Assembly: GCA_000018565.1 (NCBI GenBank)
Contig: CP000875.1
Coordinates: forward strand, 5,533,199-5,597,198
Direction of reading: 5' to 3'
DNA: 64,000 nucleotides
Origin: Herpetosiphon aurantiacus DSM 785
Lineage (GTDB): Bacteria; Chloroflexota; Chloroflexia; Chloroflexales; Herpetosiphonaceae
The position numbers were made by a program, and so were the translations under genes. Every line of letters begins with the position of its first letter. Positions within the stretch are counted from its first letter, which is position 1. This document shows, piece by piece, positions 1 to 64,000 of this stretch. The notes under the pieces were generated by a model. It was not told the DNA's origin. It ran no database searches and saw only the letters and a program-made list of their open reading frames with translations.

Positions 1-23
1 ACAAGTTAGGCCAAGCATTGCCC

Positions 24-60
24 AAAAAGAACAGCGTACCCTTGCATAAGAGTACGCTGT
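24..60 (-). terminator. Rho-independent terminator of the MBL-fold hydrolase gene
   Basis: A perfect 9-bp stem (ACAGCGTAC at 31-39 with GTACGCTGT at 52-60) has a 12-nt loop. Read on the minus strand it is followed by a short T-run (24-28), just downstream of the hydrolase stop codon. Confidence 0.7.
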
Positions 61-77
61 CTAATCAAACTGCTAAA

Positions 78-93
78 TGTTTCACGGGAAACA
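78..93. promoter_or_regulatory. parS: parS-like ParB-binding palindrome (degenerate)
   Basis: The sequence TGTTTCACGGGAAACA differs by one central base from the bacterial parS consensus TGTTTCACGTGAAACA. The inverted repeat extends to AAATGTTTC/GAAACATTT (75-96). It lies against the end of the MBL-fold hydrolase gene and is the weakest of three such sites in the first 3.3 kb. Confidence 0.6.
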
Positions 94-94
94 T

Positions 95-820
95 TTAGGC
101 TGGGTAAGTCCAAGCTTCGCCAGGTTGCAACGCAACGATTGCGGTGTTGAGCTGAAGTTTGTTTAATTCGCTCTGCAACGCCTCGGGGTTGCCATGCAAG
201 GCTGGGAATGTGCCATAGTGTTCTGGGATAGCAAATTTGGAGCCAATTAATTTGAGTGCATGCGCGGCTTGGCGTGGCCCCATAGTATAAAAATCGCCAA
301 TTGGCAAAATGGTCACATTCGGCTGATAAATCTCGCCCATCAGAGCCATATCGCCGTGAACACAGGTATCGCCAGTGTGATACACCACGCAGCCATCGGA
401 AAATTCGAGGATAAAGCCACAAGGATCGCCCAAGTAGAGCGAAATACTGCCGCTGGAGATACTGCTGCTGTGGTGCGCTGTAGTTAAGGTTGCTTTGATG
501 CCAGCAAGCTCGATACAACCACCTTTGTTGAAGCCAATACATTGTGTCGCATCGACACCTTGGCCTTGCACCCAGCCAATCAGTTCGACAATGCCAGCGA
601 CCGGTGCTTTGGTTTGCTGCGCCAGCGTGATAGCGTTACCAGTATGATCCATATGGCCGTGAGTGAGCAAAATTGCATCGACATGTTCGAGTTCGGCTTT
701 GGCAGACTCAGGAAAACTAGGATTGCCCTCGTACCAAGGGTCAAGCACAATCCGTTTGCCTTCGGGCGTGACAAATAAAAAGCTGGCGTGACCAAGCCAA
801 GTGATGGTTGTGTTGGCCAT
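95..820 (-). CDS. Metal-dependent hydrolase, metallo-beta-lactamase fold (UPF0173/YtkL-like)
   Basis: This 241-residue cytoplasmic protein has the metallo-beta-lactamase signature: WLGHASF near the N-terminus, the metal-binding motif THGHMDHTG, a later HTGDT and a C-terminal PEHYGTFP. The pattern matches the UPF0173/YtkL family of single-domain hydrolases, whose physiological substrate is generally unknown. A longer frame begins at 850, but an AAGGAG Shine-Dalgarno sits seven bases before the ATG at 820, giving the N-terminus MANTTITW. The next gene in the same direction, a GH31 glycosidase, ends 45 bases upstream, so co-transcription is possible. A hairpin terminator follows the stop. The family call is firm; the substrate is not known. 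Confidence 0.88.
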   Translation of the reverse strand: MANTTITWLGHASFLFVTPEGKRIVLDPWYEGNPSFPESAKAELEHVDAILLTHGHMDHTGNAITLAQQTKAPVAGIVELIGWVQGQGVDATQCIGFNKGGCIELAGIKATLTTAHHSSSISSGSISLYLGDPCGFILEFSDGCVVYHTGDTCVHGDMALMGEIYQPNVTILPIGDFYTMGPRQAAHALKLIGSKFAIPEHYGTFPALHGNPEALQSELNKLQLNTAIVALQPGEAWTYPA

Positions 821-865
821 GAAATAATCTCCTTGCACACCAAAATACAACTACTCGCTAAAATT

Positions 866-2716
866 CTACCACAGCCGCTCGAACAACGGCAGGGTTTCTA
901 AGGGCGCAGGATAATTGTAGAGCCAGGTTTCACCCTCGAATTTCTCGCCAGTCCAATAATCGCGCCAGCCACCTTCAGGCAAATAAATGTCACGTTGGTA
1001 GTGGTTGGCTTGGAGCATTGGCGCAACCAAGTATTGCTCGCCAAACAACCATTGATCACCAATAAAGCGCGTGCTGGCATCGTCGGGATAGTGCCACCAC
1101 AAAGGCCGAACTAAAGGCGTACCATCGGTGATGGTCGCTTGCACCAATTCGGCAATGTATGGCTCTAGCTCAGCGTGCAATTGAGCATAGCGCTGGCAAA
1201 TCTGGCTGGTTTCTACATCGTACTGCCATGGCGCGATTGAAAATTGCATCGCTGGCAATAATGCCGTGACTTGCGTCCAACGAATCAGCAACTCGCGCTC
1301 GGGAAATTCACCGTTATAGGCGTTGCCGCCGATCATATCGGGCAGCACATAGGGATAACCGATCACGCTCATCGCAAGCGCTTGGGTAACGACCGCATGC
1401 AAGCCATTGTCCATGCCCCAACGACTCCATTTGTCCCATTCGCGGAAGAAGATTGGTTGCTGTTGCGAGCGCCAACCAGTTCGTACCTCTGTCCATTGCC
1501 ACGATTTGGCCACAAAAGCCACATAGCGATCACTATATTGGTTGGGAGTCATCGGCAGATGGGTTTTGGCTTCGGCGGGTAGAAAATTCCCTTCAGCGCC
1601 GTCAAATTTAAAACCATCGATGCCATACAAGGTTTGCAAGCGCTCCAAACCTGCTTGCCACCAAGCCAAGGCAGCAGGATTCGAGACATCCAACAAACCG
1701 CCCCAACCTTGCCACCAACGGGTCAAATACGGTTGATCGTTGGCGGGATGTTTGACCAAATAGCCATTAGCAGTAGCTTCAGCAAAAGCCGCGCTCTTTG
1801 GATCGAAAAATGGTGGAATCCACAAGGTTACTTTATAGCCAAGCTGATGCAATTGATCGACCATAGCCTTGGGATCGGGAAACTTGCGCCGATCGAATTC
1901 TAAATCGCCATAAGCAGTTTGCCAGCGATCGTCGATCTCTAGCACCGAATATGGATACTGTTGGTCGATAATTTCTTGGGCAAACGCCAGCGTTTGAGCT
2001 TGATCGATATCCATTTTATAGCGTGCCCAGGTTGTCCAAATTGGCTTGCTAAACATTGCCAAGGGTGGAGCCGCCTTGGGGTAGCCCAATTGTTGAATGA
2101 CGTGTTGAGCGGCAACGCTGACATTTTCAGCAATCAGTAGATCGAGCACCAAGCGCGTGCCTTCATAATGGGTTTCGCTGCCATCCAAGCCCGCGCCAAA
2201 TGGGGTTGGCGAAGGAAACTGCACCAGCCGAATCACACCTGCTGGATCGCTATCGATTGTGACATGCAACGGGCCTGTATCTTCGGCCACGATAAAAGCC
2301 ACGCCATTCGCGCCAATCCAGGCTGGCGTAACAATATTGAGTGTGCCATCATTGGCGTGATCATAGGTCATAAATGGTTGGCTTTGCACACCAGCCAAGT
2401 TGAGCGGCCAACTTTGAATCACCCGTTCGCCCATACCATACCACGAGCCTGCTGGTTGTACGCCGATTGCTAAACCAATTTGAGCAACCTGATGTTTCAC
2501 GTGAAACACCAACTGATAGCCGGTTGCCGTCGTTTCAAGATTAAGCTCAAAGGTCTGGTTATCGAAACTAGTGTATTGCACCGTATCAGGCTTGGTTTGT
2601 ACACCTAATGCGGCAAACTGCGAGCCATAAGCCTGCAAGTAGGGCTGAATCGTCAAAACTTCTTCGTCATCACGTTGAAATACCAATAAGCCTGTTGATT
2701 CGAGGGTGTATGCCAT
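866..2716 (-). CDS. Glycoside hydrolase family 31 protein (MYORG/sulfoquinovosidase-like subgroup)
   Basis: A 616-residue protein without an obvious signal peptide. An N-terminal beta-sandwich (about 1-215) precedes a TIM barrel. The GH31 nucleophile is Asp372 in GFKFDGAEG and the acid/base is Asp436 in RWGMDNG; PDMIGG and PERELLIRW follow further on. These variants resemble the MYORG-like and sulfoquinovosidase-like branch more than classical alpha-glucosidases. It probably cleaves an alpha-glycoside in the cytoplasm; which one cannot be read from sequence. A perfect parS palindrome lies within the coding sequence at 2493-2508. The gene is divergent from the large amylase at 3517, and the pair may share a role in alpha-glucan use. 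Confidence 0.85.
   Translation of the reverse strand: MAYTLESTGLLVFQRDDEEVLTIQPYLQAYGSQFAALGVQTKPDTVQYTSFDNQTFELNLETTATGYQLVFHVKHQVAQIGLAIGVQPAGSWYGMGERVIQSWPLNLAGVQSQPFMTYDHANDGTLNIVTPAWIGANGVAFIVAEDTGPLHVTIDSDPAGVIRLVQFPSPTPFGAGLDGSETHYEGTRLVLDLLIAENVSVAAQHVIQQLGYPKAAPPLAMFSKPIWTTWARYKMDIDQAQTLAFAQEIIDQQYPYSVLEIDDRWQTAYGDLEFDRRKFPDPKAMVDQLHQLGYKVTLWIPPFFDPKSAAFAEATANGYLVKHPANDQPYLTRWWQGWGGLLDVSNPAALAWWQAGLERLQTLYGIDGFKFDGAEGNFLPAEAKTHLPMTPNQYSDRYVAFVAKSWQWTEVRTGWRSQQQPIFFREWDKWSRWGMDNGLHAVVTQALAMSVIGYPYVLPDMIGGNAYNGEFPERELLIRWTQVTALLPAMQFSIAPWQYDVETSQICQRYAQLHAELEPYIAELVQATITDGTPLVRPLWWHYPDDASTRFIGDQWLFGEQYLVAPMLQANHYQRDIYLPEGGWRDYWTGEKFEGETWLYNYPAPLETLPLFERLW
2493..2508. promoter_or_regulatory. 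parS: parS site (perfect consensus) inside the GH31 gene
   Basis: TGTTTCACGTGAAACA is an exact match to the conserved ParB-binding parS 16-mer. It is located inside a coding region, as parS sites commonly are. Confidence 0.85.
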
Positions 2717-2756
2717 AAACGCCTCACGTAACGATCAATATGTTACCAGCTATTAT

Positions 2757-2826
2757 AGTTGGGGATGAAGAACATAGAACATAGAACATAGAATATAGAA
2801 CATAGAACATAGATGTAATGGTTCAT
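2757..2826. repeat. AACATAGA-type short-period intergenic repeat
   Basis: A run of imperfect 8-bp units (AACATAGA and variants), one of several quasi-repetitive texts dispersed in intergenic DNA of this window. No coding potential is seen. Confidence 0.7.
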
Positions 2827-2829
2827 TCG

Positions 2830-2936
2830 TTCCCTCACCCCCACCCCCTCGCCCACGGTGGCGGGCGAGGGGAGCACTGCGAGCGCGATTCCCCTCGCCT
2901 GCTGGGCGGGAGAGGGGGCAGGGGGTGAGGGCATGC
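2830..2936. repeat. Palindromic intergenic element, copy A
   Basis: About 107 bp. Outer arms CCCTCACCCCC and GGGGGTGAGGG enclose two GC-rich hairpins (CCCCTCGCCC/GGGCGAGGGG and a CCCCTC/GAGGGG stem). Similar copies lie at 11805-11911 and 24528-24638. It resembles a REP/MITE-like nonautonomous element. Confidence 0.8.
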
Positions 2937-2974
2937 TGGTCATTCTTAATGCTATGAACCAGTACATATAGAAC

Positions 2975-3240
2975 AAAGAGTATCGAGCATAGATGAAGGG
3001 GCCAAGGATCAGGGGCTAGATTTAACGCAGAGGCGCAGAGAGCCAAAGGATGAATTATGAGGGATTAGGGATGAAATTCTAACAGAGATGAGCATGTGAG
3101 GCGTGAGGCATAGACCAATAATCAAAATAATCTGTGCAATCTGTGGCTAAAAGAATCTTTATGCAATTCATAGCTTAGTGCTTCGTGCTCTTCGCGTCCT
3201 TCGCGGTTTCAATCCTTCGTGCCCTTTGTGGATCAAACAA
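2975..3240. repeat. Mosaic of dispersed quasi-repeats in a long intergenic region
   Basis: This part of the 800-bp gap between the GH31 and amylase genes carries texts that recur elsewhere in the window: CGCAGAGGCGCAGAG, AATCTGTGCAATCTGTGG, and CTTCGTGCTCTTCGCGTCC with a roughly 10-bp period. No gene is seen. Confidence 0.65.
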
Positions 3241-3256
3241 CGTTTCACGTGAAACA
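3241..3256. promoter_or_regulatory. parS: parS site (14-bp core perfect)
   Basis: CGTTTCACGTGAAACA contains the perfect GTTTCACGTGAAAC core. Only the first base of the 16-mer differs from consensus. It is intergenic, about 160 bp upstream of the amylase promoter. Confidence 0.8.
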
Positions 3257-3347
3257 TGCAATTTTGCTCAAAATTCATGTGCTTGAAACTTCGCTGAAAT
3301 TACATAATCCACAACAATAATCCTCATTTTATCCCTTCTAAATACTA

Positions 3348-3370
3348 TATTTTACATATAATTGTAAATA
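3348..3370. promoter_or_regulatory. Inverted repeat upstream of the amylase promoter
   Basis: TATTTTACA and TGTAAATA form near-palindromic arms around TATAAT in AT-rich DNA, about 33 bp upstream of the -35 box of the amylase promoter. It could be an operator or activator site; no regulator can be assigned. Confidence 0.3.
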
Positions 3371-3402
3371 TTTTTACTTTATTTAAAACCTCGTTCGTTC
3401 AG

Positions 3403-3431
3403 TTGACAAAGTATTGGCTGTCGGCTATGAT
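3403..3431 (+). promoter_or_regulatory. Sigma-70-type promoter of the large amylase gene
   Basis: A perfect -35 TTGACA (3403-3408) and a -10 TATGAT (3426-3431) are separated by 17 bp. The implied 5' leader is about 80 nt and ends in an AAAGGAG ribosome-binding site before the ATG at 3517. Confidence 0.7.
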
Positions 3432-3516
3432 CGCAGCACCAACAAAGTTTGTTTGACGACACAACAAATCGCGGACAACGCAGTTCAAATAAAACCCCTT
3501 ACCAAAGGAGCCGTCC

Positions 3517-6500
3517 ATGCGTGACACTGCCCATCGTCGGAGCCTGATCAGCCGTATGCTGCTGATCGTTATGCTGTTGTCGTTGATGATCCCCACGTTC
3601 AGCCAACAAACACCTGTGGTCGCGGCCCAGCCTGCCACGTTTGATCTGGCGCTCAATCAAGCCCCAACTATTGCAAATGCTCAAGTCAATTGGTGTTTTG
3701 CTGGCGGGTTCCAAAATTGGGACAATGCTGCAACACCTGCCAATGACGAAGGTCTCAACGGCGATTTAGTCGCTGGCGATGGCATCTACTCTTTAGATGT
3801 CGAGATCGCAACTGCTGGCCGCTCTGAATGGAAAGCGGTTGTTTGTGGCAGTTGGGAAACTTCAGTTCCCGCTGGCCCTAATGCTTGGATGAACACCACC
3901 CAAGCCAATCAAACCGTCAAATTGACCCTCGATACCAATAACTACAGCAGCAATGCTGGCAATCATGGCGTGCCAAGCAACAATATTATTCACGCCTACG
4001 ATAGCGATTTTGCTAGCTGGACAGCGGTTGGTTCGTTCCAAAATCCAGTTTGGACGAACAACGACCCAGCAACCGCAATGACAAGCCTCGGCAATGGTTG
4101 GTACTACTTGGCCTATACGGTGCCAAACGCTGGTACCTATGAAGGCAAAGTTGTGCACACTGGCGATTGGACAACTCAATACACTGGGGTTGGCCGCGCC
4201 GCCGATCAAGGCAACATCAGCTTTACCACCACCCAAGCCGGACAAATGGTGGTATTTTTGCTTGATACCAACACGAGCCGCCTGACGATTCGCCCGCAAA
4301 CCGCTGGCAATGCAGGCCCATGGTGTGCTCCAGGTACCTATCAAACCCCACAATGGCAAGAAACTGGCAGCCCCTTGGTTGATAACGGAACCCAAGGCGA
4401 CTTAGTGAGCGGCGACGGGGTTTTCAGCCTCGATGTTGTTATTCCAGCCGCTGGCACCTACGAATGGAAGGTCAATGCCTGTAACTGGGCGACCGCCTTC
4501 CCAGCTGCTAACGCTTGGATTTACACCGACCAACCAAATCAAACGGTAAAATTATTGTTCGATAGCAATAATCACGCTGCTGATAACGGCTGGGATTTAC
4601 TACCAACTCAAAATGTGGTCAATGCAATCGATGCATCAAATGATTTCACGGTGGTTGGTGCATTCCAAGGCTGGAGCAACAATAATCCAGCTACCAAAAT
4701 GATCCAAATTGCCCCAAATCAATTTGTGTTGCACTACACGATTGCAGCACCAGGCGATTATGCTGCCAAATTCACCCGCACTGGCTCATGGGTCGAGCAA
4801 TACAATGCCCAGGGTCGGGTCTTCGATGCCAACGATCCCGCACCCATCGGCTTTACCACCACCAATCTCAATGAAACTGTCGTCTTCTACTTGGATAATC
4901 GCACTGGCCGCGTGGCAATTACGCCGCAACGTGATGGCCAAGTGCCCGATTCTGTCATTGGCGATGGCTTGATCAATCGTGATGCAATTGAACATCACAG
5001 CCGTGAATCGCTCTATCGCGTACCGTTTGGCGCTGCACCGCTCAACCAAGCGGTTAACTTGCGTTTGCGCACCGCCGCCCACGATATCAATCAAGCACGA
5101 ATTCGCTTGTATTACACTGCTAACAATGGTCAAAGCATTCAACGCATGACCAAGGTGGCCAGTGATGAAATGTACGATTATTGGGAATACACCATGCCAG
5201 CTCAAACTGCTTTGGGCGTGGTCTATTATCGTTTTATTATCGAAGATGGCGCGACGACCCTATTCTATGAAGATGATAATCGCTTCGATGGTGGTTTAGG
5301 CGAAGTGGTCAACGCCAGCGCTGATCGCTCGTGGAACATTTATATCTACGACCCAGCCTTTACCACGCCTGAATGGGCCCAAAACGCCACAATTTATCAA
5401 ATTTTTGTCGAGCGCTTCCGCAACGGCGATACAAGCAACGACCCAACTGGGGTGGCAACCGATACCACCTATCCAGGGCGTGGTTGGTTCTACCCAACTG
5501 AGCGCGGCCATCGCTTCCCAGTTACCCCGTGGAACTCGATCGTGCCCGATCCAGAACCATTCACCGACCAAAATAACCCATGGTGGTCAACCTACAGCAG
5601 CACCATGTATGGCGGCGACTTGAATGGAGTCCAAGATAAACTCGATTATTTACAAGATTTGGGTGTAACTACGCTCTATCTGAACCCGATTTTCGATAGC
5701 CCATCCAACCACAAATATGATGGCCGCAACTATCGCACAGTTGACCCAGCCTTTGGTGGGCAACAAGCCTTTGACGATTTGGTTGCCGATGCCCATGGCC
5801 GTGGCATGACGGTGGTGCTCGACGGCGTGCCCAATCACGTCAGCAGCGATAGCCCCTTCTTCGATCGCTTTGGTCGCCACGCTGAAGTTGGCGCATGCGA
5901 AAGCACCAGCAGCCCATATCGCACATGGTTCTTCTTTGAGCCAGCCGCCGAGCCAGGCACAGGCGTTTGTGCTGGCGATACCAACTATCGTGGGTGGTTT
6001 GGCGTAGCCACCTTGCCCCAAATCAACACCAATCATCCCGAAGTGATGGCCTATTGGTTTGGTACGGCTGGCGGCAACCCCAACTTACCAACCAACACCG
6101 CTAGCTACTGGGTCGATGGCACCAACAAAGCCGATGGCTGGCGCATCGACGTTGTGCCCGATGTGATTGGGGTCAACCCAACCTTCTTTGAAACCTGGCG
6201 CGACGTGATGAAAGCCGCCAATCCCGATGCTGTGCTCTACTCCGAAACCTGGAGCGAAGGCGATGTGCGTGATCGGGTGCTTGGCGATGAATTCGATAGC
6301 ACCATGAACTATCGCTATCGCCGCGCAGTTTTGGGCTTCTTACGCGATACCCGCTGGGTCGATAACGACGGCGGCCAAGAGATCGATCCGCTCTTGCCTA
6401 GCCAATTTGTCAACAGTTTTGAAACTATCCGCGAGGATTATCCAGAGCCAGCCTACAACGCGGCTATGAACTTGATCGATAGCCACGATACCAATCGGGC

Positions 6501-8778
6501 GGTGCATGTGCTCAACGAGTTGGGCTTTACTGGCACTGGCTACGATCGCCAACCAGTCGATAATTTTGTTGATGCTCGGCATCGTTTGTCGTTGGTTGCT
6601 GCCTTGCAAATGACCTTGCCAGGTGCGCCAACCATCTATTATGGCGATGAAGTTGGCTTAACTGGCTATGGTTTCGATGTACCACGCGACGACCCCTACA
6701 ACCGCCAGCCCTACCCATGGACTGACCAAGCAGGCTACAACAGCTTGCCCGAATGGCGCAAAGCCGACACTAATTTGTTGGCAACCTATCAACGGCTCGG
6801 CCAATTGCGCCGCGATTATAGCTACTTGCGCACAGGCTCGTTCGATGTGATGACCGCCAACGATGCCAACAAAGTTTTGGCTTATGGCCGTAAAGATGAA
6901 AACGGTGCGGCAATTGTGGTGTTCAACCGCGATAGCCAAGCCCATAGCATCGAACTAAACTTGGCTGGCTACGTGCCAACGGGCACAGTGCTGACTCGCA
7001 CCATGCCATTGACCCAAACTGGCCTATTGCCAGCGACCGATGTTACAACCTATACCTTCAGCGTTGCACCACAAAGCGTTGGCATTTGGCTAACACCTGA
7101 TAGCGTTGATATGAGTGCTCCTGCTGCGCCAACTAACTTGCAAGTGACCAACCAACTGTCACAAAGCATCGAGCTTGGCTGGAACAGCGTTGCAACCGCC
7201 GAAAGCTACAACATTTATCGCTCAATCGTGAGCGGCGGTGGCTACGAGTTGGTCGGCAATACCACCAGCACCAGTTTCAGCAGCGCAGATCTCACGCCAG
7301 GTCAACGCTACTACTACATTGTCAAAGCAGTACGCAATGGCTTGGAAAGCACCGCGAGCAACGAAGTTTCGGGCTTGCCAGCTTATGTAATCAACTGGTC
7401 GAACCTGCAATTCCCCGCCACAATCAACCATACAATCAGCATTACCAACCCAACCACTAATATTTATGGTCAGGTGTATATCGCAGGTGTAACCAGCGAA
7501 GTTGGAGCAACGCCAAGCGTTTTGGCCGAAGTTGGCTATGGCCCTGATGGCTCGCAGCCCAACACTGCTAGCTGGACATGGTTTGATGCCAATTTCAACG
7601 TACAAAATGGCAATAACGATGAATATGTGGGCAATCTATTGCCAAGCAGCGTCGGAACCTTCGATGTAGCCTATCGCTATAGCACCGACGGCGGCACAAG
7701 CTGGATTTACGCCGATCTTGATGGTTCGGATAATGGCTATTCGCCAGCGCAGGCAGCCAGTTTGGTTGTTGCGGCGAGCAGCGATACGACAGCACCGACC
7801 GCGCCGCTGAATCTTCGCGAAGTGCGACGCTCAGCCTCGCAAATTGTGATTGGCTGGGATGTTTCAAGCGCTAACGATACCTATCGCTACGATGTGTATC
7901 GCGATGGCAACGCGATTGCCTCGGTATTGCACCCAACAACGATCTTTACTGATACCGAAGTAACCGCAGGCATTACCTATACCTATCAATTGAAGGCGCT
8001 TGACGGTTCGTTCAATCAATCAGAATTCTCGAATAGCGTTTCGATTCGCGCTGAGCAACGAGTGATTGACGTAACCTTCCGCGTCAAAGTGCCAGTTGAA
8101 ACCCCAACCAACGAAAGTGTTTATATCGCTGGCAACGATGGCACAGTCTTCAACGGCGCATGGACGGCTAATGGTCAAATCATGCAACGCGTGCTGACCG
8201 ATACATGGGAATTCAATAAACAAATTCTCGAAGGCACAGCCTTGGAGTATAAATACACTCGTGGCGCGTGGGAGCGAGTCGAATCGTGGGGCACAATCGA
8301 GGCCTTCACCAATCGTCGCGTAACCATTGAATATGGCAACAACGGCCATTTCATCGTTGATGATACTGACACCAATTGGGGCACTGGCGACGATAACCGC
8401 AAAGCCGTCCAAGCCTGGCGAGACCCCTTGGTCAGCAGTAGTTCAATTGCCAACAATGCCGTTGAAGTTGCGCCAACAGTGCAACCAGCAATTACATGGT
8501 CGCAAGTTGTTACAACAACAACCCCAATCAGCCAAGTATTGGTCTTGACCAATGCCCAAAATCAGTCCGTAGCCGGAACAGTGGTCGCTACCAGCCCAAC
8601 AACCTTCAGCTTCATCCCCGCAGCACCACTGCCAAATGGAACCTACACGCTAACCGCATTCAATGTACGGCGGGTGATTGGTGATCCATCGCCAATGCAA
8701 CAACGCTACGTTGTGCGCTTCACTGTTGGCAGGGACATTCTCAAGATCTTCCTACCAATCGTTGGACGTTCAAACTAA
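3517..8778 (+). CDS. Secreted multimodular GH13 alpha-amylase/pullulanase-type enzyme
   Basis: A 1753-residue exported starch-degrading enzyme. A signal peptide (about 1-37) is followed by four small beta-sandwich modules arranged A-B-A'-B' (about 58-478). The A modules resemble pullulanase X25 modules. Next come a neopullulanase-like N-domain (about 495-617) and the GH13 barrel from about 618. Catalytic motifs are DGVPNH (768-773), nucleophile Asp878 in GWRIDVV, acid Glu910 in YSETW and Asp991 in DSHDTNR. Two fibronectin-III domains (about 1201-1287 and 1424-1510) and a CBM20-like starch-binding domain (about 1516-1625) follow. The C-terminus KIFLPIVGRSN resembles the FLPLV tail of the Kelch protein at 37132 and may be a surface or export signal. 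It precedes a second amylase, and a terminator separates the two. Confidence 0.9.
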   Translation: MRDTAHRRSLISRMLLIVMLLSLMIPTFSQQTPVVAAQPATFDLALNQAPTIANAQVNWCFAGGFQNWDNAATPANDEGLNGDLVAGDGIYSLDVEIATAGRSEWKAVVCGSWETSVPAGPNAWMNTTQANQTVKLTLDTNNYSSNAGNHGVPSNNIIHAYDSDFASWTAVGSFQNPVWTNNDPATAMTSLGNGWYYLAYTVPNAGTYEGKVVHTGDWTTQYTGVGRAADQGNISFTTTQAGQMVVFLLDTNTSRLTIRPQTAGNAGPWCAPGTYQTPQWQETGSPLVDNGTQGDLVSGDGVFSLDVVIPAAGTYEWKVNACNWATAFPAANAWIYTDQPNQTVKLLFDSNNHAADNGWDLLPTQNVVNAIDASNDFTVVGAFQGWSNNNPATKMIQIAPNQFVLHYTIAAPGDYAAKFTRTGSWVEQYNAQGRVFDANDPAPIGFTTTNLNETVVFYLDNRTGRVAITPQRDGQVPDSVIGDGLINRDAIEHHSRESLYRVPFGAAPLNQAVNLRLRTAAHDINQARIRLYYTANNGQSIQRMTKVASDEMYDYWEYTMPAQTALGVVYYRFIIEDGATTLFYEDDNRFDGGLGEVVNASADRSWNIYIYDPAFTTPEWAQNATIYQIFVERFRNGDTSNDPTGVATDTTYPGRGWFYPTERGHRFPVTPWNSIVPDPEPFTDQNNPWWSTYSSTMYGGDLNGVQDKLDYLQDLGVTTLYLNPIFDSPSNHKYDGRNYRTVDPAFGGQQAFDDLVADAHGRGMTVVLDGVPNHVSSDSPFFDRFGRHAEVGACESTSSPYRTWFFFEPAAEPGTGVCAGDTNYRGWFGVATLPQINTNHPEVMAYWFGTAGGNPNLPTNTASYWVDGTNKADGWRIDVVPDVIGVNPTFFETWRDVMKAANPDAVLYSETWSEGDVRDRVLGDEFDSTMNYRYRRAVLGFLRDTRWVDNDGGQEIDPLLPSQFVNSFETIREDYPEPAYNAAMNLIDSHDTNRAVHVLNELGFTGTGYDRQPVDNFVDARHRLSLVAALQMTLPGAPTIYYGDEVGLTGYGFDVPRDDPYNRQPYPWTDQAGYNSLPEWRKADTNLLATYQRLGQLRRDYSYLRTGSFDVMTANDANKVLAYGRKDENGAAIVVFNRDSQAHSIELNLAGYVPTGTVLTRTMPLTQTGLLPATDVTTYTFSVAPQSVGIWLTPDSVDMSAPAAPTNLQVTNQLSQSIELGWNSVATAESYNIYRSIVSGGGYELVGNTTSTSFSSADLTPGQRYYYIVKAVRNGLESTASNEVSGLPAYVINWSNLQFPATINHTISITNPTTNIYGQVYIAGVTSEVGATPSVLAEVGYGPDGSQPNTASWTWFDANFNVQNGNNDEYVGNLLPSSVGTFDVAYRYSTDGGTSWIYADLDGSDNGYSPAQAASLVVAASSDTTAPTAPLNLREVRRSASQIVIGWDVSSANDTYRYDVYRDGNAIASVLHPTTIFTDTEVTAGITYTYQLKALDGSFNQSEFSNSVSIRAEQRVIDVTFRVKVPVETPTNESVYIAGNDGTVFNGAWTANGQIMQRVLTDTWEFNKQILEGTALEYKYTRGAWERVESWGTIEAFTNRRVTIEYGNNGHFIVDDTDTNWGTGDDNRKAVQAWRDPLVSSSSIANNAVEVAPTVQPAITWSQVVTTTTPISQVLVLTNAQNQSVAGTVVATSPTTFSFIPAAPLPNGTYTLTAFNVRRVIGDPSPMQQRYVVRFTVGRDILKIFLPIVGRSN

Positions 8779-8817
8779 TTTCATGCTTGCCCGCTAATTG
8801 AATACCGATAATGGTGT

Positions 8818-8859
8818 CGGGGTATTGTTGATGGCCTAGCCATCGCGATACCCCGTTTT
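8818..8859 (+). terminator. Rho-independent terminator after the large amylase
   Basis: Outer stem CGGGGTAT (8818-8825) pairs with ATACCCCG (8848-8855), followed by TTTT. An inner stem GATGGC/GCCATC has loop CTA. Confidence 0.75.
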
Positions 8860-8877
8860 GCACCGCCCCGCATGAGG

Positions 8878-8934
8878 CTCTGTTGGTCGTTGTGAGGATG
8901 GTCTAGGCCACCATCGTTGCGAGCACCAACAGAG
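8878..8934. other. Large inverted repeat between the amylase genes
   Basis: A perfect 10-bp outer arm CTCTGTTGGT (8878-8887) pairs with ACCAACAGAG (8925-8934). An inner arm GATGGT/ACCATC resembles the terminator hairpin just upstream. There is no T-run, so it is not a simple terminator; a regulatory RNA or DNA cruciform is possible. Confidence 0.6.
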
Positions 8935-8937
8935 AAC

Positions 8938-8999
8938 ATAGGTAGCCGAGCGTTCGACGCTAGGTTTGGTGTGCCTAAAATTTGGCGCACGGCTCCTAT
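8938..8999 (+). ncRNA. Candidate structured leader (three-way junction) upstream of second amylase
   Basis: A closing stem ATAGG-AGCCG (8938-8948, one bulge) pairs with CGGCTCCTAT (8990-8999). Inside are a short hairpin AGCGT/ACGCT (8949-8961) and a second hairpin GTGTGCC/GGCGCAC (8969-8990). It ends 57 nt before the start codon at 9057. The fold matches no riboswitch class I can name, so the functional call is inference from structure and position. Confidence 0.4.
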
Positions 9000-9056
9000 C
9001 TGAAACGTTGGTGTTTCACGACAAATACTCTAACAACGCTGTAAACGGAGTCATTA

Positions 9057-11801
9057 ATGCGAAACAAACGATTTGGCGGATTGCTCGCGTTGGTACTGTT
9101 GGCCTTGGCCTTGTTGCCAAACCCGAAGTCGGTTGCCGCTGGCGATAATAATGTGCACTGGGATGAGCTGTATCATGCTGCTCCCAGCGCCAACCCTCGC
9201 ACTGAGCTTGTGCCAGGCGAAAGTTTCAGCTTTCAACAAGCCGAAGTCAATGGCACAATTGTTTCAACCACCAATGTCCAAATTTCAATCTTAGCGCTGG
9301 CTGGCGACCTAACCAGCGCCCAAATTCGCTACTGGAACGGAACCGAGCAGATCGTAGCGATGAGCAAAGTCAAAACGCTGACTGCCAGTTTCCGCAACAC
9401 CGCTAGCACCAGCTACGATCTGTGGCGTGGCACAATTCCAGCGCATGCTGCTGGCTCAACCGTGTATTATCGGGTTCGGGTGTATGATGGCAGCGTTTTA
9501 GCCTTACTCAAAGCCCAAAATGGCAGCTACACCAATCCACGCGGCCAGCATGTACGTGGCGCAAACTATGATCCCGATGATTATAGTTTTACGGTGCAAA
9601 GCGGCGGTATGCCCACAGCTACTCCAACAATTGCCCCAACCGCCACCCGCACCGCCACTCCCAGCGCTACAGCCACGCGCACGCCAACCCCGGTTGGCAC
9701 TATCAGCGCTACGCCCACGCCATCGCGCACCCCAACTGCGACTGCCACCAACACCTCAACTCCCACAGTTTCAGCAACACCATCGGGGGCTTGCAGCGGC
9801 GCAGCGGTTGGCAACAATACAATTATCAGCAGTGCGGTGTACCACGATAGCACCAACAGCGTGTATCGCGACCCGCTTGGTTCGCTGCAAGCAGGCCAAT
9901 CGGCCAGCATTCGTTTGCGCACTTGTAGTAATGATGTTAGCGCTGTGAGTTTATCGGTTTGGTTAACTGGCGCACCATTCAGCCAACCATCGTTCAGCTA
10001 TCCATTAACTGTGGTAAGCAATGATGGAACCTACGCCATGTGGCAAGCCAGCGTACCAGCCCCCAGCAGCTCAACCGATCAGTGGTATCAATTTAAGCTG
10101 ACCGATGGCTCGACAATTGGCTATTATGTGGTTGCCAACACCAGCAACACAGGTCCAGGCGTGTGGAGCGCCACCGCGCTTGATCGTTCGTGGAAGCTGG
10201 GTACAGTTCCCGCGCCACCGCAAGATTATGCCGTACCAACATGGCTGCAAGATGCAGTGATCTATCAAATTTTCCCTGATCGCTTCCGTGATGGCGATAG
10301 CAGCAACAATTTCAATAATGTGCGGGTCTACGGCCCAAACACCTGCAACGGCTACAGCGGTGCAGGTGCACCCAACTGTTTGGCCTCGATCCACAGCAAT
10401 TGGAATGAAACGCCAACCACCCCAGGCTATGGCATCGATTTTTATGGTGGCGATTTGCAAGGCATTGTCGATAAAATCAATGCTGGTTATTTTAACGACC
10501 TTGGCGTTAATGTGCTGTATCTCAACCCGATTTTTGATGCTTCATCGAACCATGGCTACGATACCAACGATTATTATGGTATCAACCCACGCTTTGGCAA
10601 TTTGGCAAAATTCGACGAGATGATTGCCGCCGCCGATGCCAAAGGCCTCAAAGTGATTCTTGATGGTGTGTTCAACCACGCTGGCATGGATAGCATTTAT
10701 CTTCAAGGTTATCCAGGCTATAAAACCGACCGCTGGACAGGCATCAACGGCGCTTGTGAATCGGATTCATCGCCCTACCGCAGTTGGTTCACCCAAGGCT
10801 CAGCTGGCACCAGCGGCTCGTACCCATGTGTTGGCGGTTGGGGCTGGAAGGGTTGGTATGGCTATGAAACCATCCCTGAATTTATCGAAAACGACCCAGT
10901 GAAGCAATTTTTCTATCGCGATGGCAGCGCTCAAAGCCCCAATGGCAAATCAGTAACCCGCTTCTGGCTCGAACGGGGTATCGCTGGCTGGCGCTTCGAT
11001 GTAGCCCAAGATATCACCCACGCTTGGTGGAGCGATATGCGGCCTTATGTTAAAAATGGTTATGGCGATAGCGAAAGTTTATTGCTGGGCGAAGTTACGG
11101 GCGGCTGTGATTGGGGCTTATATCGTGCCTATCTCAACCAAAACGAGCTTGATTCGGTGATGAACTATTGTTTCCGTGATTGGGCAGTGAGCTTCGCCAA
11201 TGGCAATGCACCTAGCTCATTCGACAGTAGCTACAATGCCTTCCGTGCGCAAATGCCTGCTAGCCCATGGTTTGGCATGATGAACTTAGTCAGTTCGCAC
11301 GACTCAACTCGCGCCTTGCGCTTGCTCAACGACGACAAAGCCCGCATGAAATTGATGGTGTTGTTGCAAATGACCCTACCAGGTGCGCCATCGGTGTATT
11401 ATGGCGACGAAGTTGGGGTAACTGGTGGCGGCGATCCCGACAACCGCCGCACCTATCCTTGGGCCGATAAAGGTGGTAGCCCCGATACGGTGATGTATGC
11501 TCATTTCAAGAAATTGATCGCGCTACGCCGTACCTATCCAGCGCTCAGCAGTGGTGATGTTGCAACCTTGTTGGTCAACGATGCCAGCAAACTTTATGGC
11601 TATCGCCGCTGGAAAGGCACGCAAGAGGCAGTTGTAGTGCTCAATAACGGCACGGCCAACCAAACTGCGACAGTTAATGTGAGCCATTTAGCCAATGGCA
11701 CAGTCTTGACCGATGTCTTGAATGGTGGCAGCTACACCGTTAGCAACGGCCAATTGACCTTGCCAGTCGCAGCCCAATCGGGCGTGGTGCTGGTGAAGTA
11801 A
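9057..11801 (+). CDS. Secreted GH13 alpha-amylase family enzyme with duplicated N-domains
   Basis: A 914-residue secreted enzyme with a signal peptide (about 1-28). Two related CBM34-like N-domains (about 28-182 and 246-392) are joined by a Thr/Pro-rich linker (about 184-246). The GH13 barrel (about 393-835) carries DGVFNH (536-541), nucleophile Asp648 in GWRFDVA, acid Glu679 in LLGEVT and Asp749 in SSHDSTR; a C-terminal beta domain follows. These residues support an active alpha-glucan hydrolase of the neopullulanase/alpha-amylase type. The start is preceded by CGGAG. It lies 278 bp after the larger amylase, behind a terminator and folded leader, so it is probably a separately controlled unit. 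Unlike its neighbour, it has no FLPIV-type C-terminus. Confidence 0.9.
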   Translation: MRNKRFGGLLALVLLALALLPNPKSVAAGDNNVHWDELYHAAPSANPRTELVPGESFSFQQAEVNGTIVSTTNVQISILALAGDLTSAQIRYWNGTEQIVAMSKVKTLTASFRNTASTSYDLWRGTIPAHAAGSTVYYRVRVYDGSVLALLKAQNGSYTNPRGQHVRGANYDPDDYSFTVQSGGMPTATPTIAPTATRTATPSATATRTPTPVGTISATPTPSRTPTATATNTSTPTVSATPSGACSGAAVGNNTIISSAVYHDSTNSVYRDPLGSLQAGQSASIRLRTCSNDVSAVSLSVWLTGAPFSQPSFSYPLTVVSNDGTYAMWQASVPAPSSSTDQWYQFKLTDGSTIGYYVVANTSNTGPGVWSATALDRSWKLGTVPAPPQDYAVPTWLQDAVIYQIFPDRFRDGDSSNNFNNVRVYGPNTCNGYSGAGAPNCLASIHSNWNETPTTPGYGIDFYGGDLQGIVDKINAGYFNDLGVNVLYLNPIFDASSNHGYDTNDYYGINPRFGNLAKFDEMIAAADAKGLKVILDGVFNHAGMDSIYLQGYPGYKTDRWTGINGACESDSSPYRSWFTQGSAGTSGSYPCVGGWGWKGWYGYETIPEFIENDPVKQFFYRDGSAQSPNGKSVTRFWLERGIAGWRFDVAQDITHAWWSDMRPYVKNGYGDSESLLLGEVTGGCDWGLYRAYLNQNELDSVMNYCFRDWAVSFANGNAPSSFDSSYNAFRAQMPASPWFGMMNLVSSHDSTRALRLLNDDKARMKLMVLLQMTLPGAPSVYYGDEVGVTGGGDPDNRRTYPWADKGGSPDTVMYAHFKKLIALRRTYPALSSGDVATLLVNDASKLYGYRRWKGTQEAVVVLNNGTANQTATVNVSHLANGTVLTDVLNGGSYTVSNGQLTLPVAAQSGVVLVK

Positions 11802-11804
11802 TTG

Positions 11805-11911
11805 TTCCCTCACCCCCACCCCTCTCCCACTGCGGTGGGCGAGGGGCTTTGATATAATGGTTCCCCCTCGCCTCGCTCTGCGGGAGAGGGGGCTAGGGGG
11901 TGAGGGCATGC
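11805..11911. repeat. Palindromic intergenic element, copy B
   Basis: Same architecture as 2830-2936: outer arms CCCTCACCCCC/GGGGGTGAGGG and two GC hairpins, here separated by an AT-rich centre around TTTGATATAATGG. It sits between convergent genes. Confidence 0.8.
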
Positions 11912-11979
11912 CAATCGATACCAAATCCCAACCAATCATCGTTAAAAGTCTACCCTTGAAAGAAAGGGAACGAGGGAAT

Positions 11980-12312
11980 TCAAAACTCCAGTTCGCTAGT
12001 TTCGAGCCAACCAAAGCGTTGCCAGCTAATATAGCCACGCTGATCAAACTCAATCCCCTCGGCTTCTAAGCGTTGGCGTTGTTCGATTGCCGTATGTACT
12101 GGACAATTGGTCGAAATTCGGCCCTCGCGATTGACCACCCGCCACCAAGCCACATCAGGATATTGCTCATCTAAGGCATGCAAAGCTTTGCCCACTGCTC
12201 GTGCATAGCCAGGGTAGCCCGCTGCCAAAGCCAACCGCCCGTAATTTACAATCCGGCCTGCTGGCACTTGCTTGAGTGTTTGATAAATCGCCGTCAAAAA
12301 TTCGTTGCTCAT
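11980..12312 (-). CDS. Alkyltransferase-like protein (MGMT DNA-binding family without active-site Cys)
   Basis: This 110-residue protein matches the DNA-binding domain of O6-alkylguanine-DNA alkyltransferases. It shares PAGRIVNYGRLA, the YARAVGKAL helix and a WRVVN stretch. The PCHR active site is replaced by AWWR, so the reactive cysteine is tryptophan, as in ATL/YbaZ-type proteins. Such proteins bind O6-alkylguanine without repairing it and hand the lesion to nucleotide excision repair. The longer reading frame begins at 12363, but the ATG at 12312 yields the usual ATL length and has a weak GAGCAGG site. It is monocistronic and convergent with the second amylase. Confidence 0.85.
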   Translation of the reverse strand: MSNEFLTAIYQTLKQVPAGRIVNYGRLALAAGYPGYARAVGKALHALDEQYPDVAWWRVVNREGRISTNCPVHTAIEQRQRLEAEGIEFDQRGYISWQRFGWLETSELEF

Positions 12313-12361
12313 CGACCTGCTCACTGATAGATCTGCTATCAGCACTTTAGCACAAAATAGC

Positions 12362-12425
12362 ACGAACGAAGGGTCAGGGTTAAGATTGATCCACGAAGGA
12401 CACGAAGCACACGAAGGTCAATATA
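12362..12425. repeat. Dispersed ACGAAGGACACGAAG-type quasi-repeat
   Basis: Contains CCACGAAGGACACGAAGC with about 10-bp periodicity, a text also found at 17257, 21195 and 54923 and, inverted, at 3190, 39410 and 42375. Confidence 0.65.
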
Positions 12426-12477
12426 GCAGGGCGAACGAGAATACTTAAGTTCATAAAGGAATTACTGTTGACCACTA

Positions 12478-12551
12478 ATTGCCATTTAGGGGGTGCCGGG
12501 GGATGAAAACCCCCGGCGTTTCCCTCCAGCGGAGGGACGGAAGGGTGGCGA
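12478..12551. other. Three-stem structured intergenic element, copy 1
   Basis: GCCATT (12481-12486) can pair with GGTGGC (12544-12549), using two G-U pairs. This encloses hairpin GCCGGGGG/CCCCCGGC with loop ATGAAAA and hairpin CCCTCC/GGAGGG. A diverged copy at 31407-31480 preserves the single-stranded segments and changes stem bases compensatorily. RNA or mobile-DNA function is unknown. Confidence 0.6.
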
Positions 12552-12583
12552 AACAAATTTACTTCTAATAAATAATTTTGGAT

Positions 12584-13819
12584 CTAACGTCCACTGTTTT
12601 CGCGGCGGGCGCGTGAGGCGGCATCAATCGTGACTGCCAACAAAAGCACTGAGCCAGTTACGATAAATTTGATCGATGACTTGAGCGCCAGTAAATCCAT
12701 GCCATTGGCAATTGCCCCAATCACTAGTGCGCCCAGCAAAGCCGACCAAATTCGGCCACGCCCACCAAACAGGCTGGTGCCACCGATCACCGCTGCGGCG
12801 ATTGCGTTCAAAAGCACGTCGCCATCGCCTGATGATTGATTGGCCGCGTTCAAACGTGAGGCGGCCAAAATCCCGCCACAGGCGGCGAGTGCCGAAGCCA
12901 GCATAAAAATCGTAATCCGAATCCGATTAACATTGATTCCTGCGCGGCGAGCAGCTTCGGTATTGCCGCCAACCGCATAAACATAGCGGCCAAAACGGGT
13001 GCGCTGGGTAATAAAATCAAAGATAATCAAAAACGTTAGGAAGATAATGACTGCGCTAGGCACGCCTTGGATTGGGTTACCCGCAGCGTTGGCATTGCGG
13101 TTGACGCTCATCATCGCAACACCCGCCAAGACACTCGCGCCAACCACCCCAACCCGCCAAAATACGCCGTTCAACGAGCCAGTTGGCAATTCAGCAGCGC
13201 GGCGGCTGCGATATTCGTTGAACACAATCAAGGTATAAACGACAACACTGACAATCCCCAAAACCCAGCCAAGCCAAATTGGCAGTTTATAGTTGGCAAT
13301 ATCATTAATAAATTTATTGGTGATGTTGATGCTGCCTGTGTCACCAAGCACTCGTAATCGCGAGCCTTGCCAAGCTAGCAAACCTGCAAGCGTAACCACA
13401 AACGAGGGCACGCGGAAGGTTGAAATCCACCAACCTTGCAACAAGCCAACCAAGGCTCCAACCACAATTGCCCCAATAATCGCCACGGCAGCAGGCAAAT
13501 TATGGCGCGAAACCAACACCGCCATCACCGCCGCCGCCAAGCCACTAACCTGGCCTGCCGAAAGATCAACCTCACCTAGCAGCAAAATTAGCACAACTCC
13601 CGTTGAAATTGTGCCCATCGCGGCGATTTGCACCATCAAGTTGGTCAGGTTGAGCGGCGTAAGAAAGTTTTTATTGATACTTTGAAACACCAATGCAATA
13701 ATAATCAAGCCAATAATCACTGGCAGCGAGCCTAGGTTGCCTTGGCGAAAGCGTTCGGCTAATGCTTCGCGCCAATTGTTGGGCGCAGCAGCAAGATTCG
13801 TCGGTTGCGTTTTCATCAT
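12584..13819 (-). CDS. xylH: Sugar ABC transporter permease (XylH-like)
   Basis: This 411-residue polytopic inner-membrane protein belongs to the ribose/xylose permease family. It shows the typical GVVLILLLGEVDLSAG and IGGTSLFGGRG segments and about ten hydrophobic stretches. Its length is close to E. coli XylH. It forms the channel through which a monosaccharide, probably xylose, is imported by the adjacent ATPase and binding protein. Its start overlaps the stop of the ATPase gene, which implies translational coupling. No sugar isomerase or kinase genes are adjacent, so the substrate rests on the binding-protein similarity alone. Confidence 0.85.
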   Translation of the reverse strand: MMKTQPTNLAAAPNNWREALAERFRQGNLGSLPVIIGLIIIALVFQSINKNFLTPLNLTNLMVQIAAMGTISTGVVLILLLGEVDLSAGQVSGLAAAVMAVLVSRHNLPAAVAIIGAIVVGALVGLLQGWWISTFRVPSFVVTLAGLLAWQGSRLRVLGDTGSINITNKFINDIANYKLPIWLGWVLGIVSVVVYTLIVFNEYRSRRAAELPTGSLNGVFWRVGVVGASVLAGVAMMSVNRNANAAGNPIQGVPSAVIIFLTFLIIFDFITQRTRFGRYVYAVGGNTEAARRAGINVNRIRITIFMLASALAACGGILAASRLNAANQSSGDGDVLLNAIAAAVIGGTSLFGGRGRIWSALLGALVIGAIANGMDLLALKSSIKFIVTGSVLLLAVTIDAASRARRENSGR

Positions 13820-14607
13820 TCGGCCTCTCCATAGGCATTGCTGGGCAGCATTGCCCCAGTAATCGCGCCAATCACTTGTTCGTTGGTGCTGCGAGCGGTG
13901 TGGAAGGTAGCGACCCGCCGCCCCAACCGCATCACAATAATTCGATCAGATACTTCAAACACATCGGCAACATTATGGCTAATTACCACCACAGCCAAAC
14001 CACGATCGCGCAAACGCATAATCAAATCTTTGACTTGGCGGGTTTGCTCAACGCCCAGCGCCGCCGTTGGCTCATCAAGCAGCACAACTTTGGAGTTCCA
14101 CATGACTGAACGGGCAACCGCCACCGATTGGCGTTGACCGCCCGAAAGATTGGCAATTTGCACCCGCACACTCGGAATTTTGACGCTCAGATCGCGCAGC
14201 ACTTCAGTCGCTCGGCGTTCCATCTCGGTTTCATTCAGCAGATCGAAGGATTTAAGCCCACTGCGGCGCACATTTTCGCGGCCAAGATAGAGATTAGAAA
14301 CCACATCGAGATTATCGCACAAGGCCAAATCTTGGTAGACGGTTTCAACGCCGAGGTCGGTGGCATCGCGTGGGCTATTGATTGAAACGACCTTGCCTTC
14401 AAAGACATAATCGCCCTCGTCAGGTTTGTAGGCTCCGGCGATGGTTTTAATCAGCGTCGATTTGCCTGCGCCATTATCGCCAACCAATGCCACCACTTCA
14501 TTCGAGTAGACCTCGAAATCGACGTTGGAGAGGGCTTGAACCGCACCAAAGCGTTTGCTAATTTGGCGCAATTGCAAAACAGGCATCGCTGCTTCTGTTG
14601 CTGTCAT
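13816..14607 (-). CDS. xylG: Sugar ABC transporter ATP-binding protein (single ABC domain)
   Basis: A 263-residue ATPase with Walker A GDNGAGKS, signature LSGGQRQ, Walker B VVLLDEPTAALG and H-loop VISHN. Enzymes of the xylose and ribose importers normally carry two fused ABC domains (about 500 residues). This one has a single domain, as in FrcA/GguA-like proteins, and must act as a homodimer. The start is preceded by AAAGGA. It lies between the binding-protein gene (84-bp gap) and the permease gene (overlap). The role is clear; the symbol is by operon context. Confidence 0.82.
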   Translation of the reverse strand: MTATEAAMPVLQLRQISKRFGAVQALSNVDFEVYSNEVVALVGDNGAGKSTLIKTIAGAYKPDEGDYVFEGKVVSINSPRDATDLGVETVYQDLALCDNLDVVSNLYLGRENVRRSGLKSFDLLNETEMERRATEVLRDLSVKIPSVRVQIANLSGGQRQSVAVARSVMWNSKVVLLDEPTAALGVEQTRQVKDLIMRLRDRGLAVVVISHNVADVFEVSDRIIVMRLGRRVATFHTARSTNEQVIGAITGAMLPSNAYGEAE

Positions 14608-14691
14608 GACATATTCCTTTTGCTGTGGGTCAGTGGAGGAGCCGCTGAGTTGGCTGTGTGAGCCGTGCCAACCCAGCGGCGCAGAGGTTAG

Positions 14692-15816
14692 TTATTGAAT
14701 ACCGGCATCAGCACAGGCTTTGGCGAAGTCGCCAGCACAGATCTGATCAACTTTGTGGAATTGGTCTTTGACAATCGTGTCTTTGACGTTTTCTTTGGTC
14801 ACAGCAATTGGGGTCAGCAAGATTGAAGGAACATCAATTTTGCCATTGTTGACTTTGCTGGTAGCTTTGTCGCTGGTTTTGCCTTCGAGCAAGGCAAAGG
14901 CCAATTCAGCAGCAGCTTCGGCTTGTGGCTTGATCGCTTTGTACACGGTCATGTATTGATCGCCAGCCAAAATCCGTTGAATCGCCGCCAATTCAGCATC
15001 TTGGCCTGTGACTGGAGGCAATGGTGAGAGACCACCAGCCTTCATAGCGGCAATCGCCCCGCCACCAGTACCGTCGTTGGCAGCATATACGCCATCAACT
15101 TTGTTACCCATGCTGGTCAAGGCTTGTTGCATTTGGTCTTGGGCTTTGTCGGGGCTCCAGTCGGGAGTGTCATATTCGTTGGCGATGGTCAATTTGCCAG
15201 CGCTAACCAATGGATCAAACACGCTGTGAGCGCCAGCTTTGAACAATTTAGCATTGTTGTCGGTTGGTGAGCCGTTGATCATGACGATAGTTGGGTTGGC
15301 AATCCCTTGCTTGTCTAATTGCGCAACCAAGCTTTCGGCTTGCAACTTGCCAACTGATTCGTTGTCGAATGAAATGTAGTAGCTCACGCCATCCGAGTTA
15401 AGGATCAAGCGGTCGTAGGCGATGACTGGCACATTTTGGGCTTTGGCTTTGTCGGCAATCGAAGCAGCAGCAGCAGAATCAACTGGGTCAAGCACCAAAA
15501 CCTTTGCGCCGTTGGTCAACGCTGCTTCAGCTTGTTGCAATTGCAAGCTGGCATCTTGGTTGGCGTTGTTGTAAATCACCTGACAATCTGGGCAAAGCTC
15601 TTTCATTTTGGCTTCGAAGTAGGGGCGGTCGGCAGTTTCATAGCGGGCAGTTTTGGCATCGGGCAAGAACAAAGCGACTACTTTGCCGCCACTGCTGGTT
15701 GTGCCACCAGTGCCTGTGGTTGGAGCAGTTGTAGCGCTTTCGCTACCACAGGCTGCAATCACGCTAGAGATGAGGATCAACAAGAGGGAAGTGAATGCGC
15801 TACGCCGCACGTTCAT
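14692..15816 (-). CDS. xylF: Xylose-type sugar-binding lipoprotein of ABC importer
   Basis: A 374-residue extracytoplasmic solute-binding protein. The signal sequence ends in the lipobox VIAAC, so Cys23 is probably lipidated and anchors the protein to the membrane. The mature part is a periplasmic-binding-protein type I fold (VVALFLPDAKTARYE, VPVIAYDRLI, GVYAANDGTGGG) and resembles D-xylose-binding XylF and ChvE. It is the first gene of the importer operon and has a strong GAAGGAG site. The 84-bp gap before the ATPase gene may allow higher expression of the binding protein. Xylose specificity is inferred from family resemblance. Confidence 0.85.
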   Translation of the reverse strand: MNVRRSAFTSLLLILISSVIAACGSESATTAPTTGTGGTTSSGGKVVALFLPDAKTARYETADRPYFEAKMKELCPDCQVIYNNANQDASLQLQQAEAALTNGAKVLVLDPVDSAAAASIADKAKAQNVPVIAYDRLILNSDGVSYYISFDNESVGKLQAESLVAQLDKQGIANPTIVMINGSPTDNNAKLFKAGAHSVFDPLVSAGKLTIANEYDTPDWSPDKAQDQMQQALTSMGNKVDGVYAANDGTGGGAIAAMKAGGLSPLPPVTGQDAELAAIQRILAGDQYMTVYKAIKPQAEAAAELAFALLEGKTSDKATSKVNNGKIDVPSILLTPIAVTKENVKDTIVKDQFHKVDQICAGDFAKACADAGIQ

Positions 15817-16184
15817 AGAATGGACTCCTTCGTCTGTTAAGACCTACAATCGTCATTGATACCGAATTGTGCGAACAAAAAGCCAACCAAATCGAACGAA
15901 CCTGCTCCCGGTGAGCAGCGCACCAATGCCCTAGGCCATCATCAAAGCTACGTTGAGCGAACCATTGCTTTTTTCTGTAGGTGTAGATTTGCCATGATGG
16001 GTAGTTGGTTGGTGGGTTGCCTAAGTTGCGTAAATGCGCCGCTTATGGCACGATAGTATGTGCTGACTGATGTAAGGCTAGTGTACGCCAAAGCTGTTGG
16101 TCAACCCAACCCCCAATCCCCCAATCTTCCTAGGGTCTTTCCCCTAGTTGAATGGGGGGATTTCCCCCTAAAGCGAGGATTTGC
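15817..16184. other. Divergent intergenic region between importer operon and response regulator
   Basis: These 368 bp must hold the promoters of both directions. I see no strong -35/-10 pair and no gene. The part next to the regulator is C- and G-rich, with CCCCCAATCTTCCTAGGG and a GGGGGGATTTCCCCC hairpin at about 16154-16168. Confidence 0.5.
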
Positions 16185-17216
16185 ATGCAACTCAATGGCG
16201 AGCGTCAGATTCGAATTGTGGTAGCCGATGATCATGCGGTAGTGCGAGCTGGCATTTCAACCGCACTAAGCGATTTGCCCAATGTTGAAATTGTGGCCGA
16301 GGTCGGCGATGGGCCTGGGGTTTTAGCCGCGCTCGATCTACGGCCAGATGCCTTGGTGATTGATGTGAGCATGCCGCAATTCGAGCCGTTGCAAACAATT
16401 CGCCAAATTCGCATGCATTATCCACAGCTCAAAATTCTCGTAGTCAGCGCCTATGATGATGATGTGTATGTGCAAGGGTTGTTGCAAGCAGGAGTCGATG
16501 GCTACCAACTCAAAGATCAACCTTTGGCTGATATTCGTTTGGCCCTGCAACGGGTGCTAGCTGGCGAACGCTGGGTTTGCACACCCTTGCTTTCGAAGTT
16601 GATGCGTGGCGTGCCCGTGGTTGAAACTGGCCTGACCCCGCGCCAACGTGAATTGTTGTGGTGTTTGCAGCAGGGCGATGATAACCATGCAATTGCCCGC
16701 CGCATTGGCCTAAGCGTCAAAACCGTTGAAAATCATCTTACGCGGCTGTATCGCCAAATTGGGGTGCAAAGTCGGCTTGAAGCGGTACATTATGCGGCCC
16801 AACACCCACAATTGCCGATGATGCCAACCAGCAACCAAGTGATTGCCCCCAGCCAAGCGCTAAGCGTGTTGATTGTTGATGATAATTTGCGCTATCGTCA
16901 ACACGTTAGTCGCATGATTAGCAAAATGCAGCCCAATTGTGCTGTGGTTGAAGCCGCTCACCAAACTGAAGCTATGGCAGCAATTAGCCAACGCTCGCCT
17001 GATTTGGCCTTGGTTGATGTGGTTTTAGGCGATGAAGATGGCATTAGTTGCGCCGCCCAAATTAAGCAACAATCGCCCAAGACCCGCGTGCTGCTGGTCA
17101 GCGCCTACCCCGACCGCGAGTTTCATCGGCGCGGTTTGGCGGTCGGGGCAGTTGCCTTGCTCGATAAAAAAGACCTTGATGCGGCGGCGCTGCGCTTGTT
17201 GTTGGAAGATGTGTGA
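16185..17216 (+). CDS. Response regulator with REC-LuxR HTH-REC architecture
   Basis: A 343-residue protein. The first receiver domain (about 9-125) has acidic Asp15/16 and phosphoacceptor Asp60 in VIDVSMP. A LuxR/NarL-type helix-turn-helix (about 150-205; GLTPRQREL, KTVENHL) follows. A second receiver (about 226-343; LIVDDN, phosphoacceptor in LVDVVLG, Lys in LLDKKD) is at the C-terminus. NarL-type regulators normally end after the HTH, so the trailing receiver is unusual. A frame begins at 16152, but the ATG at 16185 has an upstream GCGAGG and gives the normal receiver start. It is divergent from the xylose-type importer and may control it; no sensor kinase is nearby. Confidence 0.85.
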   Translation: MQLNGERQIRIVVADDHAVVRAGISTALSDLPNVEIVAEVGDGPGVLAALDLRPDALVIDVSMPQFEPLQTIRQIRMHYPQLKILVVSAYDDDVYVQGLLQAGVDGYQLKDQPLADIRLALQRVLAGERWVCTPLLSKLMRGVPVVETGLTPRQRELLWCLQQGDDNHAIARRIGLSVKTVENHLTRLYRQIGVQSRLEAVHYAAQHPQLPMMPTSNQVIAPSQALSVLIVDDNLRYRQHVSRMISKMQPNCAVVEAAHQTEAMAAISQRSPDLALVDVVLGDEDGISCAAQIKQQSPKTRVLLVSAYPDREFHRRGLAVGAVALLDKKDLDAAALRLLLEDV

Positions 17217-17390
17217 GTGAGGGGTCAGTTGTCGGGGGCTAGGGGTCAGGATTGTGATCCACGAAGGACACGAAGAACACAAAGAAGGTTTTTAGCCACA
17301 GATGAGCACAGATTATTTTGATTATTCTGCTGCTTTCTGTTTCACCACAGCGTTTCCTGACCCCTGACCCCCAACCCCTGCCCCCTAATA
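17217..17390. repeat. Dispersed quasi-repeats between regulator and serS
   Basis: Holds GGGGTCAG/GGGGCTAGG text, CCACGAAGGACACGAAG, CCACAGATGAGCACAGAT and CCCCTGACCCCCAACCCC. All these texts recur elsewhere. No gene is seen. Confidence 0.65.
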
Positions 17391-18659
17391 TTACCCAATC
17401 CGTTCGATGCCGCCCATGTACGGTCGCAGCACTTCGGGAACCGTCACGCTGCCATCAGCATTTTGATAATTTTCGAGAATCGCGATGATCACCCGTGGCA
17501 AAGCCAAGCCCGAACCATTCAATGTATGCACAAACTCAGGTTTTGCCCCAGCTTCGGGGCGATAGCGAATATTGGCACGACGAGCTTGATAATCACCAAA
17601 CAAGCCACACGACGAAACTTCCAGCCATTCGTTCATGCCAGGTGCCCACATTTCCAAATCGTACTTGACCGTGGCAATGCCCAAATCGGCGGTGCACAAT
17701 TGCAACAAGCGATAAGGAATTTTCAAGCCTTTGCAAACATCCTCAGCATTGCTAATCAGCGAGAATAATTCATCGTAGCTGGTAGCTGGCTCAACCATTT
17801 TGACCATCTCGACTTTATCGAATTGATACAGCCGCTTGATGCCACGGACATCACGTCCAGCGCTCATTTGCTCGTTGCGGAAACATGGGGTATGCGCCAC
17901 ATAGCGTAATGGCAATTGAGCTTTATCTAAAATTTCTTCGCGATGCAAGTTGGTAACTGGCACTTCAGCGGTCGGAATCAGCCATAAATCGGTATCTTCG
18001 ATATGAAAAATCGTGTCGGCAAATTTGGGCAAGTTGCCAGTGCCAACCATGGCATCGGCCTTAACCAAGTAGGGCACGGCCAATTCGGTGTAACCATGCT
18101 GATCAACATGCATATCGATCATCCAGCTAATCAAGGCCCGTTGCAAGCGCACGCCCAAGCCTTTCATCACGAAAAAGCGTGTACCACTCATGCGCACGCC
18201 TCGCTCAAAATCGAGAATCCCGAGGGCTTCGCCTAGCTCCCAGTGTGGCTTAACCGCAAAATCAGGCTCTTGGATTGTACCTTCGACCCGCACCACAACA
18301 TTATCGTGTTCATCCTTGCCAACAGGCACTTCGGGCAACGGCAAGTTAGGTAAATCGAGCAGAAGATTGTGCAATTCCAAATCGATTGCATTTGCCTGTG
18401 CATCGAGTTCAGTAATTTGATCGCCAACCAGCTTCATGGCGGCAATTTTCACGTCGCGTTCAGCCTTATCTTTAGTGCGGGCCACATCTTTCGAGCCAGC
18501 ATTGCGCTCGGCCTTGAGCCGCTCAACTTCGGTAATCGCCTCGCGCCGTTTAAGATCCAAGCCAATCACCTGATCGACTAAACCTGGATCACGACCAACT
18601 TTGGCAAAGCCTTCGCGTACCAACTCGGGTTGTTCACGAAATAAACGAATATCAAGCAT
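17391..18659 (-). CDS. serS: Seryl-tRNA synthetase
   Basis: This 422-residue class II aminoacyl-tRNA synthetase charges tRNA-Ser in the cytoplasm. The N-terminal coiled-coil arm (about 1-110, starting MLDIRLFREQPELVREG) binds the tRNA long variable arm. Motif 2 is visible in CFRNEQMSAGRDVRG with downstream LYQFDKVEMV, and motif 3 in GSGLALPRV. The length is normal. A GAAGGAG site precedes the start. It is the last gene of a four-gene operon: three unknown membrane protein genes precede it with overlapping stop/start codons or a 17-bp gap, and a T-box leader lies in front of the whole set. Confidence 0.97.
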   Translation of the reverse strand: MLDIRLFREQPELVREGFAKVGRDPGLVDQVIGLDLKRREAITEVERLKAERNAGSKDVARTKDKAERDVKIAAMKLVGDQITELDAQANAIDLELHNLLLDLPNLPLPEVPVGKDEHDNVVVRVEGTIQEPDFAVKPHWELGEALGILDFERGVRMSGTRFFVMKGLGVRLQRALISWMIDMHVDQHGYTELAVPYLVKADAMVGTGNLPKFADTIFHIEDTDLWLIPTAEVPVTNLHREEILDKAQLPLRYVAHTPCFRNEQMSAGRDVRGIKRLYQFDKVEMVKMVEPATSYDELFSLISNAEDVCKGLKIPYRLLQLCTADLGIATVKYDLEMWAPGMNEWLEVSSCGLFGDYQARRANIRYRPEAGAKPEFVHTLNGSGLALPRVIIAILENYQNADGSVTVPEVLRPYMGGIERIG

Positions 18660-18676
18660 TGCAATACTCCTTCACA

Positions 18677-19258
18677 TTATGCGTCGGCTGACGCAGCAAG
18701 ATGATCTAATTCCTCGATTGCGACAACAATTCCTGGGCGAATCACCCCAAATGCCACATAAAAACGGTAGGCTTGGTTGGCCTTAGGCAAGGTTTTACTG
18801 TGTTGGTCGTTCAGCAAAAACATATATAAGCTATCGCGGTGCAAGGTGGCCGAAACTGCCTCGGAACGATGCACTTTGACTTCGTTTACACTGCCTTCGA
18901 GCGTTTCAACTTTGGCTTTATTGAGTCGCTGACGGGCAAGTGCTCCGTTGATCGCGCTAACCAAGGGAAACAAGGCAATTGCCAAAGGAACCCAAAATTG
19001 CCAAGAATCGGTACGCTGGGTCAGCGCAAACACCAGGAAGAATCCCCCAAAGGCTAAGCGAATCCAAATATCAAAAATTGAAATTTTCAAAATGCGTTTA
19101 ATTTGATCAGGGTGCAACTCGCCATGTTGATTGCTTGGCAACTCGGCTTTGATGCCCCAAACCAGATCAAGCGCTTGGGTTTGCGCTACTTGGGCATTAT
19201 GTTCGCGAATTTTAGCTAATTCCTCGCCAGTTGGGCGCTTGGATTGACGCTTGCTCAT
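18677..19258 (-). CDS. Membrane protein of unknown function, third gene of T-box operon
   Basis: A 193-residue protein with a charged N-terminus (MSKRQSKRPTGEELAKI), two adjacent hydrophobic helices (about 78-115) and a soluble C-terminal domain. That domain includes HRDSLYMFLLNDQHSKTL and ends with VVAIEELD. The preceding gene product is related: both have the two-helix core, a following segment on substitution-tolerant LEGSVNEVKV or ITGELEKIQP, and a closing GIVVAIE or GIIVAVE. They are probably a tandem duplication. The start overlaps the previous stop (ATGA), and serS begins 17 bp after the end. Function unknown. Confidence 0.75.
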   Translation of the reverse strand: MSKRQSKRPTGEELAKIREHNAQVAQTQALDLVWGIKAELPSNQHGELHPDQIKRILKISIFDIWIRLAFGGFFLVFALTQRTDSWQFWVPLAIALFPLVSAINGALARQRLNKAKVETLEGSVNEVKVHRSEAVSATLHRDSLYMFLLNDQHSKTLPKANQAYRFYVAFGVIRPGIVVAIEELDHLAASADA

Positions 19259-19716
19259 GCTGTTTCAACCGCCACGATAATGCCCATGCGTGAAACACCC
19301 TTGGCTACATAAATTGTGTAAGGTTGGCCAACCTGGAGTGGTTGGTTGCCCAATTTGGCTAAGAGTGCATACGAACGCTTATTGATCACCAGCTCGGACT
19401 CAAACATGGCAAATGGCACTGGCTGAATTTTTTCGAGTTCGCCGGTAATCGCTTGCACCACGCCAGCCTTGAGCGCGGCTTGACTTTGGCGACGAACCCA
19501 AGCATTGATAATTAACACACCGCCTAAGCCCGCAACCACCCAGCCCAAGGTATCGAAGCGCAATGTGCCATAACTAATCAGCGCCAAACCGATGAGCAGC
19601 ATCGGCAAAAATGGCACGCGAAACGCTCGCATCGCCTGAAGTTGACGTTGTTGATTGGGTGCTAGACGACCCTCGTGATTATGAATTAAATCGGCTTGAT
19701 CGCCTCGAATAATCAT
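19255..19716 (-). CDS. Membrane protein of unknown function, second gene of T-box operon
   Basis: A 153-residue protein with two hydrophobic helices (about 36-70) and a C-terminal domain (VQAITGELEKIQPVPF to YTIYVAKGVSRMGIIVAVE). The C-terminal pattern matches that of the next gene product (YRFYVAFGVIRPGIVVAIE), so the two are paralogues. It overlaps both neighbours by ATGA, which indicates translational coupling. No catalytic motif is seen. Confidence 0.75.
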   Translation of the reverse strand: MIIRGDQADLIHNHEGRLAPNQQRQLQAMRAFRVPFLPMLLIGLALISYGTLRFDTLGWVVAGLGGVLIINAWVRRQSQAALKAGVVQAITGELEKIQPVPFAMFESELVINKRSYALLAKLGNQPLQVGQPYTIYVAKGVSRMGIIVAVETA

Positions 19717-20228
19717 GCAGTTTCCTCTGGCTCTGGCTCATTCAGCGCTTCCGCCACCAAACTGCGGTATGGTTGGGGAATCTCGCCCAATGAGGCATAG
19801 ATGGTTGTTTCAATTTCGTACAAGCGGCGTTGACCACGCCGTAATACTGCAAAATCGAGAGTTTGCTGGCTGCCATGATGCTGAATTGCTTGGCGAATCC
19901 AGCTTTGGAGCACACCCTCGCAATGTGGACAAATTGACTTAAGCTCGCCACTTTCGCTGCTGGAGCGGGCCACTGAGGTTAAAAATGCTGGCATTTTACT
20001 AATCTCAGGCAGCGTATGACTAAAGTGACACTGTTTACAACGAACAACGATCGATTCTTGGTCGGGTTGGGCAAAATGGGTATGAATTGGGTGTTCTTTG
20101 CTTGGATTCAACAACTCATACGATGGATTGCGCATACCACCACCCCAAGCTAAGCGACTAAACACCCATAGCACAATCACCAACCCAACAACACTCCCAA
20201 ATGTAACTAAGCCGATTTCCCACGACAT
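19713..20228 (-). CDS. Membrane-anchored protein with two Cys pairs, first gene of T-box operon
   Basis: A 171-residue protein. An N-terminal transmembrane helix (about 5-25) is followed by a domain with CKQC and CPHC pairs that could bind zinc or form a rubredoxin-like knuckle. The ATG at 20228 has GAGG six bases upstream and is preferred over the TTG at 20240. It is the first gene behind the T-box leader, whose terminator ends about 40 bp upstream, and its stop overlaps the next start. Function unknown. Its placement with serS suggests that serine or tRNA-Ser supply controls its expression. Confidence 0.75.
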   Translation of the reverse strand: MSWEIGLVTFGSVVGLVIVLWVFSRLAWGGGMRNPSYELLNPSKEHPIHTHFAQPDQESIVVRCKQCHFSHTLPEISKMPAFLTSVARSSSESGELKSICPHCEGVLQSWIRQAIQHHGSQQTLDFAVLRRGQRRLYEIETTIYASLGEIPQPYRSLVAEALNEPEPEETA

Positions 20229-20267
20229 CACAAACCTCAAACGTTGGCTGGGTAAAAATTCGACATT

Positions 20268-20306
20268 AAAAAAAGCTCTTCGTCCCTAGAGAAGGACGAA
20301 GAGCTT
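20268..20306 (-). terminator. Intrinsic terminator of the T-box leader
   Basis: A 13-bp stem (20273-20286 with 20294-20306) followed on the minus strand by a run of Ts. The antiterminator would use the T-box sequence at 20316-20329. Confidence 0.88.
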
Positions 20307-20500
20307 CAAAGCTCTCGTGGTGCCACCTTCGTTCGTCGTTGCATGCAACAACCTCGAAAAGCTTGCTAACGGAAGCAACCCGAACGCGGGGCGTTACGAC
20401 TCAGAAATTGGATAGATTGGCAGTGTTCGCCGCAATTCCAGCAGCTGCGGCTCTCTGAAGAACAAATAGGCCCAATCCACGGATTTCGTCAACATCAGTG
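20268..20500 (-). ncRNA. T-box riboswitch leader of the serS operon
   Basis: On the minus strand, a leader with an AGAGAGCCGC stem I segment is followed by the conserved T-box core AAGGTGGCACCACG (plus-strand 20316-20329). A strong terminator follows: AAGCTCTTCGTCC pairs with GGACGAAGAGCTT and leads into seven Ts. T-box leaders read through when uncharged tRNA pairs with the specifier codon and the T-box bulge. A Ser specifier is plausible (UCU or UCC triplets occur on the stem I side) but cannot be assigned safely by eye. Confidence 0.9.
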
Positions 20501-20522
20501 GCGCTATTATACCACGAAAGCC
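20499..20522 (-). promoter_or_regulatory. Promoter of the T-box operon with palindromic flanks
   Basis: A perfect TATAAT -10 (20506-20511) lies inside a 24-bp segment that is 22/24 identical to the promoter at 54807-54830. It is flanked by GGC/GCC arms. No good -35 box is visible. Confidence 0.65.
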
Positions 20523-20555
20523 AATGGTTTTAGCTGCTAGCCAAAACGCCATCAC

Positions 20556-21161
20556 TTAATCAATTGGCGCAAAATAAACTAAATCACCGGCATTCAACAA
20601 TGCTGGCGGATCGGCTTGTGGATCAAATAAACGCAGTGGAGTAGTGCCAAGTATATGCCAGCCACCAGGCGAACTTTGAGGATAAATACTCGTCTGATCG
20701 TTGGCAATTGCCACTGAGCCAGCCGCAACTTTAGCGCGGGGAGTCGCCCGCCTTGGCAAATGCAAGGCCGCAGGCAAGCCATCAAGGTAGGGAAAGCCTG
20801 GCAAAAATCCAACCATCGCCACCCGATATTCGGCGCTGGAATGGAAGCCTATCACTTGATCGATAGTTAATTGGCAGCGTTCGGCAACCTCAGCCAAATC
20901 AATTCCATCGTAACAAATTGGAATTCGATGGATGGTCGGTGTTGGCAAATTTGATTGGCCTGATTGCAGTCGCTGAATTTGCCGCCGCACCTGGCGAGCA
21001 TTCGTCAACTGCAAATCAAACAAGACCGTAACTGTTGCCAAACCAGTAACCACATCAATTACCCCGCGCAAACGAGCATGACGCAGCGCCAACGCCAATT
21101 GAGCTGGCTGCGGAGTAGTAATTAACAAGGCACTATCGCCAAATAGTTCAATCTTCAGCAT
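20556..21161 (-). CDS. pxpB: 5-oxoprolinase subunit PxpB (KipI/allophanate hydrolase subunit 1 family)
   Basis: A 201-residue cytoplasmic protein of the PxpB/KipI family. Signature segments are GFLPGFPYLDGL and RATPRAKVAAGSVAIA, followed by PQSSPGGWHILG. PxpB works with PxpA and PxpC to hydrolyse 5-oxoproline to glutamate with ATP. The partner PxpC-like gene is at 35686, about 15 kb away on the same strand; pxpA is not in the window. The family normally clusters, so the split is unusual. No clear ribosome-binding site is seen at the start. Confidence 0.85.
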   Translation of the reverse strand: MLKIELFGDSALLITTPQPAQLALALRHARLRGVIDVVTGLATVTVLFDLQLTNARQVRRQIQRLQSGQSNLPTPTIHRIPICYDGIDLAEVAERCQLTIDQVIGFHSSAEYRVAMVGFLPGFPYLDGLPAALHLPRRATPRAKVAAGSVAIANDQTSIYPQSSPGGWHILGTTPLRLFDPQADPPALLNAGDLVYFAPID

Positions 21162-21179
21162 AGTTTAAACAGAGCAAAG

Positions 21180-21342
21180 AGATAGAGCTTGTAACCACGA
21201 AGAGCACAAAGAGCACGAAAAACCGTTTTGAGCCACGAATTGCACGAATTTCACAAATACATTCATAATTCATGCTTCAGCCCCATAAATTTCCTTATGC
21301 TCTTTTTGACCTTTGACCTTTGACTTTTGACTTTTGACCTGC
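21180..21342. repeat. Dispersed quasi-repeats between pxpB and the membrane glycosyltransferase-like gene
   Basis: Contains CCACGAAGAGCACAAAGAGC with 9-10 bp periodicity, then TTTGACCTTTGACCTTTGAC. No gene is seen. Confidence 0.65.
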
Positions 21343-23235
21343 TTAAAACGGTTCCGGTGGGCGAATTTTATAGACCATCGCAGCAAACCAGACGATCATG
21401 CCAAAAATCGCACAACCACTAGTAATCAGAATCGCAGGCCAGCGACCCCAACGCGTGCGTTGCCACAACCAATCGAGGGCAATGCCAGTGGCCAAGGCAA
21501 TCGCCCAAGCGCTAAACATTAGCCAACGGGTGGTGATGGTCGATCCATTGATAATTGGAAAGGCCGCCAAGATCAAACTAACGACGAACGTCGCCCCCAT
21601 GACCAATTGCAAGCCGCGATGTTTGCGACTGAGCCACCAACCAAATGGCGCGATTAAGACAGGCAGTAAACCATAATGCCGCCAAAACCCAAGATCAATC
21701 ATATCCCACAGGAGTTGCAGGCGTGGTACAGCTTCGCGCTGATTGACTGCGTTCATGCCGCCTTCGGCAAACGATTGGCCTTGCTGCAAAAATAGCCCAA
21801 TAAAACTTGAGTAATACAAAGCCCAAACAATCACTTGGGTTGCTACCAAGCTGGTGAATAAGGCCCAGCCTTGCGAACGTGGGCCGCGCCACCACAGCCA
21901 TAGCATCAGCAAGCCGCCCATCAAGCCAGTATTAAGATAAAAGCCAAAGTGTCCGAGCGCAATCGTGCTCAAACCCAAAGTTATCCAAAGCCAGTTACGT
22001 CGTTCATGCCAGTGTTGCCACGTCCAAACCATAAATGTTGCCAGTAGCAAGGCCACAAATTGGCTAAAAATGTGCGAATCAAACGACCATGCGTTGGTCA
22101 TAAAGCCTGCTGGCACAAGCCCATACATAATCGCGCCAACCAGCGCTCCACGGCTTGAGCCAGTTGTGCGCAAGCCCAAACAAAATAGCACCGGAATCGC
22201 CAGGGCTTCACAGGCTGCGGCGGTTAATTGCAACAACCAATCGGCTGAAATTCCAGTCAAGGTCAGTGGCTGCAACAAGGCATACAACACTGGCGGATAG
22301 GGAAAATCGATGCCGCGATGGCGCGATGGTCGGAATAAATCGCCAAGGTTGGTTGCATGAATTCGGTTGCGATGAAAGCCAATATCGCCTGGCATATGCT
22401 CGAGCAGCAAGCGTCCACCCAATTTGAGCGACCAGACCAGCACCGTCGCCAAAATCAGCCAACGCAAGACATCGCGGCTGATCGTTAAGCCTAGGCGCTG
22501 CAAGATTGGCGGCAAGGCCCAGCCCAACAACAGCAATGCAGCCAAACCATAGAGCGTTGTTTGGGCAACCGCTGGTGCGGCATAGCTTGCCCGTAATGGC
22601 GCAAACCAAGTTGCCGCCACAATCCCCAAGCCTGTTAGGCCAACTGCCAAGCCAACTTCAAGGCTCGAACCACCAAGCCAGATTATGCTCAAACCAAGTG
22701 TCGTCAGCAAAAACAACCAAGCTAAGGTCGGATAGAGCCCAGGCCAAGCCCAACCACTGCTGCTTAATTGCCCACCACTAAACGCCGCCCCGAGCTCGCG
22801 TGGATCATCACTCACCACTGGTTGAGCAACCGTAATTGCCACTTTACCAGCGGCATCGGCAGGCAACAACACATGCAATACCCGTCCGGCAGTACTGGTA
22901 AATTGGCTGGTTCCCATGATGAGGCTGGCTGGGTTGCCCGTAAGTTGTGGCAAATCGAGCCAGTAGTGGCGTTGCGGCACATGCGGAAAGCGCAATTGGG
23001 CATTCAGGGTTGACCAACGGTAACGAGCTGAACGATCGGGCAATTGTTCGCCAGCATTAAAGCCAACCACAAATGGAGCATCGTTGTTGATGCCCTCTTC
23101 CAAGCCCAGATTCAGCGGCACTTGCCATTGGCGATTGGATACAAAGCCCAAACCAATTAAAAGCCCAATTAATAACGTAACCAGCGTCAACCACTGGCGA
23201 CGCTGGCTGAAGATCGTCATCGTATCAACTACCAT
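21343..23235 (-). CDS. Multi-pass membrane protein, GT-C glycosyltransferase-like
   Basis: A 630-residue protein with an N-terminal helix, a soluble beta-rich segment (about 30-160) and roughly a dozen hydrophobic helices. After the helix at about 270, the loop PGDIGFHRNRIH with downstream FPYPPVLYAL resembles the acidic first loop of GT-C lipid-linked sugar transferases. This is a fold-level inference only. The start at 23235 overlaps the stop of the alcohol dehydrogenase gene; an ATG at 23220 is an alternative, and neither has a convincing ribosome-binding site. Substrate and pathway unknown. Confidence 0.7.
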   Translation of the reverse strand: MVVDTMTIFSQRRQWLTLVTLLIGLLIGLGFVSNRQWQVPLNLGLEEGINNDAPFVVGFNAGEQLPDRSARYRWSTLNAQLRFPHVPQRHYWLDLPQLTGNPASLIMGTSQFTSTAGRVLHVLLPADAAGKVAITVAQPVVSDDPRELGAAFSGGQLSSSGWAWPGLYPTLAWLFLLTTLGLSIIWLGGSSLEVGLAVGLTGLGIVAATWFAPLRASYAAPAVAQTTLYGLAALLLLGWALPPILQRLGLTISRDVLRWLILATVLVWSLKLGGRLLLEHMPGDIGFHRNRIHATNLGDLFRPSRHRGIDFPYPPVLYALLQPLTLTGISADWLLQLTAAACEALAIPVLFCLGLRTTGSSRGALVGAIMYGLVPAGFMTNAWSFDSHIFSQFVALLLATFMVWTWQHWHERRNWLWITLGLSTIALGHFGFYLNTGLMGGLLMLWLWWRGPRSQGWALFTSLVATQVIVWALYYSSFIGLFLQQGQSFAEGGMNAVNQREAVPRLQLLWDMIDLGFWRHYGLLPVLIAPFGWWLSRKHRGLQLVMGATFVVSLILAAFPIINGSTITTRWLMFSAWAIALATGIALDWLWQRTRWGRWPAILITSGCAIFGMIVWFAAMVYKIRPPEPF

Positions 23236-24386
23236 GCTGCTTGCAAAATCCCCAGTAAATCATCAACAGTTGGCGCAACAGGGTTATGGTAAACCGCTCC
23301 ATCGCCAAAGGCTTGTTCAGCCAACATTGGCAAGGAATCTTCAGGAATGCCCAAATCGCGCAGTTGGGTGATCAGGCCGCAGTCGCTGGCCAACTGACGC
23401 AAACCTGCAATCAAATCGTCGATCACTTCCTCGCGTGGCCGACCACCAGTGTTGATCCCAAAGGCTCGTGCCAACCGCGCATAGCGATCGGGCACGGTGC
23501 TGGCATTAAAGGCAACTACATGCGGCAAGAAAATCGAATTGAGCAAGCCATGGTGCAAGGGGAAATGGCCGCCAGTAGCGTGAGCCAAGGCATGCACCGC
23601 ACCCAAATATGAGTTGGTAAAGGCAATCCCCGCCATACACGAGGCAATCAACATCTGGCCGCGAGCTTCTTCATTGGTCGAGCCATGGTGGGTTGCGTCA
23701 CGCAGATAATTTGAAACAATCTCGACCGCGCCCAAGGCCAAGGCATCACTCATTGGCTCAGATTCGGTTGAGACATAGGTTTCAAAGGCATGCGTCAGCG
23801 TATCCATGCCCGTTGCGGCAGCCAAATGTGCTGGCAAACTTTGGGTTACTTGCGGGTCAAGAATCGCCAACTCAGGCGCAAGGTAAGGGCTGGTAAATGA
23901 AAGCTTAACGTTATTGGCTTCATCCTTGATTACGGCAAAGTTGCTAGCTTCCGAGCCAGTGCCAGCGGTCGTAGGAATTGCCACCATCGGAATTAAGCGC
24001 CGTTCCAGCACATTAATCCCTTCATAATCGAGTAAATTGCCGCCCTCGGTGATCAAAATACGCATGGCTTTGGCGGTATCAATTGGTGAACCACCGCCAA
24101 GCGCCACCAACAGATCAGCGCCCGATTCGCGGGCTTGAGCCGCAGCTGCTTCAACCACGGTCACCGAGGAATTTGGCGGAACATCGCTATAAACGCCGAC
24201 GACTTCGACCGTCTCGGCCAACGCTTGTTGAACTTGCTCGACCAAGCCTGACTTGACCAAACCAGCATCGGTCACAATGAAGGCCTTGGTTGCGCCCAGC
24301 GAGCTTAATTCAGCTCCCATTTCGGCAACCAACCCTGATTTATACAACACCCGTGGCAGTAAACGAAACTCAAAAAATTCTTGCAT
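23229..24386 (-). CDS. Iron-containing alcohol dehydrogenase
   Basis: A 385-residue group III (Fe-dependent) alcohol dehydrogenase. It has the NAD(P)-binding GGGSPIDTAKAM and GTGSEASNFAVI motifs. The metal ligands lie in the segments HALAHATGGHFPLHHG and YHNPV. Such enzymes interconvert alcohols and aldehydes or ketones in the cytoplasm. AAGGAG precedes the start. The gene overlaps the membrane protein gene downstream by seven bases, implying co-expression. Substrate not determinable. Confidence 0.92.
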   Translation of the reverse strand: MQEFFEFRLLPRVLYKSGLVAEMGAELSSLGATKAFIVTDAGLVKSGLVEQVQQALAETVEVVGVYSDVPPNSSVTVVEAAAAQARESGADLLVALGGGSPIDTAKAMRILITEGGNLLDYEGINVLERRLIPMVAIPTTAGTGSEASNFAVIKDEANNVKLSFTSPYLAPELAILDPQVTQSLPAHLAAATGMDTLTHAFETYVSTESEPMSDALALGAVEIVSNYLRDATHHGSTNEEARGQMLIASCMAGIAFTNSYLGAVHALAHATGGHFPLHHGLLNSIFLPHVVAFNASTVPDRYARLARAFGINTGGRPREEVIDDLIAGLRQLASDCGLITQLRDLGIPEDSLPMLAEQAFGDGAVYHNPVAPTVDDLLGILQAAW

Positions 24387-24404
24387 AATTGGCTCCTTTT
24401 TTCG

Positions 24405-24714
24405 AGGGATCAGTCGTCAGGGGCTAGGGATCAGAAGTTGAAACCACAAAGTACCCAAATGACGACTTTTATCCCCTCCTTCCAAGAGTAGGTTTTTAAC
24501 AATGATTGGGAGGGCTTCACCGTCTATGGCATGCCCTCACCCCCTAGCCCCCTCTCCCGCACAGCAGGAGAGGGGGAATCCTTCGATCATGAAGCTTAGA
24601 ACGCCCCTCGCCCGCCACAGTGGGCGAGGGGGTGAGGGATATAGTTAATGCTATCAACCGCTACCCCTGAACCCTAGTCCCCAGTCGCTGACCCCTATGT
24701 TCTATGTTCTAAAT
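24405..24714. repeat. Intergenic mosaic of quasi-repeats containing a palindromic element
   Basis: This 328-bp gap holds GGGATCAG/GGGGCTAGG text, the palindromic element copy C at 24528-24638, and CCCCTGAACCC/TGTTCTATG text. No gene is seen. Confidence 0.65.
24528..24638. repeat. Palindromic intergenic element, copy C
   Basis: Outer arms GCCCTCACCCCC and GGGGGTGAGGG enclose hairpins CCCCCTCTCC/GGAGAGGGGG and CCCCTCGCCC/GGGCGAGGGG. The hairpin order is reversed relative to copies A and B, so this copy is inverted. Confidence 0.8.
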
Positions 24715-25659
24715 TTAGCGTTCACCGCGCAAGACGGCCCGCGCCTCACCAATCAATTGAGCTGCGCCTAAATCGCCAACATCGCGCAAGGCTTGTTGCT
24801 CTTCCGCGAGCCAAGCATCGGCATCAGCGCTTGCTAAAATGGGATACTCGGCCCGTAAAGCCAGCAGTTCGCCAGCATCTTCACATGTCAAAACCGCCCG
24901 CCGAATGCTGTGCCAATTGGCTGGCGGCGGAGCACTCGCTTGAGCCGCCACCGCTGGCTTGCTGCTAGCCAGGGTTTGGCTCGATTGATCGAGCGTTTGG
25001 CGCAGTTGAATCAGGGTAATTCTGGCTCGCTCAAAAGCTTGGCTAATTTCAAATTCGCCTGCATCAACTGCTGCTTCAGCTAAGCCCGCCAATCCCTCAT
25101 CCATCGCCTCATCAAGCAAAAAGGGATATTCATGCAACACCGCTTGCAATTCTTCGGGAGTATCGGCAGCAAGCATGCGCATAATCGCTTCAGCCAAGGG
25201 CGGCAAACTATCCGAATCTTCCGAGCCAAGCGCATCGCCAATTGCTTCAATCGCTGATTGCGGCGTGTAATTGAGTTGATCTAAAGCCTCAGCCACACCC
25301 GCTACGCCAGCCTCAGCTTGCACATTACCAAGGTAGGGCAATTGATTCTCGCGTGGCAATGCGCCGATCAACATCCACAACAAACCTTGCGCCAATTCAT
25401 TCCATTCGGCTTCGGGCATGCCATAAGGAACCCCAAATAGCACCGCTTTGGCTCGCCGATCATGTAGCAGAATTGGCGCGGGCACAACCCCAGTTTGGCC
25501 ACAACCTGGACAACGGGTGTCGTGCAAACTTACCTCACGAATCGCCTGCACCAAATCAGGGCGTTCCTCGGCATCAACAATCAACCAAGCCTCGGCCACA
25601 AACGGAGTTTGGCAGGTCGGGCAAACAAGCTCATATGGTTGGCTATACGAAATTGGCAT
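24715..25659 (-). CDS. CpXC-domain protein
   Basis: A 314-residue protein. An N-terminal CpXC domain (about 8-85) has two zinc-knuckle pairs, CPTC and CPGC, and the family signature AEAWLIVDAEERPDL. The rest is mostly helical and acidic, with a low-complexity Ala/Pro stretch near 235. CpXC proteins are common in bacteria and uncharacterised. The paralogue at 25672 lies 12 bp upstream in the same direction, and fadD lies before that. Confidence 0.8.
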   Translation of the reverse strand: MPISYSQPYELVCPTCQTPFVAEAWLIVDAEERPDLVQAIREVSLHDTRCPGCGQTGVVPAPILLHDRRAKAVLFGVPYGMPEAEWNELAQGLLWMLIGALPRENQLPYLGNVQAEAGVAGVAEALDQLNYTPQSAIEAIGDALGSEDSDSLPPLAEAIMRMLAADTPEELQAVLHEYPFLLDEAMDEGLAGLAEAAVDAGEFEISQAFERARITLIQLRQTLDQSSQTLASSKPAVAAQASAPPPANWHSIRRAVLTCEDAGELLALRAEYPILASADADAWLAEEQQALRDVGDLGAAQLIGEARAVLRGER

Positions 25660-25671
25660 GCATGGCTCTCG

Positions 25672-26304
25672 CTAGGGTATTAATCGACGCAAAAAATCGC
25701 TAAGCCCACTGTCTATTGGCACAACGGCGGCTAAGCGATCAAACAGCAACGTTAAGTCAGATTGTTGGTCAGCATTTAGGCTTTGCCAAAACGCTTGATG
25801 ATGGTCGCGATCATGGCTTTGCAGCAAGGTTTCAAATTGATCGATTGTTGCCAGCTGGTGAATTGGCCATTCGATCGTCGCCATCAGCGCAATTAACTCG
25901 CGGCGATAACTGGCATGGATCAGCATCAACTGCAAATCGTCAAGATCTGCCGCCAGCTGGACATGAGCCAAATATTCAGCTTGATCCAGCTTTTCGAGTT
26001 CCAAGCGGCTATGCAACAAGCCAACCAATTGCTGGGCCAAAGCCTCAGCCTCGCTAGCACTGGCAACCGATAAGGGCAAGGCTAAAATCAATTGCTCATA
26101 GCGAGCATCATGATACAACAATGGTGCAGTTAACGAGCCAAGCGCATCGCAATAGGGGCATTGGGTTTCGCGCAAACGACCATCAAATAACTGTTGCACT
26201 AAACCAGGCTGCTCCTCGGCATCGAGAATCAGCCACAGGGGCGCATCGAATTGCGCCCCACAAGCAGGGCATTGCACCACGGCAACTTCATGGCGAGAAC
26301 GCAT
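25672..26304 (-). CDS. CpXC-domain protein (paralogue)
   Basis: A 210-residue protein whose first 80 residues repeat the CpXC domain of the next gene: CPAC, APLWLILDAEEQPGLV, CPYC and LLYHDARYEQLILALP. The remaining helical region is unlike the neighbour. It lies 20 bp after fadD and 12 bp before the paralogue, so the three may form one transcript. Function unknown. Confidence 0.8.
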   Translation of the reverse strand: MRSRHEVAVVQCPACGAQFDAPLWLILDAEEQPGLVQQLFDGRLRETQCPYCDALGSLTAPLLYHDARYEQLILALPLSVASASEAEALAQQLVGLLHSRLELEKLDQAEYLAHVQLAADLDDLQLMLIHASYRRELIALMATIEWPIHQLATIDQFETLLQSHDRDHHQAFWQSLNADQQSDLTLLFDRLAAVVPIDSGLSDFLRRLIP

Positions 26305-26324
26305 ATTCCAACGTTAGGTTTGGC

Positions 26325-28061
26325 CTAACTTGCCTCCTGCTGGATTTGCTCAGCTTGTTTTTGCTTTTCCATCTCGACCAATACCCGCCGTAGCACTTTG
26401 CCAACTTGGGTTTTGGGCAGTTCCTCAATAAATTCCACTTGAGTTGGAACTTTATAAGGTGCGAGATTTTCTTTGCAAAAATCGCGAATTTCTTTGGCGG
26501 TGGCAGCTGCATCGGGCTTGAGCACCACAAAGGCTTTAACTGTTTCACCACGGTAGGTATCAGGAATGCCAGCCACCGCCGCTTCAAGCACGGCTGGGTG
26601 CATAAACAGCACTTCCTCGACTTCACGTGGCACAATATTATAGCCCGAAGCGATAATTAAGTCTTTCTTGCGATCGACCACATAGAAATAACCATCGCTA
26701 TCGGTTTTGACAATATCGCCAGTGCGCAGCCAACCATCTTCGGTCAGTACTTTGGCGGTTTCATCATCGCGACCCCAATAGCCCTTCATAATTTGCGGCG
26801 CACGAATCAGCAATTCGCCTTCACGCTCTGAGCCAATTGGCAACGGTGCTTCGGTCTCAAGATCCAAAATTTGCACTTCAACATCGGGCATTGGTACGCC
26901 AATTGAGCCAGATTTGCGCGTGCCAAAAACTGGGTTACAGTGAGTAACTGGAGCCGCTTCGGTCAGGCCGTAGCCTTCGACCAAACGCCCGCCAGTCAAT
27001 TCACCAAATTTCTCTTGAACTTCCATTGGCAAGGCCGCTGAGCCACTGATACAGGCCTTGATCGAGCGCAAATTGTATTTATCAATATCTTTGTGATTGA
27101 TAATCCCAATGTAGAGCGCTGGCACACCTGGGAAGATCGTTGCGCGTTCGTTGTGTAAGGCTTCCAACACACCATCAACTGGCCGTGGATTAGGAATGAT
27201 CACCATTTCTGCGCCAATTGCCACCGCAAAGCACATGCCGACCGTCATCCCATAGACATGGAAAAACGGAATAGCACACATGACACGCTCTTGGCCAGCT
27301 TTAAGGTCGTTCATCCAATTCAACAATTGGCTGGTGTTGGCCATAATGTTGTAGTGGGTCAGCATCGCTGCCTTGGGAGCGCCAGTTGTACCGCCAGTAT
27401 ATTGAAACAGCGCCACATCATGGCCATCCATCACCACTTTAGGCGGGGCGGGTGGATATTCAGCCAGCAAGGTGCTAAACATCAAGGTCGTGCGATCGGG
27501 GGTAATCTCAACCCAACTGGGGTCTTTTTGCTGGGTGCGCCGCACAAGTATACTTTGGGGGAAGGATAAAACATCGTGAACGTAGGTGACGATCACGCGT
27601 TTGAGCGGGGTTTCGGCCAAAATTTCTTGAACTTTAGGGTAGAACGGGCTAAGCACAAAAATTGTCTCAGCGCCAGAGTCGGCCAATTGATGCTTGAGTT
27701 CGCGTGGCGAGTAGGTTGGGTTGATGTTGACAACCGTGGCTCCCAAACGCAGCGCCGCGAAAAAACCAATTACAAACTGAGGCGTGTTGGGCAACATAAT
27801 CGCAAAGCGATCGCCCTTGCGAACACCCAAGCCATGCAAGGCTGTGGCAAACCGATCAACCGCTTCCTTCAATTGCCGATAAGTGAGCGAACCGCCAATT
27901 GCCACCCGACCACCAAGTACATATTTCAGTACAAAGTTTGTAGCCACCTGATTGGGATAATTGGCAACGGCGCTATCCAATAACGAAATCAACGGCTCAG
28001 TGGAGTACTGCAATGAGGGCTTGACCGTTGGCTCGTAGTGTGTTGTCCATGGCGTATCCAC
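26325..28061 (-). CDS. fadD: Long-chain fatty acid-CoA ligase (AMP-forming)
   Basis: A 578-residue member of the adenylate-forming superfamily. It has the phosphate-binding loop YTGGTTGAPKAAMLTH, the adenine motif EGYGLTEAAPVTHC, TGDIVK and the catalytic-lysine region PKTQVGKVLRR. It activates fatty acids to acyl-CoA through an acyl-AMP intermediate. Translation begins at GTG (28061), seven bases after a strong AGGAGG. Two CpXC genes follow closely. Confidence 0.93.
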   Translation of the reverse strand: MDTPWTTHYEPTVKPSLQYSTEPLISLLDSAVANYPNQVATNFVLKYVLGGRVAIGGSLTYRQLKEAVDRFATALHGLGVRKGDRFAIMLPNTPQFVIGFFAALRLGATVVNINPTYSPRELKHQLADSGAETIFVLSPFYPKVQEILAETPLKRVIVTYVHDVLSFPQSILVRRTQQKDPSWVEITPDRTTLMFSTLLAEYPPAPPKVVMDGHDVALFQYTGGTTGAPKAAMLTHYNIMANTSQLLNWMNDLKAGQERVMCAIPFFHVYGMTVGMCFAVAIGAEMVIIPNPRPVDGVLEALHNERATIFPGVPALYIGIINHKDIDKYNLRSIKACISGSAALPMEVQEKFGELTGGRLVEGYGLTEAAPVTHCNPVFGTRKSGSIGVPMPDVEVQILDLETEAPLPIGSEREGELLIRAPQIMKGYWGRDDETAKVLTEDGWLRTGDIVKTDSDGYFYVVDRKKDLIIASGYNIVPREVEEVLFMHPAVLEAAVAGIPDTYRGETVKAFVVLKPDAAATAKEIRDFCKENLAPYKVPTQVEFIEELPKTQVGKVLRRVLVEMEKQKQAEQIQQEAS

Positions 28062-28128
28062 GATGATACCTCCTCAACAGCGGACAAGCAAAACATTCGG
28101 AGAGGCAACAGGGCGAACAGGGTGGGTC

Positions 28129-28317
28129 TTAGGATGCAGGTGTTTCCTCGGTGTTCGGGTCGAACCAGCCCCGTTCTTGGGCAATGAATTTAATCGTGGC
28201 ATCGTCGGGGGGATACAAACCCGCCACTTGATAGGCATAGGCTAGCAAGGCCGCGCCGCCAACTAAACCCACAACTGCGCCAATTAAAAAGGCCAGAATC
28301 GCTCCAAAACGCCGCAT
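28129..28317 (-). CDS. Small single-pass membrane protein
   Basis: A 62-residue protein starting at an ATG with AAGGAG nine bases upstream; a longer frame from 28425 lacks such a site. One glycine-rich transmembrane helix (about 6-32) is followed by a short soluble tail (PPDDATIKFIAQERGWFDPNTE). It lies just upstream of fadD on the same strand. Function unknown. Confidence 0.65.
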   Translation of the reverse strand: MRRFGAILAFLIGAVVGLVGGAALLAYAYQVAGLYPPDDATIKFIAQERGWFDPNTEETPAS

Positions 28318-28535
28318 GCTGGAAACTCCTTGTGTGTCGGTGGAGACCATTGGGATAGCCAGTTTGGCCCATCCCCAACGGTAGAAACGCGCTACCATCA
28401 TAACGCATAGCATCATTAAGCGCAACCACCAGCCCTAGCAACATTTGGCCAAGCACGGGCGTACTAGACGACAGTTGTACAATGCAATTACCAAGTATGT
28501 TGCACATCTTTGTGCTAGCATTTGAGGAGCGTGTG

Positions 28536-29504
28536 ATGTCTGATAACGATTATCGACCTAAATTTGATCCCCAAACTGGCCAGCCCATCCCGAACCAACC
28601 CCAAGGCGGTTATCCACCACCACCGCCTCAAGGTGGCTATCCACCACCACCGCCCCAACCAAACTATGGTGCTCCAGCAGCAGGTGGCTACACCATGGCC
28701 AGCGAGCCAGGCCGCCCGCTCGATTTGCCCGAACCACCAGTTGCTTTGAGTGGCCGGGGCATGACCACTGGCTTGCGCTACAAAATTATTGGAACTGTGC
28801 TCCAAGCAGCGATCATCGAGCTTGATCCAGGCCAGATGATCTTCTCGGAAAGCGGCGGGATGTCGTGGATGAGCGGCAACGTTCAGATGAACACGAATTC
28901 TGGCGGCGGTATCGGCAAGATGTTCAAACGGGCTTTCTCAGGCGAATCGTTGTTCATTGTCGATTTCACGGTTGCAGGCGGCACTGGTTTGATTGGTTTT
29001 GCCAGCGAAATGCCCGGCAAGATTGTGCCATTGCACCTCGCCCCCGGCCAAGAAATCATCATGCAAAAAGATTCGTTTATGTGTGCCGAAAAGTCGGTTC
29101 AGCTTGATATTCACTTCCGCCGTAAATTGGGCGCAGGCCTGTTTGGCGGCGAAGGCTTTATCATGCAACGCGCGACTGGCCCAGGCGTGGTTTTTGCCGA
29201 GCTTGATGGCGAAGTCGTCGAATATTACTTGCAACCAGGCCAGGTGATGAAGGTCGATACTGGTCACGTGGCGATGTATGAGCCAAGCGTCCAGTTCGAT
29301 ATTGAAATGGTTCGCGGTTTCAAGAATATTCTCTTCGGCGGCGAAGGCTTGTTCCTGGCAACCTTGCGCGGCCCTGGTAAAGTTTGGCTGCAAACCATGC
29401 CTGTCATGAACGTTGCCAAGAAATTGGCCGAATACATGCCAGCCAGTGGTGGCGGCGGCAGCGCTGGCGGTAACATCATCGGCAGCATTCTCGGCGGCGA
29501 CTAA
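28536..29504 (+). CDS. AIM24/TIGR00266-family protein with Pro/Tyr-rich N-terminus
   Basis: A 322-residue protein. Residues 1-70 are low complexity (repeated GGYPPPPPQ), typical of an interaction or self-association tail. The rest is an AIM24-type beta-sandwich (about 85-300) with repeated FGGEG and PGQ segments, including [12 protein letters not shown] and [17 protein letters not shown]. Bacterial homologues are uncharacterised, and the mitochondrial AIM24 link is only by family. The ATG at 28536 is preceded by GAGGAG and preferred over 28482. A terminator follows. Confidence 0.88.
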
Positions 29505-29518
29505 GCGCTAGCACTATT

Positions 29519-29560
29519 CCAGCGATGAGGGCAGCAACACCTTCATCGCTGGTTTGTTTT
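29519..29560 (+). terminator. Terminator after the AIM24-family gene
   Basis: CCAGCGATGA (29519-29528) pairs with TCATCGCTGG (29543-29552), followed by TTTGTTTT. Confidence 0.75.
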
Positions 29561-29569
29561 ATCTCGGGG

Positions 29570-29800
29570 ATTGGTTGTTGGGGATCGGGGATCGGATTTT
29601 GAAACGATGCAGAACCCGAAGCGCACGAACGAAAGATGGCTATGGGCTTTTGGATGCAGAATCATGAACAGACCACAAATTGTCCCGATAGCCGATAGCC
29701 TTAGGTTCTCTGCGCCTCTGAGTTAAAACCTAATCCCCAACAACGTGTCCCTAATCCCTCCTTTGACCTTTGACTTCTGCCTTTTGATTTTCTAAACAGA
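29570..29800. repeat. Dispersed quasi-repeats upstream of the acetyltransferase gene
   Basis: Holds GGGGATCGGGGATCGG, ACCCGAAGCGCACGAACG, TCTGCGCCTCTGAGTTAAA, a TCCCTAATCCCTCC stretch and TTTGACCTTTGACTTCTGCC. No gene is seen. Confidence 0.65.
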
Positions 29801-29809
29801 GGTTTTACC

Positions 29810-30253
29810 ATGGCAACGATTCGTTTAGAACCAATTACTGAGGAAAACTTACGGCCTGTACTCAAACTCAAAGTTCGCGATGATCAAACCCAATTTGTGG
29901 CGCAAAATATGTTTTCGGTGGCCGAGGCCTATGTGCACCCCGATTGGGAGCCACGCGCGATTTATGCCGATAGCGATTTGGTTGGCTTTGTGATGATGGG
30001 CCGCGACACTGAAACTGGCCACGATTGGATTATTCGCTTTATGATTGGGGCTGAACACCAAGGCAAGGGGTATTCCAAACCAGCACTTTTGGCCATCATC
30101 GATCATCTCAAGCATAAAGCCTATCGCACTGAAATTCGGCTGAGTTATGTGCCAGGCAATGAGGTAGCCGAAAAGCTTTATCAAAAAGTGGGCTTTGAAG
30201 CAACTGGCGAGGTCGAAGATGGCGAAATTATTATGCGCTTGAACGAGGCCTAA
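29810..30253 (+). CDS. GNAT-family N-acetyltransferase (polyamine acetyltransferase-like)
   Basis: A 147-residue single-domain GNAT protein. The acetyl-CoA-binding loop is EHQGKGYSKPAL, followed by EIRLSYVPGNEVAEKLYQKVGF. The N-terminus and overall length resemble BltD/SpeG-type spermidine or diamine acetyltransferases. It would transfer acetyl from acetyl-CoA to an amine in the cytoplasm; the substrate is inferred. It is monocistronic or leads into the lipoprotein gene 83 bp on. Confidence 0.85.
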   Translation: MATIRLEPITEENLRPVLKLKVRDDQTQFVAQNMFSVAEAYVHPDWEPRAIYADSDLVGFVMMGRDTETGHDWIIRFMIGAEHQGKGYSKPALLAIIDHLKHKAYRTEIRLSYVPGNEVAEKLYQKVGFEATGEVEDGEIIMRLNEA

Positions 30254-30336
30254 TTCGATTATCAGCAACCCATCAGAGCGGTGTCACCCCAAACCGATCA
30301 TAGGCGGCGTATACTGCACGATGAAAGGAGGCCATC

Positions 30337-31350
30337 GTGCACCGTTATTCACGTCTCATGCTTATTTTGGGCCTTGCATTGCTCAGCGCTTGCAGCAATA
30401 GCAGCCCAGCTACGATACAACCATTGCCCGAACAACCTACCGCAAGTATTCCGGCAGCCAACCCCGATCAACCAACCTCAACTCCGGCAGTCAGTCAAAC
30501 CGCAGTCAGTGAGGATAATTCCGCTCCACCCAGCCCACCCAATCTACCAGCATTCGATGATCGTCAAGATCCGCTGAGCTTATTGGCGAGCTTTTATAAT
30601 GCGATCAATCGTGCCGACTATCAACGTGCCTATGGCTATTTTGAAGTCGCGCCAATGCCGTTTGATCAATTTGAGCAAGGCTATGAGCAAACACTCAGCG
30701 TCAAGGTGTTGATCGATCCGCATTTTGTAATTGATGTTGGTGCTGGCAACCAAAACACGCGAGTTGCCGCTGGCTTGATTGCTTATGATCGTCAAGCAGG
30801 TTGGCAATATTTTGTAGGTTGCTATGAATTGCATCGGGTCAATATCAACGGCCCAACTGAGCCTTGGCAAATTCGCAACAGCCAATTTGAGCTGACCAAC
30901 GATTTACAAGCTATGAGCCAACAGCTTGGCCAAATTTGCCCAGCGATCGAGCCACCAGCCAGAGTTCAAACGCCTGAACAAACGTTAGCCCTGTATATCT
31001 CCACGTTGAACCAAGCCAATTATGCTCAAGCTTGGAATTATTGGCACGAACAACCAGCCAGCGATGTAGCAGCCTGGAGCCAGCAATTCGAGTCAAATCA
31101 ATTTATCCAAGTGGTTATCAACCCACAAGGCTTGATTGATGCTGGCGCTGGCAATCTGTATTATTCGACCAATCTGGTGTGGCTAACCAACGATCAAGCT
31201 GGTCAATTGCAAGTGCAAGCAGGCTGTGTCACCTTGCATCGCAACAACACCGAGCCAGATCAGCCGTGGAAAATGCAGAACCTGACGTTACAAACATTGC
31301 AAGCAAACCCTAGAGCGCTCGATCAGTCACTCAATAACCAATGCCAATAA
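30337..31350 (+). CDS. Lipoprotein with two repeated domains
   Basis: A 337-residue exported lipoprotein. Translation starts at GTG five bases after AAAGGAGG. The signal sequence ends in the lipobox LLSAC (Cys19). After a Pro/Ser/Thr-rich linker (20-75) come two homologous domains (about 80-195 and 210-325). Each has a helix pattern YNAINRADYQRAYGYF or STLNQANYAQAWNYW, a VIDVGAGN or LIDAGAGN turn, and a single conserved Cys before LHR. They look like SnoaL/NTF2-like folds. No catalytic residues are evident, so ligand binding is a guess. Confidence 0.8.
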   Translation: MHRYSRLMLILGLALLSACSNSSPATIQPLPEQPTASIPAANPDQPTSTPAVSQTAVSEDNSAPPSPPNLPAFDDRQDPLSLLASFYNAINRADYQRAYGYFEVAPMPFDQFEQGYEQTLSVKVLIDPHFVIDVGAGNQNTRVAAGLIAYDRQAGWQYFVGCYELHRVNINGPTEPWQIRNSQFELTNDLQAMSQQLGQICPAIEPPARVQTPEQTLALYISTLNQANYAQAWNYWHEQPASDVAAWSQQFESNQFIQVVINPQGLIDAGAGNLYYSTNLVWLTNDQAGQLQVQAGCVTLHRNNTEPDQPWKMQNLTLQTLQANPRALDQSLNNQCQ

Positions 31351-31406
31351 GTGAATTTCATTGATTAGGTTATGCGTCAGGACGATGGTTTTAGATATCG
31401 TACAAA

Positions 31407-31480
31407 TTGCCATTTAGGGGGTACAGGGGGGATGAAAACCACCTGCGTTTCCCGCCTTGAGGCGGGACGGAAGGGTGGTG
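31407..31480. other. Three-stem structured intergenic element, copy 2
   Basis: A diverged copy of 12478-12551. GCCATT pairs with GGTGGT; a hairpin CAGG..GG/CC.CCTG keeps loop ATGAAAA; a hairpin CCCGCC/GGCGGG replaces CCCTCC/GGAGGG by compensatory change. The segments GTTTCCC and GGGACGGAAGGGTGG are conserved. Confidence 0.6.
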
Positions 31481-31616
31481 ATAACGCTGATTCTGAAAAT
31501 ACATGAATCTTAATTTGGTGAACTATGCATGTGAAAAGACCATCGCGAACCAACAAACCAAAATCAACTAAACTATACTCAATGAAACAAGTTTGAAACA
31601 TCGAGGGATACCATTC

Positions 31617-32060
31617 ATGCCTGTTGCCAAACGCCTACGCGGCTTATGGATCGATGCAGTGTTGTTGGGGCTAGCCATTTCATTGTTTATTCCAGCGATT
31701 GGGGCGGCTCAAGTAGCTGGATTTTCGCTGGAATTAACGATCGCACTCTTGCTGTTGCTCATTGGCGGCTTGATCGCGAAGGCAATTCGCCATGGAATGC
31801 ATTTATATAGCCCGCCAGCCGAACGCGAAGCCAAACTCAACGGTCAGCTTCAGCAGGCGCTGGTTGTGAGTGCCACCCCAACTGGCTGGCTACGCGGCAC
31901 GTATGGTCGGCGAATTTTTGAGTTTGAGCTGGAGTTACGCCTCGAACAAACCGCGCTTAAAATCTATCCATTCCTCGAACTGCTCAAAGCACCTGATGCA
32001 GGTGATATGGTGCAAGTCAAAATTCACCCCGATAATCCCAACGTCATTGTGCTCGCTTAA
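31617..32060 (+). CDS. Small membrane protein with C-terminal soluble domain
   Basis: A 147-residue protein with two transmembrane helices (about 14-55) and a beta-rich soluble domain (about 70-147) ending KIHPDNPNVIVLA. The ending resembles proteins whose C-terminal domain carries an ordered D-P-x-N-P motif, but no function is known. The ATG at 31617 with GAGGGA upstream is preferred over a TTG at 31593. A terminator follows immediately. Confidence 0.75.
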   Translation: MPVAKRLRGLWIDAVLLGLAISLFIPAIGAAQVAGFSLELTIALLLLLIGGLIAKAIRHGMHLYSPPAEREAKLNGQLQQALVVSATPTGWLRGTYGRRIFEFELELRLEQTALKIYPFLELLKAPDAGDMVQVKIHPDNPNVIVLA

Positions 32061-32064
32061 GCTT

Positions 32065-32104
32065 GAAGCGCTCTTGTCGGCAATCCAACAAGGGCGCTTC
32101 GTTT
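32065..32104 (+). terminator. Terminator after the small membrane protein gene
   Basis: A 13-bp stem GAAGCGCTCTTGT/ACAAGGGCGCTTC with one G-U pair, followed by GTTT. Confidence 0.75.
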
Positions 32105-32159
32105 AGCTCGGCAATAAGCCAAAAAGACCAAAAGCAAACAAACGAGGCTGCTGAGGCAA

Positions 32160-32756
32160 TTATGAGAGCAAAGCTTCAGCATCGATGATCGTCTGGGCAA
32201 TATCTTTGAGCTTGACCCGTTTTTCGCGTGCCCGATGGCGCAACCGTTCATAGGCATCGTGTTCGCTAATATTCAAGCGCTGCATCAAAATCCCTTTGGC
32301 TCGCTCGATCAATTTGCGAGCTTCCAGCGATTCGTGCAAAGCATCAACTTCTTGGCGCAACGCACGAATTTCGGCAAAGCGAGCTAAGGCAATATCAATC
32401 GCTGGGGTTAATGCTTCCATCGTGACTGGTTTGACCAAATAGCCCAGTGCCCCAGCCCGTTCAGCCTTGCGAATGGTGTCGCGGTCGGTAAAAGCGGTTA
32501 CCATCACAATTGGCATCGGGCGCTCAGCATAAAGCCGTGCGGCAACCTCGGTGCCTTCCAATTCGGGCAACTTAACATCAAGAATCGCCATATCTGGCTC
32601 TAATTGGCGTGCCAACTCCAAGGCTTGGGTTCCGGTGCGGGCAACGCCCACCACCTGAAAGCCCAAATCGGTCAAATATTCTTCCATGGTCAAGGCCACT
32701 AGCTCGTTGTCTTCGGCTAACAAAATCCGAATTGTGGCTCGCTGCTCATCAGACAT
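32160..32756 (-). CDS. Response regulator with ANTAR RNA-binding domain (PdtaR/AmiR-NasT type)
   Basis: A 198-residue regulator. The receiver domain (about 9-125) has acidic Glu15/Asp16, phosphoacceptor Asp60 in AILDVKLP and Lys in LVKPV. A short coiled-coil (about 128-145) leads to the ANTAR domain (about 142-198; RKLIERAKGILMQRL, then EHDAYERLRHRA). ANTAR proteins bind paired RNA hairpins and block terminators. No paired histidine kinase or recognisable target leader is in the window. The gene faces away from the DnaA-box region. Confidence 0.92.
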   Translation of the reverse strand: MSDEQRATIRILLAEDNELVALTMEEYLTDLGFQVVGVARTGTQALELARQLEPDMAILDVKLPELEGTEVAARLYAERPMPIVMVTAFTDRDTIRKAERAGALGYLVKPVTMEALTPAIDIALARFAEIRALRQEVDALHESLEARKLIERAKGILMQRLNISEHDAYERLRHRAREKRVKLKDIAQTIIDAEALLS

Positions 32757-32794
32757 AACAAGGCTCCGTCTTCACTAGAAATGGCTGCCTACAT

Positions 32795-33430
32795 CCTAGC
32801 ATACTTTAAAAAGCATTTACACAGAGAATAAACAGGCAAATAAACACCTAAATATGTAGATAAATTCAATAAATTTAAATTTTAGGCTCGTAAGATTTAG
32901 TTTATATGCATGTTCAGTTTCAACTTTTCCCAATTGGTTTAAATCCAATGCGCAGCATTGGGGATATCCCCAATATATTATTTAATTAGGATCATGAAAT
33001 AGACGTTAACAGTAGAGCATGTGGATTTGTGGAAAGATCACGTTTCATGCTGTTGTAGTGGCCCATGATTGATCGGGATAGATCGTGGAAGAGTTTCCCC
33101 ATGTTCCCCATGGGTTTGGGGATTAGTGCATGATGTGGATTGTTATGCACGATCGGCGCACATGCTTTCCCCATGATTGTCCACATGACGGCGAGTTTTC
33201 CACACCGAAGGGCTAGTTATCCCCATTTTGTGGATAACTTTGGGGATAACTGGCGAATAAACGGGGATAACGCTAAATCTAGGACAGGTTTTAGTTACAT
33301 GGCCCTAGATATAGTAGGCCTGCCGCGTGGACGATATGTGGAAAAGCTGCTGATAACTCGGTGGAAAACCTCTGGATAGCATGATCGGCTCATGAGCCTG
33401 TGGATAGCTGTGGAAACATGTGGACAATCC
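32795..33430. other. oriC: Candidate replication origin, left module: DnaA-box cluster with AT-rich region
   Basis: An AT-rich stretch (about 32795-32940) is followed by a perfect palindrome ATTGGGGATATCCCCAAT (32957-32974). At least 13 DnaA-box-like 9-mers then follow. One is exact (TGTGGATAA, 33229-33237). Near matches are at 33020, 33028, 33134, 33177, 33196, 33217, 33241, 33262, 33337 and 33360. A 10-bp phased trio is at 33399, 33409 and 33419. No convincing gene lies in this 748-bp gap. Confidence 0.55.
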
Positions 33431-33448
33431 GATCCCAAAATTTGGGCA

Positions 33449-33483
33449 CAAAAAAGCCCCAACTGAAGCATCAGTTGAGGCCA
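33449..33483 (-). terminator. Terminator of the BFN-domain gene
   Basis: On the minus strand CCTCAACTGA pairs with TCAGTTGGGG around loop TGCT and is followed by six Ts. Confidence 0.85.
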
Positions 33484-33504
33484 AAGGAGCGGGCTACGGG
33501 CGAG

Positions 33505-34041
33505 CTATTGATCCGATTCAGGATCAATTGAGTCGATGAATTTACGGAAGATCGAAAGCTCTTCCTCATCGGTGGTCGGGGCGGCCTCTGGCTCAGCCTG
33601 CGAAACCGATGTTGTCGGAATATCTTCGCTTTCGTCTTGGTCGTCCATCATATGGCCCAATTCATCCATCACATGATCGGCCACGAAAATGGGAGCTTCA
33701 GCGCGAACTGCCAAGGCAATTGCATCGCTCGAACGTGAATCAAGCTCAATGGCTTGGCCATTGTTATCGACAACTAAGCGAGCAAAGAAGGTGCTATCGC
33801 GAAAATCGCTAACCACAACTTCGCGAATCGTGCCGCCCAGTGCTTTGACAGTTGCCAAGAGCAGATCGTGGGTCATTGGGCGTGGTGGCTCGTGGCCTTG
33901 GACTGCTAGTGCAATTGCATCGGCTTCAAACGGGCCGATCCAGATTGTCACATAGCGACGGCTGTTAAGTTCCCGCAGGACAACAATCCGTTGTTGTGTG
34001 AGTAGACTAAAGCGTATGCTATCAACCTGGACGCGAACCAT
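33505..34041 (-). CDS. Bifunctional nuclease (BFN/DUF151) family protein
   Basis: A 178-residue protein. The DUF151 domain (about 1-130) has VLRELNSRRYVTIWIGPFEA, PRPMTHDLL and a DSRSSDAIALAVR segment, followed by an acidic tail. Plant and Mycobacterium family members have been described as bifunctional nucleases, but bacterial roles are mostly unknown. It lies between the two DnaA-box-rich regions, with a terminator after it and pyrD upstream on the same strand. Confidence 0.9.
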   Translation of the reverse strand: MVRVQVDSIRFSLLTQQRIVVLRELNSRRYVTIWIGPFEADAIALAVQGHEPPRPMTHDLLLATVKALGGTIREVVVSDFRDSTFFARLVVDNNGQAIELDSRSSDAIALAVRAEAPIFVADHVMDELGHMMDDQDESEDIPTTSVSQAEPEAAPTTDEEELSIFRKFIDSIDPESDQ

Positions 34042-34204
34042 AACGCTGAAACCTTTCTATGCATCATCGTGGTGCATACTTAGTTAATTGCCGCTCCATG
34101 CGATGCATCTTACCACGCCACCTAGGGCAGCGCAACCAGTTATGTCATGCTCTGGTGTCATCTTGATTTTGCCATACGGGTGACTTTGCGTCCCCTCTCT
34201 AGCG

Positions 34205-35275
34205 CTAAACTGCTGACCCAACGGCTGTTTGAATTGAATCAAAGCCATCGCGCCGTAGTAATGCTGCTAGCTCGCGGTTGATTGTGCCAACCAATTGTGG
34301 CCCGGCATAGATCAGGCTGGTATAGAGTTGCACGGCACTCGCGCCAGCCAAAATCCGTTCGTAAGCATCTTGGCCGTTGGCAATTCCGCCAACGCCAATC
34401 AAGGGCAATTTGCCGTTGGTTGTTTGATAGATATATTTGAGGGTTGCCAAGGCCTTGGTTTTGAGCGGAGCGCCACTTAAGCCGCCAGTTTCGGTTTGCT
34501 GAGCAGAACGTAAATTTTCGCGACTGACGGTTGTATTGGTGGCGATAATCCCATCAACTCCAGCGTCGAGGGCTGCGCCAAGCGCTGCCTCCAAGCCTTC
34601 GCGATCTTCATCGGGCGAGAGTTTAACGAACAACGGGGCTTGATGGCGTAATTGTTGGCGGGCAGTTTTGACAACCTGCAATAGTTCAGTCAATGGCTCG
34701 CGGCGGCTGAGTTCGCGCAAACCAGGCGTATTCGGCGAAGAAATATTGATCACAATGTAATCGGCATATTCACCAAGCAAATTAATACCTTGGCGATAAT
34801 CATCAGCAGCTTGTTCGTTTGGCGTAATTTTATTCTTGCCCAAATTAATCCCAAGTGGAATGATGCGTGGCTGTTTGGCTAAACGTTGAGCAAGCGCTGC
34901 AATTCCTGCATTATTAAATCCCATTCGATTGATTAATGCATGATCCTCGATTAAACGAAATAAACGCGGCTGTTCATTGCCAGCTTGAGGCTTGGGCGTA
35001 ACTGTGCCCAATTCCAAAAAACCAAAACCCAATTGACTCATTCCACGGATATGCGTGCCATCTTTATCGAAACCTGCTGCTAAACCAACCGGATTATTAA
35101 ACGTTAACCCACATAAATTGGTTTTAAGCAATGGGTCATTGTGATGGAAGGAACGGAATAAAGCTGAGGTAAATGGTAAACGAGTGGCCAAATCTAGGCC
35201 TAAAGTGGTTAACCGATGAGCTTTTTCTGGTGGTAAACGAAACAAAAGTGCTTTTGCAAGCTGATAGCTGCGCAT
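34205..35275 (-). CDS. pyrD: Dihydroorotate dehydrogenase (quinone), class 2
   Basis: A 356-residue membrane-associated flavoprotein that oxidises dihydroorotate to orotate with quinone in pyrimidine synthesis. It shows GLAAGFDKDG, the substrate loop NRMGFNNAG, ISSPNTPGLR, KLSPDED and the FMN-phosphate motif GVGGIANGQDAYER. The N-terminal helices typical of class 2 are present. The ATG at 35275 with TGAGG six bases upstream is preferred over the TTG at 35287. A TATAAT promoter element is at 35326-35331. Confidence 0.95.
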   Translation of the reverse strand: MRSYQLAKALLFRLPPEKAHRLTTLGLDLATRLPFTSALFRSFHHNDPLLKTNLCGLTFNNPVGLAAGFDKDGTHIRGMSQLGFGFLELGTVTPKPQAGNEQPRLFRLIEDHALINRMGFNNAGIAALAQRLAKQPRIIPLGINLGKNKITPNEQAADDYRQGINLLGEYADYIVINISSPNTPGLRELSRREPLTELLQVVKTARQQLRHQAPLFVKLSPDEDREGLEAALGAALDAGVDGIIATNTTVSRENLRSAQQTETGGLSGAPLKTKALATLKYIYQTTNGKLPLIGVGGIANGQDAYERILAGASAVQLYTSLIYAGPQLVGTINRELAALLRRDGFDSIQTAVGSAV

Positions 35276-35325
35276 ACAAAGCCTCAAATCTATGATTTTG
35301 GCCGCGACTATCGTTGGCCTTGGCG

Positions 35326-35331
35326 ATTATA
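35326..35331 (-). promoter_or_regulatory. Putative -10 element of pyrD
   Basis: TATAAT on the minus strand, about 50 bp upstream of the pyrD ATG. No clear -35 is seen, and the 9-mer array begins just upstream, so array-bound protein could affect pyrD. Confidence 0.45.
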
Positions 35332-35354
35332 CACAATCATTTGCGGGCCATGAA

Positions 35355-35448
35355 ATATCCCACATATCCCACATATCCCAAGTTTCCCACATATCCCAAG
35401 TTTCCCACATATCCCAAGTTTCCCACATATCCCACATGGTTATCCACA
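35355..35448. repeat. Contiguous array of DnaA-box-like 9-mers ending in a perfect DnaA box
   Basis: Nine back-to-back 9-mers alternate between ATATCCCAC/A and GTTTCCCAC (35355-35435), including three perfect 18-bp repeats at 35381, 35399 and 35417. After ATGG comes the exact DnaA box TTATCCACA (35440-35448). More distant TTATCCCACA and TTACCCACA sites lie at 35587-35617. This 410-bp gap is AT-rich at its right side and has no confident gene. Confidence 0.75.
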
Positions 35449-35685
35449 TTTTTGGGGGTAACTTTAAGCATTTGGGGATAGAATTACGAACATGTGTTTT
35501 TATTAACAAGCGGGTTTTGAAATTATAACGAACGTTTGTGTTATTATGGCTGTGGGAAAACAATTAATTTGACAAGTTTCAAAAAGTTATCCCACATTAT
35601 CCCACACTTACCCACATTTTTGAGGTATTGTTTATTTTTGCACAATCTTTTTGGGGGATAAGGAGTTAGTATCATGGGGTTAAAC

Positions 35686-36624
35686 TTAAATTGGTGTCCC
35701 AAGAATGAGTGGTTCTAGCTCGAAGTTGGCTCTGAGGATGTTTAGTTGTTCAGCAAAAGCGCGTTCGGCTAGTGTAACCCCGATTGGCTGAAATTGCAAA
35801 TACTCCAAAGGCAAGCGCTGAGCCAGTTTTGGCAAGTCAGCGCGAATCACCACGCCAAGCACTGGGTAGCCGCCGGTGGTTTGGGCATCGGACAACAGCA
35901 CAATCGGCTGACCATCAGGTGGGAGCTGAATTGTGCCCGGTACAACCCCAAACGAGCGAACTGCTTGAGTCGGTGCGGCCAAAGCTGGCCCTTCGCAACG
36001 ATAGCCCATACGATTGCTTTTGCTGCTAATTTGCCAGGTTTGGGCTTGAAATTGGCGTTGAAGTTTGTTGGCAAGTTGGCGATTGGGCAGATAGCGAATT
36101 GGGGCTTGGCTTGAAATGCTGGATGCTGTGTCCAAACTACGCCCAGCAAGGCTCAAATTTGGCTCGGTGTAGGTCAATTGATCGCCAATGTGCAAGGGCC
36201 GCGCCAAGTAGCCGTGCCATGGTGCACCAAGCAATGTGCTTTGTGAGCCAAGTTGGGGCGCAAGATTGAAGCCGCCTGCAATTGCCAAATAACAACGTGC
36301 GCCAACCCGGCGTTGGGTAAAACGCAATTCGCTATTAGGCCGCACCAGCCATGCTCGGCCAAGGCTGATTGGCTGATCGTTTAATTCTGCGCCTAAATCT
36401 GCCCCAACCAAACTGATGATGGTTACTTGGCTGAAGTGCAAACACGCACCAGCTGCGGTAATTTCGAGGCTGGCACGATCTGTAGTATTGCCAACCAAGC
36501 GGCTTGCTAAGCCATGCGCTAGCCAATCAAGCGCTCCGCTGGCGGGCATACCCCAATGGCGTAGGCCAGTGCGCCCCGCATCCTGCAACGTTATCAACAT
36601 GCTGGTTTGGCGAATCGTCAACAT
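35686..36624 (-). CDS. pxpC: 5-oxoprolinase subunit PxpC (KipA family)
   Basis: A 312-residue protein of the biotin-dependent carboxyltransferase-like PxpC/KipA family. It starts MLTIRQTSMLITLQDAGRTG and contains GMPASGALD, the SNRMGYRCEGP motif and LLSDAQTTGGYPVLG. It would combine with PxpB and PxpA to form 5-oxoprolinase. The long frame from 36753 reads through repeat DNA (a hydrophobic leader of L/F/C), so the ATG at 36624 is used. The pxpB gene is 15 kb away. Confidence 0.88.
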   Translation of the reverse strand: MLTIRQTSMLITLQDAGRTGLRHWGMPASGALDWLAHGLASRLVGNTTDRASLEITAAGACLHFSQVTIISLVGADLGAELNDQPISLGRAWLVRPNSELRFTQRRVGARCYLAIAGGFNLAPQLGSQSTLLGAPWHGYLARPLHIGDQLTYTEPNLSLAGRSLDTASSISSQAPIRYLPNRQLANKLQRQFQAQTWQISSKSNRMGYRCEGPALAAPTQAVRSFGVVPGTIQLPPDGQPIVLLSDAQTTGGYPVLGVVIRADLPKLAQRLPLEYLQFQPIGVTLAERAFAEQLNILRANFELEPLILGTPI

Positions 36625-36639
36625 AGGCCTAAGTATACG

Positions 36640-37010
36640 CCAAGTTAAAAGGTAAAAGGCAAAAATCAGAAGGCAAAGGGCGAAAGGCAGAAGGCAAAAG
36701 GCAAAATCAGAAGGCAAAGGGCAAAGGCAAAGGGCAAAAAGAACATAGAGCAAAGAGCATAGAACATAGAACGTAGAGGCCCGTGGTCAGGGGCGAGAGG
36801 TCAGGGAATCGGCATAGGATGATAATCAAATCAATCTGTGTCCATCTGTGGCTAAAAACAAATTTTGTGAATGAGGTTTTAACGCAGAGGCGCAGAGTGG
36901 AGAGGGGCTATAGGCTGAAGGCGCTAGGATATCGGATGATTCGTGGCATCCTAAAGAGCATAACAGCCTAAATGCCAAAAGCCAACAGCCTATAGCCTAG
37001 CGCCCTCGTC
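36640..37010. repeat. Long mosaic of dispersed quasi-repeats
   Basis: About 370 bp of short-period text: AAAGGCAAAAGGCAGAAGGC, AACATAGAAC, GGTCAGGGGCGAGAGG, TGTGTCCATCTGTGGC, CGCAGAGGCGCAGAG and a CTATAGGCTGAAGG/AGCCTATAGCCTAGCG inverted pair. No gene is seen. Confidence 0.7.
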
Positions 37011-37044
37011 GAACGCTTTCTAGCCTTTGGTTGGCGAATGCGCG

Positions 37045-37050
37045 TATAAT
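37045..37050 (+). promoter_or_regulatory. Putative -10 of the Kelch-protein gene
   Basis: TATAAT in GCGCGTATAATGGGGC, 81 bp upstream of the start codon. The -35 is weak. Confidence 0.4.
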
Positions 37051-37131
37051 GGGGCTAACCACTTTTTCTGGCTGCGAATTAACTACTATTGGCTATCGTT
37101 GATTGCGGTTGTACTTGTTGGAGGCAAGCCC

Positions 37132-39285
37132 ATGACTACGCGTACCCTTCGGATTGTGCTCCTGCTGGGGTTGGTGCTGCTCTTTTTTGGTGGCTCGTAT
37201 ACCCAAGCGCGTGAGCTACAACAGCCCATGCCACGCTCGCAAACCGTGCTTGTACCAACAACCTACATCAACGAAAGCTTCGATAGCATTAGTTTTCCGC
37301 CGCTCAATTGGTCAACAACAATTATTACCTCGACCGACACGCCTGATCCTGAATGGACGTATGTGACGAGTGCAACCCGACCGACGGCCCAGCCTCATAC
37401 GGGCGCGGGTATGGCGCATTTCAATAGCTACTCCACAATCAATGGCAATGCAGCGCGATTATCAGTCGTGCTTACCCCCACAACCAGCGTGTTGCGGGTA
37501 AGTTTTTGGTATTACCATAGCGCGATTTTTCCAACTTCTGCCGATACGTTGCTGTTGCAAACCAGCAGCGATAACCAAAACTACATAACTCGTGCTAGCT
37601 ATCCACGCTATCGAGCAACCGATGGTTGGACGCAGTATCAGCTTGATTTGCCATTTGCTAGCGCCGGCCAGCCATTTTACCTTGGATTTTTAGGCATCAG
37701 CGATTTTGGGGCCAATCTTTTGCTCGATGATGTGCTGATTCAAGATACGCCGCCGATTGAAATTTTTGGCACAACCAGCAATCAAGGTTGTGCTGGCGAT
37801 ACCTTGCTCTATCCTTTAAGTGTCCGCAATAATTACCCTAATGCGCAAACGCTCGACCTGAATTTGGCTGTAAGTGCCTGGCCCAGCAGTTTGCCGTTTA
37901 ATCAGCTTGCTATTCCTGCCCAAAGCAGCCGCCCAATCACGGTTAATGTGCAGATTCCAGCAACCGCCCAGCCGCATACCAGCGATCAAACGACCTTGCA
38001 ATTGAGCAATGGCTTAGTTGAACTGAATCAAGCAATTGTGACGAATTGTGCCCTTGGGCAGTGGATTGATCGCGAGGATTCGCTGGTGGCTGCGCGTTAT
38101 TCCTCGGTTGTGAGTGCTGATGGAGCGCTCTTCCAAATTGGCGGTCAAGGGCCAAATAATAATTCGCCTGCCTTGGCGAACACTCTGCGCTACCAGCCAA
38201 TCACGGGGAGTTGGCAACAACGGGCGGCCATGCTTACGCCAGTATTTGGTGCTGATGCCGCTACCCTCAACGGCGAAATTTATGTCGCTGGGGGCTATAC
38301 CACTGGTGGCTCGACCACGACAGGGTTGATTAGCAGTTTACAAATTTATTCGCCAACGCTCGATACTTGGCGCAGCGGCCCAAGTTTGCCAATCGCATTG
38401 GCCTATTATCAATCGGCAGTTGTTAATGGCAAACTGTATATTATTGGTGGCTCGAATGGCAGCAATGCCTTAACCAGCGTCTGGATTTTCGATCCTATTG
38501 CTCAAGTATGGAATGCTGGCTCAGCGCTGATGAGGGCTCGGGCATTTGCTTCGGCTGGCGTGATAGGCAATAAAATCTATGTTGCCGGCGGCACAGCTAC
38601 AATCAGCAATCAAACTGCCATGGATACCATGGAAATTTTTGATCCAAATCTTGGATTTTGGATGCCTGCGCCCAACTTGCCACGCCGTCAAATGCAAGGT
38701 GGCGATGCTCAAATTCTTGACCGCTTCTTCGTCATTACCACGGGCTATTCAATGCCAGTTGTCGCCTCGAACTCAAGCCTGATCTTTGATCAACAGACTA
38801 ATCAATGGTCAGAAGTATTGTTGAATAGCTCGCGTTATGGAGCCGAGGCCGATAGCATCAACGACACGGTGTTTGTGGTTGGCGGTCGTCAGTTTGCTAA
38901 CAATGTCTTTACTATGAGCAGCCGCAACGAATCATTCCAAATCTGTCGATTTGTACTCACCACCGCCACGCCAACGCCAACGGCTACCGCCACATCGACC
39001 GCAACGGCTACCAACACGCCAACCAACACCGCTACCGCTACACCGACCGCAACGGCCACCAACACGCCAACCAATACAGCGACGAATACGCCAACCAATA
39101 CCCCAACCGTTACGTTAACGCCGACCAACACATCAACAGCGACGGTTACCAACACGCCGACCAATACGCCAACAGTAACGGCGACGGGTTCACCAACCCA
39201 TACTCCAACCAATACGCCAACCGCGACCCAAACGCTTGACGTGCCCGATCTCTTCTTGCCGCTGGTTGGGGTGGAATTGCGCTGA
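37132..39285 (+). CDS. Secreted Kelch-repeat protein with Thr/Pro-rich stalk and FLPLV tail
   Basis: A 717-residue exported protein. A signal peptide (about 1-30) is followed by a jelly-roll-like beta domain (about 40-205) and a COG1470/NEW3-like domain (about 205-305). Kelch repeats (about 310-600) carry recurring GG and W motifs ([27 protein letters not shown]). A long Thr/Pro/Ala stalk (about 618-700) ends in [12 protein letters not shown]. The ATG at 37132 follows GGAGG. The last residues match the C-terminus of the large amylase, suggesting a shared surface-attachment or export signal. Its ligand is unknown. Confidence 0.82.
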
Positions 39286-39289
39286 GGAA

Positions 39290-39475
39290 TGAAAATAAGA
39301 GCATAGAGCATAGAGATTGTTTGTTGAGGTTAGAGGTTAGCGATCTGGCGAATGAGCATTAGGGTGATAGTCAAAAATTTGGGGCTAGAAATCTAGCCTT
39401 CATGCTCTTCGTGTCCTTCGCGGTTTCTGTGCTTCGTGCTCTTCGTGTCCTTCGTGGATCAAACCTAAACCCTAA
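39290..39475. repeat. Dispersed quasi-repeats after the Kelch gene
   Basis: Contains GAGCATAGAGCATAGAG, then CTCTTCGTGTCCTTCGCGG and TGCTCTTCGTGTCCTTCGTGG. No gene is seen. Confidence 0.65.
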
Positions 39476-39482
39476 AAATAGG

Positions 39483-39512
39483 TTGACAATAAAAAGTTGG
39501 GCATGGTACAGT
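39483..39512 (+). promoter_or_regulatory. Promoter of the HD-domain gene
   Basis: TTGACA (39483-39488) and TACAGT (39507-39512), with an 18-bp spacer. AGGAGGAAAG precedes the ATG at 39571. Confidence 0.65.
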
Positions 39513-39570
39513 TTGTGATATGGTGATCACGATTGACCAAATCAATTGAATCGACCAGGAGGAAAGAACG

Positions 39571-40080
39571 ATGGATGATTTGATTGAGGATTTACTTGCC
39601 CATCCCAAGGTGCTAGAAACCCGCAGCCATTTGCACCACGGGATTGCTAAATATGAACATTTGATGCGGGTTACGCGCTATTCCTACCGAATTGCTCGTT
39701 TGCTCAAGGCGGATGTACGGGTTTGTACTCGTGCTGCCTTGCTTCACGATATCGATTCACGCTATGGCACGCTAGAAAATCATGGGGCGGTGGCTGCTCG
39801 CTGGGCCGAAGAACAGGGCGAAGATTTTGCAGTCTGCCAAGCAATTATTGGCCATATGTACCCAATCGGCCCCGCCCCGATGACCCGCGAAGGCTGGATT
39901 TTATCGCTGGCCGATAAAGCGGCCTCGTTGGCGGATCTGACCGCCTACGTGCGAGGCTTGGTTAATGGCCGCTCGCAACAAACCAAACGCGAACTGCAAG
40001 CCAGCGATCCCTTCTATCGCCCCCGCCGCAAGCCCAAACGCCGCGAACAACTGCGCAAAATGCTTGATCTTGATGTTTAG
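39571..40080 (+). CDS. HD-domain phosphohydrolase-like protein
   Basis: A 169-residue protein with the HD superfamily signature: YEHLMRVTRYSYRI, then ALLHDID (His59-Asp60) and later IIGHMYPIGP. HD proteins usually hydrolyse phosphate bonds in nucleotides or cyclic nucleotides with divalent metal. The basic C-terminus (RPRRKPKRREQLRK) could bind nucleic acid. A good promoter and ribosome-binding site precede it, and it appears monocistronic. The specific substrate is unknown. Confidence 0.85.
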   Translation: MDDLIEDLLAHPKVLETRSHLHHGIAKYEHLMRVTRYSYRIARLLKADVRVCTRAALLHDIDSRYGTLENHGAVAARWAEEQGEDFAVCQAIIGHMYPIGPAPMTREGWILSLADKAASLADLTAYVRGLVNGRSQQTKRELQASDPFYRPRRKPKRREQLRKMLDLDV

Positions 40081-40238
40081 CTGATTGCTAGCATAGCCCT
40101 ATGACGATGATTGTGTAACAGTTTTGTTGCACAATTTTTGTTTAATTAATGGTGAGCACTTATATTCAGAAACCTAATTCTGACATTGACTATGACTTAA
40201 TTAAATGCTGAAATTTATTTGAACAGAACTTAATATTT

Positions 40239-40308
40239 TTGACCGAATCTACGGAGCGGCGTATTATAGCACTATATGCTCGGATCGAACATCCAGCATA
40301 TTAGTGTT
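40239..40308 (+). promoter_or_regulatory. Promoter and hairpin leader of the 5'-nucleotidase gene
   Basis: TTGACC (40239-40244) and TATTAT (40262-40267) have exactly 17 bp between them. The leader begins with an imperfect hairpin, AGCACTATATGCT (40268-40280) against AGCATATTAGTGTT (40295-40308). Its 3' arm ends two bases before AGGAGGAT, so folding could affect translation. Confidence 0.6.
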
Positions 40309-40325
40309 TTAGGAGGATAGAGTTT

Positions 40326-42227
40326 ATGCGTTTGCTACGTGCGTTCGCGTTGCTGCTATTGCTGGCAGTTTTGGCTCCACTCGGCTTGCAGAGTGGGGTT
40401 GTAAGTGCCCAAAATGAGCAACGCACGGTCACTATTTTGGAAACGAGCGATATCCACGGCAATTTGATGGCTTGGGATTATTACGCCAACAAGCCTGCCG
40501 AATGGGGTATGACCAAGGTTGCAAGCTTGATCAAACAAGAACGGGCGATCGATCCCAATCTCTTGTTGGTCGATAATGGTGATACGATTCAAGGTACGCC
40601 CTTGACCTACTACTACAACGTGATCGACCAAAATGCCGCGCATCCAATGGCAGCGGTATTTAATGCGCTCAAATATGATGTTTCATCGTTGGGCAACCAC
40701 GAATTTAATTATGGGATGGATGTGCTGAATCGCTATATCAGCCAAGCTCAATACCCAGTTATGAGCGCCAATGTGCGCAAAAGCGATGGTAGCGAAGCCT
40801 TCAAGCCCTACATTATTAAAGATGTGAATGGCGTGAAAGTAGGCTTTTTGGCCTTGACCACGCCAACTGTGCCAACCTGGGAAAAACCCGCCAACATCGC
40901 GGGCCTGCAATTTGCCGATCCGGTAGAAGTTGCCAAGCAATATGTACCGCAAATTCGGGCTGAAGGTGCGCATATTGTGGTTTTGCTGCAACACACGGGC
41001 TGGGAAAAACAGCCTGCCGAAGCGACCAAACCCGAAGCATGGCTAACCGACCCCAGCACTTGGCGCGATACTGGCTCGTTGCCAGGCGAAAATGTGTCGA
41101 TCAAACTTGCCCAAGAAGTGCCTGGCGTTGACGTGATTTTGACTGGTCACTCACACTTGAGCGTGCCCAAGGCGATTATCAACAATGTGTTATTGATCGA
41201 GCCATCGTATTGGGGCCGCGCTTTGGGCAAAGTGACGATTACGGTTGAGAAAAATGGCGATAGCTGGAATGTGGTTAACAAAGATTCAACCAACATTTCA
41301 GTCACCAATGTTGCCGAAGATCAAGAGATTAAAGCACTGGTACAACCATATCACGACCAAACCTTGAGCTATATTAGCCAACCAGTTGGTACGGCTAGCG
41401 CCGAATTTGCTGGCGGCCCCAAGGCGCGTTATCGTGATAGCGCTTTGGCCGATTTGATCAACAATGTGCAAAAGCAAGCCGCTGCTGATGCTGGCTACCC
41501 CGTTGATCTCTCGTTGGCAGCGATTTTCACCGATGGCGGCATGATTCCGGCGGGCCAAATTACCCTGCGCGATGCCTACAGCATCTATATTTACGATAAT
41601 ACGCTGTATGTGATGGAAATTAATGGTGATATTCTGCGCCGTGCTTTGGAGCGTAACGCCGAATATTTCCGCCAGCTTGATCCCAATGCCTTGCCCAGCG
41701 ATCCCAAAGCGGTAGTCAACGATAATGCCCGCGATTACAACTGGGATTTATACACCGATATCGACTATAGCTACGATTTGACCAAGCCAGCCGGCCAGCG
41801 TGTGACCAAATTGCAATTGAATGGGGTTGATATTACACCTGAACAAACCCTGCGCATCGCGATCAACAATTACCGAGCTGGCGGCGGCGGTGGCTTTGCC
41901 ATGTTCCGTGAAGGCAAAATTGTCTATCAATCGACCAGCGAAATTCGCGATTTGATCGCTGAGTCAGTCAAAAATGCTGGCACAATTGATCCGACGGTGG
42001 TGAATAAGGTTAATTTTACCCTTGTGCCAGATTTATATGCCCACTATTTTGGTGCTGCCAGCCAGCCGACTGCTACGCCAGTGCCAGCCCAACCAACTGC
42101 CACTCCAGCGCCAGGTGTGCCAATTACCTTGCCTGATACCAGTGGTAACCAACCAAGCTATGCCTGGGTTTGGGCGGCTGTCGCCATGGCCTTACTCGCT
42201 TTAGGTTTGGTTGTGCGCCGCAATTAA
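40326..42227 (+). CDS. Cell-surface 5'-nucleotidase / 2',3'-cyclic-nucleotide phosphodiesterase family protein
   Basis: A 633-residue secreted metallophosphatase. A signal peptide (about 1-29) precedes the calcineurin-like domain with SDIHGN, VDNGDT, GNHEFN, LLQHTGWE and TGHSHL. The 5'-nucleotidase C-terminal domain (about 350-560) includes TDGGMIP and NYRAGGGGGF. A Pro/Ala linker then leads to LPDTSG, a hydrophobic helix and terminal RRN, which looks like a sortase-type or tail anchor. It would dephosphorylate nucleotides outside the cell. AGGAGG precedes the start, and the promoter is strong. Confidence 0.92.
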   Translation: MRLLRAFALLLLLAVLAPLGLQSGVVSAQNEQRTVTILETSDIHGNLMAWDYYANKPAEWGMTKVASLIKQERAIDPNLLLVDNGDTIQGTPLTYYYNVIDQNAAHPMAAVFNALKYDVSSLGNHEFNYGMDVLNRYISQAQYPVMSANVRKSDGSEAFKPYIIKDVNGVKVGFLALTTPTVPTWEKPANIAGLQFADPVEVAKQYVPQIRAEGAHIVVLLQHTGWEKQPAEATKPEAWLTDPSTWRDTGSLPGENVSIKLAQEVPGVDVILTGHSHLSVPKAIINNVLLIEPSYWGRALGKVTITVEKNGDSWNVVNKDSTNISVTNVAEDQEIKALVQPYHDQTLSYISQPVGTASAEFAGGPKARYRDSALADLINNVQKQAAADAGYPVDLSLAAIFTDGGMIPAGQITLRDAYSIYIYDNTLYVMEINGDILRRALERNAEYFRQLDPNALPSDPKAVVNDNARDYNWDLYTDIDYSYDLTKPAGQRVTKLQLNGVDITPEQTLRIAINNYRAGGGGGFAMFREGKIVYQSTSEIRDLIAESVKNAGTIDPTVVNKVNFTLVPDLYAHYFGAASQPTATPVPAQPTATPAPGVPITLPDTSGNQPSYAWVWAAVAMALLALGLVVRRN

Positions 42228-42450
42228 AGGCAAAGGGCAGAAGGCAAAATTCAAAAGCAGGGGCTAAGGTAGGAGATTAAATTTAACCGCTAAGAACGCG
42301 AAGGGCACGAATATTTTGTTGTTGGGATGCTTGCATTATAAACAAATGTCAGAGAACCATTACATCAGCTTTCGTGCTCTTCGTGTCCTTCGTGGTTAAA
42401 ATCTTCTTCCCCGAATCCCTATGTTCTATGTTCTTTGCTCTATGTTCTCC
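42228..42450. repeat. Dispersed quasi-repeats upstream of the AAR-like gene
   Basis: This 367-bp gap has AAAGGCAAAGGGCAGAAGGC, CGCGAAGGGCACGAA, TGCTCTTCGTGTCCTTCGTGG and TATGTTCTATGTTCTTTGC. Its right end holds the promoter of the next gene. Confidence 0.65.
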
Positions 42451-42466
42451 TCATCCCTCGTATCCA

Positions 42467-42496
42467 TTGCCTTTGCAGGCGATCATCGGCTATAAT
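42467..42496 (+). promoter_or_regulatory. Promoter of the AAR-like gene
   Basis: TTGCCT (42467-42472) and a perfect TATAAT (42491-42496) with an 18-bp spacer, 99 bp upstream of the ATG. Confidence 0.6.
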
Positions 42497-42594
42497 CAGC
42501 GCTACACATTGCCGCACTTCACTATTTTTACTACATAAATTCAAGCGCGATTAATCAACCTCCGGTTCGCTGGGCTTGCAATGAGGATTCAGGT

Positions 42595-44670
42595 ATGAAA
42601 GAAGTAGTCTGTATCACGCTCGGACGTTCGCGGCGTGACTTTAGCTTTACAACAACGCTGTTGGGCGAAGAGCTACGGGTGCGCCGCATTGGAGCCGATG
42701 GCGATGTCGAACGGGTCAAGCAGTTGATTCGTGAGCACGATGGCAAGGTTGATGCGATTGCGCTTGGTGGTGTAATTGCCAACTTTCGGGTTGGCAAGGC
42801 CAGCTATCAACATAACCAAGCGTACACCATCGTCAATCAAGCACGAGTTACGCCAACCGCCGATGGAGTGTTGCTCAAGGCAACCCTCGAACGTTGGACG
42901 GTGGCGCAGGCGGTTTCGCGTGAACCAGGCCGCTTCAACTATCGTCGGGTTTTGGTCTTTTCGGGGATTGAGCGCTATTCTTTAGCTGAATCGCTCAGCG
43001 GTTATAACGTTGATTTGCGTTTTGCCGACCCCAAGGTGCATTATGGTTTGCCCTTCACGTTGAGTTCGCTGAGCCAACTGGAGCGCTACGCCAAATTTGC
43101 CATGCCCGATTTGGCCAAAAAGCCCTATCGGCGGATTCACCCGATTGGCAAGGGCGCGACCCACGATAGCCGTCTCGAAAAAGATTGTGCTTGGGCCGAT
43201 GTGTTAGCTGGTGATTTTGCCTTTATTCGGCGCTACGCCCCGCAAGATCTGCGAGGTCGCACGATTTTGACCGACGATCCATCGCCTGCTGAAATTGAAG
43301 ATTTGCGCCAGCGTGGAGCACATACCTTAATTACGCTCACGCCCAAAATTAGCGAAGAACATCCGTTTGTTTCGGCAGATGTGCTCGAAGCTATGATTTT
43401 GGCCGTTACAGGCAAGCGCACGCTTGATGAAGCCACGGTATTGCAAATTACCGCCGATGCTAATTGGGAGCCGCACATCCAGCGTTTGACCAACGACGAA
43501 GAATTAGAAAAATTTGCCTTTGTGATTCACCCGCTCTCAACCAAATTTATTTATAAAGATCCCCGCTTCAAAGTCTTCAAATTTGTGCCCCAACGTTGGG
43601 TTGAACGCGCCATGGCCCACTTGCCACCGCTGTATCTCTCGCGTATGAAGGGTATTAAATCAACTGGTACAGGCAAAGAAATCGAAGGCATTTTGCTGAC
43701 CTTGGGCGCTACGCCCCGCGAATTGATGCGCCGCCCAACTGCCTTTACCTATCGCCGTTTGATCAAGGCTGCCCGTATGGCCGAGCGCATGGGCGCGAAG
43801 CTGATGGGCTTGGGGGCATTCACTTCGGTGGTTGGTGATGCTGGCATCACGGTTGCCCAAAAATCCGATATTGGCATCACCTCAGGCAACTCGTTGACTG
43901 TGGCCGCCACCCTTGAAGCCGCCAAACAAGCGGTCATTCTTATGGGTGGTCGAGTTGATCAAGGCACGGCAGTGGTGATTGGGGCAACTGGTTCGATTGG
44001 CGCAGTTTGTTCGCGCCTGCTAGCCCAAGCGATTGGCGATGTGGTTTTGATTGCGCCACGACCTGAGCGTTTGATCGCCTTGAAAAAGCAAATCGAGGCT
44101 GAAACGCCCAACGCCAAAGTAACAATTGCCACCAAAGCTGATGATTATGTTGGCAGTGCCGACTTAATTGTTACCACCACCACCGCCCTCAACACCAAAA
44201 TTGTCGATATTGAGCGCTTGAAGCCAGGTGCGGTGGTGTGTGATGTGGCACGGCCACCCGATATCAAAGAAGATGAAGCCGCCAAACGCCCTGATGTGTT
44301 GGTGATTGAATCGGGCGAAATCACCTTGCCAGGCGAGGTTGATTTTGGCTTTGATATTGGTTTGCCGCCAGGTACAGCCTATGCATGTCTCTCGGAGACG
44401 GCTTTGTTGGCGCTTGATGGCAAGTTTGAAGATTACACGCTTGGCCGTAATATCGAAATGGATCGGGTCAAGGAGATGTATCGCTTGTTCAAAAAGCATG
44501 GCCTCAAATTGGCTGGCCTGCGCACCTTCGACCAATATGTAACCCCCGAAATGGTCGCCGAAAAGCGCCGATTGGCCGATCATCGTCGGCACGAGCTGGG
44601 CTTGCCAGTGACCACCGAAAGCGAAACCCTTACTAGCGAAATGCCGCTGGAAGTCGGTGGCTCCAACTAA
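42595..44670 (+). CDS. Acyl-ACP reductase (AAR)-like Rossmann protein fused to an extra N-terminal domain
   Basis: A 691-residue cytoplasmic protein. The C-terminal half (about 330-660) resembles cyanobacterial long-chain acyl-ACP reductase: LGAFTSVVGDAG, the conserved GNSLTVAATLEA, the NAD(P)-binding loop VVIGATGSIGAVCSRLL and downstream DVARPPD. The N-terminal 320 residues (starting MKEVVCITLGRS) match no family I can name and repeat no known AAR part. The length is about twice that of AAR (about 340). It may reduce a fatty acyl thioester or another carbonyl; the active-site cysteine of AAR is not obvious by eye. GAGG precedes the start, and a terminator follows. Confidence 0.7.
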   Translation: MKEVVCITLGRSRRDFSFTTTLLGEELRVRRIGADGDVERVKQLIREHDGKVDAIALGGVIANFRVGKASYQHNQAYTIVNQARVTPTADGVLLKATLERWTVAQAVSREPGRFNYRRVLVFSGIERYSLAESLSGYNVDLRFADPKVHYGLPFTLSSLSQLERYAKFAMPDLAKKPYRRIHPIGKGATHDSRLEKDCAWADVLAGDFAFIRRYAPQDLRGRTILTDDPSPAEIEDLRQRGAHTLITLTPKISEEHPFVSADVLEAMILAVTGKRTLDEATVLQITADANWEPHIQRLTNDEELEKFAFVIHPLSTKFIYKDPRFKVFKFVPQRWVERAMAHLPPLYLSRMKGIKSTGTGKEIEGILLTLGATPRELMRRPTAFTYRRLIKAARMAERMGAKLMGLGAFTSVVGDAGITVAQKSDIGITSGNSLTVAATLEAAKQAVILMGGRVDQGTAVVIGATGSIGAVCSRLLAQAIGDVVLIAPRPERLIALKKQIEAETPNAKVTIATKADDYVGSADLIVTTTTALNTKIVDIERLKPGAVVCDVARPPDIKEDEAAKRPDVLVIESGEITLPGEVDFGFDIGLPPGTAYACLSETALLALDGKFEDYTLGRNIEMDRVKEMYRLFKKHGLKLAGLRTFDQYVTPEMVAEKRRLADHRRHELGLPVTTESETLTSEMPLEVGGSN

Positions 44671-44677
44671 ATCAATC

Positions 44678-44713
44678 CAACGGCGTGAGTTTGCTGCTTG
44701 CGCCGTTGCTTTT
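44678..44713 (+). terminator. Terminator after the AAR-like gene
   Basis: CAACGGCG (44678-44685) pairs with CGCCGTTG (44701-44708) and is followed by CTTTT. Confidence 0.65.
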
Positions 44714-44784
44714 GCCTCTGCAACGCCTTATTCCCCTCAGCGTATTGTTCTTGCTTAAAATTAATTCCTAGCGAGAGAGTATTT

Positions 44785-45204
44785 ATGCTAGCCTGTAGCT
44801 ATTGTGGTGGCGATGTCCCCGACGATTGGGAAGAATGTGCGACCTGTGGCTGGTTGCGTGATGGCTCGTTGGCCTTGCCACTTGAGCCACTCAAATGCCC
44901 ATATTGTGGTGATGATGTGGCCGATGATTGGGAAGAGTGTCCGAGCTGTGGCTGGTTGCGCGATGGCTCATTGGGAATTCCCCAGCCCGCCCCGCCGCCA
45001 GCTACTGTGCACCAACGAATTTGCTTGCGTTGCCAAGCGCAGATGACATTTTTGGGCTTCAAGCAATTTCGTGAAAGCTCAACTTCGCTGGATATTTTGC
45101 AAGGCCGTTTTGGCTCGTTTCGCCAAGATTTTCAAATTTTGGAGTTGCATGGCTGTGGTTATTGTGGCTATGCCGAGTTGGCCTTGCCGCACATTGGTAG
45201 TTAA
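44785..45204 (+). CDS. Small protein with duplicated zinc ribbons
   Basis: A 139-residue protein. Two consecutive near-identical zinc-ribbon units (about 3-32 and 40-70) each read CxYCG(G/D)DVxDDWEEC followed by CGWLRDGSL. A third Cys-rich segment (about 83-135) has CLRC and CGYCGYAEL. The ATG at 44785 follows GAGAGAG; the longer frame from 44698 includes the terminator region. The duplication is recent-looking. It may be a regulator or metal-binding scaffold. The PH-domain gene follows 68 bp on. Confidence 0.8.
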   Translation: MLACSYCGGDVPDDWEECATCGWLRDGSLALPLEPLKCPYCGDDVADDWEECPSCGWLRDGSLGIPQPAPPPATVHQRICLRCQAQMTFLGFKQFRESSTSLDILQGRFGSFRQDFQILELHGCGYCGYAELALPHIGS

Positions 45205-45272
45205 TTGATGGCGCAACAATCGCCTGCTAGCGGCGTATAACCCCATAGCGAACCATAACAGGAGGAACAACT

Positions 45273-45650
45273 ATGGGGTTATTTGATGGATTAATGGGCA
45301 ATGCTTCGGAAGTTGATCCGCAAGCAGCCCAGCGTGATTTTGCCCAACTATTGGCATGGGGCGAGCAAGTGCAACGTGCCTACCAGCTGATTCGCGATTT
45401 CTTTATTTTTACCGATAAACGCTTGATTTTGGTGGATAAACAGGGAATTACTGGCAGCAAAGTCGAATATCATTCGATTCCTTATCGCAGCATTACCCAC
45501 TTTAGCATTGAAACCGCTGGCCATTTTGATCTCGATGCTGAGTTGAAAATTTGGATTTCAGGCAATCCTGTGCCAATTCAAAAACAATTCAACAGTCGGA
45601 TCAATATTTATCAATTGCAAGCGGTTTTGGCTGCGTTCGTTGCTCGTTAA
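45273..45650 (+). CDS. Bacterial PH-domain protein
   Basis: A 125-residue protein consisting of a single bacterial pleckstrin-homology-like domain. It shows FFIFTDKRLILVDKQGITGSK, SIPYRSITHFSIETAG and FDLDAELKIWI, followed by an amphipathic C-terminal helix. This is the PF08000-type bPH fold. Function unknown, probably an adaptor. AGGAGG lies upstream of the start. A bidirectional terminator follows. Confidence 0.88.
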   Translation: MGLFDGLMGNASEVDPQAAQRDFAQLLAWGEQVQRAYQLIRDFFIFTDKRLILVDKQGITGSKVEYHSIPYRSITHFSIETAGHFDLDAELKIWISGNPVPIQKQFNSRINIYQLQAVLAAFVAR

Positions 45651-45652
45651 TC

Positions 45653-45690
45653 AATATGCTCGCATGGTTTTTCCATGCGAGCATATTTTA
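45653..45690. terminator. Bidirectional terminator between convergent genes
   Basis: A perfect 15-bp stem AATATGCTCGCATGG / CCATGCGAGCATATT with a TTTTT loop and T/A runs on both sides. Confidence 0.9.
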
Positions 45691-45691
45691 G

Positions 45692-47443
45692 TTACTCGGC
45701 CTTAAACTCCAAAATATACAAGCCATAACTGAAATCGCTGACATAGACAAATTGATCGCGCACTTGTACGCCCCACAAGGCCACTTTTGGCGAATTGTTC
45801 AGCGGCCAGCTTGCCACTGATTTGGGCTGGCTGGGATCGCTGATATCGAGCATGCGCAGGCCATCTTGATACCACGAGGCATACAAATATTGGCCTTGCA
45901 CCTCAGAATTATGCACAGTTGGGTTGGATCGCAACGTCTCATTAATCGAATTTGGCGTATTGTAGCGCCCAACTTCAACTGGCTGGCTGGGATTGCTCAG
46001 ATCGAAGAATTGAATTGCGCCGCCACCATCAAAATAGCTTTCGATCGTTGCTTCAGCCTCAGGTTGGCTGAGCAAGGCAGCGGCGGTTGTGCTGCTAATG
46101 GTAAACATCGGCAGATCAAAATCATCGATCAAATCAACATCATCGCCAAATTGCAGCTCCTCAAATGGTGTATTAGCATAAATCAATAATGCTGCGGCCT
46201 CGCCGTTTTGGGCAATTTGCAGCTTTTGCTCAATCGAACAGCCCGCCATCTCGGCCAACACAAAAAAACCTTTGAAATCAGGATATTCAGCTTCAGCATC
46301 GCAAGCCTGCCCAAGCGCTAAAACCTTGGCACTCAGCGGGGCATCAAGTTTGCCGCCAAATGGTAATTCGTGGGCGTAATCTGGCTCGGCCAAGGCTGGG
46401 TGACTAATTTTTGCCTGATCGTTGCTAAAATCTTCGTTGTTCAAGGCCAACATTTGCCCATCATTCCAATCGACGACAGAGTGTGCATCGCCCTCGGCTA
46501 GCGCGGGATAGGGCGTTTGGCCAAGGTAGATTGGTTGATTGGGGTCTTGAATATCCAAGATAATCACGCCGCCATCCCAGTACGAGAGATAGGCGCGTTG
46601 GCTGTTGCTGCTGGCCCGCACGCTATGCAAAAAGATCCCTGGGAAATTGCCACGAGTCCGATCTGCATAATCAAGTGCTTGCCAATCGGGCTTTTGATCG
46701 ATGCCCCAACGGCTGAGCATGGTTGGTTGGCTAGGGTCGCTAATATCAACAATCCACAATTCGCCACGATCTTCGGGCTTGGGCGTTGTACCAAAAGCGT
46801 TATTGGTGGGCGCAGCAAGCAAAGCCAAGGCTTGTCCACTAGCCGTAATTGTTACATCGAGTTCATGTACGCCAAGGTTGGTTTCAAACCGAGCCAATTC
46901 GAGCGGCTCAGTTGGATCTGTGATATCCACAATTTGAATGCCAGGTTTGGTTGCTGCACGGCAGGGCTGAATCCCCAAAACTGCAATATCTTGCTCGCCA
47001 ATCCTCACCACATCCATATCTTCAAGTGAGGCATTTTTGACGCTTGGTGAATAGCCCGCCAACTCTGGATTAGCCGGATCGCTCACATCAATTAATGTAA
47101 TTTGATTTTCGGCGGGGCATGAGCCAGGCTGCGTACCAAGCAACACCAAGTCGTTATACAACGTGAGATCAGCATGGCGACCGCTGGTTGGTGGCTTAAG
47201 TCGCAAGCTGCCAACTTGCTCGAAATGCGGCCCTGTGATGGTTGGAGTCGCCGTGGCAGCGAGTCGCGGCGTTTTGGTTGGTCTTTGATTCACGCCATCT
47301 TTATCAGAGCGAGCTTGCTCGCCAGCATTGTTGTTGATTGTTGCCGTCGCAGGAATCGCTGTCGCATTTTGATTGGCACAGGCAGCGATTAGGATTAGGC
47401 AAATTGCCACGCTAAAATAACGTGACCAACGTTGAAAAAGCAT
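45692..47443 (-). CDS. Exported LVIVD beta-propeller lipoprotein with inserted PA domain
   Basis: A 583-residue exported lipoprotein. The signal ends in lipobox LIAAC (Cys22 from the ATG at 47443, which follows AGGAGA). Repeats of the LVIVD type recur: ITLIDVSDPANPE, IQIVDITDPTEPL, LWIVDISDPSQPT, VIILDIQDPNQPI and MLDISDPSQPK. These build a beta-propeller. Between blades is a protease-associated (PA) insert with a CDAE..GC segment (about 360-480). The protein is probably a surface binding or structural protein. The alpha/beta hydrolase gene is 23 bp upstream in the same direction. Confidence 0.85.
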   Translation of the reverse strand: MLFQRWSRYFSVAICLILIAACANQNATAIPATATINNNAGEQARSDKDGVNQRPTKTPRLAATATPTITGPHFEQVGSLRLKPPTSGRHADLTLYNDLVLLGTQPGSCPAENQITLIDVSDPANPELAGYSPSVKNASLEDMDVVRIGEQDIAVLGIQPCRAATKPGIQIVDITDPTEPLELARFETNLGVHELDVTITASGQALALLAAPTNNAFGTTPKPEDRGELWIVDISDPSQPTMLSRWGIDQKPDWQALDYADRTRGNFPGIFLHSVRASSNSQRAYLSYWDGGVIILDIQDPNQPIYLGQTPYPALAEGDAHSVVDWNDGQMLALNNEDFSNDQAKISHPALAEPDYAHELPFGGKLDAPLSAKVLALGQACDAEAEYPDFKGFFVLAEMAGCSIEQKLQIAQNGEAAALLIYANTPFEELQFGDDVDLIDDFDLPMFTISSTTAAALLSQPEAEATIESYFDGGGAIQFFDLSNPSQPVEVGRYNTPNSINETLRSNPTVHNSEVQGQYLYASWYQDGLRMLDISDPSQPKSVASWPLNNSPKVALWGVQVRDQFVYVSDFSYGLYILEFKAE

Positions 47444-47466
47444 TTTGTCTCCTCTCATTACAACTG

Positions 47467-48300
47467 CTAAGCGCTAGTTGGCAGTTGTTGGTGCATAAAT
47501 TGATAGAGTGTCCGAACGAATTTAACTGGCTCCTCGAATGGTGGGCAATGGCCGCTGCGTTCAAAGTGAATCAAGGTTGATTGTGGCAAGTGCTCATGTA
47601 AATATTCGCCAACTTTGCCTGGGTAAAGCCAGCTTTGCGAACCATAGCACAACAAAATTGGTACATCCATACTTGCCAACAAATCACGATAATCGCGGTC
47701 GGCCATATCTTCGGCTAATGGCAAGAGCGCTTTGCGATCATAGTTGCGGCGATAGGGCGAGGTCAGCCAGGTTGCAAAGCGCAACAATGTACGATTAGGG
47801 TGCACAACACCCATGGCAAAGCGGCGCAATACGCGGCGTTGTTGGCTCTCAAACAGTTGGCGCATGCTGGTGATATGGTCGGGCGTGTAGGCTCCGAACA
47901 AACCCATGGTCCATTCTGTGCTGGTTTGCATACATGGAGTTTGATCGACCAGAACAATGCTTTTGAGCTGAGAAACCCCAAATTGACGCGCATATTCAAA
48001 GGTTGTTAGGCCACCCATCGACCAGCCAACGATCGTTGGTTGCTCAAGTTTGAGGTGTTCGATCAACTGATGCAAATCTTTGGCTAAACGACTGATTGTC
48101 AATTCTCCTTGGCCTGGGGTGCGTCCGTGGCCGCGCAAGTCGATTGCGATACAACGATACCAACGGCGCAAGGCTGTGGTAATGCCAACCCAATGTGAGC
48201 CAGCGCTCGTCCAACCATGAATAAAAATGATTGCGGGTTTTTGGCCGCCAGTGTCGCTATAAAAAATCGGGTTTTGATCATCGGCAAGAAAGCTCGACAT
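47467..48300 (-). CDS. Alpha/beta hydrolase
   Basis: A 277-residue alpha/beta-hydrolase fold protein. It has the oxyanion motif FIHGWTSAG, nucleophile Ser in GWSMGG, catalytic Asp before the LLCYGSQSW segment and His in RSGHCPPFEEP. The ATG at 48300 has GGAGG five bases upstream. It may hydrolyse an ester, lactone or epoxide; the substrate is unknown. It is followed by the LVIVD lipoprotein gene, likely in one operon. Confidence 0.9.
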   Translation of the reverse strand: MSSFLADDQNPIFYSDTGGQKPAIIFIHGWTSAGSHWVGITTALRRWYRCIAIDLRGHGRTPGQGELTISRLAKDLHQLIEHLKLEQPTIVGWSMGGLTTFEYARQFGVSQLKSIVLVDQTPCMQTSTEWTMGLFGAYTPDHITSMRQLFESQQRRVLRRFAMGVVHPNRTLLRFATWLTSPYRRNYDRKALLPLAEDMADRDYRDLLASMDVPILLCYGSQSWLYPGKVGEYLHEHLPQSTLIHFERSGHCPPFEEPVKFVRTLYQFMHQQLPTSA

Positions 48301-48453
48301 AGCATCCTCCATAGTTTAATGATGTTTCGCGGCCAGCAAGATCGATTTGTGACGTTATTTGACACAACCGTCAACTATACTCAGCTCAAAACCAAGCGGG
48401 TCGTGATAGAAAACGCTGGGATGAGTATTAAACGATGAACTGGAGTACAAACG

Positions 48454-49128
48454 ATGGAACAGGAAGCTTTAGTTACCCGCACCTACCGCGCTGCAATTCG
48501 CTCTGGAGATGATTATATAACGATTGAAGAAACAATTGCACTCCCTCCAACGGCTGATGATGCAGCAATCAGTCAAGCGGTTGAAACTGGCTGGCGGATT
48601 TTTCGGGCGCAGCAAGCAGCAGTTGAGGCGCAAATTAGCGCCTTGCGTGATGCTCACCCTGCGACAACTACGCCACGCATCGCCGACCCCGATTCGCCTG
48701 CGAGCGACAAACAACGCTCCTACCTTGAGTATTTGATCAATACCTTGGCGATTAACGATGGTCAGATGCAAGCAACCTTGCAAGAACACAACGCAACCTA
48801 CGAAACCCTGACCAAGGGCCAAGCTTCAGAAATTATCGATGGCTTGAAGCAGCAATTAGATCAAAAGCCCGCAGCCAGCCAAGCGAGTGCTTCGGCCAGC
48901 GCTAGTGCCAGTAGCAGCACCACGAGCAACATGCTCGATTCGACTGCTAGCGAGCCACCAGCCAGCACGCGCCAATTGGCAGCATTGCAACGGGTCGCAG
49001 GCCAACAAGGCGTTGATCTGAGCGCTGAAATTCGCCAACGCTTCGGCGCACAACAGCTTGATGATCTCTCGGTCAACGAGGCAGGAGCACTGTTACAAGA
49101 ACTGCAACAACGCAGCGTGCGCCGCTAA
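48454..49128 (+). CDS. Accessory protein with two helical modules, next to ssb
   Basis: A 224-residue protein. An N-terminal region (about 1-65) is followed by a helical module (about 83-133) and, after an Ala/Ser-rich linker (about 138-170), a second module (about 172-220). Both modules follow a pattern ATxxQ-x-xL..L..-x-LT-x-x-A..I(I/L)..L, seen in proteins linked to phage-type recombination. The gene is 124 bp upstream of ssb in the same direction. Function unknown; a DNA-metabolism role is inferred from context. Confidence 0.7.
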   Translation: MEQEALVTRTYRAAIRSGDDYITIEETIALPPTADDAAISQAVETGWRIFRAQQAAVEAQISALRDAHPATTTPRIADPDSPASDKQRSYLEYLINTLAINDGQMQATLQEHNATYETLTKGQASEIIDGLKQQLDQKPAASQASASASASASSSTTSNMLDSTASEPPASTRQLAALQRVAGQQGVDLSAEIRQRFGAQQLDDLSVNEAGALLQELQQRSVRR

Positions 49129-49252
49129 AAGTCCTATGGCTGGCTAGCTTAAATGGATAGTGAAACAATGACCAATGGCTAGCCGAAAAATTCGCCAACG
49201 TAGCATCTAGATATGGGCAACTGAGTAAGTACATTAAACCGGAGGAACACCA

Positions 49253-49612
49253 ATGAACGTTAAAGGAACCGTAAATCGAGTTGAACTAATCGGCTGGCTG
49301 GGTGGCGAACCAACCCAACGCTTTTTACCATCGGGAGTTGGGGTCTGTGATTTCAGCGTGGCAACCAAGCGCTTTGGCAGTAAAGACGAACAAGGCGAGC
49401 AAACCTACGACACCGAATGGACAACCATCGAAGCTTGGAATGGTTTAGGCGATATTTGCCAAGATCGTTTGCACAAAGGCAGCCGGGTGCGGGTCGTTGG
49501 TAGCTTGCACACCCGCTCGTGGGAAGACAAAGAAAGCGGTCAGCGTCGCTCCAAAACCGTTGTCCGTGCCGATGAAGTGTTGTTCCTCGATGCCTATGGC
49601 AACGACGAATAG
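49253..49612 (+). CDS. ssb: Single-stranded DNA-binding protein (short form)
   Basis: A 119-residue OB-fold protein: MNVKGTVNRVELIGWLGGEPTQRF, then VCDFSVATKR and TEWTTIEAWN, with VGSLHTRSWEDKESGQRR. It lacks the Gly-rich linker and the acidic DDDIPF-type tip that normally recruits repair proteins, and ends after the OB fold (DAYGNDE). It could be a specialised paralogue of a full-length SSB elsewhere. A strong CGGAGG site precedes it and a terminator follows. Confidence 0.92.
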   Translation: MNVKGTVNRVELIGWLGGEPTQRFLPSGVGVCDFSVATKRFGSKDEQGEQTYDTEWTTIEAWNGLGDICQDRLHKGSRVRVVGSLHTRSWEDKESGQRRSKTVVRADEVLFLDAYGNDE

Positions 49613-49626
49613 CCCCTAAGCAAGCC

Positions 49627-49660
49627 AAAGCCCTCAGCAAAACTGCTGAGGGCTTTGATG
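49627..49660 (+). terminator. Terminator after ssb
   Basis: A perfect 13-bp stem AAAGCCCTCAGCA/TGCTGAGGGCTTT. It can also serve the tRNA gene, which ends at 49663 on the opposite strand. Confidence 0.8.
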
Positions 49661-49662
49661 TT

Positions 49663-49737
49663 TGGAGCCGCATATCGGACTTGAACCGATGACCTACCAC
49701 TTACAAGGCGGTTGCTCTACCACTGAGCTAATGCGGC
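49663..49737 (-). tRNA. tRNA-Thr (anticodon UGU), CCA encoded
   Basis: The acceptor stem GCCGCAT pairs with ATGCGGC. The D-arm is AGCTCAGTGGTAGAGC. The anticodon arm is ACCGC-CTTGTAA-GTGGT with anticodon TGT (one G-U pair), and the T-arm contains GGTTCAAGTCC. U73 is followed by encoded CCA. Confidence 0.93.
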
Positions 49738-49997
49738 TTAACGCGAGTCATTATACGCATGAATCGAGGTTTGGTCAAGATGGATATTTGGAGATCGGCG
49801 GTTGGGGGTCGGGAATCGGGCATTTATTGTAGAGGCGCAGCCAATATATGGCTATAAACGTTGGGCGCTAGACTATCGAAACAATCCCTATTCTATCCAT
49901 ACTCTCGCATCCAATGGCTAAGCCTCAGAGATCGCTAGCCGAGCCAGCAGAAACCTTATACAATCAAGCATCATCTAGTGGTTAGCGGAGGTCTCGC

Positions 49998-50213
49998 ATG
50001 AAACGAACCCCAGTTACTTCATCAAATTTAGCCTCGGTTGGTTATGACCCCACCACCCAGACCTTAGAGATTGAATTTAAAAATCGATCGATCTATCAGT
50101 ATGTTGATGTGCCCGAGAATGTCTACAACGAGTTGATGCAAGCAGCTTCGCATGGCAGCTATTTCAACGGCTGTATCAGAGGTGCTTTTATTTATCGTAA
50201 GGTTTCGCGCTAA
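49998..50213 (+). CDS. KTSC-domain protein
   Basis: A 71-residue protein of the KTSC family: SSNLASVGYDPTTQTLEIEF, YQYVDVPENVYNELM and a C-terminal SYFNGCIRGAFIYRKV. KTSC domains are small, often fused to RNA-related enzymes or stand-alone, and uncharacterised. GCGGAGG lies nine bases before the ATG. Confidence 0.88.
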   Translation: MKRTPVTSSNLASVGYDPTTQTLEIEFKNRSIYQYVDVPENVYNELMQAASHGSYFNGCIRGAFIYRKVSR

Positions 50214-50220
50214 AAACGCA

Positions 50221-50252
50221 GCAGGACTAGCAATCGCCAGCCCTGCTTTGCT
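50221..50252. terminator. Terminator of gyrB and the KTSC gene
   Basis: An AGCAGG/CCTGCT stem with inner CT.GC/GC.AG pairing. Minus-strand read-out ends in GTTTTT, so it mainly serves gyrB. Confidence 0.7.
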
Positions 50253-50275
50253 CGGTATTAACTTGCTAGCTCTAC

Positions 50276-53200
50276 CTACACATCCAAGTTCTTCACGTCG
50301 GCGGCGTGAGTTTGGATAAAGCGCTTGCGCGGTAACACGATTTCACCCATCAACATCGAGAAGGTTTCATCGGCTTCCATTGCATCTTCAACTGTCACTT
50401 GTAAAATCATGCGATTGCCCGGGTTGAGCGTGGTGTCCCACAGTTGGTCGGGATTCATTTCGCCTAGCCCTTTGAAGCGCTGAACGGTGACTTTGGTGCC
50501 AGCTGGCAATGAGCGAATGTACTCATCGCGGGTGGCTTCATCGTAGACATATTTGTAGGCCTTGCCATGTTGTACGCGGAACAATGGCGGCTGAGCTACA
50601 TACAAGTGCCCATTGGTGATCAAATCGCGCATATGGCGGAAGAAGAAGGTCAGCAACAAGGTGCGGATGTGGCTGCCGTCAACGTCTGCGTCGGTATTGT
50701 GAGCGTATAAACCGCCAGTGCCACACAGGAAGTTTTCGTCTTCTTCGACCGAGAAGTCGTAGACGAACTCGCCAGTTGGAGCCAATTCTTCAACTGCCAA
50801 CACTTCTAAGCCAACCATATCGTCGCTTAATGGCGTGAATGCTTGAGCTTTGGTCGCTGGTTTGGCCAAATGTGCCTCGACTTTGGCAGCCAAATGATGG
50901 CGCTGCCAAACCCCACTCAATTGCTCTAGCTGTTGCTTGCCGCTAATTGCAATATTGTAGTAGTCGTGCACGGTTTGAATTGGTGCATCGGCTGGTAAGT
51001 TGGGCTTGATCTTGCTCACGCCAGCAAAAACACCAAGCTGACCAAGCAAATAGAGTAAGCCATCTTTGAGTTCAGTCGAGTTGGTGGTCATGCTGATTGT
51101 GCTATCGCTGAGTGTGCCATCGCCAAGGAAATAGCCTTCGAGATAGCTGCGTTGCAAATCGTTGCTCAGGCTGAACAGCATGTTTGGCACACGTTTTTGA
51201 TGAGCAACCGCGCCCAAGCCTAAGGCTCGAATCAGTCGCGCCGCCAACACGCTATGGAAATAGCATTTGATCCCGCCATTATCAGGCGATTGATAGAAGC
51301 GTGGCGTTTCGCCAAAGAGTTGCTCGATCGTGGTTTTTAGCTCGTCGAAGAAGGCTGCATCTTTTTGACCTAACGACAAACTGACTTGATGCTTGCTCAA
51401 GGAGCCTTCAGCAGTAAACCAGCCCAAGAACCACAGCAATTCTGGGGTGATGCTCAACATGCGTGGGAAAGCTCGATCGTCGTGGGCTTGCGGTACAAGC
51501 TCAACGTCACGATCAAGCAAATCTAGCTCATCGTTGCTGAAACTATCAAAGGCTTTGTAGTTGCTCACTTCGCGCCAGCGAGCGTTGGCGCTGCTATCAT
51601 CTTGTAACAACAAGCGCTCGATCTTCGATGGCACAAGTTCGTAACTGATTGGTTCTTCCCAGCCAATCGTTGCCAGATAGTTGTCAAATTGTGATTGAAT
51701 AGGCCGCAGCATGCCGCGTTCCCATTGGCTAATCGTAATCGCTTGCTTCACACCAAGGCGTTGGGCAACTGCTTTTTGGCTGAGGCCATTGGCTTGGCGA
51801 TATTCGACCAAGCGTTCCCATGCAGCAGTATGCAAGTTGATCCGTGCTTCGTTCCATTGTTCAGGCTGAGAAACGTGGTTGAGCACCCGTTGGGCTGCGA
51901 TCGTGCGCACGCTTTCGCCGCGCAAATACAGGTTATCAATCAAGCCTGCTTCAGCAAACAACTTCATAAGGTCGATTTCGCGAGGTTGGCTGGCTGGGCG
52001 TGGAATCCGACGGCTGGCAACCAACTGATCGCCAAGTCGAATTTGATCGCCCTTTTTCAGCACAGGCTGACCATTTTCGAGCACAAAGACGCTATGCGAG
52101 GCAGTTACTTTGACCGAGCGGCCATAGCGTGTGGTCAGTTTGTACATTGGCTCATGGTTGGCGTGGCGCATCACGGCTTTGAGTGGGCGGAAACGCGCAA
52201 CATGCCGCTTTTGATCGAAGCTGATCACTTCGTATTCACTAGCACTACGTTGGCCTGCAATACATTGATCGATAAACTCGCCGATGCGCACAAACTCGGT
52301 ATGACCTTGCGCATTGCGAATCAAGGTTGGCTCATCGCCAGCAACGCTCATAATCAAAATGCGGTGGTAGCGCAAACGCGAAATATCAAATGTTTCGCCA
52401 ATACCTGTGCCAAGTGCGGTGATTAATGCTCGAACTTCGTTATTTGCCAGCATTTTATCCAAACGTGATTTTTCTACGTTCAGAATTTTACCGCGCAGCG
52501 GCAAAATCGCTTGGAAACGACGATCACGGCCTTGTTTTGCGCTTCCCCCGGCACTATCGCCTTCGACGATGAAGATTTCGCAGTGGGCAGGCTCTTTATC
52601 TGAGCAGTCGGCGAGCTTGCCTGGCAGCGCAAAGCCTTCGAGTGCACCTTTGCGTTGCACCAAATCGCGGGCTTTACGGGCGGCATCGCGGGCGCGTGAA
52701 GCCAACAGCGATTTTTCGATAATCCGGCGGGCCTCGTTAGGATTTTCATCCAAGAAGGCTGAAAGTGCTTCGTTGAGCACGGTTTCGACGGCGGTTTTAG
52801 CTTCAGGCGTTGCCAGCTTCGATTTGGTTTGGCTTTCGAATTGTGGGCGGAACAGCTTGATGCTGATGATCGCGGTCAAGCCCTCGCGCACATCTTCGCC
52901 CGAAAGTGCATCGCCTTCTTTGAGCAAGCCTTTGTTACGACCATAGGCATTGATCGTGCGGGTCAAGGCCGCGCGGAAGCCAGTGACGTGCGTACCACCA
53001 TCGGGGTTGGCAATGTTATTGGTGAAGGCTAAAAGATTTTCGTTGAAATCGCCAGTGTATTGCATTGCAATTTCAACATTGACGTTTTCATAAGGTTTTT
53101 CGACGTAGAACGGCTGAGCCAGCACTGGGCCTTTTTCGCGCGTCAGATGGCGCACAAACGAGACAATCCCACCATCAAAATAATAGGTTACTTCGCGGTC

Positions 53201-53842
53201 GTTGTTATAATCGACGAGCTTGAAGCGCAGGCTCTTGTTGAGGTAGGCCATATCGCGTAAACGGTTAGCCAAGGTGCGATAGTTGAAATCAACCGTGGTA
53301 AATAATTGGGCATCGGGCTTGAAGATAATCGTTGTGCCCGTGCCTTCAGCATCGCCAACCGCTTTGACTGGAGCCTGAGGCATGCCAAGGCGAAAATCTT
53401 GCGCCCACAGCTTGCCATCGCGTTTAACTTCAGCCCGCAAAAATTCGGAAACTGCGTTAACTGCCGAAACCCCGACCCCGTGCAAACCACCAGAAACCTT
53501 GTAGCCCTGTGAGCCTTTGAACTTACCACCAGCGTGCAGCTCGGTCAGCACAATTTCCAAGGCCGAACGCCCCTCGACTGGGTGAATATCGGTGGGAATC
53601 CCGCGCCCATTATCGACGACAGCGATTGACCCATCAGTCCGCATCTCGACGATGATCGTATCGCAGAAGCCAGCCAAGGCCTCGTCAACCGAGTTATCGA
53701 CAACTTCATAGACCAAGTGATGTAATGCTGACGTGTCTTGGCCACCGAGATACATCCCCATGTTTTCGCGTACTGCTTCCAAGCCGCGCAACATTTGAAT
53801 CTGGGCGGCATCGTATGTACTCTGATTGGAATTTGTCGCCAT
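50276..53842 (-). CDS. gyrB: DNA gyrase subunit B precursor containing an intein
   Basis: A 1188-residue precursor. Removal of a 551-residue intein (residues 499-1049) leaves a normal GyrB of 637 residues. The N-extein holds the GHKL ATPase (EVVDNSVDEALAG, DNGRGIP, GGLHGVG) and the start of the TOPRIM domain (EGDSAGG). The C-extein resumes at TDADVDGSHIRTLLL and runs to the end of the TOPRIM region. The intein interrupts RYHRILIM / TDADVDG, the metal-binding TOPRIM motif, so unspliced protein should be inactive. The ATG at 53842 with GAGG upstream is preferred to the GTG at 53857. The membrane protein gene ends 11 bp upstream. Confidence 0.96.
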   Translation of the reverse strand: MATNSNQSTYDAAQIQMLRGLEAVRENMGMYLGGQDTSALHHLVYEVVDNSVDEALAGFCDTIIVEMRTDGSIAVVDNGRGIPTDIHPVEGRSALEIVLTELHAGGKFKGSQGYKVSGGLHGVGVSAVNAVSEFLRAEVKRDGKLWAQDFRLGMPQAPVKAVGDAEGTGTTIIFKPDAQLFTTVDFNYRTLANRLRDMAYLNKSLRFKLVDYNNDREVTYYFDGGIVSFVRHLTREKGPVLAQPFYVEKPYENVNVEIAMQYTGDFNENLLAFTNNIANPDGGTHVTGFRAALTRTINAYGRNKGLLKEGDALSGEDVREGLTAIISIKLFRPQFESQTKSKLATPEAKTAVETVLNEALSAFLDENPNEARRIIEKSLLASRARDAARKARDLVQRKGALEGFALPGKLADCSDKEPAHCEIFIVEGDSAGGSAKQGRDRRFQAILPLRGKILNVEKSRLDKMLANNEVRALITALGTGIGETFDISRLRYHRILIMSVAGDEPTLIRNAQGHTEFVRIGEFIDQCIAGQRSASEYEVISFDQKRHVARFRPLKAVMRHANHEPMYKLTTRYGRSVKVTASHSVFVLENGQPVLKKGDQIRLGDQLVASRRIPRPASQPREIDLMKLFAEAGLIDNLYLRGESVRTIAAQRVLNHVSQPEQWNEARINLHTAAWERLVEYRQANGLSQKAVAQRLGVKQAITISQWERGMLRPIQSQFDNYLATIGWEEPISYELVPSKIERLLLQDDSSANARWREVSNYKAFDSFSNDELDLLDRDVELVPQAHDDRAFPRMLSITPELLWFLGWFTAEGSLSKHQVSLSLGQKDAAFFDELKTTIEQLFGETPRFYQSPDNGGIKCYFHSVLAARLIRALGLGAVAHQKRVPNMLFSLSNDLQRSYLEGYFLGDGTLSDSTISMTTNSTELKDGLLYLLGQLGVFAGVSKIKPNLPADAPIQTVHDYYNIAISGKQQLEQLSGVWQRHHLAAKVEAHLAKPATKAQAFTPLSDDMVGLEVLAVEELAPTGEFVYDFSVEEDENFLCGTGGLYAHNTDADVDGSHIRTLLLTFFFRHMRDLITNGHLYVAQPPLFRVQHGKAYKYVYDEATRDEYIRSLPAGTKVTVQRFKGLGEMNPDQLWDTTLNPGNRMILQVTVEDAMEADETFSMLMGEIVLPRKRFIQTHAADVKNLDV
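50696..52348 (-). other. GyrB intein with LAGLIDADG endonuclease and an internal HTH
   Basis: The intein starts with Ser1 (block A, SVAGDEPTL) and ends LYAHN, followed by +1 Thr (TDADVDG). Block B is KVTASHSVFVL and block F is VYDFSVEEDENFL. Two LAGLIDADG-type motifs, FLGWFTAEGSL (about residue 802) and YLEGYFLGDGTL (about 900), give a dimer-in-one homing endonuclease. Between block B and the endonuclease is an XRE-type helix-turn-helix (about 683-708; LSQKAVAQRLGVKQ, SQWERG). Ser1 and Thr+1 replace the more common Cys. Confidence 0.93.
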
Positions 53843-53853
53843 CGAATCGAACC

Positions 53854-54807
53854 TCACTTTTGTGTTAGGGCAACAGGAAAACGGTGGGCAAGTGAGCCAA
53901 CACGTTCGCTATAAAAGGCTAATTTTGCTGCTTGTAAACTACAGCTGAGCAACCCAAATAGGGCGCTAGCGGCAATAATGCTGATCAGATCGTTGGCTAA
54001 TGGCCGCAGTAAAAAGGCCGTGCCATGGATCAAAACGCCACTCGCGAGGATCAGCGGAAAGGCTTCGCGGGGCTGTTGACGAACGAGATTATAGCTTTGG
54101 TAGAGGGCCACTAAGGCTGATTGTTGGCCAATAATGATTGCTGCTGGTGCAAGGCTGGCATAAAGCCACAGCGCGATCAGCAGCACGCCAAACGCTGCCA
54201 ATACCAATTGTGCCCCAAATGCGCTGGCCGAAAGCAAAAAGCTAGCAGCCACAAACGCTGGAATGCCAAATAGTAAACCAAGCCCAACAATAATCAAACA
54301 CATCTTAGTCAAAGCCCAAAGTTGTTTGGGCAACGCCGATAATGCTGGTTTTGTTGTAGCGAGTTGCTGGCCGAGCCAGAACAAGACCAACGCACTTAGC
54401 CCTAAACCAGCAATGTTCAGCCCAAGCACCAACAATAATGTTAGCCAACCGTTGAACAACCATGGTGCGCCAGCATAGATCGAGGGTGTGCCATCGCCGC
54501 TGAACAAACTGGGCACGAGATACGTACCAACGGCGCTCGAACGCAAATCGATGGTTTGCAACAACTCATTGGCCTGCGACCAAAGCTGTTGGCCTTGGGC
54601 TTGGCTAAAACGGTTGATCACACTGCCCATGCTTGCAAGCCAGCGATTGGGCGCTAAAGCTGGCAACAGCGTGAGCCATAGATCCAGCAAAATTGGCATT
54701 AAAATAACCCAAGGTGCTCGACGAACGACGCGAAATCCTTGGCTTAGACGTTCCGGAAGATTCCGCCGTTGTGGCTCTTGGGCTTGTGGTTGTAAACGTC
54801 TATTCAT
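53854..54807 (-). CDS. Multi-pass membrane protein upstream of gyrB
   Basis: A 317-residue polytopic protein with a basic Arg-rich N-terminus and about six hydrophobic helices; low-similarity segments recall DUF4013/YciC-like proteins. The ATG at 54807 lies six bases after a perfect TATAAT, so transcription should begin at or near the start codon and yield a leaderless mRNA; no ribosome-binding site is present. The longer frame from 54855 overlaps the promoter. gyrB follows 11 bp after the stop, so gyrB probably shares this transcript. Confidence 0.75.
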   Translation of the reverse strand: MNRRLQPQAQEPQRRNLPERLSQGFRVVRRAPWVILMPILLDLWLTLLPALAPNRWLASMGSVINRFSQAQGQQLWSQANELLQTIDLRSSAVGTYLVPSLFSGDGTPSIYAGAPWLFNGWLTLLLVLGLNIAGLGLSALVLFWLGQQLATTKPALSALPKQLWALTKMCLIIVGLGLLFGIPAFVAASFLLSASAFGAQLVLAAFGVLLIALWLYASLAPAAIIIGQQSALVALYQSYNLVRQQPREAFPLILASGVLIHGTAFLLRPLANDLISIIAASALFGLLSCSLQAAKLAFYSERVGSLAHRFPVALTQK

Positions 54808-54830
54808 GGCTCTATTATACCACAAAAGCC
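54807..54830 (-). promoter_or_regulatory. Promoter of the membrane protein-gyrB operon, probably leaderless
   Basis: TATAAT at 54814-54819, six bases before the ATG. The 24-bp segment matches the T-box operon promoter (20499-20522) at 22 positions and has GGCT/AGCC arms flanking the -10. Confidence 0.6.
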
Positions 54831-54867
54831 CTATTATAACATAATATTTTAGCACAAATTTTCGATA

Positions 54868-55100
54868 TTTAGAACATAGAACAAAGAGCGTAGAACATAT
54901 AATTTAGGGTTTCGTTCTTGATCCACGAAAGGCACGAAGGACACTAAGTAAGGCTATTGGCTATTGGCGTTTGACTATGGGAATCATTGCAAATCCACAC
55001 CATGTTTCGCTAGCCTATAGCCATCAGCCTAGAGCCAAAGCTTCTCTGCGCCGCTGCGTTAAATTCGATCCCCAATAACCAACCCCCGATCCCCAAATTC
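54868..55100. repeat. Dispersed quasi-repeats between divergent operons
   Basis: This 330-bp gap holds AGAACATAGAACAAAG, CCACGAAAGGCACGAAGGAC, a TATTGGCTATTGGCG/AGCCTATAGCCATCAG pair, CTCTGCGCCGCTGCGTTAAA and GATCCCCAATAACC text. A TACAAT -10 (55107-55112) for the next gene is at its right edge. Confidence 0.65.
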
Positions 55101-55137
55101 CTATGCTACAATAGCGCTCACGACCAACGGAGGCACG

Positions 55138-56019
55138 ATGTCGCTGCTTGCTTTTCATCAACTAGAATCGCCAGAACGCCCGTTGTTGCAACGCCCACCA
55201 TGGCGTTATGGCTTGGCAATTGGATTAACGATGCTTTGTGCTTTGGCCATGATTTTGTGGGGCACGACGTTTACCAGCCAAGCAACCCAAGGAGTGGTAA
55301 CTGAGGTTGGTTCGTGGGTTGTGTTTACTGGGGTTTTCTGTTGGTTGGCATGGTTTCGCCAGCCGCATGCCAAACGCCGCGCAATATTAACCTTTGGATT
55401 GTGGGCGGCAGTGGCAATTACGGTTAATCTGGCAGCCAAGCATGGGCTAAATCAGCATTTTTTGGCGCTAGGCTTGGCCAATTCGCCCCGTTTATATTGG
55501 GCAGGCCTCTTTTTTATTCCCCCAATCCTGCTATTTTGGCATGCTCAGCGCGATCAGCAATTACAAAATCATGGCTTGCACCTACGTAAATGGCCCGATC
55601 AAGTGTTAATTGGCTTGCTTGCAGGCATTTTCATTTCGCTGCACTTTTTCTCGACGATTCGATTTAGCGGGATTGTCGGACTCAGTATTAAGTCGTGGCA
55701 ATATATGTTTTGGTCGTTGGGCTACGAGGTATTTCAATCGTTAGGCGAAGAATTATTTTTTCGCGGCGTGCTCTTGCGTTCGCTGCAAAATGTGTATAAA
55801 CTCAACTTCTGGCAAGCAACCGCCATCACCACCATCGCCAATTTGAGCATTTACCTCATCCGCAGCCAATGGCAAAATCCGATTCAATTGGCTGGGGTAG
55901 TAATTTATTTGTCGATGATTTCGATTGCAGCTTCGCTGCTGTTTCGGCGTTATCAAAGCGTCGTGCCAGGTTACCTTTGCAATATTGTGTTTAGTTTTAG
56001 TGCAATTTTACGCGCATGA
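55138..56019 (+). CDS. CPBP-like membrane protein (degenerate intramembrane protease family)
   Basis: A 293-residue protein with about eight hydrophobic segments. The CPBP/Abi motif 1 is present as GEELFFRGVLL (adjacent Glu residues and Arg). The histidines of the later motifs are not visible: the segment ATAITTIANLSIYL lacks FxxxH, and GYLCNIVFS replaces HxxxN. It may be catalytically inactive or use a variant site. CGGAGG lies upstream of the ATG. The stop overlaps the SpoIIE phosphatase start. Confidence 0.75.
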   Translation: MSLLAFHQLESPERPLLQRPPWRYGLAIGLTMLCALAMILWGTTFTSQATQGVVTEVGSWVVFTGVFCWLAWFRQPHAKRRAILTFGLWAAVAITVNLAAKHGLNQHFLALGLANSPRLYWAGLFFIPPILLFWHAQRDQQLQNHGLHLRKWPDQVLIGLLAGIFISLHFFSTIRFSGIVGLSIKSWQYMFWSLGYEVFQSLGEELFFRGVLLRSLQNVYKLNFWQATAITTIANLSIYLIRSQWQNPIQLAGVVIYLSMISIAASLLFRRYQSVVPGYLCNIVFSFSAILRA

Positions 56020-57566
56020 ATCGTGCTCGCCGCCATCGCGATGTGATTAGCATCAGCCTGTTGCTCTCGGTCATTACGATTGTGATGTACCTTGGTGAGG
56101 GGCGTTGGGCGGCTGCGCCTGCGTTACGCTACCTCTATTTGATTCCAATCGCCCAAGCTGCGATGGGCTTTGGCTTGATGGGCAGCATGGCCGTGGCGAT
56201 TTTGGCTGATCTGCTGTTTGCGCCCTTGGTTGCCACGGCCTTGGCCAAATATGGGATGTTTGGTGCTCCTACAGTTGAAATTATTGTGACCCTCGTTTTG
56301 ATGCCGGTCTTGGCCTATTTTGCGGGCAGCGGTTGGGGTCGGCTTAGTCGCCAGCGCGAGCTTTATCAATTTTTGAGCCGCATGGGCGATTTATTTGGCC
56401 GTTCGCTACCCCGCGATCAACTGCTCGCCGAGATTTTGCAAGAGGGTGGCCTGCTGATCGATGCTCAGGGCGGCGAAATTATTTTGCTTGAGCAAGGCCA
56501 AGCGCGAATTGCCGCTAGCTGGGGAATTGAAGCCCAAGCTACTGCCGCCTACCAAACCAGCCTCGCCGCCTATATTTTAAAACGCAATGAGCCATGGTCA
56601 GCCACCAGCCTCGAAAATAACAGCGATTTTCAGCGTGTCGGTTTTGGTCAACGGATTGACGCTGCCCTAGCTGTGCCATTACGCTTAGAAGGTAAGCCGA
56701 TTGGCCTGTTGGCGTTTTATAATCGGCCTGGCGGGTTTAGCAAACAAGAGCAAGCCACAGTCGAGGCTATGGGCAGCAAAGTCGAAGTTGTGCTAGAGAA
56801 TTTTCGCCAAGTCGAGGAGCGCTCTGAACGCGCCCGCTTGCAGCGCGAGTTTGATTTGGCGGCTGAGGTGCAGCAACGCTTTTTGCCCCAGCAATTACCA
56901 GCGATCAGCGGCTATGAAATTGCTGGTTTTACTCAGCCCGCCCGTGAGGTTGGCGGCGATTTTTTCAATGTGCTGAGTTTGCCCGATGGCCGTTGGTATA
57001 TCGCGGTTGGCGATGTGTCGGGCAAGGGCGTGGTTGGCGCATTTTTCATGGCCATCGCCATGAGCGTCATCGATTTACATTTGCAAGAGGGCCAATCAAC
57101 CACCCAACTAAGCCTGGCCAATCGGCTTAATCCGTTGTTTTATCGGCGGATGGCCCAGCAAAAAATCAATACAGGTTTGGCCTATGCCTTGCTTGATGCT
57201 AAAACTGGCCATATGCAGTTAGGCAACGCTGGCTTGATTGCGCCGTTGCATGTGCGCAAAAATGGCGAATGCGATTATCTCGATTTGACCGGCTTTCCCT
57301 TAGGTGCGGTTGCTCAGGCTGAATATAGCGAATCGGTGCTAGAGCTTCAGGCTGGTGAAAGTTTGATTTTTATCAGCGATGGTGTGGTTGAAGCCGCCAA
57401 CCATGATCGCGAATTATTTGGCTTGAATCGACTGCGCAACTTGATTAGTATGCTGAGCCAGCGTCCGGCCTCGCAGTTGGTGAGCGAAATTATGAACGCC
57501 GCCAATCGCTGGAGCGACGGCCAATACCAAGATGATATGACCGTCGTGGTACTCCGTCGGATCTAA
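56016..57566 (+). CDS. Membrane PP2C-type (SpoIIE/RsbU) phosphatase with GAF domain
   Basis: A 516-residue protein. Three to four hydrophobic helices (about 12-110) are followed by a GAF domain (about 125-270) and a short coiled-coil leading to a SpoIIE/RsbU phosphatase domain (about 285-516). That domain has AAEVQQRFLPQQLP, REVGGDFFNV, GDVSGKGV, a SDGVVEA turn and the metal-binding QDDMTVVVL. Such enzymes dephosphorylate anti-anti-sigma factors in partner-switching pathways. No anti-sigma gene is nearby. It overlaps the CPBP-like gene by ATGA and is convergent with the Hsp90-like operon, overlapping its stop. Confidence 0.92.
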   Translation: MNRARRHRDVISISLLLSVITIVMYLGEGRWAAAPALRYLYLIPIAQAAMGFGLMGSMAVAILADLLFAPLVATALAKYGMFGAPTVEIIVTLVLMPVLAYFAGSGWGRLSRQRELYQFLSRMGDLFGRSLPRDQLLAEILQEGGLLIDAQGGEIILLEQGQARIAASWGIEAQATAAYQTSLAAYILKRNEPWSATSLENNSDFQRVGFGQRIDAALAVPLRLEGKPIGLLAFYNRPGGFSKQEQATVEAMGSKVEVVLENFRQVEERSERARLQREFDLAAEVQQRFLPQQLPAISGYEIAGFTQPAREVGGDFFNVLSLPDGRWYIAVGDVSGKGVVGAFFMAIAMSVIDLHLQEGQSTTQLSLANRLNPLFYRRMAQQKINTGLAYALLDAKTGHMQLGNAGLIAPLHVRKNGECDYLDLTGFPLGAVAQAEYSESVLELQAGESLIFISDGVVEAANHDRELFGLNRLRNLISMLSQRPASQLVSEIMNAANRWSDGQYQDDMTVVVLRRI

Positions 57567-60079
57567 TGTCCGCGATCTTCTTCTAAAGCTCGTTGTAATT
57601 CCTCAATCAAGCCCAAAGGTGCTAAACGAACTCCCAGCAAATTGCTGACCTCAGCTGGATCGGCACGCAGCAATTGATCGATGCTGTTAAATTGCTCGGC
57701 CAAGGCTTGAGCTAAGCGTTCGCTCACAAATTCATAGCGCAGAAAATCGGCAGCAGTTAGGCGACTGGCGGCTTGAGCAAGATTTAATTCCTGCAACGCC
57801 CGCTGCAATGCCTCGCCTCGCACCCCCAAATCATAAACTACATCAATTATGGGAATCGCCAATGGCTCGGTTTCAGCTGAACGCAAAGCGATAATCGGCA
57901 CATGCGGCGCGATCGCCCAAACTGCCCCCAACGCCAACAAACTAGTTTGGGCTGGCTCGCTGGCATCAATCACAATACAGGCGGCCTGCTGCAAGCTCTG
58001 CAAACTATGTTCAGTCAACGAGATTGCTGCATCGATGCCAACGATTCGCAAAAAGAAGGGGGCACTTTCCAGCACATAGCGCAATTCTTGGTTAACTTGG
58101 TTATTACCCAAGGTGTTGATCAACACAGCGTAGGGTGCAACGGTGGCTTGCGGCACATCAACAGCATTGGTTGTGCCCGTGATTGCATTCATCAGGGCGC
58201 TAGCAACGCGGTTGTTGGCATCGAAAATTTGCTTGGCATGCTCAGGCTTGACGATCCGCTGCGCACCTTGGGCACTCAACATCAGCGCATTGTTGTAGAG
58301 AAAAATCAGCACATCGCGCATTTGCGGGTCGGCATAATGGTTTAATTGCGCCACTTGGTTAATCACCGCGTTACGAGCATTTAAATAGAGCATGCCTTTG
58401 CTGGCGGTATGTTTGCGCTCAGCTTTGCGCTCATCGAGCATCGCCCGCAGCAGTTGCTTAATCGATGGGCTCAAATTTGGGTCAGCCAGCAGGGTGTCAA
58501 CTTGCTCGTTCGTTTCGGAATTCTCAGAAAAGATCAAGACCGCTGGAATCGATTCGGGCAAATATTGGGCAACTTGGGCTTCAACACCCATTTCGGCGTA
58601 GCGCTCCTCAAGCTCCAACCAACGTTGATCTTTGTTGGGCATGGCTTCGAAAATGAAATCGCCACCAACATCCAAACGGCGTAGGCCAATATTGGGCGTT
58701 AATTCAGCGTAACGGCGCAAAAATGGCTCATCGGGAAAATATTGGCCGTCAATCACCCGCAAGCCCTTGGCCGCAAACAACACCGCATGTTGGCCAATCC
58801 CGCCTGGCGTAGTGAAATAGAATAACAAGTGTTGATGTGGGTCGTCGTTGTTGATGCCACTACGCGAAAGCTGCGATTGCTCAAAATAGCGTGGCAAATT
58901 CATGCGCCCTGCATCCGTATCAAACAACACAATATCTTTGATCCGAATAAATAATTCATCGGAAATTAACGCCCACGATTTGATTACGCGGTTGTGTTGG
59001 GTAACAACCTCGCGGAATAAACGCTGATCATTGAGCGCCAGTTGTTCAAGATAATTTAAAATTACTTGGCCCAAAGTACGTTGCACTCGCTCGAAATATT
59101 CATCGCGACGCAAAGCCTCGCGTGAGGTTGTTTCGCGCAGATTTGGGCTTTCAACCACACCTTTGACGAATTTAGCCCACTCTGGCAGTAGGCTGCGCTC
59201 ACCACGACAGACAAACATCCGCCGCACATAGATAATTAAATCGCCATGTTCACGGACATTCAAATACAACTGCTTGGGAATAAACAGCACGCCACCGAGT
59301 TTAAACGCGCCATCATCTTCCTCAATATTCAGCGGAATCACCGCCAATACTGATTCACTAGGATATAGCTCGTTCAAATAGCGAATATACTCGCTTTCAC
59401 TGGCTTCGCTATGCCATGGCGCTTGCATCACATTGACTGGGCGTGGCGAAGGGTCAAGGTAAATCGGCACACTCAGCAAATCAGCAAACAGCCGAATCAA
59501 ACGACTCAGCTCATCTTCACGTAGCAAATGGACTTGGCTTGGCTTGATCGCCACGGTGACGGTTGTACCAGCAGTCGGGCGGGTGGTTTGGCCCATCCGA
59601 TAGGATTGCTCGCCGCTACATTCCCACCAAACTGCCGCTTCGCCTTCGCTGCGAAACGAACGGGTAACAAACTCAATCCGTTCGCCGATGATAAAGGCTG
59701 CCAGCATGCCCAAGCCAAAGCGCCCGATCAAGCGTTCGGCCAAACTACGCTCGCCGATCGCCTCAAGCCGCGAACGCACAGCATCGGTGTTGCTAGCCCC
59801 AATCACCGAGAGAAATTGCTCAACTTCAGCCTCGGTCATACCTGCGCCGTTATCTTCGATCGTCAAGCTACGGCCAAAAGGATCATAGCGCACATGAATT
59901 TCAGGCAATGGCGCATTTGGATCATCTGCTTGGCGCACAAGGCAGGTATCGTGGGCATTTTGCAGCAATTCGCGAATCGCCACATGCGGGTCGGCATATA
60001 AACTTTCGCCAAGCGTCCGAATCACTCCAGGCACATTAATCGTCATTTGACCTTGGCGGATTCCATGTGGTCGTTGCAT
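57563..60079 (-). CDS. Divergent Hsp90/HtpG-like ATPase with C-terminal extension
   Basis: An 838-residue protein of the Hsp90 family. The GHKL site is intact: ELLQNAHD (Glu38, Asn41), DNGAGM (76-81) and GRFGLGM (119-125). A middle domain (about 230-400) includes the catalytic-loop region SREALRRDEYF. The C-terminal part is unlike HtpG: a receiver- or Rossmann-like stretch near 690-770 (ACIVIDASEP, VPIIALRSAE), then a helix-hairpin-helix-like end (FNSIDQLLRADPAEVSNLLG). AAGGAG precedes the ATG. It lies nine bases after the other Hsp90-like gene, in one operon with it. Confidence 0.85.
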   Translation of the reverse strand: MQRPHGIRQGQMTINVPGVIRTLGESLYADPHVAIRELLQNAHDTCLVRQADDPNAPLPEIHVRYDPFGRSLTIEDNGAGMTEAEVEQFLSVIGASNTDAVRSRLEAIGERSLAERLIGRFGLGMLAAFIIGERIEFVTRSFRSEGEAAVWWECSGEQSYRMGQTTRPTAGTTVTVAIKPSQVHLLREDELSRLIRLFADLLSVPIYLDPSPRPVNVMQAPWHSEASESEYIRYLNELYPSESVLAVIPLNIEEDDGAFKLGGVLFIPKQLYLNVREHGDLIIYVRRMFVCRGERSLLPEWAKFVKGVVESPNLRETTSREALRRDEYFERVQRTLGQVILNYLEQLALNDQRLFREVVTQHNRVIKSWALISDELFIRIKDIVLFDTDAGRMNLPRYFEQSQLSRSGINNDDPHQHLLFYFTTPGGIGQHAVLFAAKGLRVIDGQYFPDEPFLRRYAELTPNIGLRRLDVGGDFIFEAMPNKDQRWLELEERYAEMGVEAQVAQYLPESIPAVLIFSENSETNEQVDTLLADPNLSPSIKQLLRAMLDERKAERKHTASKGMLYLNARNAVINQVAQLNHYADPQMRDVLIFLYNNALMLSAQGAQRIVKPEHAKQIFDANNRVASALMNAITGTTNAVDVPQATVAPYAVLINTLGNNQVNQELRYVLESAPFFLRIVGIDAAISLTEHSLQSLQQAACIVIDASEPAQTSLLALGAVWAIAPHVPIIALRSAETEPLAIPIIDVVYDLGVRGEALQRALQELNLAQAASRLTAADFLRYEFVSERLAQALAEQFNSIDQLLRADPAEVSNLLGVRLAPLGLIEELQRALEEDRGH

Positions 60080-60088
60080 AACAACTCC

Positions 60089-61873
60089 TTAGCGTTGAGC
60101 CAGTGCCAGTTCGAGCAGCGAAGTTTGGGCTTTTTGCACCGCCTCACCCAGTTCGGGCGTGAGTTCGACCCCGCTGGAAAGCAAGGCATAGCCCCACAAG
60201 GCTCGGACAACCGTCGCCCAAGTTGGGTCGTTGGGTTGGCCATCGCGTAATTGTTGAATTAATGGATTGAGCGTATTGACGCATAATACATAATCATCGC
60301 TACGATTTCGCCCGACCGATTGCACAAAACTGAGCAAACTTCCACTACCTTTCAACAGGCTATCCACAACTTGTTCACGTTTATAATCGCTGGATCGCAT
60401 GGCTAAAGCGGTCAAATGGCTTGGTTCAAAGCGTACTGCATAGACTTGCATGCCCAATTGTTCGCAGTGTTGTTCTAATTTTCGCCATTGCTGGTCGTTT
60501 TCGGCTTCGATCAACTCGGCAATCCCAGCGGTAAGTGGTTGAAAGCTCACGCCATGGCGCAGGCTACAATATTTTTTCAAGAATTTTTCTTCGATTGAAT
60601 TAATATGTAGGACTGGCACACCACGCGCCCCCACAATTGCCCGTTGCTGAGCACTTGCCGGCAAATCATTCAGCACATAAAAAATTGTGCGCTCATCCGC
60701 CCCGCGCACCGGAATTCGCTCAAGATAGCGCGTTAGTGTAATCGGGCCAATATCGCTCTCGAAGCTGAGCAAATCGGCGACCGCAGCAAAAAATTGACTA
60801 TCATTGACTGCCGCCTGTTTGATGCCGCTATTATATTGTTTGACTACTTGCACAAAGGTAGCAGGTTCGCGCTGAGCCAAGCGAATTAAGAACGAGCGCA
60901 CCGCCTCGACCAAGGCTTCACGCAAAGCGCGATAATTGGGGCGCTCGATCATAAAGCCTTCGCGGCTGGCAACTAGCTCTAGCAATGGTGCATCGATAAT
61001 CCCACAGATAAACGTCGCCCAATCGGGCAGCAATTGCAAATCTTGGCAAACATACATCCGCCGCTGAAACACATCAAGGCTGCGCGGGCGAATGGCTAAA
61101 TTGGCCTGCAAGGGCATAATCGCCAAAATCCCGACGCATTCGGCTTGCTGCTGTTTGATCGCGATTGGCTCGACCGCCAAAGGCACGACCCCATAGCGAT
61201 GCTTCACATAGTCGATATATTCATGCTCCGAAGCATCTAAATGCCAAGGAGCATGCATGCGATTGATCGGACGAGCGTCGTCGCCGAGGTAAACCGGAAA
61301 TTGAATGAAATCGGCATAGCGAATAATCGTGGCGCGGAGCGTCGTTTCATCGAGCAAATTATAGAAAGCTGGCTCTAACTCAATTGTAACGGTTGTGCCA
61401 ATCTGCTGGCGTGTACCCAATTCAAGGCTATAATCGGCGCTACCCTGCGAACGCCACAAAACCGCTTGCTCGCTGCCTTCGGCCAAGGTATCGACGATTA
61501 CTTGATGGCCAATCACAAAGGTGGAGAGAAAGCCAATCCCAAATTGACCAATCAACATCTGCGCGGCGTTTTGATCGGCAGTTGAAAATTTGACTTGACG
61601 AGTTTGGCTAGCACCAATTGTCGCCAAATAACGCACGACATCTTCGCGAGCCATGCCAGTGCCATTATCTTCCACCACCAACAACCGTTTGGTTGGGTCG
61701 ATTCGCACATGAATTGCTGGCTGAAAAACGCCTTGCTGAGCCAAACGCCGCACACACGAATCGCTGGCATTTTGAATTAACTCACGAATCGCAACGTGTG
61801 GGTCGCTATACAAATTTTCGGCCAACAAACGAATCAGATGTTCAAAATCAACTTGAAATGTTCCAGTACTCAT
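60089..61873 (-). CDS. Divergent Hsp90/HtpG-like ATPase (shorter paralogue)
   Basis: A 594-residue Hsp90-family protein. From the ATG at 61873 the ATP-site motifs are ELIQNASD (Glu31, Asn34), DNGTGM (69-74) and GQFGIGF (109-115). The middle domain contains VASREGFMIERPNY, which carries the Arg region expected to sense ATP. It is shorter than the neighbour and lacks its C-terminal extension; the final part (VRALWGYALLSSG) does not resemble an HtpG dimerisation domain. A GTG at 61876 is an alternative start directly abutting the TPR stop. It is co-oriented between the TPR gene and the longer paralogue. Confidence 0.85.
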   Translation of the reverse strand: MSTGTFQVDFEHLIRLLAENLYSDPHVAIRELIQNASDSCVRRLAQQGVFQPAIHVRIDPTKRLLVVEDNGTGMAREDVVRYLATIGASQTRQVKFSTADQNAAQMLIGQFGIGFLSTFVIGHQVIVDTLAEGSEQAVLWRSQGSADYSLELGTRQQIGTTVTIELEPAFYNLLDETTLRATIIRYADFIQFPVYLGDDARPINRMHAPWHLDASEHEYIDYVKHRYGVVPLAVEPIAIKQQQAECVGILAIMPLQANLAIRPRSLDVFQRRMYVCQDLQLLPDWATFICGIIDAPLLELVASREGFMIERPNYRALREALVEAVRSFLIRLAQREPATFVQVVKQYNSGIKQAAVNDSQFFAAVADLLSFESDIGPITLTRYLERIPVRGADERTIFYVLNDLPASAQQRAIVGARGVPVLHINSIEEKFLKKYCSLRHGVSFQPLTAGIAELIEAENDQQWRKLEQHCEQLGMQVYAVRFEPSHLTALAMRSSDYKREQVVDSLLKGSGSLLSFVQSVGRNRSDDYVLCVNTLNPLIQQLRDGQPNDPTWATVVRALWGYALLSSGVELTPELGEAVQKAQTSLLELALAQR

Positions 61874-61876
61874 CAC

Positions 61877-62965
61877 TCAGCGCTTTCCGATTAGACGATC
61901 AAACCATGAACCTTGTTTGGTTGCCGATTTTGGTGGCTGCTGTTGCTTGGTTAGGGTTTCAATCCACTCGCGGGCCTCTTTTTGGCGGTGCTCAAGCTGT
62001 TGGGTTTGGGCAAACTGGTAGGCCTCATTGGCAAAATACCAAGCTTCATCAGCGCGATTTAATGCGTGCAAAGCTCGCACATTCGCCAACAAAGCCCAAG
62101 CCTCATCGCGGGAATGGAGCCGCTTGCGAGCTAATTCGAGGGCTTCGCGTGAAAAATCGAGCGCTCGTTCGCCCAGCTTTAATTGTAAGGCGATTTCGGC
62201 TCGCCACATCGTCGCGTCTTGGTGATCGCTGGCAGAATCGTAGGCCAAGGCACTAGCAACATTTTCGCAAAACAAATCAAATGCTGCCTGAAGATTGCCT
62301 TGTTGATAATGAAGATGGGCCAAATAACGACGAGCGGTGATCATCCACGCTGGGTTGCCTTCGCGCTGCGCATATTCAAAAGACAGCAACCCATAGCGCA
62401 AGGCTTCGGCAGGCTCCTCGCGATGTGAATGCAAGCGTTGCAGCACCCGATAAAAGACGTAGCGGTAGAAATCAGCGGAGTAGGTATCGTGGCGAATCAG
62501 GCCTAAGCCTTGTTGAGCGTATTGCAACGCATCATCATACTCTTGCATGGTCATGGCATTGCTGGCCAACAAGCGTAGACAATCGAGTTGCCAAGCAGTG
62601 GTATTGCGGGCTTGAGCTTGTTGCAAACAATCGAGCAACAAGGTTTTAATTTCGCCCCAACGTCCTTTCAAATCAAGGTCGATCAGCGCACTGCACAGCC
62701 GAATTGTGGCAACTAATTCATAGTGTGGTTCGCGCAATTGGCGTGCCCGCGCCAACATCGTGGTTGCCACCTCAAGCGCCTGCTGGCTCTGATCCAAGTT
62801 CATCAGGGCTGCGGTGAGCTTTTGGTAGCACAGCAATTCGTTATCGCCGTCGGATTCTTGGCGTGCGGCGACAATTCCCTGCTCCAACAAACTCGCAGCG
62901 CTGCGAAACTGACCTTGCCGAAAAAGCTGAGTTGCTTGATTACAAAGATCGGCAGCGTAACCCAT
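61877..62965 (-). CDS. TPR-repeat protein, first gene of the Hsp90-like operon
   Basis: A 362-residue all-helical protein made of TPR-like repeats. The 34-residue pattern recurs as ATQLFRQGQFRSAASLLEQGI, YDDALQYAQQGLGLI, QQGNLQAAFDLFCENV and LNRADEAWYFANEAYQFA. The C-terminal tail is basic (TKQGSWFDRLIGKR). GGGAGG lies upstream of the ATG. The stop abuts the start of the first Hsp90-like gene. Eukaryotic Hsp90 uses TPR co-chaperones, so the pairing is notable; a direct interaction here is inference. Confidence 0.82.
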   Translation of the reverse strand: MGYAADLCNQATQLFRQGQFRSAASLLEQGIVAARQESDGDNELLCYQKLTAALMNLDQSQQALEVATTMLARARQLREPHYELVATIRLCSALIDLDLKGRWGEIKTLLLDCLQQAQARNTTAWQLDCLRLLASNAMTMQEYDDALQYAQQGLGLIRHDTYSADFYRYVFYRVLQRLHSHREEPAEALRYGLLSFEYAQREGNPAWMITARRYLAHLHYQQGNLQAAFDLFCENVASALAYDSASDHQDATMWRAEIALQLKLGERALDFSREALELARKRLHSRDEAWALLANVRALHALNRADEAWYFANEAYQFAQTQQLEHRQKEAREWIETLTKQQQPPKSATKQGSWFDRLIGKR

Positions 62966-63036
62966 CGCACCAACCTCCCGCCATTGGACAACCTGAGACC
63001 AGCATGCGGTAGGGGCTTGCTGGCCTCATTGTCGGT

Positions 63037-63555
63037 TTAGTATTGAATTTGGGCGTAAAATGGCCGATTGCCAAGTTTTTCGCGCCCACCTAAAAAGGTC
63101 AATTCAATTAAAAAAGCTGCCTCAACCACCTCAGCCCCGAGTTGGTTGAGCAAATCGCAGGCCGCGACCACGGTTCCCCCAGTTGCCAAGAGATCATCGA
63201 CAACCACAACCCGATCGCCAGCTTGCAAGGCATCGTTATGAATTTCCAAGCGATTAGTGCCATATTCCAAGCTATAATCTACGCCAATGGTTTGGGCTGG
63301 CAATTTGCCAGGTTTACGAATTGGCACAAAGCCAATCCCCAACCGTAATGCCAAAGGCGCACCAAAAATAAAACCACGTGATTCAATCCCGACAATCGCT
63401 TGTAATTGTTGGTTGGCATAGCGCTGAGCAAAGTGCTCAATCGCTGCATCGAAAGCTTGAGCATTGCCCAACAACGGCGTAATATCTTTAAACTGAACCC
63501 CAGGAATTGGAAAATCGGGGATATTGCGAACAAACTGGGTTAAATCGAGGCTCAT
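63037..63555 (-). CDS. apt: Adenine phosphoribosyltransferase
   Basis: A 172-residue cytoplasmic purine-salvage enzyme that makes AMP from adenine and PRPP. It has the PRPP-binding motif VVVVDDLLATGGTV, the IPDFPIPGVQFKDITPLL start and the GIESRGFIFGAPLA segment typical of Apt. The start overlaps the previous stop by ATGA, so translation is coupled to the upstream gene. Confidence 0.96.
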   Translation of the reverse strand: MSLDLTQFVRNIPDFPIPGVQFKDITPLLGNAQAFDAAIEHFAQRYANQQLQAIVGIESRGFIFGAPLALRLGIGFVPIRKPGKLPAQTIGVDYSLEYGTNRLEIHNDALQAGDRVVVVDDLLATGGTVVAACDLLNQLGAEVVEAAFLIELTFLGGREKLGNRPFYAQIQY

Positions 63556-63989
63556 TCAATAATTTCCTTGGCCGCACCTGGCCCAGCTTCAATATAACGG
63601 CGAGCAGCAGCCACTAATTGGGTTAGCCGACCATCAACAATCTTGCGCCATTCGGCTGATTCTTGATCAGTTAATGCACCGCCCCCATAATGCAACTCCA
63701 TGGCTAGCTCCCAGCCACGGCGCAAAGCAAATTTTTCGATAATCGCCTGACGATCTTCGGGCCAGCGTTTGATATAGCGTTGAAACGCCGTCACTAATTT
63801 TTTGGAGCCATCAGCGTTGAGTGCGGGCAAGTCGAAATAGTTGTTATTGGCATCTTCCGGCGCAGGGCTTTTGGCGCTCGAAAAGTAAATTGTTTGGGTG
63901 GTAAAACAATAGCGTGCCTGACCTGCCTTCTCATAATCGCCGGGATTGCTGGCAATTGCCCCAATCAACATGCGATCAGTGATTGTCAT
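63552..63989 (-). CDS. Hypothetical protein upstream of apt
   Basis: A 145-residue soluble protein, complete, with AGGAG upstream of the ATG. No recognised motif. It has an acidic/polar N-terminal half (YCFTTQTIYFSSAK, YFDLPALNADG) and a helical C-terminal half (LRRGWELAMELHY, RLTQLVAAARRYI). It overlaps apt by four bases, and the window ends 11 bp upstream of its start. Confidence 0.7.
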   Translation of the reverse strand: MTITDRMLIGAIASNPGDYEKAGQARYCFTTQTIYFSSAKSPAPEDANNNYFDLPALNADGSKKLVTAFQRYIKRWPEDRQAIIEKFALRRGWELAMELHYGGGALTDQESAEWRKIVDGRLTQLVAAARRYIEAGPGAAKEIIE

Positions 63990-64000
63990 AGGCTACTCCT

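Follow-up and report, generated by a model that had tools for sequence, protein, structure and literature searches.

The window, a 64,000-nucleotide stretch of the Herpetosiphon aurantiacus DSM 785 chromosome (contig CP000875.1), holds two copies of a small structured element, both read on the + strand and both where the original prediction had placed them. A model of the conserved core matches the first at 12477-12554 (105.4 bits, E 3e-23) and the second at 31405-31484 (76.4 bits, E 4.8e-16). The surrounding stretch that is not shared with relatives is longer. For copy 1 it runs from 12418 to 12576, and the matching intergenic region of one relative (G005) has 115 bp of other sequence there. 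For copy 2 it runs from 31362 to 31541, and the matching regions of G005 and of a further relative (G003) have 135 and 74 bp of other sequence. The unpaired segments are indeed common to both copies, and the hairpins between them are called P2 and P3. P3 lies at 12521-12537 in copy 1 (TCCCTCC / GGAGGGA) and at 31450-31467 in copy 2 (TCCCGCC / GGCGGGA). The proposed change from CCCTCC/GGAGGG to CCCGCC/GGCGGG is truly compensatory, and across the family this pair is U-A in 55 copies, G-C in 27, C-G in one, G-U in one and something else in two. P2 of copy 1 occupies 12495-12517 (GCCGGGGG / CCCCCGGC, loop ATGAAAA). Its counterpart at 31424-31445, read from the sequence, carries mismatches and does not form in the minimum-energy fold of copy 2. 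The claim that pairing is kept in this second stem thus stands for one compensatory change from C-G to A-U and fails at the A/C and G/A mismatches of copy 2, whose P2 is damaged. Folded singly, copy 1 gives a z-score of -2.8 on the + strand and -4.0 on the - strand, and copy 2 gives -1.9 and -2.7; with stronger values on the - strand, energy by itself is no argument for the + strand. The element had been said to match no named RNA class, and this holds at Rfam gathering scores, at which the window yields a tRNA and nothing else. A permissive Rfam scan of four loci also leaves the core without a match.

Across the family the core measures about 78 nt and consists of the two GC-rich hairpins and conserved single-stranded segments. 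Over 89 matches, 96.0% of P2 cells and 98.7% of P3 cells are paired. In an alignment fitted to a model of these same hairpins, 85 cells are changed on both sides (39.5 +/- 4.5 after shuffling), and the covariation score is 0.166, compared with 0.078 for shuffled and at most 0.048 for slid controls. The weakest of the measures, further pair types, is reached by 25 of 500 shuffles. Family-wide covariation above both controls supports the proposed selection for structure. Many copies devoid of covariation had been named as evidence against it; the copies are many, and they do covary. Stem mismatches are G.U 30 times and A.C 8 times, an excess that hints at an RNA read from the + strand, although the cells are not independent and the single-copy z-scores favour the - strand. 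A third, outer stem (GCCA/TGGC) had also been proposed. It can form in both window copies and shows some double changes at three of its five pairs (A-U 14 and U-A 12 at one of them), but at four of the five positions pairing is missing in 51 to 61 of 87 rows. With only 42.9% of its cells paired it is rejected as a family feature, so that P2 and P3 alone remain of the three stems. An alternative outer stem, CCAC/GTGG, shows no covariation and was likewise discarded, as was a fourth, upstream hairpin glimpsed by eye in some copies, since a pair scan finds no coherent helix there. Conserved upstream motifs, CCAC and one resembling TTGGGT, occur at a fixed spacing.

Two copies had been described. 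They are members of a family of small repeats that is very abundant and apparently mobile. A core model search finds 19 strong copies within a contiguous 464-kb stretch of the same genome, which extrapolates to about 260 per chromosome. The copies are dispersed, and tandem arrays are also seen. All six genus genomes searched carry the family, as do 8 of 158 genomes of the class, all eight within a single bacterial family; copy 1 has no match at E 1e-5 in plasmid and phage collections. Presence and absence vary between close relatives. Among eight copies of the 464-kb stretch with a matching site in G005, one is present there and seven are absent. At copy 1, similarity to G005 ends at 12417 and restarts at 12577; the element is missing from G003, and an element is present in two other genomes (G001 and G002). 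At copy 2, the left flank aligns as far as -44 in G005 and -48 in G003, and alignment resumes at +59 and +58, respectively. Most of these copy-less sites are not clean, other sequence lying in place of the element. Clean empty sites were found for the copies at chromosome positions 5298620 (in G005) and 4492156 (in G005 and G003); the former has no long duplication, and the latter is flanked by a repeat of about 18-20 bp rather than a clean 11 bp.

A subset of the copies has recognisable ends. The motif CTTACAAGGGTAGGTTT, allowing at most two mismatches, has 151 matches in the genome and none in a reversed control. It bounds the core on both sides in inverted orientation, at about -69 and +32, in 3 of the 19 copies of the contiguous stretch; the other 16 lack the pair. 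Both ends occur in 14 of 58 copies examined in this genome, a fraction biased upward because loci fetched for their ends are among the 58, while control positions give no left end and one right end. Recognisable ends were not found on either window copy by comparison with this motif (9 + 8 and 8 + 9 of 17 positions match). When the inverted ends of each copy are compared with random ones, 24 of 119 copies in the Herpetosiphon group reach the random 95th percentile, and five of the best six have CTTACAAGGG ends. This test is uninformative within the genome of another genus (G048), where copies have their ends in common. There the same core lies between inverted ends different from those of Herpetosiphon, many copies have them, and the end motif has 40 matches and none in the control. 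Units with both core and ends measure 177-189 bp in H. aurantiacus and, for strong cores, 160-195 bp in the other genus.

In units with recognisable ends, insertion appears to leave an 11-bp duplication. Over 24 such units (two of them with one right end, L323, in common, and many at loci chosen for their paired ends), flank identity is 0.62 at a width of 11, compared with 0.32 at random, and has no peak at widths of 6-10 or 12-16. The 11-bp duplication is perfect in 5 of the 24, compared with 0.9% of random pairs. In the other genus, the flanks of a unit share a word of at least 7 nt in 9 of 20 units (1.3% of 380 random pairs). A scan of type A copies for 11-bp direct repeats gave 24 of 162 (2.3% at random), but tandem repeats nearby, CACGAAG among them, inflate this count, which is therefore disregarded. 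The units with ends are strongly associated with another palindromic repeat, R2, whose motifs occur in the flanks of 12 of 13 core-bearing units with ends, whereas such motifs accompany 12.9% of intergenic positions and 2.9% of positions chosen at random.

These observations are probably best explained by a MITE-like non-autonomous transposon, about 160-195 bp long in those copies that have both a strong core and recognisable ends. The element is too short to encode a transposase, dispersed and present in high copy number, as a MITE should be. A transposase supplied in trans would recognise the terminal inverted repeats and duplicate 11 bp of the target on insertion, the target often being another GC-rich palindromic repeat in an intergenic region. 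The window copies may be of the same kind, in decayed or divergent form. The core, transcribed from the + strand and folded, could make insertions tolerable or affect neighbouring mRNA. Several observations count against this reading. Most copies lack recognisable ends, and most matching sites without a copy hold other sequence. Among the first 100 of the 151 end matches in this genome, no autonomous element or transposase with CTTACAAGGGTAGGTTT ends was found; in another species, one 1.4-kb pair of weak ends was found and its ORFs listed. Two departures from a plain MITE are apparent. The core G+C is 0.54-0.70 among core model matches, without the AT-richness given as typical of MITEs in the portion of PMC10969869 covered. 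AT-richness is a typical feature and not a strict requirement. The core is also better conserved than the ends, the opposite of a plain MITE.

Other ways of spreading can be weighed against this. The side-by-side GC-rich hairpins, flanked by conserved single strands, the many intergenic copies and the tandem arrays recall REP-like or PATE-like elements moved as single-stranded DNA by a hairpin-recognising Y1 (HUH) transposase, and GTAG-type REPs are reported in Chloroflexi in the part of PMC3733652 consulted. The Y1 domain PF01797 was found in four of the six genus genomes; G002 and G004, in which it was not found, both carry the element, so that Y1/RAYT is rejected as the general mover. Inverted ends and the 11-bp duplication in a subset of units also speak against it, since IS200/IS605 elements are not known to have either, and the G.U excess hints at RNA rather than DNA. 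We regard this reading as quite unlikely. Copying through RNA by a reverse transcriptase, as in a bacterial SINE-like element, would suit the hints of a folded + strand transcript, the flanking repeat of about 18-20 bp at one site, and the reverse transcriptases (786 aa in H. aurantiacus, with frames of 800-812 codons in all six genus genomes). A comparison of positions finds no link between these genes and the element, and this origin is highly improbable in view of the inverted ends and of duplications that peak at precisely 11 bp. Kinship to CRISPR repeats was also considered and rejected, the arrays near the four cas1 loci found having other repeats.

The core could instead be a non-coding RNA gene family selected for a host function and spread by duplication, with the transposon ends incidental. 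Its covariation, its presence in two genera with different unit ends, and the two conserved motifs upstream (CCAC and the TTGGGT-like one), with their fixed spacing, would all suit such a family. So would the orientation of neighbouring genes: leaving out 24 of 115 copies that overlap a mechanical ORF, the downstream gene is co-oriented with the copy in 58 of 91 cases (p 0.011) and the upstream gene in 53 of 91 (p 0.14), and within H. aurantiacus alone the figures are 29 of 44 upstream (p 0.049) and 27 of 44 downstream (p 0.17), matching copies of different species being counted apart. The excess is mild, with two of the four tests at p 0.14 and 0.17, and we do not trust it. Some 260 copies, several of them missing at the matching sites of close relatives, and the 11-bp duplications argue against an RNA gene family, which we consider unlikely.

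The MITE-like transposon thus remains the preferred reading, and its centre is what sets it apart. The usual definition of a MITE rests on its ends and leaves the centre free. In this family it is the centre that is conserved and under selection for structure, and genera with different ends have it in common; it therefore poses a testable question, namely whether the fold works for the transposon, for the host mRNA, or for both. Since the core is conserved while the terminal repeats differ between genera, it may even be a functional RNA that transposons carry as a module, acting in trans or in cis on transposition control, on target choice (other palindromes) or on host tolerance of hundreds of copies, an idea that we hold only tentatively and think rather doubtful. 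The family explains part of the intergenic change between Herpetosiphon species, and two features of its insertion, the neighbouring palindromic repeat and the 11-bp duplication, offer a useful lead to the missing transposase.

The repeat is not described in the parts consulted of the Herpetosiphon genome literature (PMC3368417, PMC6210107) or in the covered portions of the repeat-element literature (PMC3733652, PMC10969869, PMC2229807), and a search of mostly open-access publications found none naming it. Known families can be compared by the descriptions in those portions. REP elements with RAYT transposases are likewise abundant extragenic palindromes in tandem groups (PMC3733652), but here two of six element-carrying genomes have no Y1 found, and a subset of units has 11-bp duplications. 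The CIR of Caulobacter and Brucella have two hairpin arms and a linker, with structural properties kept across genera (PMC2229807); judged by description, they differ in exposing GANTC in the loop, whereas here other loop and linker sequences are conserved and a subset has inverted ends. YPAL/RU-2 is similar in size (about 168 bp), is not AT-rich, and has internal inverted repeats, target duplications and targets that span or adjoin dyad symmetry (PMC2229807). Compared by description, its duplications vary in length between 3 and 26 bp and the inverted repeats lie inside the element, whereas in the present family some units carry inverted ends and the duplication peaks at 11 bp. Correia/NEMIS of Neisseria share inverted ends and target duplication, and their folding transcript has a proposed effect on neighbouring mRNA via RNase III (PMC2229807). 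Their ends pair together, whereas the fold of the present element consists of two internal hairpins.

The conserved cores of the two predicted copies are both present in the window, at 12477-12554 (copy 1) and 31405-31484 (copy 2). They share the segments AATTGCCATTTAGGGGGT, GGGGGATGAAAACC, GCGTTTCCC and GGGACGGAAGGGTGG and differ at stem positions. In P3, one of the two GC-rich hairpins of this ~78-nt core, the change from CCCTCC/GGAGGG to CCCGCC/GGCGGG is truly compensatory. Pairing was also said to be kept in the other hairpin, P2, but this is only partly so: one pair is compensatory, copy 2 has two mismatches, and P2 does not form in its minimum-energy fold. Single-copy folding z-scores for copies 1 and 2 are -2.8 and -1.9 on the plus strand, and -4.0 and -2.7 on the minus strand. 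As the original prediction had it, the element matches no named RNA class, at least at Rfam's gathering scores: by that threshold the window yields a tRNA and nothing else. When four loci were scanned permissively, the core again had no match, and only a tRNA and four below-threshold matches appeared elsewhere. Short repeats such as CCACGAAGGACACGAAG (e.g., window 12392-12418) are common beside the elements in several of the genus genomes examined.

The two copies belong to a much larger family than was first described. Searching the H. aurantiacus genome with copy 1 gave at least 41 matches (40 of 139 first-look candidates were scored). Over 464 contiguous kb of the chromosome, a covariance model found 21 matches, 19 of them strong, and a profile search found 19 copies, which extrapolates to ~260 on the 6.35-Mb chromosome. 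The element is present in all six genus genomes, and a class-wide search with strict filters found it in 8 of 158 genomes, all from one family (these six, G047, and G048 from another genus). A closer look at match counts gave 40 for G048, one for G047 and none for G049. In a pattern scan of GTDB contigs, all 71 stretches among the matches listed were from Herpetosiphonaceae (H. giganteus, H. geysericola, H. llansteffanensis and one MAG). Tandem arrays spaced ~155-260 bp occur in the relatives G001, G002 and G003 and in H. aurantiacus itself (loci L085, L084, L088, L097 and L064), and would have arisen through unequal crossing-over or slippage. The orientation of copies relative to genes shows a mild excess at most.

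Covariation was measured on 89 matches from 66 chosen sources, in an alignment that was fitted to the model and so leans towards its structure. P2 and P3 pair family-wide (96.0% and 98.7% of cells), whereas the outer stem of the predicted three, GCCA/TGGC, pairs in 42.9%. For all three stems there are 85 double-sided changes against 39.5 ± 4.5 in shuffled alignments, and the covariation score is 0.166, compared with 0.078 after shuffling and no more than 0.048 after sliding. There are 29 further pair types against 25.8, and 25 of 500 shuffles reached as many as 29. P2 and P3 alone, with P2 partly in the wrong register, give 70 double-sided changes against 16.9 ± 3.1 and a score of 0.193 against 0.065. 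The most informative pairs are G-C 67/C-G 16, U-A 55/G-C 27 and U-A 73/C-G 10, counted as sequences rather than independent events. Stem cells hold 30 G.U against 8 A.C, the pattern expected for plus-strand RNA. Several G048 copies have a longer P3 with another sequence. Two motifs stand out upstream of the core in a set of 84 diverse copies: CCAC (-5 to -2) and a block resembling TTGGGT (-32 to -27). On the downstream side, conservation fades within a few bases. CCAC/GTGG was rejected as an outer stem, as it shows no covariation.

Some copies, of a type B with TTGAGGGG in the core, have CTTACAAGGGTAGGTTT near position -69 relative to the core and its reverse complement near +32, and 13 units with core and both ends measure 177-189 bp. 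This end motif occurs 151 times in the H. aurantiacus genome, with no occurrence in the reversed control. Both ends (at least 12 of 17 positions each) flank 3 of the 19 copies found in the 464 kb. Among all 58 H. aurantiacus copies examined, a sample that takes in loci chosen because of their ends, 14 have both: 13 of the 22 of type B and 1 of the other 36, against 0 and 1 at control positions. Compared with the end motif, copy 1 matches at 9 and 8 of 17 positions and copy 2 at 8 and 9, so that neither has recognisable ends, and they are assigned to the family by the homology of their cores and by their absence from the corresponding sites of relatives. In G048, units end in AGGGCYTATGCGTTCTC (40 matches, none in the reversed control). 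Thus two genera carry the same core in units that differ in their ends.

Target duplications were sought in 24 units with ends, 13 with the core and 11 without; two of the 24 share one right end. Only at a width of 11 does flank identity peak, reaching 0.62 where random pairs give 0.32. At this width 5 of 24 units have perfect repeats, and at the remaining widths between 6 and 16 no unit does. In G048, flanks share a word of at least 7 nt in 9 of 20 units, against 1.3% of random pairs. All 11 core-less units contain sequence like R2, another abundant GC-rich palindromic intergenic repeat with 36 matches, some overlapping, in the 464 kb. An R2 motif (CCCTCACCCC or relatives) lies within 60 nt outside the ends of 12 of the 13 units with the core and 7 of the 11 without it, compared with 12.9% for intergenic and 2.9% for random positions. 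In the window, 11804-11962 holds an R2 repeat (CCCTCACCCC...GGGGGTGAGGG) followed by one inverted transposon-family end, CTACCCTTGAAAG. At L091:9417-9507, an element copy is apparently interrupted by an R2 repeat, so insertion seems to go both ways between the two families.

For eight copies out of the 19 in the 464-kb stretch, the corresponding site lies within the fetched contigs of the relative G005; the element is there at one site and missing at seven. G005 and G003 lack copy 1, G001 and G002 have it with a different left arm, and the G004 sequence shows no copy. Copy 2 is missing from G005, G003 and G002. At most sites without a copy, other sequence occupies the element's place. Two sites are clean. 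At chromosome position 5298620, G005 is empty against ~187 bp in H. aurantiacus. At 4492156, G005 and G003 are empty and G002 has a copy, while the same intergenic site in a further species (G001:C4, ~139800) carries the element in the opposite orientation, which suggests an insertion hot spot.

We consider it quite likely that the element is a transposon. Inverted ends with a target duplication of constant length are the behaviour of DDE-type insertion sequences, and a DDE transposase acting in trans, which best accounts for the inverted ends and the constant 11-bp duplication, would be what moves it. No autonomous partner was found among the first 100 of the 151 H. aurantiacus end matches. 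The HUH transposase Y1 was ruled out as a general mover because it was not found in two of the six genomes carrying the element. All six genus genomes also have reverse transcriptase frames of 800-812 codons. On the H. aurantiacus chromosome, a 786-aa protein with this domain (PF00078, E 3e-13) is encoded on the minus strand at ~3377924-3380284 (L180:8924-11284), and we presume that it may be a cellular reverse transcriptase of the rvt type.

The core may have a role as RNA. Transcript folding is noted for MITEs in general (PMC10969869). By analogy with Correia/NEMIS elements, whose fold is proposed to act in the transcript (PMC2229807), the fold of the core may likewise act in a transcript.
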